Virus record (IMG/VR): IMGVR_UViG_3300006484_000050
Span: 1 to 25,016 of that record
DNA: 25,016 nucleotides
From: a virus
Strand: one strand, 5' to 3'
Shown: piece after piece, positions 1 to 25,016 of the stretch
Position numbering within the stretch: the stretch's first letter is position 1
How the letters are laid out: every line of letters starts with the position of its first letter
The notes under the pieces: model-generated
Seen by the model: only the letters and a program-made list of their open reading frames with translations
Database searches by the model: none
Told to the model about the DNA's origin: nothing
Translations under genes and position numbers: made by a program

Positions 1-2
1 TT

Positions 3-563
3 ATGTTAAAAAAACAGTTCGAAAAGAAGGACGTTACAAGAATCCGAAACCTAGTAAAGGGTAAATCAGGTAATAAAATATCATCATCAGTTGGTTATAA
101 AAAATCAGATGATCATTATAGTGAAGGAGATGTTTGGGAATCAAACGGACGTACCTGGACTATAAAGGACGGTATTAAACAAAATATAACCAAACTCGAT
201 GCCGCTAAGCAAGCGCATTTAATGCCGTTATTATGTCCAAAATGCGGTAAGGTAATGCGTAATCGTAATGATAAACCATTCTATAAAATACATAAAAAAT
301 GTTTTAACTGTGTTATTGATTTTGAAGCAGAACTAAAACGTACAGGTAAGTGGGAAGAATACGAAACCAAAATCCACAACGATGAAATCGATAACAAAAT
401 AAAAGATTTTAAAGAGTGGATTTATAATAAAGCAAACGAAAAATCTACATACGTTTCCGAAGCTGGTGATATTGAAAGATGGGTAGGTGCTAAAATAGAC
501 CTAGACAGAGTCGATGAATACGTAAGAGAATCAGTAGAATATTTAGAAGCACTAAAACGATAA
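3..563 (+). CDS. Cys4 zinc-finger-like phage protein, unknown function
   Basis: Encodes 186 residues. The recognisable element is a pair of CxxC knuckles, C78-C81 (CPKC) and C100-C103 (CFNC), spaced like a Cys4 zinc ribbon; H97 lies just before the second knuckle. The N-terminus is basic and the C-terminal third is acidic and probably helical. From memory, proteins with this LCPKCG...HKKCFNC layout recur in marine T4-like phages without an assigned role. Zinc binding is inferred from the cysteines, and any nucleic-acid role is speculation. Only two bases precede the ATG, so the start cannot be fixed and the gene may extend upstream. It ends just before a late-type promoter motif. Confidence 0.75.
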   Translation: MLKKQFEKKDVTRIRNLVKGKSGNKISSSVGYKKSDDHYSEGDVWESNGRTWTIKDGIKQNITKLDAAKQAHLMPLLCPKCGKVMRNRNDKPFYKIHKKCFNCVIDFEAELKRTGKWEEYETKIHNDEIDNKIKDFKEWIYNKANEKSTYVSEAGDIERWVGAKIDLDRVDEYVRESVEYLEALKR

Positions 564-572
564 TATTTATAA
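562..572 (+). promoter_or_regulatory. Putative late-type promoter motif (AATATTTATAA)
   Basis: The motif overlaps the stop of the preceding gene and ends 12 nt before the ATG at 585. Near-identical copies precede seven other genes. No -35-like element is evident, as expected for T4-type late promoters. Promoter function is inferred from recurrence and position. Confidence 0.6.
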
Positions 573-584
573 TAAACTTATAAT

Positions 585-803
585 ATGGATAACTTCGATT
601 TATACGAATGGAATCAAAAACGACGTTCAGAGCAGTTAGCTATGGATGAAGCAAAGGTATCCATAGATGAGAAAAAAAAAAAGAAAAAAGACGATCGCTG
701 TACAAGAATAGCTAAACGTAAATACGATACTTGGCCTTCTGCTTATGCTAGTGGTGCTGTAGTTCGTTGCCGCAAAGGTGAGATATGGAAGGACGAAAAA
801 TAG
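585..803 (+). CDS. Small basic 'WPSAYASGAVV' phage protein, unknown function
   Basis: Encodes 72 residues, strongly basic, with a Lys-rich linker (residues 30-35) followed by a block reading DRCTRIAKRKY and then WPSAYASGAVVRCRKG. I know this block from many marine phage proteins. It has two cysteines and conserved aromatic/basic residues but no assigned function. It is the first gene after the motif at 562-572 and overlaps the next ORF by 19 bp, so the two are probably translationally coupled. The Lys-rich linker is written as a run of 11 A residues (672-682), a possible slippage spot. Whether it acts in the virion or on nucleic acid cannot be told from the sequence. Confidence 0.75.
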   Translation: MDNFDLYEWNQKRRSEQLAMDEAKVSIDEKKKKKKDDRCTRIAKRKYDTWPSAYASGAVVRCRKGEIWKDEK

Positions 804-1069
804 GAAAACTTATAGACGAATCATTACGTGATTGGTTTAAAAAAGAAGATTGGGTACGTATCAACTCATCTGGTGAAATAGCTGGTAAGTGCGGAACGTC
901 AAAAAATAAAAAAAACCCTGATCGTTGTCTACCTAAAAAGAAGGCATATAGTTTAAGTAAAGCAGAACGTAAAGCAACTGCAGCTAAAAAGAAGAAAGCC
1001 GGAAGTAAAGGTAAACAAGTAGTAAAAAACACTAAAAAAGCGAAAGTATCGTCTAAAAACAAAAAATAA
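785..1069 (+). CDS. Small Lys-rich phage protein with KNPDRCLP motif
   Basis: Encodes 94 residues. The N-terminal half holds DWFKKEDWVRINSSGEIAG and then CGTSKNKKNPDRCLPKKKA, a block I recognise from many phage and some giant-virus proteins of unknown function. The last ~35 residues are almost entirely Lys/Ala/Ser/Gly, like a nucleic-acid-binding or disordered tail. It starts inside the end of the upstream gene (ATG at 785, upstream stop at 801-803) in a different frame. An in-frame TGA at 779-781 rules out a longer N-terminus or fusion by frameshift. It pairs with the upstream gene, which belongs to the same class of small Cys/Lys-rich proteins. Function unknown. Confidence 0.75.
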   Translation: MEGRKIGKLIDESLRDWFKKEDWVRINSSGEIAGKCGTSKNKKNPDRCLPKKKAYSLSKAERKATAAKKKKAGSKGKQVVKNTKKAKVSSKNKK

Positions 1070-1078
1070 TATTTATCA
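1068..1078 (+). promoter_or_regulatory. Putative late-type promoter motif, one-base variant (AATATTTATCA)
   Basis: This differs from the consensus at one position (C for A) and lies 20 nt before the ATG at 1099. Like other copies it overlaps the stop codon of the preceding gene. It would drive the five-gene block 1099-4929. Confidence 0.5.
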
Positions 1079-1098
1079 TCATAACATTAAACTAAAAA

Positions 1099-1653
1099 AT
1101 GAAAGAAATAACAGCATTCAGAAACTACCTAAACGAAGGTTTAGATAAAAAAGCCGATAAGGTTGAGGAAAACATCGAAGAGATGGATACACATAGTGAA
1201 GACGCTGATGTGGCATCAAACTTTAAAGAAGGTAAGATGACTAAACAAGCCTTAAAAGAAAAAATCAAAGCTGAAATCCTATCAACTTTAAGCGAAGCTG
1301 ATGATGATGGTGAAAGGGATAAAAATACATACTTTGGTGCTGATGCAAAAGATAAAATAAAACAAAGAAGAGAAAAGGCAGTTGATTTCCTTCAAAAGCA
1401 TAAAGAAAAATATGGCTTAAAAGAAGATGAAGACGAAGACGTAGACGTAGAGGATGTAGATGTTGATATCGACGTTGAAGCACCTGCTGAAACATCATCT
1501 GAACCAGGTCTAACTAGCGATGAAATGGAAATCCAAAACTCACTTAAAAGAGCATATGATACAGCCGTTTCTATTGGTGACGAAAAACTTTCAAACCAAA
1601 TAGCAAATAGTATTACCTTTTTTACTAAGACACACGTAGTACCTAGAGACTAA
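1099..1653 (+). CDS. Acidic putative head-internal protein with capsid-targeting-like N-terminus
   Basis: Encodes 184 residues. The N-terminus reads MKEITAFRNYLNE followed by G14, which resembles T4 internal-protein targeting peptides (MKTYQEFIAE|A) that the gp21 protease cuts after (L/I)xE. A second such module, MTKQALKEKIKAEILSTLSEA, starts near residue 47. Residues ~114-133 form an acidic D/E-V-D repeat like those in the scaffold protein of this window. The C-terminal ~45 residues look like a compact helical domain. The same 14-residue start occurs in the gene at 5976. It ends in a TAATG overlap with the next gene. Packaging into the head core is inference; no homolog of known function is recognised. 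Confidence 0.65.
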   Translation: MKEITAFRNYLNEGLDKKADKVEENIEEMDTHSEDADVASNFKEGKMTKQALKEKIKAEILSTLSEADDDGERDKNTYFGADAKDKIKQRREKAVDFLQKHKEKYGLKEDEDEDVDVEDVDVDIDVEAPAETSSEPGLTSDEMEIQNSLKRAYDTAVSIGDEKLSNQIANSITFFTKTHVVPRD

Positions 1654-2405
1654 TGTTAAACGAACGTAAACTTACCGATAGGGAGGTAGCAACACGCGAA
1701 GACTCTATTAAGGATTTAAAACCAGCAAAGCGAGGGTTTGTAAAACGTTATGGTAGGGATGCGGAAGCAATAATGTATGCTACGGCAACTAAAAGAGCTA
1801 AAAAAAAAGTAGAAGAAATGAATAAAGAATCACTAAAGGAACTTATTAAAGATGCCTTAACCAATAAAGTAAATGAAAAGGCATTAGTTGGTGACCAACA
1901 TGAGTTACCTGATTTCATTAAAGATAAAATCAAATCAGCTACTGAAGCAGCTTTAAGTAAAAAACCTCAAGTTGAAGAACTAGTAGATGAAGATTTAGAC
2001 GTAGGTCATGAAGACGATGAGCCACGTATGATTAAAAAAGAACTTTATCGTATAGCTAAATACGCTACTGAACTATATAGAATGGTAGGTGAATATGATG
2101 AAATGGGTGGTGAAGTAGATTTTCCATCTTGGCTACAAGCTAAAATCACTAAAGCACATGATATGATGGTTTCTTCTAAACATTATTTAGATGGTGAAGA
2201 AAAAATCGACCAAATCGATGCTATGTTAGATTCAGAACCAGAAATGGATGATATTGAAGTAGTAAGTGTTGAACCAGAAATGGATGATATCGACACACCT
2301 TCAGATGTAGTTGGAATGGAACCAGAACCAGAAATGGATAGTGACTCTATTGAAGATAGAATTAAAAATATGGTTGGTGAAAGACTTAAAAATGGTTTAA
2401 AATAA
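1653..2405 (+). CDS. Phage structural-type protein with 'KRYGRDAEAIMYATATK' domain
   Basis: Encodes 250 residues. Residues 5-50 carry a basic helical block (DREVATRED...FVKRYGRDAEAIMYATATKRAKK) that I recognise from many marine phage virion-region proteins of unknown role. A module resembling the recurrent ELKxxIKxxI N-termini follows near residue 56 (MNKESLKELIKDAL). The middle (~130-185) is a predicted helical domain. The C-terminal 60 residues are very acidic with three EPEMD repeats. It starts on the TAATG overlap with the upstream stop, so it probably depends on reinitiation. Likely a virion or head-core component by context; unproven. Confidence 0.65.
   Translation: MLNERKLTDREVATREDSIKDLKPAKRGFVKRYGRDAEAIMYATATKRAKKKVEEMNKESLKELIKDALTNKVNEKALVGDQHELPDFIKDKIKSATEAALSKKPQVEELVDEDLDVGHEDDEPRMIKKELYRIAKYATELYRMVGEYDEMGGEVDFPSWLQAKITKAHDMMVSSKHYLDGEEKIDQIDAMLDSEPEMDDIEVVSVEPEMDDIDTPSDVVGMEPEPEMDSDSIEDRIKNMVGERLKNGLK
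2235..2340 (+). repeat. Short direct repeats encoding EPEMD(DI)
   Basis: The 16-20 bp unit gaaccagaaatggatgatat occurs at 2235-2254 and 2271-2290, with a truncated copy at 2325-2340, all in frame. They encode an acidic repeat at the C-terminus of the gene 1653-2405 and look like recent slippage or duplication within a low-complexity acidic tail. Confidence 0.85.
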
Positions 2406-2410
2406 ACTAA

Positions 2411-2851
2411 ATGACAAAAGCAGAATTAAGGGATAAAATCCAACGTCTAGCAAAAGACGTTTATAAGGATAACGCTAAAATCGATGATGCTGCTTTGGCA
2501 TATGACGAACTAACTAAGTTTCCTGAACTTAAAAATGTAATCGTTGATTTACTTACAGTCCAGTTTGATGAGTTTTTAGAATCCATCGATTGGGTATCTC
2601 CACGCCCCACAACGTTTCGTATTAACCTACTAAACGGTCAAAACTTTATATTAATCTTTACAGATCGCTCTTGGATAGCGCAAGTAGAAGGTAAAAAATA
2701 CTATCTTTTAAATCTTGACGAAGAAGAACGAGCAGCTCAAGCTATTAGTCGTATATTATCATACGGAACAATGGAAAAATCAGATGAAGAATCCGAAGAC
2801 GGTGGTGATGGCGATGCTGATGTAGATGTTGATATAGAAGATGAATTATAA
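2411..2851 (+). CDS. Conserved marine-phage protein ('FPELKNVI...WVSPRPTTFRI' type), unknown function
   Basis: Encodes 146 residues. The globular part (residues ~30-118) has the pattern FPELKNVIVDLLTVQFDEFL, then WVSPRPTTFRINLLNGQ, then GKKYYLLNLDEEERAAQAIS. I recognise this combination from many uncultured marine phage genomes, always unassigned. The N-terminus (MTKAELRDKIQRLAK) resembles the other ELK-type starts here, and the last ~25 residues are an acidic D-V-D tail like those of the 1099 and scaffold proteins. It sits 5 nt after the preceding stop and 3 nt before the next ATG, so it is part of one operon. Possible structural role; function unknown. Confidence 0.7.
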   Translation: MTKAELRDKIQRLAKDVYKDNAKIDDAALAYDELTKFPELKNVIVDLLTVQFDEFLESIDWVSPRPTTFRINLLNGQNFILIFTDRSWIAQVEGKKYYLLNLDEEERAAQAISRILSYGTMEKSDEESEDGGDGDADVDVDIEDEL

Positions 2852-2854
2852 AAT

Positions 2855-3985
2855 ATGGATGTAGTTACTGAATTTATTAATAGGATAGCATATAAGTTTC
2901 CTAAAGGATACCCAGATATAAATGATCCGGCTGATAAAGCATTGCTTGAATCCTTAATGGGTTTAAATGAAGAAGTACCTAATATGAGTGGTACTAAAAA
3001 AGCAGTGGCATTTATTACTCAAAAAGTAGGTGATGAATATGGGGTTAAACCACTACCATCAAAACCAAATCGTTTATCAGCACCCGGAATAAAAGATGCA
3101 AAAGTATTCGTAGATATTGTTAAAAAAACATTTGGTGAAGACACCGATATTAAAGTACTTGAACCAAGACAAGGGTCAAACCCAAGTGGTAAGTTTCCTA
3201 TGTTTCAGTTTGATACAGATGATTTTGGTCAAGTTAATATGTTAGCTAGTTTTAGTGCACCAGGTGGAGCAGGTAAAACTAACGAAGCAGTATTCATAGA
3301 AACTTTAAATAAATTAATAGCCGACGCTGGTGAATCAGCTAAAATAATAATCAACTCACCTGAGTATACAGAAACATTTGACAACGTAACATTAGTTGAA
3401 GATTCATCTAAAACAGGTGCTGGAAAAGGAGATAAATCAGATGCTCAGTTTTTATCTGATGGTAAAGTAGTAGCAAACATATCTTTAAAACAAGATGGTG
3501 GGTTTAGATGGGCATCAGTTGCCTCAAACTATCCTGATTTTATAAAAACATTTCAAGAAAAGGCATTTGCAGGTGAAATAGATGGGTTTGAGTTAAAACC
3601 AAATCCAGAAATCAAAGGTAAATACCTAATGTATAACTCCAAAACAGGAGATAGAGTTACTAAGGTAGTAATACCTGATTTTATTGAAGGAAATGATGAA
3701 ATAGAAACGTTTGTATTTGGACCTGAAGACCCTAAAGTTATAGTAGTATCTAGATCATGGAAAGAAAGTGATTTTAAACTAGATGGGGATACTATTACAT
3801 TACAAGCAACCCATATTTATAAGAGTATAGACGATATTGAAAAAGGAGGAATAGCTCCTGTATTTACTATTGCTCAACACCAAAATAAACCTATTGGGTT
3901 AGATTATAGGATTTATCCTGAAAATATGACTAAAATAGGATCTAGATCTAGAGGAATCGAACTATCAGTAAGTGACATAATATGA
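2855..3985 (+). CDS. Unknown phage protein, possible PD-(D/E)XK-like fold
   Basis: Encodes 376 residues. The N-terminus has a block FINRIAYKFPKGYPDINDP with LLESLM, a type seen in other marine phage proteins, followed by LNE|E. Residues ~143-212 contain NEAVFIETLNKLI, then a Gly/Lys stretch, D196, a short strand and ISLK (S210-K212). This helix-D-strand-xxK spacing resembles the restriction-endonuclease-like (PD-(D/E)XK) fold with Ser in place of the usual acid. The C-terminal 150 residues look like a beta-rich domain. No function is claimed beyond this weak resemblance. It overlaps the next gene by an ATGA junction, and a copy of the TATTTATAA motif lies inside it at 3814-3822. Confidence 0.6.
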   Translation: MDVVTEFINRIAYKFPKGYPDINDPADKALLESLMGLNEEVPNMSGTKKAVAFITQKVGDEYGVKPLPSKPNRLSAPGIKDAKVFVDIVKKTFGEDTDIKVLEPRQGSNPSGKFPMFQFDTDDFGQVNMLASFSAPGGAGKTNEAVFIETLNKLIADAGESAKIIINSPEYTETFDNVTLVEDSSKTGAGKGDKSDAQFLSDGKVVANISLKQDGGFRWASVASNYPDFIKTFQEKAFAGEIDGFELKPNPEIKGKYLMYNSKTGDRVTKVVIPDFIEGNDEIETFVFGPEDPKVIVVSRSWKESDFKLDGDTITLQATHIYKSIDDIEKGGIAPVFTIAQHQNKPIGLDYRIYPENMTKIGSRSRGIELSVSDII

Positions 3986-4929
3986 AAAAAGAACTAATAA
4001 AAAAGTTAATAGTAGAAGCACTACAAAAACCACTAAAGAAGTCATGTTCTTGTGGTTGTGGTACTTGTAGTACTAATGATGCCCCTATATTAACCGAATC
4101 TAAGGTTAAAAACATATTAAGTGAAGGATTACAACATCATATAGATAATAAAATCCCACTATACGATACTATATATCGTTATTCCTCAGATAAACACTTA
4201 TCGTTAATCAAAGAAGCTAAAAAACTATACTCAAGGGGAGTAATAGATTTAGCTGAAGGCGATAAACAACTAATCGAAACCAACTTAGGCGAGTTTGGTA
4301 TGTTTGAAGGTGAAGTAGTACCTTTAGATTTACCTATGATTGATGAAGATCTTGCTAGAGGGTATGATTGGAAAGCATCAAAAGCTACACAAGATAGAAA
4401 AGATATGGGTTATGATCTAAATGATCTACTCGCTGTAAAAAGTGATCTTAAAAAGAAAGGATTTGATGTAAAAGTAGGATACCCTACTGAAATCGATCCT
4501 AAAATCCAAATCCAACATATTGGTGGAGATATAGATGATTTACAGTTAACTCTAGATCAAATGTTTGGAGATAACTACCGTATTGTATTTGATACTAATC
4601 AAAGAATGTTTGAGGCATTAGATGAAAATCTAAACGAATACTCTGAATATGGTGGTAGAGAAGTTAAACTAAACAAACCTAAAAGAGGTGGATCTAAAGC
4701 GTATTATGTATATGTTAAAGATCCAAGAACTAAAAAAGTTAAAAAAGTACAGTTTGGATCCGGTGGATTAAGAGCTAAAATCAAAGATAAAGATAAACGT
4801 TTAGCATTCGCTGCTCGTCATAAATGTTCTACTAAAAAAGACAGAACAAAACCTGGATATTGGTCTTGTAACTTACCTAGATATGCTAAAGCACTTAAGT
4901 TAGGTAGTAATATGAATACCTATTGGTAG
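3982..4929 (+). CDS. Putative virion protein with Cys cluster and C-terminal YWSC domain
   Basis: Encodes 315 residues in several modules. The start MKKELIKKLIVE with A13 fits a prohead-protease (I/L)xE|A site. C22, C24, C26 and C29 form a tight Cys cluster. A second ILSE|G site follows near residue 47. Residues ~65-112 contain the phage block KEAKKLYSRGVIDLAEGDKQLIETNLGEFG...VPLDLPM. The C-terminal ~90 residues (GGREVKLNKPKRGGSKAYYVYVKDP...RHKCSTKKDRTKPGYWSC) are a basic domain widespread in marine T4-like phages. It is the last gene of the block. A virion or head role fits the targeting-like start and the context but is not shown. Confidence 0.65.
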   Translation: MKKELIKKLIVEALQKPLKKSCSCGCGTCSTNDAPILTESKVKNILSEGLQHHIDNKIPLYDTIYRYSSDKHLSLIKEAKKLYSRGVIDLAEGDKQLIETNLGEFGMFEGEVVPLDLPMIDEDLARGYDWKASKATQDRKDMGYDLNDLLAVKSDLKKKGFDVKVGYPTEIDPKIQIQHIGGDIDDLQLTLDQMFGDNYRIVFDTNQRMFEALDENLNEYSEYGGREVKLNKPKRGGSKAYYVYVKDPRTKKVKKVQFGSGGLRAKIKDKDKRLAFAARHKCSTKKDRTKPGYWSCNLPRYAKALKLGSNMNTYW

Positions 4930-4934
4930 AATTG

Positions 4935-4945
4935 AATATTTATAA
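4935..4945 (+). promoter_or_regulatory. Putative late-type promoter motif (AATATTTATAA)
   Basis: An exact copy ending 10 nt before the ATG at 4956, just after the stop of the preceding gene. It would serve the unit 4956-6392, which ends at the terminator near 6443. Confidence 0.6.
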
Positions 4946-4955
4946 TAAAAAATAG

Positions 4956-5537
4956 ATGGCTAAAAATATAAGTGAAGTAGGAATAGTAGATGGGCAGATA
5001 GTATACGCTGACCAAATACTCCAATTAACTGATGCTCTTCGAGGTGATGATGCTTATAATATTAACTTAAGTGGTAGTATAAGTATAAACGATGTCACTT
5101 ACCCTTCAACTGATGGGGGTGTTAGTGGTTCTGTATTAATGACAGATGGTAGTGGAACAGCAGGATTTGGTTTAGTACAATCCGTTCCTTCAGCATCTTA
5201 TGCCTTAACTTCATCTCATTCTATCACTTCATCTTTAGCAATAAATGCTATAGATGCTGTATCCTCATCATACGCTTTATCTTCATCATATGCTGGGTTT
5301 TCAGATGTAGCTAGAACATCTTTAGATTTTCAAACAACTACATATACATCACAATTTACTGTATCATCACTTAATTATACTTTTAACCATAATCTTAACT
5401 TTAAGTATGTAGTAGTACAAGCATACAACACAGATGATGTACAAATAATCCCATCAGAGGTTAGAGCATTGGATGTAAATAATACATTTGTAAGATTCGC
5501 AGCTCCCCAAAACGGAACTATAGTAATACAAGCATAA
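4956..5537 (+). CDS. Small fibre-like virion protein with SASYA-type repeats
   Basis: Encodes 193 residues. The start MAKNISEVGIVDGQIVYADQILQLTDAL followed by LSGSISINDVTY is typical of phage fibre or appendage N-termini. Residues ~75-115 carry degenerate (S)ASYAL(T)SS repeats (SASYALTSSHS, SSSYALSSSYA), also found in the large fibre-like gene at 19601. The C-terminal ~75 residues are beta-rich (TSQFTVSSLNYTFNHNL...VVVQAYNTDDVQIIPSEV) and may be a receptor-facing or trimerisation tip. It is first in its unit after a late-type motif and ends on a TAATG overlap with the cupin gene. A tail-fibre or head-decoration role is inferred from the repeat type. Confidence 0.65.
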   Translation: MAKNISEVGIVDGQIVYADQILQLTDALRGDDAYNINLSGSISINDVTYPSTDGGVSGSVLMTDGSGTAGFGLVQSVPSASYALTSSHSITSSLAINAIDAVSSSYALSSSYAGFSDVARTSLDFQTTTYTSQFTVSSLNYTFNHNLNFKYVVVQAYNTDDVQIIPSEVRALDVNNTFVRFAAPQNGTIVIQA

Positions 5538-5782
5538 TGCCTTATATAGATAACTCCAATATTCGTACGTTCTCTAAAGACGTAAATGCTATGGATTTAA
5601 TATGGCATATGGATGACGAAGATAGAAATATTGAAGTATTAGAAGGTAAAGGTTGGCAATTTCAACGAGACAACGAATTACCTTTGGTACTTAAAGAAGG
5701 AGATCGTATATTTATACCACAACATCAAGTACATAGAGTAATAAAAGGTACAACTGATTTAAAAATACGAATAAATGATTAA
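5537..5782 (+). CDS. Mini-cupin phage protein
   Basis: Encodes 81 residues. The pattern RNIEVLEGKGWQFQ...LPLVLKEGDRIFIPQHQVHRVIKG matches the second cupin motif G(X)5PxG(X)2H with G55, P61 and H66; the usual Gly after P is His here. The first cupin metal-binding motif (HxH) is not evident, so metal binding is uncertain. Small single-cupin proteins of this sort are common in T4-like marine phages. They may be virion parts or small-molecule binders; the role is unknown. The start overlaps the preceding stop (TAATG) and the end overlaps the next ATG by 8 bp. Confidence 0.7.
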   Translation: MPYIDNSNIRTFSKDVNAMDLIWHMDDEDRNIEVLEGKGWQFQRDNELPLVLKEGDRIFIPQHQVHRVIKGTTDLKIRIND

Positions 5783-5969
5783 ACTAACCGATTTATTAGA
5801 AGACAAATCAACACAAGATGCTGATAAGTGGGTAGAGTTTCTACAAAAAGAACTAGACTTAGAAACGTTAAAAAAACGTTTTGGTGCTAGTGATATTAGA
5901 GCAGATATTGATTACTCAACTGATTATTTTAACGTAATAGATAGTATAGCAAACCAAGAAATAGAATAA
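5775..5969 (+). CDS. Small unknown protein with MIKLTDLLE start
   Basis: Encodes 64 residues, mostly helical and charged (DADKWVEFLQKELDLETLKKRFG). The start MIKLTDLLE|D is an N-terminus I have seen often on small marine phage proteins, and it fits an LxE prohead-protease consensus after residue 9. It overlaps the cupin gene by 8 bp and is 6 nt from the next gene, so it is embedded in the same operon. No fold or function recognised. Confidence 0.6.
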   Translation: MIKLTDLLEDKSTQDADKWVEFLQKELDLETLKKRFGASDIRADIDYSTDYFNVIDSIANQEIE

Positions 5970-5975
5970 ACTAAC

Positions 5976-6392
5976 ATGAAAGAACTAGTAACATTTAGAA
6001 AATACCTAAACGAAGGTATTATAAACGAAGAATTAACTCCTATTCAACAATATGTTTACGACTATGAGATAGAGGTTAGTGGTGAGGATATGGCAAAAGA
6101 TTTTTTAGATAGTATTGAAAAGTTAAAAACACCACAAGATGTTTATGATTACTATTCTATTGATAGAGGTTGGGAAGATGATGATTTAGAAAACATATAC
6201 AAACAAGTAAAAAGAAAATTTAAGAATTTAATTTCAACTGATGGTTTAACTCCACTCCAAAGAAGAGCTTATAGTTATGCTAAAGAAAGATTTGGAAATG
6301 ATGAAGCTAAAAAGGATTTAGATATAATTAAAACATTTGAAACTGACCAAGAATTTACAGCTTGGGTATTGGAAAAAATAAAAGAAAACTAA
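5976..6392 (+). CDS. Two-repeat protein with capsid-targeting-like N-terminus
   Basis: Encodes 138 residues. The first 14 residues (MKELVTFRKYLNE|G) nearly match those of the gene at 1099 and resemble T4 internal-protein targeting peptides. The rest is an internal duplication: ELTPIQQYVYDYEIEVSG...AKDFLDSIEKLKTPQ and GLTPLQRRAYSYAKERFGN...AKKDLDIIKTFETDQ align over ~45 residues each, sharing LTPxQ, YxY, AK, LDxI and a TxQ turn. The repeated unit is helical and of unknown family. It is last in its unit, with a terminator ~50 nt downstream. A packaged internal protein is a plausible but unproven role. Confidence 0.65.
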   Translation: MKELVTFRKYLNEGIINEELTPIQQYVYDYEIEVSGEDMAKDFLDSIEKLKTPQDVYDYYSIDRGWEDDDLENIYKQVKRKFKNLISTDGLTPLQRRAYSYAKERFGNDEAKKDLDIIKTFETDQEFTAWVLEKIKEN

Positions 6393-6442
6393 CATACAGA
6401 CTGATTCATAGCCAGTCGCGATTACAAAAAACAGATATCTGT

Positions 6443-6469
6443 GGCATCTCATTTGGAGATGCCATTTTT
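6443..6469 (+). terminator. Intrinsic terminator
   Basis: The stem GGCATCTC (6443-6450) pairs with GAGATGCC (6456-6463) around the loop ATTTG, followed by ATTTTT. It closes the unit 4956-6392. The loop TTTG doubles as the possible -33 element of the promoter for 6503. Confidence 0.85.
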
Positions 6470-6483
6470 CTTTCGTATATTAA
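6452..6483 (+). promoter_or_regulatory. Putative Bacteroidota-type promoter overlapping a terminator
   Basis: TTTG (6452-6455, in the terminator loop), a 20-nt spacer, then TATATTAA (6476-6483), similar to the Bacteroidota -33 TTTG / -7 TAnnTTTG form. It lies 19 nt upstream of the dehydrogenase ATG. The segment CTTTCGTATATTA (6470-6482) recurs exactly at 8256-8268. Function inferred. Confidence 0.5.
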
Positions 6484-6502
6484 TGTATTAATAAGAATAT
6501 AA

Positions 6503-7816
6503 ATGAGCAAAAACGTATTAATTATTGGAGCAGGTGTAGCAGGTGTAAATGCTGCTACTAAGTTAGTTGACAACAACTTTGATGGTAAAATAACTATTGT
6601 TGATATGGGTAAAAATCCATATAATAGACCATACGATGATGTTATGACTGGTTTTTTAGGTGCTGGAGGATGGAGTGATGGTAAGTTAACTTATCATACA
6701 TCTATTGGAGGTCAGTTATCTAAATATTGTGGTGAGGATAAGGCGATGGAGTTGATGGATCAAGTTATTGAAAACTTTAAACGTTTCCACCCTAAACCAG
6801 AGGAAGTACAGTGTTCTAATCCAGTTGCTGAACCTGATTTTATTAAACCACACTTTGGTTTACGTTTATTTCCTGTATGGCATGTTGGTACAGATTATTT
6901 ACATGAAATAGGTAAAAACTGGTTTGATTATTTAGAATCTAAAGGTGTAGAGTTTATTTGGGAAACTAAAGTATCAGATATTGATTTTGATAATAATATA
7001 GTTCGTTCATCACTATTAAATGGTGGTGAAGAGATTAGTATTAGTTATGATGAACTTATATTTGGTGTAGGTAAATCAGGTATTGACTTTGGTAAACAAC
7101 TAGCAGAAAAATACAAACTACCAACCGAACCTAAATCAGTACAAATAGGTGTTCGATTCGAAGCACCACAAAAACACTTCCAAAAACTAATAGATGTATC
7201 ATACGATTTTAAGTTATATAGAAAGTTTGAGGATAAAGGTGTATCACTTCGCTCATTTTGTACTAACAATAATGCGGCTTATGTGGCCGTAGAACAAACA
7301 TATGGTAATCATACCTACAACGGTCATGCCAAAAAGGATGAAGCATTTAGAAACGATATGACTAACTTTGGTATTTTAATGGAAATACAAGGTATAGAAA
7401 AACCATTTGATTGGTCAAGAAACGTAGTTAAATCATTACAATCATCTGATAATACAGGTTTATATTACTCACCAACCAGAAAACAATCCACAACATCTGA
7501 AGGTATAAAAGTATCTGCTACACAAATCGACACAGGGGGATATAGAGATGTTGTTGAGATGTTTGATGGATATTTTACATATATTGAAGATTTTATTGAT
7601 GGTATGAAAAAAGTATTCCCAACACTTAAAGACGATTGGGGTATGTATATTCCGGAAGTAAAATATCTATCACCAGAACCACTAGTAAACTATAACGATT
7701 TATCATTAACCAAATATAACAACGTACACTTTGTAGGAGATGCTTTATCCGCAAGAGGTATAACAGTATCAGGCGCACAAGGTATCTACGTTATTGAATC
7801 ACTATTAAACAACTAA
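6503..7816 (+). CDS. FAD-dependent dehydrogenase-like flavoprotein (cargo gene)
   Basis: Encodes 437 residues. A Rossmann FAD-binding start is clear: VLIIGAGVAGVNAA, with G9, G11 and G14, then an acidic end to the second strand (KITIVDMG). The C-terminus has the second FAD contact region (NNVHFVGDALSARGITVSGAQG). The central part (GVGKSGIDFGKQLAEKY, VQIGVRFEAP) resembles the FAD-utilising dehydrogenase group usually called COG2509; that name is from memory. Substrate and electron partner are unknown. It is unusual in the middle of a T4-like structural region. It has no late-type motif, starts after a terminator with a Bacteroidota-like promoter, and is followed 3 nt later by a small gene, then a second terminator. 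This fits a moron-like metabolic cargo unit. Confidence 0.8.
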   Translation: MSKNVLIIGAGVAGVNAATKLVDNNFDGKITIVDMGKNPYNRPYDDVMTGFLGAGGWSDGKLTYHTSIGGQLSKYCGEDKAMELMDQVIENFKRFHPKPEEVQCSNPVAEPDFIKPHFGLRLFPVWHVGTDYLHEIGKNWFDYLESKGVEFIWETKVSDIDFDNNIVRSSLLNGGEEISISYDELIFGVGKSGIDFGKQLAEKYKLPTEPKSVQIGVRFEAPQKHFQKLIDVSYDFKLYRKFEDKGVSLRSFCTNNNAAYVAVEQTYGNHTYNGHAKKDEAFRNDMTNFGILMEIQGIEKPFDWSRNVVKSLQSSDNTGLYYSPTRKQSTTSEGIKVSATQIDTGGYRDVVEMFDGYFTYIEDFIDGMKKVFPTLKDDWGMYIPEVKYLSPEPLVNYNDLSLTKYNNVHFVGDALSARGITVSGAQGIYVIESLLNN

Positions 7817-7819
7817 GTT

Positions 7820-8221
7820 ATGACTATTGAACAAAGACAAAAACACTATGAAAACGAGTTAAAGGATTATTTCGATAGAAATGATGATATGCCTTTAATA
7901 AACGCTATGCGTAAGTTTAAAAAACGTTTAACTGAATGGGAGGATGGTTATGAACCCATCATCGATGAAAGTGAATATCCTAAAACACGCAAACTAGTTA
8001 ACCAAGTAGATGGTACAATCGCTATATGTTGGGGTAACAAACCCCATAACTGGGATGGACCAGCATTATTTCCTAAAGGAGATAAAAAACAAGGCGAATA
8101 TTACCTATATGGTATTCGTTATGAAGCAGAAGAGTGGAAAGAGATGAAGAAACAATGGGAAGGATTGCCTTGGTATAAAACACCAGCTATTCTTATGGAT
8201 GCAGGATCAGCAAGAAACTAA
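7820..8221 (+). CDS. Small unknown protein with 'HNWDGPAL' motif
   Basis: Encodes 133 residues. The N-terminal 50 residues are charged and helical. The second half holds GTIAICWGNKPHNWDGPALF and GEYYLYGIRYEAEEWKEMK, a DGPA...Y(Y)xxG pattern found in scattered phage proteins of unknown role, then WEGLPWYKTPAI. It begins 3 nt after the dehydrogenase stop and is closed by the terminator at 8235, so the two genes form one transcript. A functional link to the flavoprotein is suggested only by that pairing. Confidence 0.65.
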   Translation: MTIEQRQKHYENELKDYFDRNDDMPLINAMRKFKKRLTEWEDGYEPIIDESEYPKTRKLVNQVDGTIAICWGNKPHNWDGPALFPKGDKKQGEYYLYGIRYEAEEWKEMKKQWEGLPWYKTPAILMDAGSARN

Positions 8222-8234
8222 AACATATGGGAGT

Positions 8235-8259
8235 GGGGTTGGATTTACCAACCCCCTTT
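8235..8259 (+). terminator. Intrinsic terminator
   Basis: GGGGTTGG (8235-8242), loop ATTTA, CCAACCCC (8248-8255), then CTTT. The stem is strong but the T-tract is short. It closes the unit 6503-8221. Confidence 0.8.
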
Positions 8260-8269
8260 CGTATATTAT
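8239..8269 (+). promoter_or_regulatory. Putative Bacteroidota-type promoter overlapping a terminator
   Basis: TTG (8239-8241, in the terminator stem), a 20-nt spacer, then TATATTAT (8262-8269). It has the same geometry as the promoter at 6452 and shares the exact 13-mer CTTTCGTATATTA. The kinase ATG is 25 nt downstream. Confidence 0.5.
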
Positions 8270-8294
8270 GGTAATATAGATAAAAAGTAATAAT

Positions 8295-8822
8295 ATGAAA
8301 ATAGGATTAACAGGTACTATGAGTGTTGGTAAAACAACATTAGTTAACGCTTTAAAAAAGAATAAGTTATTTAAAGATTATAATTTTGCTACTGAGCGTA
8401 GTGAATATTTAATGAATTTAGGTATTCCATTAAATACTGATTCTACATTAAAAGGTCAAACAGTATTTTTAGCTGAGCGATGTGCTGAATTGATGCAGGA
8501 TAATATTATAACTGACAGAACTATTATAGATGTATTAGCATTTACTCAATCAGCTAAATCAGTTGACCAAGTAGAGTATGATTTATTTGAACAATATGCT
8601 ATTCAGTTTTTAAGAGATTATGATCATATATTTTATATTTCTCCTGAGGGTATGCCTATTGAAGATAATGGTGTTAGAGAAACTGATGAACATTTTAGAG
8701 ATGTTATTGATTTTAGTATTATGAATTTATTAAAACGATGGGGTCATAGAATAGATAACGTAACTGAAATTAGTGGTACTACTGAACAACGTATCAAACA
8801 AATCGAAGAAGCCATATCTTAA
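8295..8822 (+). CDS. NadR-like P-loop kinase/ATPase
   Basis: Encodes 175 residues. A Walker A motif sits at residues 7-15 (GTMSVGKTT). A catalytic or Walker-B-like DR pair follows at D74-R75 (NIITDRTIIDVLAFT). A lid-like segment with R128 and R135 (NGVRETDEHFRDVIDF) comes next. The order and spacing match the small AAA_28/NadR-kinase-type family common in phages, which includes nicotinamide-riboside kinases. Length fits a single kinase domain with no NMN adenylyltransferase part. The substrate is not readable from the sequence; NAD salvage or nucleoside phosphorylation are possibilities. It is monocistronic, after its own terminator-linked promoter and just before a late-type motif. Confidence 0.75.
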   Translation: MKIGLTGTMSVGKTTLVNALKKNKLFKDYNFATERSEYLMNLGIPLNTDSTLKGQTVFLAERCAELMQDNIITDRTIIDVLAFTQSAKSVDQVEYDLFEQYAIQFLRDYDHIFYISPEGMPIEDNGVRETDEHFRDVIDFSIMNLLKRWGHRIDNVTEISGTTEQRIKQIEEAIS

Positions 8823-8823
8823 T

Positions 8824-8834
8824 AATATTTATAA
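8824..8834 (+). promoter_or_regulatory. Putative late-type promoter motif (AATATTTATAA)
   Basis: An exact copy starting 2 nt after the kinase stop codon and ending 13 nt before the ATG at 8848. It would drive 8848-11484, the coiled-coil protein, spanin-like pair and terminase. Confidence 0.6.
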
Positions 8835-8847
8835 CAAAATATAATAA

Positions 8848-9249
8848 ATGAAACGTTCAGAATTAAAATCATACATCAAAGAGCAAATAGTATCTACTTT
8901 AGAAGAAGCTACATTTCAAGCGGATAAAAGTGATCAATCATCAATAGATGCAGCTAAGAAAGCAGCTAGTAAAGATGATGTAATCAAAATATCAGAAATC
9001 GATGATGAAGAAGGTGATAAAGAAGCAACGAAAGGTGCTAGAAAAAATGCCTCAAAAACTAAACGTTTAGATGCTAAGATTAAAGCTTTACAACAAATCG
9101 AAGCTGATATGAAGACTGAACTTAAAGCCTTTAAATCAGCTGAAGGTGATGATGAAAAAAATGCGGCTAAAAAACAGCTAAAAAGATTAACTGATTTGAA
9201 AAAAGAAGCAAAAGCTGAAATTAAAAAATTAGAAAGTGAAATTATTTAA
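8848..9249 (+). CDS. Lys/Glu-rich coiled-coil protein with targeting-like N-terminus
   Basis: Encodes 133 residues. The start MKRSELKSYIKEQIVSTLEE with A21 belongs to the recurrent ELKxxIKxxI N-terminal class of this window. It offers two (I/L)xE sites, after E12 and after E20. The remainder is an Ala/Lys/Glu-rich helix (residues ~75-133) likely to form a coiled coil, after an acidic stretch around residue 55. T4 internal and core proteins have a similar composition, so a packaged or core protein is the best guess. It overlaps the next gene's GTG start by 14 bp. A small terminase cannot be excluded by position, but no DNA-binding motif is visible. Confidence 0.6.
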   Translation: MKRSELKSYIKEQIVSTLEEATFQADKSDQSSIDAAKKAASKDDVIKISEIDDEEGDKEATKGARKNASKTKRLDAKIKALQQIEADMKTELKAFKSAEGDDEKNAAKKQLKRLTDLKKEAKAEIKKLESEII

Positions 9250-9577
9250 TAAGTATACTCTATTAGTACTATTATTAATATCAATAGGTTTTAATTATTA
9301 TGAAATTTTTATTGATGATCCTTTATATATTAAACAATATGAAGATACAATTACTAAGTTAGAGACTGAAATAGATAGTATAAACATTAATAATATAGGT
9401 TTAAAATCACAAGTATTAGCCTTAGAAGATAAAATTGATACTTTAGATTTAGAATTAACAAATATAGAAGATAAAAGAAAATCAATAATCAGATCATATG
9501 AAATATATTTACAGCAAATTACTGATCTTAATGATTCTGAACTTGAACGTTGGTTACTCTCAAGATACAACAATTGA
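9236..9577 (+). CDS. Putative inner-membrane spanin (Rz-like)
   Basis: Encodes 113 residues. One N-terminal transmembrane helix (residues ~8-26, YTLLVLLLISIGFNYYEIF) is preceded by a short basic segment, giving N-in topology. A long coiled coil follows (~35-95), and the end is SELERWLLSRYNN. Size and layout match Rz-type i-spanins. The next gene starts inside this one in another frame (80 bp overlap), the hallmark of Rz/Rz1 pairs. The start is a GTG inside the preceding gene; no in-frame ATG exists. No spanin homology is recognised, so this rests on topology and gene arrangement. An alternative is an unrelated phage membrane coiled-coil protein. Confidence 0.55.
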   Translation: MKLFNKYTLLVLLLISIGFNYYEIFIDDPLYIKQYEDTITKLETEIDSININNIGLKSQVLALEDKIDTLDLELTNIEDKRKSIIRSYEIYLQQITDLNDSELERWLLSRYNN

Positions 9578-9899
9578 ACTTGAATATGATATCGCCCGAT
9601 TAGTTATTGAAGATTTAATTAAAGGTGATGCATCTAAAGAAGAATTGTTTTTATCTAAAGATCAAATAAAAGTTTTAGAATCAAAGATATCCCTTAAAGA
9701 TAGTATTATCCTAAAAAAGAATGATATTATTGGGAATTATGAAAGTATTATGGGTAAACAAACTGAACAACTTTCATCAATAAAAGACCTTTCCAAACAA
9801 CTACAACTTGATTTAAAAAAACAAAAAGCCAAAACCCAACTATTTAAACTAGGTGGGACAGCTGTTCTAATAGGAGCGGTAATATTAACTATATTGTAG
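9498..9899 (+). CDS. Secreted coiled-coil protein overlapping the Rz-like gene
   Basis: Encodes 133 residues. Residues 1-22 form a classic signal peptide (MKYIYSKLLILMILNLNVGYSQ), with the YSQ|D-type end common in Bacteroidota secreted proteins. A coiled coil follows (~50-110), then a C-terminal hydrophobic helix (LGGTAVLIGAVILTIL). Unlike Rz1 it has no lipobox Cys, and its C-terminal helix would place it in the inner membrane rather than the outer. It could be a variant spanin subunit or another lysis protein. The first 80 bp lie inside the upstream gene in a different frame, yet still encode a good signal peptide, which supports a real gene. Four nt separate it from the terminase ATG. Confidence 0.6.
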   Translation: MKYIYSKLLILMILNLNVGYSQDTTIELEYDIARLVIEDLIKGDASKEELFLSKDQIKVLESKISLKDSIILKKNDIIGNYESIMGKQTEQLSSIKDLSKQLQLDLKKQKAKTQLFKLGGTAVLIGAVILTIL

Positions 9900-9903
9900 T
9901 AAT

Positions 9904-11484
9904 ATGGGTCAATTAAGTATAAACGAAATAATAAAGGCGGAATACATAAAATGCGCTAATAACCCAGTACATTTCTTTAAAAAATACTGCTATATCTCTC
10001 ACCCACAACGAGGTAAAATATTATTTAGTCTCTACCCATTTCAAGAAAAAGCATTACAGTTAATAGATAAAAACCCATATTCTATTATATTAAAATCTAG
10101 ACAGTTAGGTATATCAACCCTATCTGCAGGTTACGCTTTATGGTTAATGACATTTCATGAGAATAAAACAGTAATGGCTTTAGCCACTACACAAGCAACA
10201 GCCAGAAACTTAGTACAGAAAGTGCAGTTTATGTATGAGAACCTACCCAGCTGGTTAAAGGTTCCATCTATAGAAAACAATAAGTTATCACTTAAGTTAG
10301 CAAACTCATCAAGAATATTAGCAAAATCTTCATCACCAGATGCCGCAAGATCAGAAGCCGTTTCTTTACTGATTATTGATGAAGCAGCGTTCGTTGAAAA
10401 CGTAGCCGAAACTTGGGCTTCCGCACAACAAACTTTAGCAACGGGTGGTGGTGCTATAGTATTATCTACACCAAACGGCACAGGTAACTGGTTCCATCAG
10501 ATGTGGGTTAAAGCAGAATCAGCACAAAACGATTTTTTACCTATTAAACTACCTTGGAATCTACACCCAGAACGAGATCAAGCTTGGAGAGATAAACAAG
10601 ATGAACTATTAGGTGATCCTAGATTAGCCGCACAAGAGTGTGATTGCGATTTTTCATCATCTGGTAATACTGTATTTTATGGTGAATATATTGATTACAT
10701 AAATAATAATACAGCGAAAGACCCAGTTGAAAAACGAGGTACAGATGAAAACCTATGGATTTGGGAATACGCTGATTACACTAAAGATTATATAATAACA
10801 GCAGACGTTGCTCGAGGAGATGGAAGAGATTTTTCTACTGCTCATGTTATGGATGTTGAAAGTAATACCCAAATAGCAGAATATAGAGGCCATTTATCAA
10901 CTAAGGATTTTGGTAATTTTTTAGTTGGGCTAGCAACCGAATATAATAACGCTTTACTAGTAATAGAAAACGCATCTATTGGTTGGGCTACTATACAACA
11001 AGTAATAGAAAGAAACTATGCAAATCTTTACTACACACAACGTGGAGAAGCAAGTGTTGATTCGTATTTTGATCCATATATGGATAATAGCAGGATGACT
11101 GCTGGTTTTACTATGTCAACTAAAACAAGACCTGTGGTGGTTCAAAAGTTTGTTGAATATGTAACTGACAGAAGTGTTACAATCCAATCTAAACGATTAG
11201 TTGAAGAGATGAAAGTTTTTATTTGGATGAATGGTAAAGCAGAAGCACAAACTGGCTATAACGATGATTTAATAATGGCGTTTGGTATGGCAATGTATAT
11301 TAGAGATACAGCATTAAAATTTAGACAAAGAGGTTTGGATATAACTAAGGCCTCACTATCAAATATAGGAGTAAATAAAGTAGCATATCAAGGTGGTTTT
11401 AACGCAGTTAATCAAAGTAACGAAAACCCCTACAAACTAGATAATGGGATAGGCGGCCAAGAGGATATAGGTTGGCTCTTATAA
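9904..11484 (+). CDS. Terminase large subunit (gp17-like)
   Basis: Encodes 526 residues; T4 gp17 has 610. The packaging ATPase has a deviant Walker A KSRQLGIST (64-72), where terminases rely on the SRQLG lead-in. It also has Walker B SLLIIDE (D159, E160) and coupling motif STPNG (189-192). The RNase-H-like nuclease follows, with likely metal ligands D301 (IITADVARGDGRD), E355 (LLVIENAS) and D454/D455 (YNDDL). It cuts concatemeric DNA and pumps it through the portal encoded next. A small terminase subunit is not recognised upstream. The gene is preceded by the spanin-like pair in one operon and followed by a late-type motif at 11483. Confidence 0.96.
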   Translation: MGQLSINEIIKAEYIKCANNPVHFFKKYCYISHPQRGKILFSLYPFQEKALQLIDKNPYSIILKSRQLGISTLSAGYALWLMTFHENKTVMALATTQATARNLVQKVQFMYENLPSWLKVPSIENNKLSLKLANSSRILAKSSSPDAARSEAVSLLIIDEAAFVENVAETWASAQQTLATGGGAIVLSTPNGTGNWFHQMWVKAESAQNDFLPIKLPWNLHPERDQAWRDKQDELLGDPRLAAQECDCDFSSSGNTVFYGEYIDYINNNTAKDPVEKRGTDENLWIWEYADYTKDYIITADVARGDGRDFSTAHVMDVESNTQIAEYRGHLSTKDFGNFLVGLATEYNNALLVIENASIGWATIQQVIERNYANLYYTQRGEASVDSYFDPYMDNSRMTAGFTMSTKTRPVVVQKFVEYVTDRSVTIQSKRLVEEMKVFIWMNGKAEAQTGYNDDLIMAFGMAMYIRDTALKFRQRGLDITKASLSNIGVNKVAYQGGFNAVNQSNENPYKLDNGIGGQEDIGWLL

Positions 11485-11493
11485 TATTTATAA
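11483..11493 (+). promoter_or_regulatory. Putative late-type promoter motif (AATATTTATAA)
   Basis: An exact copy that begins on the terminase stop codon and ends 12 nt before the portal ATG at 11506. It would drive the portal gene. Confidence 0.6.
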
Positions 11494-11505
11494 TAATAAA
11501 CAGCG

Positions 11506-13392
11506 ATGGCAGATAAAGGATTATTTCCAAGATTAAAAAGATTATTTTCAACTGATGTGATTATTCGCAATACGGGTGGGAATCAAATTACAACTATTGA
11601 TACAAATACAATCCAAACATCAGGTGAGTTTGAAACTAATTCATTAGTTGATAGGTATGGTAGATTATACGCTGGTAACCCATCATCACTATATGGGGCA
11701 CAGTTCAATATGAACTACCAATACTTACGCACTCAGTTATATTCAGAATATGATTTAATGGATCAAGATGCTATTATAGCATCTGCATTAGATATTATAG
11801 CAGACGAATCAACACTTAAAAACGATATGGGTGAAGTATTATCCATACGTTCATCTAATGAAGACATACAAAAAATATTATACAACCTATTTTACGATGT
11901 TTTAAACATTGAGTTTAATATGTGGAGTTGGGTTCGTCAAATGTGTAAGTATGGTGATTTTTTCCTCAAAATGGAAATATCAGAAAAGTTTGGTGTATAC
12001 AACGTTAGACCTTATACAGCATTTCAAATAGCACGTAAAGAAGGATTCAACCCTGAAAACCCAGAAGAAGTAGTATTTGAATTTAATCCAGATGGTTTTA
12101 CAGGGGGTGACTCAGGTTACTATACTGCACCCAGTCAAACTCCATCTCCAAACGTTATTAGATTTGATAATTATGAAATGGCTCATTTTAGACTTATATC
12201 GGATGTTAACTACCTACCTTACGGCCGTTCTTACGTAGAACCAGCGCGTAAACTGTACAAACAATATTCGTTAATGGAAGACGCTATGTTAGTACATCGA
12301 ATCGTTAGAGCCCCAGAAAAACGCACTTTTTACGTTAACGTTGGAGCTATACCTCCAAACGAAATAGATGCGTTTATGCAAAAAACAGTATCGTCACTAA
12401 AACGTACTCCTTATGTTGATCCAAAAACAGGACAATATAACTTAAAGTATAACATGCAAAATATGTTAGAGGATTTTTATATTCCTGTACGTGGTAATGA
12501 TACATCAACTCGTATTGAAACTACACCAGGATTAACATATGATGGTATCCAAGACGTAGAATATTTAAGAGATAAACTATTTGCTGCCCTAAAAGTACCT
12601 AAAGCATTTTTAGGTTATGAAGCCGATTTAGAAGGTAAAGCAACATTAGCAGCGGAGGATATTAGGTTTGCTCGTACTATAGATCGTATACAACGAATCC
12701 TTATATCTGAACTTAATAAAATAGCATTAGTTCACCTATATGCTCAAGGATATAGAGATGAAGGGTTGACTAACTTTTCATTAGAAATGACTACACCTAG
12801 TATCATATACGATCAAGAAAAGATTGAACTATTAAAATCTAAAACTGAACTAGCACAACAAATGTTAGATCAAAAACTATTACCAACAGATTGGATCTAT
12901 GATAATGTATTCCATTTTAGTGAAGACCAATATGATGAGTATAGAGATTTAATCAGGGAAGATACTAAACGTGGATTCAGATTAAAACAAATAGAGGAAG
13001 AAGGTAATGACCCAGTTGAAACAGGTAAATCGTATGGTACCCCACATGATCTAGCCTCACTATATGGTAAAGGTAGATCATACAGTGATCCAGGAAACGT
13101 ACCTGTTGGTTACAACAACGATAAAGAGGATGTGGGTCGTCCTAAAGACAAAACACGTCGTAATAAACAAGATTCAAACTTCGGTAAAGACAGATTAGGT
13201 TCACAAAATAAAGATAACGAAAGTAACTCTATTAAACCTAACTTCAAAGGTGGTCCATTAGCATTAGAAGATGCTAAAACTACCTACATAAAAAACCAAC
13301 ACCTATTTGAGGGAATGGATAAAAAGAAAGTAACAGTTGAAAATAAATCTAAAAACCCATCGTATTTAGACGAATCTCAACTTAAAGGTTAA
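11506..13392 (+). CDS. Portal protein (gp20-like)
   Basis: Encodes 628 residues; T4 gp20 has 524. The core (residues ~40-490) has gp20-type blocks: DRYGRLYAGNPSSLYG, YDLMDQDAIIASALDIIADE, the clip/wing region and a run EADLEGKATLAAEDIRFARTIDRIQ near 365-390. It forms the dodecameric head vertex through which DNA is packaged and to which the neck binds. The last ~120 residues are a hydrophilic, Lys/Asn/Gly-rich extension that probably does not belong to the conserved fold and accounts for the extra length. In T4 gp18 and gp19 lie between gp17 and gp20; here the two are adjacent. Confidence 0.93.
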   Translation: MADKGLFPRLKRLFSTDVIIRNTGGNQITTIDTNTIQTSGEFETNSLVDRYGRLYAGNPSSLYGAQFNMNYQYLRTQLYSEYDLMDQDAIIASALDIIADESTLKNDMGEVLSIRSSNEDIQKILYNLFYDVLNIEFNMWSWVRQMCKYGDFFLKMEISEKFGVYNVRPYTAFQIARKEGFNPENPEEVVFEFNPDGFTGGDSGYYTAPSQTPSPNVIRFDNYEMAHFRLISDVNYLPYGRSYVEPARKLYKQYSLMEDAMLVHRIVRAPEKRTFYVNVGAIPPNEIDAFMQKTVSSLKRTPYVDPKTGQYNLKYNMQNMLEDFYIPVRGNDTSTRIETTPGLTYDGIQDVEYLRDKLFAALKVPKAFLGYEADLEGKATLAAEDIRFARTIDRIQRILISELNKIALVHLYAQGYRDEGLTNFSLEMTTPSIIYDQEKIELLKSKTELAQQMLDQKLLPTDWIYDNVFHFSEDQYDEYRDLIREDTKRGFRLKQIEEEGNDPVETGKSYGTPHDLASLYGKGRSYSDPGNVPVGYNNDKEDVGRPKDKTRRNKQDSNFGKDRLGSQNKDNESNSIKPNFKGGPLALEDAKTTYIKNQHLFEGMDKKKVTVENKSKNPSYLDESQLKG

Positions 13393-13401
13393 TATTTATA
13401 A
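13391..13401 (+). promoter_or_regulatory. Putative late-type promoter motif (AATATTTATAA)
   Basis: An exact copy that begins on the portal stop codon and ends 15 nt before the ATG at 13417. It would drive the core/protease unit 13417-16514. Confidence 0.6.
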
Positions 13402-13416
13402 CTAAATATATATTTG

Positions 13417-14268
13417 ATGCGCATCAAACATTCAAAGTATAAGAATACGGGTATCCTATTTGAATTACTCGTACGACAGATCACGGCAGATACACTTAAA
13501 GACGGTGAATCACCATCTGTTGACTTATTAAAAAAGTACTTCTTTAAAAGTGAACTAGGTAAGGAACTTAAGTTATACGAAAGTATAACTAAATCAAAAG
13601 TCTTAAGTGAAAATCAAGCATCTACCTTCATTTCTACTGTATTAGAACAGTCAACCAAGTTGAATCGTTCTACATTACGTAAAGAAAAATATAACTTAAT
13701 CAAGGAAATTAAAAGTTTATATAACATAAACGAATTCTTTGCTACTAAAGTAAAAAACTATACACAATTTGCTTCAATCTATACGTTAATCGAATCTCAA
13801 AATTCAAAAAACATAACGGATACAGAACAGATTGTAAATAATAAAGTAAATTTATTAGAACACCTAACTAAATCAGTAGCATCTGATGAGGTTAAAAACG
13901 ATGTTTTAAGTGAATTCCAAACATACGATAAAGATACAAGAATCTTAACCTACAAAGTTCTTTTAGAAAAGTTTAATGACAAATATGATGATCTATCTAA
14001 CGATCAGAAGTCAGTTCTTAAAGAGTTTATCGAATCAGTAGATTCAACCCCCAAACTACGAAACTTTTACAACTCAAAAATCAAAGAACTTAAGTATGCA
14101 GTATTAACTGAAGCTAAAGCACTTAACGATAAAGTTGTAAAAATCAAATTAGTAGAAGTTTCTAAACTACTTACAGAACTTAAGAAAACTGATAAAGTAA
14201 ATACAGACAACTTAGTTGATTTACTTCAGTATTATGAGTTGATTAAAGAAATAAAGCTTACTAAATGA
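13417..14268 (+). CDS. Conserved helical protein between portal and protease, unknown function
   Basis: Encodes 283 residues from the ATG at 13417; a TTG three bases upstream would add one residue and is less likely. It is largely helical and basic. The start MRIKHSKYKNTGILFELLVRQITAD and the block NRSTLRKEKYNLIKEIKSLY are familiar from uncultured marine myoviruses, always just downstream of the portal. There is no obvious T4 counterpart at this place. The position within the head-core unit suggests a role in prohead assembly or portal attachment, which is inference. It ends in an ATGA overlap with the next gene. Confidence 0.75.
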   Translation: MRIKHSKYKNTGILFELLVRQITADTLKDGESPSVDLLKKYFFKSELGKELKLYESITKSKVLSENQASTFISTVLEQSTKLNRSTLRKEKYNLIKEIKSLYNINEFFATKVKNYTQFASIYTLIESQNSKNITDTEQIVNNKVNLLEHLTKSVASDEVKNDVLSEFQTYDKDTRILTYKVLLEKFNDKYDDLSNDQKSVLKEFIESVDSTPKLRNFYNSKIKELKYAVLTEAKALNDKVVKIKLVEVSKLLTELKKTDKVNTDNLVDLLQYYELIKEIKLTK

Positions 14269-14666
14269 AAAAATCTGAATTAAAAAAAGAAATACGTGAA
14301 CGTATTTTAGAAAAAAAGTGTAAAACTGCTGATATAGACGAAATGTCTACATCTGGTGGTGCTGGTGCTTACAACACACCATATGCCTTTAAACTTAAAA
14401 AGAAAGATAAGGATTTAAGTGAAGCTTTAAATGGAGACCAACAAGAAGCCTTGATGGACTTACAAAATATATTAGATAGAGCTGCTCAATTAGGAGATGA
14501 AGCTAAACAAATAATAAGTGATACATTTCCGGAAGAACTTAGAGGAGCTGAAGCATACGATATATTTAATTTTGGTTCTAGTTCTAATAGCTATGATAAT
14601 ACTTTAGAATCCCTTATTAGTGACATAGAACAACGTTTTTCAGAAGACGAAGGAGATTTAGACTAA
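14265..14666 (+). CDS. Small putative head-core protein with targeting-like start
   Basis: Encodes 133 residues. The start MKKSELKKEIRERILEKK is the clearest case of the ELKxxIRxxI N-terminal class, with an I-R-E site at residues 10-12. Next comes EMSTSGGAGAYNTPYAFKLKK, a Gly-rich segment seen in many marine phage structural proteins. The C-terminal ~75 residues are acidic and helical. It is coupled by an ATGA overlap to the previous gene and 1 nt from the next. Its position between portal and protease suggests a core protein comparable to T4 gp67/gp68, but no sequence match is claimed. Confidence 0.65.
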   Translation: MKKSELKKEIRERILEKKCKTADIDEMSTSGGAGAYNTPYAFKLKKKDKDLSEALNGDQQEALMDLQNILDRAAQLGDEAKQIISDTFPEELRGAEAYDIFNFGSSSNSYDNTLESLISDIEQRFSEDEGDLD

Positions 14667-14667
14667 T

Positions 14668-14919
14668 ATGTATAAGTATAGAATAACAGAAAACGATCAA
14701 GCAAAAGCTGAAAAGTTTCAAAAAGAACGTATCGATGCGTTTTCTGACATTGAAAAACAGTTAGTTGATGTAGTTAAAAACATCAGAAAAGCTAAAATAG
14801 AAACAATAGCATACTATAGAGATAATCCAGATAAGTTTGCTATAGTATATGGAACAGATTTAATACAAGATTATCTCAACGATATAAAAATATTATTAAC
14901 ACCCGACAAAGATGAGTAA
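14668..14919 (+). CDS. Small unknown protein in the head-core unit
   Basis: Encodes 83 residues, helical, with many Lys/Asp/Ile (IEKQLVDVVKNIRKAKIETIAYY). No motif is recognised. By size and place (between portal and protease) it is comparable to T4 gp67/gp68 core proteins, without visible sequence support. It overlaps the next gene by 8 bp. Confidence 0.6.
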   Translation: MYKYRITENDQAKAEKFQKERIDAFSDIEKQLVDVVKNIRKAKIETIAYYRDNPDKFAIVYGTDLIQDYLNDIKILLTPDKDE

Positions 14920-15904
14920 AGAAAAACTAAACGAGAACTATGTTGATTTACAACCAGTAAATAAGTGGGAATCAGCTCCTGAAGAAAATTATACTACAAA
15001 ATTCAAAGCATTTCTAGCTGAAGAAGCTAAAATTGAAGAGAAAAAAGTAACTAAAGAGGTTGAAGAAGTTCAATCACATGGATTCGACTATAGCGATACA
15101 AAAAACATTGATAACCTAAACGGGCAAGAGTTTATGAATGGTGTTTACTTTGAATCAAAAAACAACCCATCTAAAACTTTAGAAGAAGTTCGTGAAGTAG
15201 TAGCTAAAAATCTAACTAAAGATTCTTTACACTATGTTAAAGAAGGACAGTTTGGAGAAAAAGGTGTTGGATACGTAGAACCAGTACAAGAAGAAGCAGC
15301 AGGTGATCATGCCTCAAGTGGATATGGTACTAAACTAAAAGCGTTAGTCAAAGAATCACTTATGGGTGGTATGGTAGTAACTACAGGTAATCCAAACTCT
15401 ATAGCAGCTCAACAAGCTCAAGTAATCAATAGTATGATGAACGAGGATGAAAGCATCTACGATGAAGATATGCCGATGGATGAAGACGCTAGAACCGACG
15501 CTGAAGAAGAAGGATACTTAGATGGTATGCGTGATGAAAAGTACGACATGAGTGAAGAACTCGAAGAAGAGAAAGAAAAAGACGAAGTAAAAGATAAAAG
15601 CGGTAAAGTGAAAAAAGAAAGCGTAGCACAAACATTATCTAGAATAGATAAAGTAGGTACTGGTGTTGCTTTAGAAGCTAAAATAGTTGCTATCGACGAA
15701 GAAATTTCAAAACGTAACGAACAACTTAGTATGTTAGACGAAAACGAAGCTATGGCGGCGTTGATGGATAAAGGTAAACTAAAAGAACTACGTAAAGAAG
15801 TAAAACTACTTGAAAAAGCTAAAGGTAAATACAATAAAATGTATGAAAAAGCTACAGGTAACAAAAGAGTAGAAGTTGAAATCGTAGACGAAACCGAAAT
15901 TTAA
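14912..15904 (+). CDS. Acidic putative prohead-core protein
   Basis: Encodes 330 residues. The N-terminus (MSKEKLNENYVDLQPVNKW) and AFLAEE near residue 34 offer LxE sites. Residues ~70-135 contain a patterned segment (NLNGQEFMNGVYFESKNNPSKTLEEVREVVAKNL) and AAGDHASSGYGTKLKALVKESL. Residues ~190-235 are acidic low complexity, followed by a coiled coil to ~315. Composition and location immediately upstream of the protease fit a core or scaffold-associated protein cut during maturation. It has no close T4 counterpart that I can name. One nt separates it from the protease ATG. Confidence 0.65.
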   Translation: MSKEKLNENYVDLQPVNKWESAPEENYTTKFKAFLAEEAKIEEKKVTKEVEEVQSHGFDYSDTKNIDNLNGQEFMNGVYFESKNNPSKTLEEVREVVAKNLTKDSLHYVKEGQFGEKGVGYVEPVQEEAAGDHASSGYGTKLKALVKESLMGGMVVTTGNPNSIAAQQAQVINSMMNEDESIYDEDMPMDEDARTDAEEEGYLDGMRDEKYDMSEELEEEKEKDEVKDKSGKVKKESVAQTLSRIDKVGTGVALEAKIVAIDEEISKRNEQLSMLDENEAMAALMDKGKLKELRKEVKLLEKAKGKYNKMYEKATGNKRVEVEIVDETEI

Positions 15905-15905
15905 G

Positions 15906-16514
15906 ATGTCAAAATCCGTACTTATAGAAACTTCGTTGTTTCAACCGGTCTCATCTCTGGTTGAAAATCGAGGTGGTAGTGGTAATATGGTAGTTGAAGG
16001 TATTTTAACTACTGTTAACCAAGAAAATGGTAATAGTCGTGTTTATCCAAAAGAACTATGGGAGCGTGAGATGAATAAGTATTCTCAACTCATCAAAGAA
16101 AACAGAGCATTGGGAGAACTCGATCACCCAGAATCATCAATAATCAACTTACAAAACGTATCACATAATATTAAATCCGCTAAATGGGATGGTGATCACG
16201 TTATAGGTAAAATAGAAATACTACCAACACCATCAGGTAACATTTTAAAAGCATTAATTGAAAATGGTATCACAGTAGGTGTATCATCTCGTGGTATGGG
16301 TTCAGTTAAACAAATAGGTGAAACTTTAGAAGTACAAGATGATTTTGAGTTATTATGTTGGGACTTTGTTTCAACACCCTCTAACCCAGGATCTTGGATG
16401 GCTGAAACTAGATCACTTAACGAATCCATAAACAATTCAACATACCAATATGGTAAAGTTGATGAGATAATTAGGGAAATACTATGTGCTAAAGGCACTT
16501 GCCCTATATTTTAA
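15906..16514 (+). CDS. Prohead core protease (gp21-like)
   Basis: Encodes 202 residues; T4 gp21 has 212. The herpesvirus-protease-like fold is indicated by NGNSRVYPKELW, the catalytic-His block RALGELDHPES (H74) and the nucleophile block VGVSSRG (S127 or S128). Beta segments GKIEILPTPSG and WDFVSTPSN follow. In T4-like phages it cuts scaffold, core and capsid proteins after (L/I)xE, then itself; a possible self-cleavage site is VLIE|T at residue 8. The C-terminal end IIREILCAKGTCPIF is Cys-containing and unusual. It is last in its unit, before the terminator at 16553. Confidence 0.93.
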   Translation: MSKSVLIETSLFQPVSSLVENRGGSGNMVVEGILTTVNQENGNSRVYPKELWEREMNKYSQLIKENRALGELDHPESSIINLQNVSHNIKSAKWDGDHVIGKIEILPTPSGNILKALIENGITVGVSSRGMGSVKQIGETLEVQDDFELLCWDFVSTPSNPGSWMAETRSLNESINNSTYQYGKVDEIIREILCAKGTCPIF

Positions 16515-16552
16515 GATAATTCCAACGGACGCTACCGATGGGCAGGAAGATT

Positions 16553-16579
16553 AACCTCACAGTAATGTGGGGTTTTTTT
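16553..16579 (+). terminator. Intrinsic terminator
   Basis: AACCTCAC (16553-16560), loop AGTAAT, GTGGGGTT (16567-16574, one G-T wobble), then a T run to 16579. It separates the core/protease unit from the scaffold-capsid unit. Confidence 0.85.
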
Positions 16580-16608
16580 GTATTTTAGTATCTTTTAATA
16601 TACGTATC
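16577..16608 (+). promoter_or_regulatory. Putative Bacteroidota-type promoter at a terminator
   Basis: TTTG (16577-16580, at the end of the T run), a 20-nt spacer, TACGTATC (16601-16608, matching TAnn and part of TTTG). It is the best candidate for transcription of scaffold and capsid; the leader to 16702 would be ~90 nt. No TATTTATAA motif was found between 16515 and 16701. Confidence 0.4.
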
Positions 16609-16662
16609 ATCATACAATATGGCATTTACTTATATGTCATCAAAACAAAACTAACCATTATT

Positions 16663-16680
16663 ACACTACTTAATTAGTGT
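16663..16680 (+). promoter_or_regulatory. Small inverted repeat in the scaffold-gene leader
   Basis: ACACTA (16663-16668), spacer CTTAAT, TAGTGT (16675-16680), 21 nt before the scaffold ATG. It could be an RNA hairpin in the leader or a protein site; no T run follows, so it is not a terminator. Confidence 0.4.
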
Positions 16681-16701
16681 ATTTCCAAAAACAAATTTAG
16701 G

Positions 16702-17829
16702 ATGTCTAACAGAACAATGCTTAAAGAAGCAATTGCGGACGCAAAAACCATTAAGGACACTGCTATCGCTAATGCTAAAGCCGCTCTAGAAGAATCTTTT
16801 ACACCACACATCAAAGATATGCTTTCAGCTAAACTCCAGGAAATGGATAAGGATGAAGATCTAGATGAAGGTAAAAAAGAAGACTCTAAAGACAAGGTTG
16901 AAGAAATGGACGCACCTTCTTACGATCGTAAGAGTGGCGAATCATTAGATCCAACTCCTGCTAAAGTAGGTCAAACTACTATCCAGGAAGAGGAAAAAGA
17001 ACTCGACGAAATGTTAGCTGAACTTGAATCTGAAATCGAAGAAGGTAAGGAAATAGAAGAATCTAAAGAGGACTCTAAAGACGAACTTAAAGAAGATGAC
17101 AGCATAGAGGAAGCAGACGAAGACGAAGAGGGAGAAATCGATGTAGAAGACGAAGGAGAAATCTCCTTAGACGACGAAGAAATTGACTTAGAAGATATGT
17201 CAGAAGATGACCTTAAAGGGTTTATCGAAGATGTAATCAAAGATATGGTCAGTGACGGTGAATTGGAGCCAGGTGATGACTTTGATTCTGAAGAAGGTGA
17301 AGAAGAAATGGATGCAGACGACATGGAAATTGATGTTGATGCTGATGTTGAAATCGCTGAAGAATTAGAATTGGATGAAGCTAAAGGTGAAGACAAAAAA
17401 GACGAATCTATTGAAGAAGCTTCTAAAAAAGAAGATGACAAAATAGAGGAAGCTAAAGACGAAGACAAAGAAGTTAAAGAAGCACTAGAAGAAGTTAATA
17501 AACTTAGAGCTGAACTTAACGAAGTAAATCTTCTAAACGCCAAACTTCTCTACACAAATAAACTTTTTAGAGCTAAGAACTTATCTGAAGCACAAAAAGT
17601 AAAAGTTTTAGAATCGTTTGATAACGCTACAACAGTAAAAGAAACTAAACTAGTATTTGACACTTTAAGTGAAGGTATTAAATCTGCACCTAAAAAATCA
17701 ATTAACGAAGTTAAAGGATCTGCCTCTAAAGTAGTAGGATCTATCACAAAAACGGTTAAACAACCAATTGTAGAATCTAACGATATGGTTGCTCGCTTTC
17801 AAAAGCTAGCAGGTATCGCTAAAAATTAA
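16702..17829 (+). CDS. Prohead core scaffold protein (gp22-like)
   Basis: Encodes 375 residues; T4 gp22 is 269. The start includes MLKEAIADAK at residues 6-15, similar to T4 gp22's MLKEQLIAEAQ, so M6 is an alternative start. Residues ~50-265 are an extreme D/E-rich region with runs such as EIDVEDEGEISLDDEEIDLEDM. The C-terminal part (~270-340) carries the gp22-type helix LRAELNEVNLLNAKLLYTNKLF and SEAQKVKVLESFDNATTVKE. It forms the internal core on which the capsid assembles and is degraded by the protease, with LKE|A among many possible sites. It is 5 nt from the capsid gene and shares its transcript. Confidence 0.88.
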   Translation: MSNRTMLKEAIADAKTIKDTAIANAKAALEESFTPHIKDMLSAKLQEMDKDEDLDEGKKEDSKDKVEEMDAPSYDRKSGESLDPTPAKVGQTTIQEEEKELDEMLAELESEIEEGKEIEESKEDSKDELKEDDSIEEADEDEEGEIDVEDEGEISLDDEEIDLEDMSEDDLKGFIEDVIKDMVSDGELEPGDDFDSEEGEEEMDADDMEIDVDADVEIAEELELDEAKGEDKKDESIEEASKKEDDKIEEAKDEDKEVKEALEEVNKLRAELNEVNLLNAKLLYTNKLFRAKNLSEAQKVKVLESFDNATTVKETKLVFDTLSEGIKSAPKKSINEVKGSASKVVGSITKTVKQPIVESNDMVARFQKLAGIAKN

Positions 17830-17834
17830 TTAAA

Positions 17835-19463
17835 ATGAGTTTAAACACTTTATTAGAAAGCGCTAACCCATACCAATCACTTCAGAGTGATTCAGCGCGC
17901 CTTGCAGGCAAATGGGAAAAAACAGGTCTTTTAGAAGGTCTTAAAGGAACAAACAAAAACAACATGTCTATGTTGTTGGAAAGCCAAGCTAAACAACTAG
18001 TTGTTGAGACTTCTCAAACAGGTGGTGGAACTGCATCTCAAGGTACTTTTACTGCAGGTGTAGGTGAGCAATGGGCTGGAGTAGCTCTTCCATTAGTACG
18101 TAAAGTATTCGGACAAATTGCTGCTAAAGAATTTGTTTCTGTACAACCAATGAATCTTCCTTCTGGACTAGTATTTTATCTAGATTTCCAATACGGAACA
18201 ACTAAAGGAACACACACTGCTGGTGATTCACTATATGGTGACCAAGGTGGAAATGAGCCTTTTGGAAACACTAACACTGGTGGTTTTTATGGTGCTGGTA
18301 GATTTGGATACTCAATCAACAACACTGGATCAGCTGCTGGAGCATCTGGAACTGTAGCTGCTGCATCTTGGGCTGACTTGAACTTCAATAGTGACTATTC
18401 TGCATCAGCAGCTGCTGGTGATTATGTTACTATTGCTATCGCAAAAACAGACCTACCTAACTTAGACGAAACAGGAGTAAGAGGATTTACTATTGCATCT
18501 GCTGATGGAGTATTAAATGCATCTAACAACGTACCTGAGTTTACTACTATCGATGCTAATAACGTAACATTTGTTGCTTTAGACGCTGACAAAGGAAACG
18601 TAGCAACTGGAGCTGTAGTTACTTACCAACTACAACCAACTGATCAGTTTAGAGGAGATTTCGAAGACGGAAATAACGCAATCAACGGAGACAACTCTCC
18701 AATCGCTATTCCAGAAATCAATGTACAAATGAAATCATCTGCTATCGTTGCGAAAACTCGTAAATTGAAAGCAGTATGGACACCAGAATTTGCACAAGAT
18801 TTGAATGCATATCACTCAATCGATGCTGAAGCAGAACTTACTTCAATCTTAAGTGAGTACATCTCTTTAGAAATCGACTTAGAGATTCTTGATATGTTAT
18901 TATCATCTGCAGGTGCAGGTACTGAGTACTGGAGTGCTATTAACAACAAAGGTATCAATGCTGCTGCAACAGGATTTACTGAAGACCTAGGCTTCTATAA
19001 CAGCCAAGGACAGTGGTTCCAAACTTTAGGAACTAAAATCCAAAAACTATCTAACATCATTCACCAGAAAACTCTACGTGGAGGAGCTAACTTCTTAGTA
19101 TGTTCTCCAGCTGTAGGTACTATCTTAGAAAGTATCCCAGGATACGCTGCTGATAGTGATGGTGATGTAAGTGCTGCAAACTATGCGTTTGGTGTACAAA
19201 AAGTAGGGGCTCTAAACGGTCGTTACAAAGTATACAAAAACCCATACATGACTGAAAATCAAGTATTACTTGGATTCAGAGGTACTCAATTCTTAGAAAG
19301 TGGTGCTGTATTTGCTCCATACATTCCATTAATTATGACTCCATTAGTATACGATCCAGAAACGTTTACACCACGTAAAGGTTTACTTACTCGTTATGCT
19401 AAGAAAGTAGTACGTCCTGAATTTTATGGTAAAATTGAGATCGCTGGTCTTAATTCTCTATAA
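17835..19463 (+). CDS. Major capsid protein (gp23-like)
   Basis: Encodes 542 residues; T4 gp23 has 521. HK97-fold markers of the gp23 family are present: VQPMNLPSGLVFYLDFQYG (~103-121), AKTRKLKAVWTPEFAQDLNAYHSIDAEAEL and the end YAKKVVRPEFYGKIEIAG. The N-terminal ~60 residues form a removable delta region with LxE candidates at LLE|G (E34), LLE|S (E49) and VVE|T (E58); in T4 the cut is after E65. Codon use is regular and C/A-ended (e.g. frequent gct, act), fitting high expression. It ends with a strong terminator at 19486. Confidence 0.95.
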   Translation: MSLNTLLESANPYQSLQSDSARLAGKWEKTGLLEGLKGTNKNNMSMLLESQAKQLVVETSQTGGGTASQGTFTAGVGEQWAGVALPLVRKVFGQIAAKEFVSVQPMNLPSGLVFYLDFQYGTTKGTHTAGDSLYGDQGGNEPFGNTNTGGFYGAGRFGYSINNTGSAAGASGTVAAASWADLNFNSDYSASAAAGDYVTIAIAKTDLPNLDETGVRGFTIASADGVLNASNNVPEFTTIDANNVTFVALDADKGNVATGAVVTYQLQPTDQFRGDFEDGNNAINGDNSPIAIPEINVQMKSSAIVAKTRKLKAVWTPEFAQDLNAYHSIDAEAELTSILSEYISLEIDLEILDMLLSSAGAGTEYWSAINNKGINAAATGFTEDLGFYNSQGQWFQTLGTKIQKLSNIIHQKTLRGGANFLVCSPAVGTILESIPGYAADSDGDVSAANYAFGVQKVGALNGRYKVYKNPYMTENQVLLGFRGTQFLESGAVFAPYIPLIMTPLVYDPETFTPRKGLLTRYAKKVVRPEFYGKIEIAGLNSL

Positions 19464-19485
19464 TCTAGGAATTACATTTTTTATT

Positions 19486-19518
19486 AAAAGGGGGTTGACT
19501 TATGTCAACCCCTTTTTT
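19486..19518 (+). terminator. Strong intrinsic terminator after the capsid gene
   Basis: A 14-bp stem (AAAAGGGGGTTGAC, 19486-19499, with GTCAACCCCTTTT, 19504-19517; one G-T pair), loop TTAT, ending in T residues. It closes the scaffold-capsid unit. Confidence 0.92.
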
Positions 19519-19525
19519 ATATTTA
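19495..19525 (+). promoter_or_regulatory. Putative Bacteroidota-type promoter overlapping a terminator
   Basis: TTG (19495-19497, in the terminator stem), a 20-nt spacer, TATATTTA (19518-19525), which matches TAnnTTTG except for the final base. It is the best match of the four terminator-linked promoters and lies upstream of the late-type motif at 19546. Confidence 0.5.
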
Positions 19526-19545
19526 CGTATAGTAGATAACTCTCT

Positions 19546-19556
19546 CATATTTATAA
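19546..19556 (+). promoter_or_regulatory. Putative late-type promoter motif (CATATTTATAA)
   Basis: Contains the full TATTTATAA core but ends 44 nt before the ATG at 19601, farther than other copies (10-20 nt). It would give the fibre gene tandem promoters. Confidence 0.5.
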
Positions 19557-19600
19557 CATATATTAATAAGTCATAATAGTATTAGAAAAAGAAATACCAA

Positions 19601-21622
19601 ATGTCAAACAAAAAGATTTCCGAGTTAGTTAAAGCAACATCATCTAATGCGACTGACGAATTTGTATTAAGTAGGGGAGCAACTAATGTAAGTATACAAG
19701 CCCAATACATATCGGCTTTATCAGCATCATACGCTTTAACAGCATCATATGCCGTATCCTCATCTGTAGAGATTAAACAAGAAATAACTTCATCATACGC
19801 TGAAACAGCTTCATACGCTTACTCAACTGATATATTAAGTGGATCAGCTTCAGATGCTAGAAATGAATTAGTAACTAAAATAAGCGGATCATCGATAGCA
19901 CCTATAGCTGCTTTAAGTGGATCGTTAACTACAACTGACCAAGCAATAAGCTCATCAGTAGCTACATTAAGTGGATCAGCTTCAGATGCTAGAAATGAAT
20001 TAGTAACTAAAATAAGCGGATCATCGATAGCATCTATAGCTGCTTTAAGTGCTTCACTAACATTAACTAATCAAGCAATAAGCTCATCAGTAGCTACATT
20101 AAGTGGATCAGCAGCAGCAGCTTTAACAACTTATAGTGCTTCAACAGCTACTTATTTAAGTTCTTCAATTTCAACAGCTACTGTATTAACTTCATCATTT
20201 TCAGAAACATCATCATTTTCTAATACATCTTCATACTCACTGACTTCAGTATCAGCATCACATGCTGTAACAGCATCATATGCTATATCATCATCACATG
20301 AGATTACTCATGAAATTAGTTCTTCATATTCACAAACATCCTCTTATGCTGTAACAGCATCATACGCCTTAAATGGTGGTGGTGGTGGTAGTACAAACCC
20401 AACTAATAACTTTATCCCACTTAGAAGTGATGCCACTACATTTATAGATTCACCTATATCAGTTCAAACAGGATCAATTTCATACCAACCATCAGCATTA
20501 GTAACTACAGGTACTCTTAGCGTTCCCCCAAGTTCAACTTTTGCTTTTTCAAACTTAGGGAATGGAGCTTCTTTATATGTTAATGGAGCTGATTTCTTTG
20601 GATTTACTATTGGTAATAGGATAAGAATTACAGACACTGTAGGTACAGCTGAAGCTATAATTTCAGGTTTTAATGAACCCACCGAAGTACCATTTATAGG
20701 CCTCACCCCTATACCTGGAGTTGATTATAGTGGTGCTCCTACATTATCAAACGCTAATGGAACTATTACTTTTACTGAATTAGAAGAAGTAACCATACCA
20801 GGATTAACACACATAACAGGAAGTACCTTTGGAGAATCTATTAGTGGTTCATTCACAGGTTCATTTTTAGGAAACTTAGAGGGCTCATCATCATATGCTG
20901 TAACAGCATCATACGCCTTAAATGGTGGAGGGGTAACATACTCTTCAACTTATGTAACCGCAAACATCACAGCTGAGGAAAATAAAGTATATGTATTTGA
21001 ACAGTCTACTCCATATACATTAACATTACCTCTTTCCCCTTCAGGTGGAGATTCAATTTTCATATCCAATAGATCAACCATCTCAACAAACTCAGTAAAT
21101 GGGAATGGGGAGAAAATAATGGGAGATACCCAAAATCTAAATTTAGATATACCAACAGCTTCCTTTAGATTAATGTATACTACTGGAAATCAAGGGTGGG
21201 TTGTATTGGGAGCATTAGGCTCAAACTCTTCTATAGGAAGTGTTGGATACGATGCATTAGATAATTCATTTAAAACAAGAGCATCTAACGTAACATTATC
21301 ATCAGGTACAACATCAGCGATTATAGATTTTGATTCAAGTTCCATTTTTGAAATAACAACCCCAACTGATACTACTGCTACCACATTAAATTTTGATAAT
21401 GCAGAAATAGGTATGAGTAAAATGGTATTGATTGTTAATCAAGGAACCGCGGGAAGTGGTACAATTACTCTTGGACAAACAACAGGTACAGGAACATTTA
21501 TAAGAGCATCATCCGATGATATCGTAAGAACTGCATCAATTACAAACTATTTACAAATAACATGTATCGGAGAATCAGGAGATGATAGAACATTTGTTTA
21601 TACCGTAGGAACAGCTCAATAA
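19601..21622 (+). CDS. Large fibre-like structural protein with SASYA and 44-residue repeats
   Basis: Encodes 673 residues. The start MSNKKISELVKATSSNATDEFVLSRG is typical of phage fibre or appendage proteins. Residues ~40-70 and ~190-265 have many (S)ASYAxTASYA-type repeats. Residues ~79-166 have two copies of a 44-residue repeat starting LSGSASDARNELVTKISGSS. The Gly-rich linker SYALNGGGG (~255-265) and a second SYALNGGG (~438-446) bracket a ~175-residue beta-rich domain (FIPLRSDATTF...). The C-terminal ~225 residues are another beta-rich domain (YVFEQSTPYTLTLPLSPSGGDSIFISN). It follows the capsid terminator and its own candidate promoters. A tail-fibre or head-fibre role is inferred. Confidence 0.75.
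   Translation: MSNKKISELVKATSSNATDEFVLSRGATNVSIQAQYISALSASYALTASYAVSSSVEIKQEITSSYAETASYAYSTDILSGSASDARNELVTKISGSSIAPIAALSGSLTTTDQAISSSVATLSGSASDARNELVTKISGSSIASIAALSASLTLTNQAISSSVATLSGSAAAALTTYSASTATYLSSSISTATVLTSSFSETSSFSNTSSYSLTSVSASHAVTASYAISSSHEITHEISSSYSQTSSYAVTASYALNGGGGGSTNPTNNFIPLRSDATTFIDSPISVQTGSISYQPSALVTTGTLSVPPSSTFAFSNLGNGASLYVNGADFFGFTIGNRIRITDTVGTAEAIISGFNEPTEVPFIGLTPIPGVDYSGAPTLSNANGTITFTELEEVTIPGLTHITGSTFGESISGSFTGSFLGNLEGSSSYAVTASYALNGGGVTYSSTYVTANITAEENKVYVFEQSTPYTLTLPLSPSGGDSIFISNRSTISTNSVNGNGEKIMGDTQNLNLDIPTASFRLMYTTGNQGWVVLGALGSNSSIGSVGYDALDNSFKTRASNVTLSSGTTSAIIDFDSSSIFEITTPTDTTATTLNFDNAEIGMSKMVLIVNQGTAGSGTITLGQTTGTGTFIRASSDDIVRTASITNYLQITCIGESGDDRTFVYTVGTAQ
19835..20098 (+). 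repeat. Tandem 132-bp direct repeat inside the fibre-like gene
   Basis: Two copies at 19835-19966 and 19967-20098. The first 84 bp of each differ by one visible mismatch, and the last ~27 bp also match, while the middle ~20 bp diverge. A partial third unit starts at 20099. The repeat length is 44 codons, so the frame is kept. Confidence 0.9.
20345..20379 (+). repeat. 35-bp direct repeat flanking a fibre domain, copy 1
   Basis: Identical to 20894-20928; encodes YAVTASYALNGG. The two copies bracket a ~515-bp domain-coding segment. Confidence 0.9.
20894..20928 (+). repeat. 35-bp direct repeat flanking a fibre domain, copy 2
   Basis: Identical to 20345-20379, in the same reading frame. Confidence 0.9.
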
Positions 21623-21623
21623 T

Positions 21624-22271
21624 ATGATTTTATTAAGAAATATACACGTAGAACAGAGTCCATCTGGTATATCTATACCAGTAGATTCTGATTTATCTGG
21701 CACAATTACCAATGCAACATCTCCATCGAGTGTTATTGGTGGTGGAATTGGATATGTTTTTCGCATGAGGGGTAGTTCTACTAATTCAACAGGTGCATGG
21801 AGTGGCGCTGGCTCAAACTGGGAAAGTGGTTTAGTTAATTCATCTACATTTAGTTCTAATTTTGGAACACTTTTTTTACCATCTGTACACGGGACTATTG
21901 ATAGTGTAAGTTTTGGACAAGCCATAGAAAATATTGTAGGAGAAGTTACTTTGGGAGATAGCTTACAATTAGTAGAAATGCCATCACCATTTATTATGGA
22001 AATTGCACATGATAACGCAAACCCACAATGGTATGTCAAATTTAAAATTCATTCAGTTGGGGCATTTCATCCTAATACCGCAAACGTAAGATTAAACGCT
22101 GTTCCAAGTGGTACTGCACAAAGAACATTATGGATGGGTGGGTCTAGTGTTAATGATTTTGATATACATAGTTCTGATTTTATAAGTGGAGCTGGTAGTA
22201 TTGTGTCACCTCTATATGGGGATGGTAATCAATATGGTGAACCAATAACAGTTAAAATTAAAGCAGTATAA
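21624..22271 (+). CDS. Unknown protein downstream of the fibre-like gene
   Basis: Encodes 215 residues, Gly/Ser-rich and probably beta-structured (SPSSVIGGGIGYVFRMRGSS, FIMEIAHDNANPQWYVKFKIHSVG, GEPITVKIKAV). No signal peptide, membrane helix or known motif. It begins one base after the fibre stop, so it is co-transcribed, and it is followed by a late-type motif. It may be a fibre-associated, decoration or chaperone protein; no homolog is recognised. Confidence 0.65.
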   Translation: MILLRNIHVEQSPSGISIPVDSDLSGTITNATSPSSVIGGGIGYVFRMRGSSTNSTGAWSGAGSNWESGLVNSSTFSSNFGTLFLPSVHGTIDSVSFGQAIENIVGEVTLGDSLQLVEMPSPFIMEIAHDNANPQWYVKFKIHSVGAFHPNTANVRLNAVPSGTAQRTLWMGGSSVNDFDIHSSDFISGAGSIVSPLYGDGNQYGEPITVKIKAV

Positions 22272-22277
22272 TTTTAT

Positions 22278-22288
22278 AGTATTTATAA
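22278..22288 (+). promoter_or_regulatory. Putative late-type promoter motif (AGTATTTATAA)
   Basis: Contains the full TATTTATAA core and ends 12 nt before the ATG at 22301. It would drive the neck/tail-completion genes 22301-24985. Confidence 0.6.
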
Positions 22289-22300
22289 TAAAACATACAT

Positions 22301-23464
22301 ATGAATATTCCAATTTGGCCTGGTTCATCATCATTCGATCCTAAATCAAACCCAACACCTTATGGGTATTATGATGATGATTATGACTTTCAAACATCAG
22401 CAGATCAATTTGCTAGATTCGCAGCTCAAAACTTAGGATATCCCATAGTTGATGTTGAACTTCAAGATATTAACTTTTACAATGCTTTAGAAAGAGCTAC
22501 AACAGTTTATGGTAACGAAGTATTTGCATTTAAGATTAGAGATAATCAACTATCAATAGAAGGTGGTGACGCTCAAGTCGATTTATCTAATGCTGTAGTA
22601 ACTCCATCAATGGCTAGTACTATTAGAATTGCTCAACAATACGGTGCTGAAGCAGGATCTGGTGGTAATATAACTTACCATACAGGTAGTATAGTAATGG
22701 AAGCTAATACACAAGATTATGATTTAAATACCTGGGCTAAGTCTCAAGGGTTAGATAAAAAAGGTGGTATAGAGGTAAAAAGAGTATTTTACGAAGCACC
22801 ACCTGCAATAACACAATATTATGATCCATATTCAGGTACTGGATTTGGGTTTCAAGCAATGTTTAACTCATTTGGGTTTGCTTCAATGTCACCAGCAACT
22901 AACTATTTAATGATGCCTCTATCGTTTGATTTACAAACAATACAAGCAATTGAAATGAATGAACAAGTTAGAAGATCTAACTATTCATTTGAGTTAATAA
23001 ATAATAAACTTAGAATATTTCCTATACCTACAGCACACTCATTAATACGTTTCGAATATATCATAAAAAATGATAGAATGGCTACAATTGAAGGTGATTT
23101 TGGTGATGGCCCAGCTAAAACTATTACATCAGTAGCTGATGCCCCATATAAAAATCCTATATTCTCACGTATAAACTCAGTGGGTAGAGAGTGGATTCAA
23201 GAATACGCTTTAGCTTTAGTTAAACAAGTATTAGGTAATATTAGAGGTAAATATGCAAACCTACCAATACCAGGAGCAGAAATAACCCTAAATGGTTCAG
23301 AACTAATATCTCAAGGTACAGCAGAAAAAGATGAACTAATAGTAAGATTAAGAGATTATTTAGATAGCACATCTAGACAAGCGTTATTAGAAAGAAAAGC
23401 AGCAGAAGGACAGTTTGTCAAAGATGATTTGTCTCAAGTACCATACACAATTTACGTAGCATAA
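22301..23464 (+). CDS. Putative neck / head-completion protein (gp13 position)
   Basis: Encodes 387 residues. After a Pro/Asp/Tyr-rich start, residues ~40-75 read FAAQNLGYPIVDVELQDINFYNALERATTVYGNEVFAFKIRDNQLSI, a block I have seen in structural proteins of uncultured marine T4-like phages. The C-terminal region (~305-385) is helical and charged (EWIQEYALALVKQVLGNIRGKY, DYLDSTSRQALLERKAAEGQF). The gene order (this gene, a 171-aa protein, then gp15-like) parallels T4 13-14-15, so it is proposed as the gp13-like neck protein. Direct similarity to T4 gp13 is not visible; the assignment rests on order. Confidence 0.5.
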   Translation: MNIPIWPGSSSFDPKSNPTPYGYYDDDYDFQTSADQFARFAAQNLGYPIVDVELQDINFYNALERATTVYGNEVFAFKIRDNQLSIEGGDAQVDLSNAVVTPSMASTIRIAQQYGAEAGSGGNITYHTGSIVMEANTQDYDLNTWAKSQGLDKKGGIEVKRVFYEAPPAITQYYDPYSGTGFGFQAMFNSFGFASMSPATNYLMMPLSFDLQTIQAIEMNEQVRRSNYSFELINNKLRIFPIPTAHSLIRFEYIIKNDRMATIEGDFGDGPAKTITSVADAPYKNPIFSRINSVGREWIQEYALALVKQVLGNIRGKYANLPIPGAEITLNGSELISQGTAEKDELIVRLRDYLDSTSRQALLERKAAEGQFVKDDLSQVPYTIYVA

Positions 23465-23465
23465 C

Positions 23466-23981
23466 ATGGCATTATTTGCAGGAAGTAGAGACGTATCCCT
23501 AATAAGAAATCTTAATAGGGAGATTATGGGTGATATAATCACTCAACAAGCAGCATTCTATAGATACAAGACTGAGGAAACTAAAGTCAACATGTATGGA
23601 GAGGCAGCTGGTGAAAAGTTTTTTGATGGTCCATTCTTATTTAACTGTCTTATTAGTAGACAAGATCAAGAATATCCTGAAAGTGAACTTGGGGTAAACT
23701 TTAACCAAGGAATAACATTTGCATTTTTTAGAGACGATTTAGTTGATTCTATGTATGTACCTGAAGTTGGTGATATAGTATTATATCAAGAAGGGTATTA
23801 TGAAATAGATTCATTAACAGCTAACCAATATTTTGGAGGTAAAAACCCAGCATATCCTAATAATCAAAATCCTTTAAACCCCGGATTAGAGAAGTTTGGT
23901 TCTAGTATATCGATTATAGCATCTACTCATTACGTCCCTAGCGATAAGTTAAACATTTCACCTTATAAAGAAAGAATGTAA
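23466..23981 (+). CDS. Putative neck / head-closure protein (gp14 position)
   Basis: Encodes 171 residues. The middle part shows a beta-rich pattern: YRYKTEETKVNMYGEAAGEKFFDGPF, then NFNQGITFAFFRDDLV, then VPEVGDIVLYQEGYYEIDSLTANQYFGG. This resembles small phage head-closure or connector proteins by layout (PEVGDI...YYEID). It lies one base after the previous gene and two before the gp15-like gene, so the neck function is suggested by neighbours. No specific homolog is named from sequence alone. Confidence 0.5.
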   Translation: MALFAGSRDVSLIRNLNREIMGDIITQQAAFYRYKTEETKVNMYGEAAGEKFFDGPFLFNCLISRQDQEYPESELGVNFNQGITFAFFRDDLVDSMYVPEVGDIVLYQEGYYEIDSLTANQYFGGKNPAYPNNQNPLNPGLEKFGSSISIIASTHYVPSDKLNISPYKERM

Positions 23982-23983
23982 CT

Positions 23984-24985
23984 ATGGGAAACAATAGCAA
24001 CAAGGGTTTAACACCCTCACAAATATTTGAAAGATCTTATAATGCCGCTCAAGGTAGAACACCTGCTATCCCTAACGTACCTGCATCTAAACGAAATCTA
24101 AAACCACGTCCTAAGACACAGGTTGAGATGTCTAGAGATGATCAAGAACCATATGATTTAACTAAGTTAGGTAATCCAAATCAACCTGCTAATAATAACG
24201 AACAACAAACAGGTATTGATTTTAATAGATCATCTAAACTATCAGTTAAAAACGATGCCACTAAACCATTTAAAGTTGGTTTACAAGATGTTGATGAAGC
24301 AGTATTTTATTACTTTAATAATGTAATACAACCTTTTGTATATCAGAATGGAGGACGTTTACCTGTACCTGTAATATATGCTTCACCTGAAAGGTGGAAA
24401 TCAGCTCAAAAAGATGGTTACTATAGAGATAAAGGTGGATCTATTATGTTACCACTAATCGTAGCACAACGTAACTCAATAGAAAAAGATAGATCAGTTA
24501 CCGCTAAGATAGATTCTAATAGTCCACACCTATATTATAGCCTAAATAAAGGATACAATAGTAAAAACTCATATAATAACTTCGATTTAATCAATAATCG
24601 TAAACCAGTTCACCAAACACAAGCTATTGTAGTTGGTGATTATGTAACTATAGATTATAGTTGTATTATGCAGACGTATTATATGGAACAACTAAATGCA
24701 TTAGTTGAAGCAATGGAATACGCTTCAGATTCATATTGGGGTGACCCAGAACGATTTAAGTTTAGATGTTATATTGATTCATTCCAAACTGAAGCCCAAC
24801 TAACAGATGGTCAAGAACGGTTAGTTAGAGGTTCATTTAATATTAGATTAAAAGGTCAGTTAATACCTGAAGTATTACAAAAAGACGTTTCAGCTTTAAA
24901 AGCATATAACTCAAAAGCTCAAGTAGTAGTAACACAAGAGACAGTACATGGGTTTGATTGCGACGGAAACGTTATTATATTATAG
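23984..24985 (+). CDS. Tail terminator / sheath-stabiliser (gp15-like)
   Basis: Encodes 333 residues; T4 gp15 has 272. The N-terminal ~85 residues are Pro/Asn/Gln-rich and probably disordered. From ~95 on, three blocks align in order with T4 gp15: LPVPVIYASPERWK with VPITYASKEHF; TIDYSCIMQTYYMEQLNALVEAM with a MIYELSIFTRYEDDMFQIVEQI-type helix; and RLVRGSFNIRLKGQLIPE with RRIEWSLTFEVNGWMYP. These alignments are from memory. gp15 caps the tail and joins it to the neck. The context after two neck-type genes agrees. Confidence 0.7.
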   Translation: MGNNSNKGLTPSQIFERSYNAAQGRTPAIPNVPASKRNLKPRPKTQVEMSRDDQEPYDLTKLGNPNQPANNNEQQTGIDFNRSSKLSVKNDATKPFKVGLQDVDEAVFYYFNNVIQPFVYQNGGRLPVPVIYASPERWKSAQKDGYYRDKGGSIMLPLIVAQRNSIEKDRSVTAKIDSNSPHLYYSLNKGYNSKNSYNNFDLINNRKPVHQTQAIVVGDYVTIDYSCIMQTYYMEQLNALVEAMEYASDSYWGDPERFKFRCYIDSFQTEAQLTDGQERLVRGSFNIRLKGQLIPEVLQKDVSALKAYNSKAQVVVTQETVHGFDCDGNVIIL

Positions 24986-25007
24986 AATAATCACTAAATA
25001 AATAAAA

Positions 25008-25016
25008 ATGGAAGAT
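25008..25016 (+). CDS. Start of the next gene (first three codons only)
   Basis: ATG GAA GAT at the window end, 22 nt after the gp15-like stop, with an A-rich leader (aaataaataaaa). It fits the gene spacing here, but nothing about the product can be said. No TATTTATAA motif precedes it, so it is probably co-transcribed with 22301-24985. Confidence 0.4.

Follow-up and report, generated by a model that had tools for sequence, protein, structure and literature searches.

Introduction

That an intrinsic terminator and a promoter can overlap is a general notion. The late promoters of phage T4 depend on gp55 and have the consensus TATAAATA, and the T4 middle promoter combines a MotA box with a host -10 element; the primary-sigma promoter of Bacteroidota is built of a -33 TTTG and a -7 TAnnTTTG. 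A sequence related to the T4 late consensus, 5'-TATAAAT-3', is printed in PMC3037559.

We analysed a 25,016-nucleotide stretch of viral DNA (IMG/VR record IMGVR_UViG_3300006484_000050, hereafter the window), a piece of a T4-like phage contig that, among annotated isolates, is nearest to Flavobacterium phages (immuto). The group, known mostly from metagenome contigs (at least 597 capsid protein relatives in one scan), probably infects Flavobacterium-like bacteria. The phage collection held no DNA near-identical to window positions 9904–19600, and, among the matches listed, open-licence papers contained neither a promoter map for the group nor a fused terminator-promoter element like the one described here. 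A first-pass annotation had proposed that every terminator of the window is fused to one host-like promoter with a TTG-N20-TA geometry. Our analysis points to two putative promoter classes, of which class B appears superimposed on an intrinsic terminator at 6441–6486 and, in close relatives, at 8235–8267; we give this reading a probability of about 0.76. For this large group of T4-like phages it would supply a promoter grammar of two classes, each with a predicted timing, and the cultured relative immuto makes that grammar directly testable. All window features below lie on the + strand.

Results and discussion

Class B, a putative early-type promoter

Class B, TTTGG-N16-TTTCGTATATT (that is, TTG-N20-TATATT), emerges from sequence comparison as a real bipartite element with rigid spacing. 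On the coding strand of seven contigs, CGTATATT (n = 40) was preceded by TTG at N20 in 22 cases, at N19 in 3 and elsewhere in at most 2. Intergenic TATATT gave 22 at N20 and 4 at N19 on the coding strand (n = 64) and none at N20 on the opposite strand (n = 55). The immuto genome repeated the pattern: 39 of 135 coding-strand TATATT copies had TTG at N20, any other spacing reaching at most 7, versus 3 at N20 among 152 on the opposite strand. Of 23 contigs searched with TTG-N17-TCGTATATT, 20 had matches, 74 in total, of which 73 kept to a single strand within their contig; the pattern read backwards gave none. Such counts across contigs are non-independent because many contigs have orthologous sites in common, and coverage was partial for G002 (60,000 bases), G005 (40,000), G019 (60,000), and G021 and G022 (two stretches each). 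T precedes TTG in 34 of 50 unique class B sites. Since TTG-N20-TCGTATATT also occurs within coding sequence (window 5684–5712), a match by itself is no proof.

The nameable products encoded after class B are replication, nucleotide and metabolic proteins. In contig G001, the element stands before the genes for SSB, QueC, GTP cyclohydrolase, dTMP kinase and the dehydrogenase, and also before those for DnaB helicase (in a box with TAGG) and DNA polymerase (with N19). The immuto sites fall 18 in 0–63 kb, 16 in 63–79 kb and 5 in 79–160 kb, and are densest in the second of these stretches, a block of small genes with an immediate-early look.

Class B resembles the Bacteroidota primary-sigma promoter in that its upstream half is TTTG-like, its downstream half opens TAnnTT, and its 20-nt gap sets the TTG near -33, at the distance expected of that promoter; the closest phage isolates, moreover, infect Flavobacterium. 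It differs in having TATATT plus, mostly, TA or AA in place of the final TTTG, and in carrying TCG, TCT or TCA before TATATT. None of the sites picked by TATATT continued to TATATTTG, neither the 50 unique ones of the group nor the 39 of immuto. Canonical TAnnTTTG early promoters were rejected as a candidate, with 6 intergenic TAHHTTTG matches on the coding strand versus 12 on the other in seven contigs. The first-pass annotation had equated the four window boxes with this known host box; of the six near-invariant -7 (TAHHTTTG) positions they match 4, 4, 4 and 5, and a search of immuto for TTG-N18-21-TAHHTTTG gave 2 forward and 12 reverse matches, both of which speak against the equation. The -33 half and spacing of class B are strict, whereas the -33 motif of F. 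johnsoniae is weak and much less evident, according to PMC6847099. Host RNA polymerase is a plausible reader of class B, and the element would most likely act early in infection with the primary sigma factor; whether host polymerase would read it unmodified is uncertain, because class B lacks the TTTG and the F. johnsoniae -33 motif is so much less evident.

A tentative, possible alternative is that class B is middle-type: a phage activator would bind its TTTGGCTACCC half, or a sigma factor of phage origin or ECF type would read the entire element, so that the host primary holoenzyme alone would not suffice. As with the T4 middle promoter, replication and nucleotide genes lie behind class B and the box near -30 is extended; TTTGGCTACCC stands where the MotA box would be. 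Compared with its host counterpart, the -33 half (TTGG plus partial TACC) is both longer and more strictly kept, and phage Mel-JY01, whose listed host is cyanobacterial, has copies of the TTG-N20-CGTATATT type. Against this, the immuto boxes have no CG requirement (the triplet before TATATT is TCA in 11, TCT in 10 and TCG in 9 of 39), they are densest in the block that looks immediate-early, and no sigma factor was found with confidence. Searches for gp55 with phrog_234 and phrog_12791 gave 0 hits in 15 contigs, where the controls were also silent and the contigs may be fragments. The one lead, a 233-aa sigma factor candidate with 316 IMG/VR relatives, matched the sigma-region-2 family PF04542 at E 5.5e-4 (below cut-off) and 0.038 in a second search. 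Its structural model had low confidence (pLDDT 49.6), and no Foldseek hit reached E<=0.001; of the 50 weaker hits listed, many are sigma factors, with T4 gp55 at rank 30. Neither PDB sequences (best E 0.59, nothing convincing) nor a profile of T4 gp55 matched it.

A putative fused terminator-promoter before the dehydrogenase gene

A putative intrinsic terminator, consisting of a hairpin (6441–6465) and a T-rich tract (to 6472), closes the unit upstream of a FAD/NAD dehydrogenase-like gene (6503–7816; phrog_12409 'dehydrogenase', E 9.6e-26). The hairpin apex holds TTGG (6453–6456), the -33-like half of a class B element whose -7-like half, TTTCGTATATTA, lies at 6471–6482 with TATATT at 6476. 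At 6441–6486, predicted terminator and promoter are thus superimposed, and the proposal that such an element ends one unit and starts the next agrees with the layout here, a late-type unit end followed by a metabolic unit start.

Each ortholog scan retained 80 of 101–597 relatives. For the dehydrogenase, 7 of the 80 loci had fewer than 95 nt of upstream sequence and a further 16 were duplicates, leaving 57 unique regions. TATATT was present in 52 of these, with TTG at N20 in 43 (CG not demanded), at N19 in 3 and at any other spacing in at most 4; (T/A)CGTATATT occurred in 42 of the 57, 35 with TTG at N20. A hairpin of -9 kcal/mol or better was predicted in 50 of the 52 TATATT regions. We folded 43 orthologs preselected by T(T/A)G-N20-(T/A)C(G/A)TATATT, the spacing constancy having been retested without that demand. 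Their mean MFE was -19.3, versus -6.6 for shuffles; the stem sequence varied with compensation, G-T pairs included, and in all 43 the second G of TTGG (or TAGG) was paired. Orthologs keep the hairpin together with the spacing of the half-sites. As in the general case of overlap, hairpin sequence is common to the next promoter; what differs is that the half-site is fixed at the apex while the stem changes, and that the design recurs on other hairpins across the phage group. Terminator and promoter would evolve on common bases, with compensatory stem changes around a half-site at constant spacing.

The stable G+C-rich hairpin followed by a T-tract is that of an intrinsic terminator, and in some orthologs the T-tract after the stem is poor. 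Such poor tracts would suit a reading in which the hairpins are operators, or mRNA leader or processing structures, that overlap a promoter by chance and do not terminate; a DNA-binding protein could also sit on a stem inside a promoter. We consider this improbable, as compensatory stem changes including G-T pairs fit RNA pairing, the hairpins are intergenic and at a unit end, and five fused hairpins in immuto have 6 or more T in 8.

In the terminator-promoter model, TTGG would lie within the hairpin, the T-tract within the 20-nt spacer and TATATT next. Polymerase arriving from the upstream unit would halt at the hairpin, and a new polymerase could start ~15 nt past the stop point. The element could be a useful case for polymerase stop/restart coupling and a source of compact parts for Flavobacterium. 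We also entertain, as a rather doubtful extension, that the superposition is a switch in which late traffic occludes the early promoter and the hairpin bars late polymerase from the early gene. Late transcription would shut the early gene because the -33 half is the terminator apex, which upstream late traffic would overrun. If true, the group would possess a heritable 'terminator-embedded promoter', one set of bases being under selection for RNA structure and promoter recognition alike.

A second such arrangement follows the dehydrogenase unit, which a hairpin at 8235–8255 appears to close. A putative early-type promoter, TTGG-N16-TCGTATATTA (8239–8268), has its TTGG in the 5' arm of this hairpin and precedes a thymidylate kinase-like gene (8295–8822; phrog_2107, E 3.1e-23). 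After short or duplicate loci were removed, 47 of 80 dTMP kinase upstream regions were left; the element was kept in 5 of these, own contig included, and all 5 had at least 90% protein identity.

Terminator-like hairpins across the group

Contrary to the first-pass claim, not every terminator across the group carries the element. The coding strands of 12 contigs yielded 70 hairpin-plus-T candidates, of which 12 led into a class B (TCGTATATT) box within ~40 nt, 25 into a late-type class A box within 110 nt and 33 into neither. Control hairpins on the other strand led into boxes in 0 of 46 cases, a weak control, boxes being scarce on those strands in any case. In the contigs, 33% of 54 class B boxes were preceded by a fold of -9 or better, versus 13% in shuffles; class A boxes likewise showed an excess (11% versus 2.5%), and random places gave 7% versus 4%. 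In the 44 nt 5' of the immuto boxes, 9 of 39 class B sites folded at -9 kcal/mol or better, versus 0.62 expected from mononucleotide shuffles, and in 8 of the 9 the TTG was inside the hairpin. The scan that yielded the five T-rich fused hairpins in immuto used the 6-in-8 rule as its criterion. A cultured Flavobacterium phage thus has the fused design on further hairpins, and some terminator hairpins seem to carry half of the next gene's promoter.

Class A, a putative late-type promoter

The second box type, ATAT(T/G)TATAA, is strand-specific, lies before head and tail genes, and is a putative promoter. In 15 contigs it matched 122 times in the orientation of the major capsid protein (MCP) gene versus once in the opposite one, and 28 times when reversed; ATATTTATAA occurred 66 times between genes versus 0.21 expected from coding sequence. 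The TTG, the only upstream motif examined, had no preferred spacing before 81 class A boxes (2 at N20; highest, 8 at N12). In contig G001 the box precedes genes for the portal, tail tube, baseplate hub and a virion protein. Its core has 15 copies in immuto 0–63 kb, which counts against the class split. Window boxes lie at 563–574 (ATATTTATAATA), 1069–1080 (variant ATATTTATCATC), 4936–4947 (ATATTTATAATA, before a virion structural gene at 4956), 8825–8836 (ATATTTATAACA, after the thymidylate kinase gene), 11484–11495 (before the portal gene), 13392–13403 (ATATTTATAACT) and 22279–22290 (GTATTTATAATA, before the head-tail adaptor gene).

Class A is like the T4 late promoter in being a single AT-rich box without a preferred -33 TTG, and in standing strand-specifically ahead of the head and tail genes in a T4-like phage. 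It differs in having ATAT(T/G)TATAA in place of TATAAATA, and the searched contigs, which may be fragments, yielded no gp55 homolog. The T4 consensus itself was rejected as the late box, with no consistent coding-strand excess (coding/opposite 0/19 in G001, 8/12 in G003 and 12/10 in G009, the opposite counts including the class A reverse complement). Class A would most likely be used later in infection, by a host polymerase that, as in T4, works together with a phage factor. From sequence patterns we infer promoter activity for both classes, their timing, the polymerase for each box and termination at the hairpins.

We give little credence to the idea that class A is a translation or mRNA-leader element and not a promoter. 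The box starts 21–27 nt 5' of ATG in 76 of 162 cases, and A-rich bases upstream of ATG tune initiation in Bacteroidota, according to PMC6847099, both as a leader element would have it. The distances, however, spread from 11 to 391 nt, many boxes come after terminators, and few lie in short gene gaps (7 of 260 gaps <20 nt between non-overlapping genes).

The four TTG-N20-TA sites of the window

Hairpins were present at all four sites named by the first-pass annotation, each with a TTG (6453, 8239, 16577 and 19495), exactly 20 nt and a TA. Mononucleotide shuffling of the bases 3' of the hairpins gave a common N20-TA in 2 of 20,000 trials, so that chance is unlikely, and any shared spacing from 17 to 23 at a frequency of 0.0015. 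That the four-fold coincidence is wholly chance is very improbable: TTG and TA are common in AT-rich DNA and 19518 and 16601 lack ortholog support, but shuffles, spacing statistics and ortholog covariation stand against it. Chance is contradicted for 6476 and, more weakly, for 8262, and the coincidence at 16601 may be due to it. Full TTGG-N16-TCGTATATT occurs only at 6453/6476 and 8239/8262. The reading of a terminator fused to a host-like promoter thus stands for two sites, is in doubt for 19518 and fails for 16601, and most terminators are unfused; the compact element with its rigid 20-nt spacing stands at 6441–6486 and, in close relatives only, at 8235–8267.

A single element at all four sites was rejected for 16601 on ortholog regions and box matches. 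Here a hairpin (16553–16574) follows the prohead protease gene, and the box named earlier at 16601, TACGTATC, is the core of a late-type variant, ATACGTATCATC (16600–16611). It has G at -9, unlike F. johnsoniae promoters, in which G is virtually absent from that position according to PMC6847099. Removal of short or duplicate loci left 65 of 80 post-protease regions (66 by another length rule), and TTG-N20-TATATT occurred in 0 of the 65. ATA(T/C)(G/T)TA(T/C), in contrast, was present in 27 of 28 recognised orthologous leaders, and in 49 of all 66 regions versus 24 for the reversed pattern.

After the MCP gene, a hairpin (19486–19517) overlaps TTG-N20-TATATT (19495–19523, with TATATTTA at 19518), a weak early-type candidate without TCG. 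Removal of short or duplicate loci left 66 of 80 post-MCP regions, and 3 of these share its geometry. In relatives examined by eye, hairpins of other sequence follow the MCP gene. A late-type box, ATATTTATAACA (19547–19558), lies after this terminator, and its loose form was present in 59 of the 66 regions.

Four terminators share a geometry, but orthologs divide them

The 25,016-base viral contig carries a T4-like head module (terminase, portal, prohead protease, major capsid protein (MCP) and head-tail adaptor) and matches, near base for base, the start of an 89,479-base IMG/VR contig, G001, with 24,656 window 31-mers in common. By MCP and terminase comparison, its closest annotated isolates are Immutovirus phages of Flavobacterium, at 58.5% protein identity with 100% of each query covered, which makes a Flavobacterium-type host likely.

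The first-pass annotation had proposed that every terminator is fused to a TTG-N20-TA promoter, N20 being the nucleotides between TTG and the box. We found intrinsic-terminator-like hairpins at 6441, 8235, 16553 and 19486, each with a TTG, exactly 20 nt and then TA. Shuffling the bases 3' of the hairpins bore out the rarity of this geometry: all four had N20 in 2 of 20,000 trials and shared any one common spacing of 17-23 in 0.15%, so the observation merited follow-up. Judged by orthologs, however, TTG-N20-TA is a weak definition that lumps unlike sites: the proposal is real at two of them (6476 and 8262), was over-generalised to 19518 and 16601, and overlooked a second promoter class. We call the early-type bipartite box TTG-N20-TATATT class B and the late-type box ATAT(T/G)TATAA, also given as TATTTATA, class A.

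At 6476, (T/A)CGTATATT was present in 42/57 unique dehydrogenase upstream regions, 35 of them with TTG at N20; when TATATT alone was required, 52/57 regions qualified: 43 had TTG at N20, 3 had it at N19, and no other spacing accounted for more than 4. The sequence 5' of the box reaches a folding energy of -9 kcal/mol or better in 50 of these 52, and the 43 regions fitting T(T/A)G-N20-(T/A)C(G/A)TATATT have a mean fold of -19.3 kcal/mol, compared with -6.6 for shuffles. Within the 43, the 3'-arm base 17 nt 5' of TATATT is paired as T-A, C-G, G-C or A-T, the base 16 nt 5' as G-C, G-T, C-G or A-T, and all 43 pair the second G of TTGG, or of TAGG in the four regions that have it instead. This stem compensation at constant spacing suggests that RNA hairpin and promoter spacing are both under selection on overlapping bases. 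The 8262 site was found in 5/47 orthologs, close relatives only, and is probably a recent local acquisition for that reason.

The 19518 geometry recurred in only 3/66 unique post-MCP regions, and a loose-form class A box then follows in 59/66. We rejected 16601 as a class B element, with TTG-N20-TATATT in 0/65 orthologs; the stricter class A form occurs in 17/65. It is most likely a late-type box, because ATA(T/C)(G/T)TA(T/C) recurs in 49/66 regions (24 for the reversed pattern) and in 27/28 with a recognisable leader, and takes the form ATACGTATCATC in the window.

That leader (16600-16702, from the protease terminator to the ORF at 16702) is conserved, with two short hairpins followed by TTTCC and an A-rich stretch. 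The hairpin arms in the window (ATATGGCAT...ATGTCAT and TTACACT...AGTGTA) have different letters in relatives and seem, by eye across 27 unique aligned relatives, to co-vary; z-scores from folding single sequences are weak, with a median of -0.7.

Two putative promoter classes recur across relatives

The 6453/6476 and 8239/8262 sites have TTTCGTATATTA in common. On the coding strand of 7 related contigs, CGTATATT (n=40) was preceded by TTG at N20 in 22 cases, at N19 in 3 and at other spacings in at most 2 each, and intergenic TATATT had TTG at N20 in 22/64 coding-strand copies versus 0/55 on the opposite strand. TTG-N17-TCGTATATT gave 74 matches in 20/23 contigs, all but one confined to one strand per contig, and 0 when read backwards, although orthologous sites common to many contigs make class B counts non-independent. 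The consensus of fifty unique sites was roughly TTTGG-(A/C/T)TaCC...TTTCGTATATT. The pattern also matches within coding sequence at some places, one of them window 5684-5712.

The genome of the cultured Flavobacterium phage immuto (NC_055915) served as an independent test of this spacing. TTG stood at N20 in 39 of 135 coding-strand TATATT copies and in at most 7 at every other spacing, compared with 3 of 152 at N20 on the opposite strand. The CG is optional there, with TCA in 11, TCT in 10 and TCG in 9 of the 39.

Class A first became apparent as ATAT(T/G)TATAAYA in 80 post-MCP regions. ATATNTATAAYA had, in 15 contigs, 122 matches in the MCP direction versus 1 opposite (28 for the reversed pattern). 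ATATTTATAA had 66 intergenic copies versus 0.21 expected from coding sequence. Co-directional gene gaps of 20-35 nt contained the loose form in 59/104 cases versus 1 for its reverse complement. A TTG spacing preference was sought at class A boxes and none was found. In post-MCP regions of several relatives (e.g. loci L010, L025 and L029), a conserved small ORF of ~35 codons lies 3' of the late box, its N-terminus reading by eye as MRYI.TIFISLYSYI or MGILLISLYSYI; it was not seen at the same place in the window.

In G001, genes 3' of class B matched single-strand binding protein, QueC, GTP cyclohydrolase, thymidylate kinase and dehydrogenase, and variants precede DNA polymerase (TTG at N19) and DnaB helicase (TAGG for TTGG); among the ten proteins scanned, two further ones matched families of unknown function and three had no match. 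Those 3' of class A included portal, tail tube, baseplate hub and a virion structural protein, with 7/10 scanned proteins unmatched. In immuto, class B numbered 18, 16 and 5 at 0-63, 63-79 and 79-160 kb, and the class A core 15, 4 and 29 (other strand 4, 3 and 4). Early and late promoters would be expected to distribute in this way, timing being judged from gene content and position. The analysis yields, for a large and mostly uncultured group of phages, a promoter grammar of two classes, in which terminator-promoter fusion is backed by covariation and which a cultured phage-host pair (immuto and Flavobacterium sp. LMO8) makes testable.

Most predicted terminators are unfused

The fused design recurs on other hairpins, and most terminators lack it. 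On the coding strand of 12 contigs, 70 hairpin-plus-T candidates led into class B in 12 cases (11 with TTG at N20), class A in 25 and neither in 33, some of the latter within coding sequence; on the opposite strand 46/46 led into neither, a weak control since few boxes lie there. Within the 44 nt 5' of the box, folding reached -9 kcal/mol or better at 33% of class B sites (n=54; shuffles 13%), 11% of class A sites (2.5%) and 7% of random places (4%). In immuto, 9/39 class B sites had such a fold versus 0.62 expected, with TTG inside the hairpin in 8/9. Its 21 scanned terminators comprised 5 fused with class B (e.g. 22066-22097, 64496-64527 and 160360-160391), 7 followed by class A and 9 by neither; at least 2 of these 9 (37295, 104391) have TTG-N20-TATCTT instead, for which there are 14 coding-strand matches versus 7 on the opposite strand.

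The window runs from a late-type unit through terminator/class B, a dehydrogenase unit, terminator/class B, thymidylate kinase and class A to late-type units. Polymerase arriving from the upstream unit would allow the hairpin to form and would stop in the T-tract, and transcription of the metabolic gene downstream would start from polymerase recruited by the terminator DNA itself.

Candidate polymerases

The likeliest reader of class B is host primary-sigma polymerase, because the 63-79 kb small-gene block of immuto, immediate-early in look, is rich in class B and the host promoter is similar to TTG-N20-TAnnTT. One report gives the host -7 box as TAHHTTTG (PMC6847099). The first-pass annotation had equated the downstream box with this element, yet it was never completed to TAHHTTTG (0/50 unique group sites, 0/39 in immuto), which makes reading via a phage factor a real alternative to the host polymerase. 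At 67-76 kb in immuto, many class B boxes are directly followed by the same start leader, TATATTTAGGTATCAATAATTAAAA.

Like the T4 late system, described as working without a -35 element (PMC2988020), class A lacks such an element, but its box sequence differs, and profile searches of 15 contigs, possibly fragments, found no homolog of the T4 late sigma factor gp55. A 233-aa protein (L106:1105-1806, minus strand) weakly resembles sigma-70 region 2 and has 316 IMG/VR relatives, with 74-99% identity to the first row among 26 aligned; it is a candidate phage transcription factor.

Microcystis phage Mel-JY01 (PP395634.1), listed with a cyanobacterial host, shares 51-52% in MCP and terminase. Copies of the TTG-N20-CGTATATT type occur on both of its strands, and TATTTATAA was looked for there and absent; a check is warranted either on the host assigned to this phage or on the model in which the host reads class B.

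In relative G016 (loci L187-L193, reverse-complement 129648-132371), matches to the large terminase gene fall into two segments separated by ~1.1 kb, which would fit an intron or an inserted gene. Small ORFs at window 1099, 3982, 5976, 8848 and 14265 have similar N-termini (e.g. MKEITAFRNYLNEG, MKELVTFRKYLNEG, MKRSELKSYIKEQI and MKKSELKKEIRERI), which, by analogy with T4, are possibly a shared leader that targets proteins to the capsid and is removed by the prohead protease.
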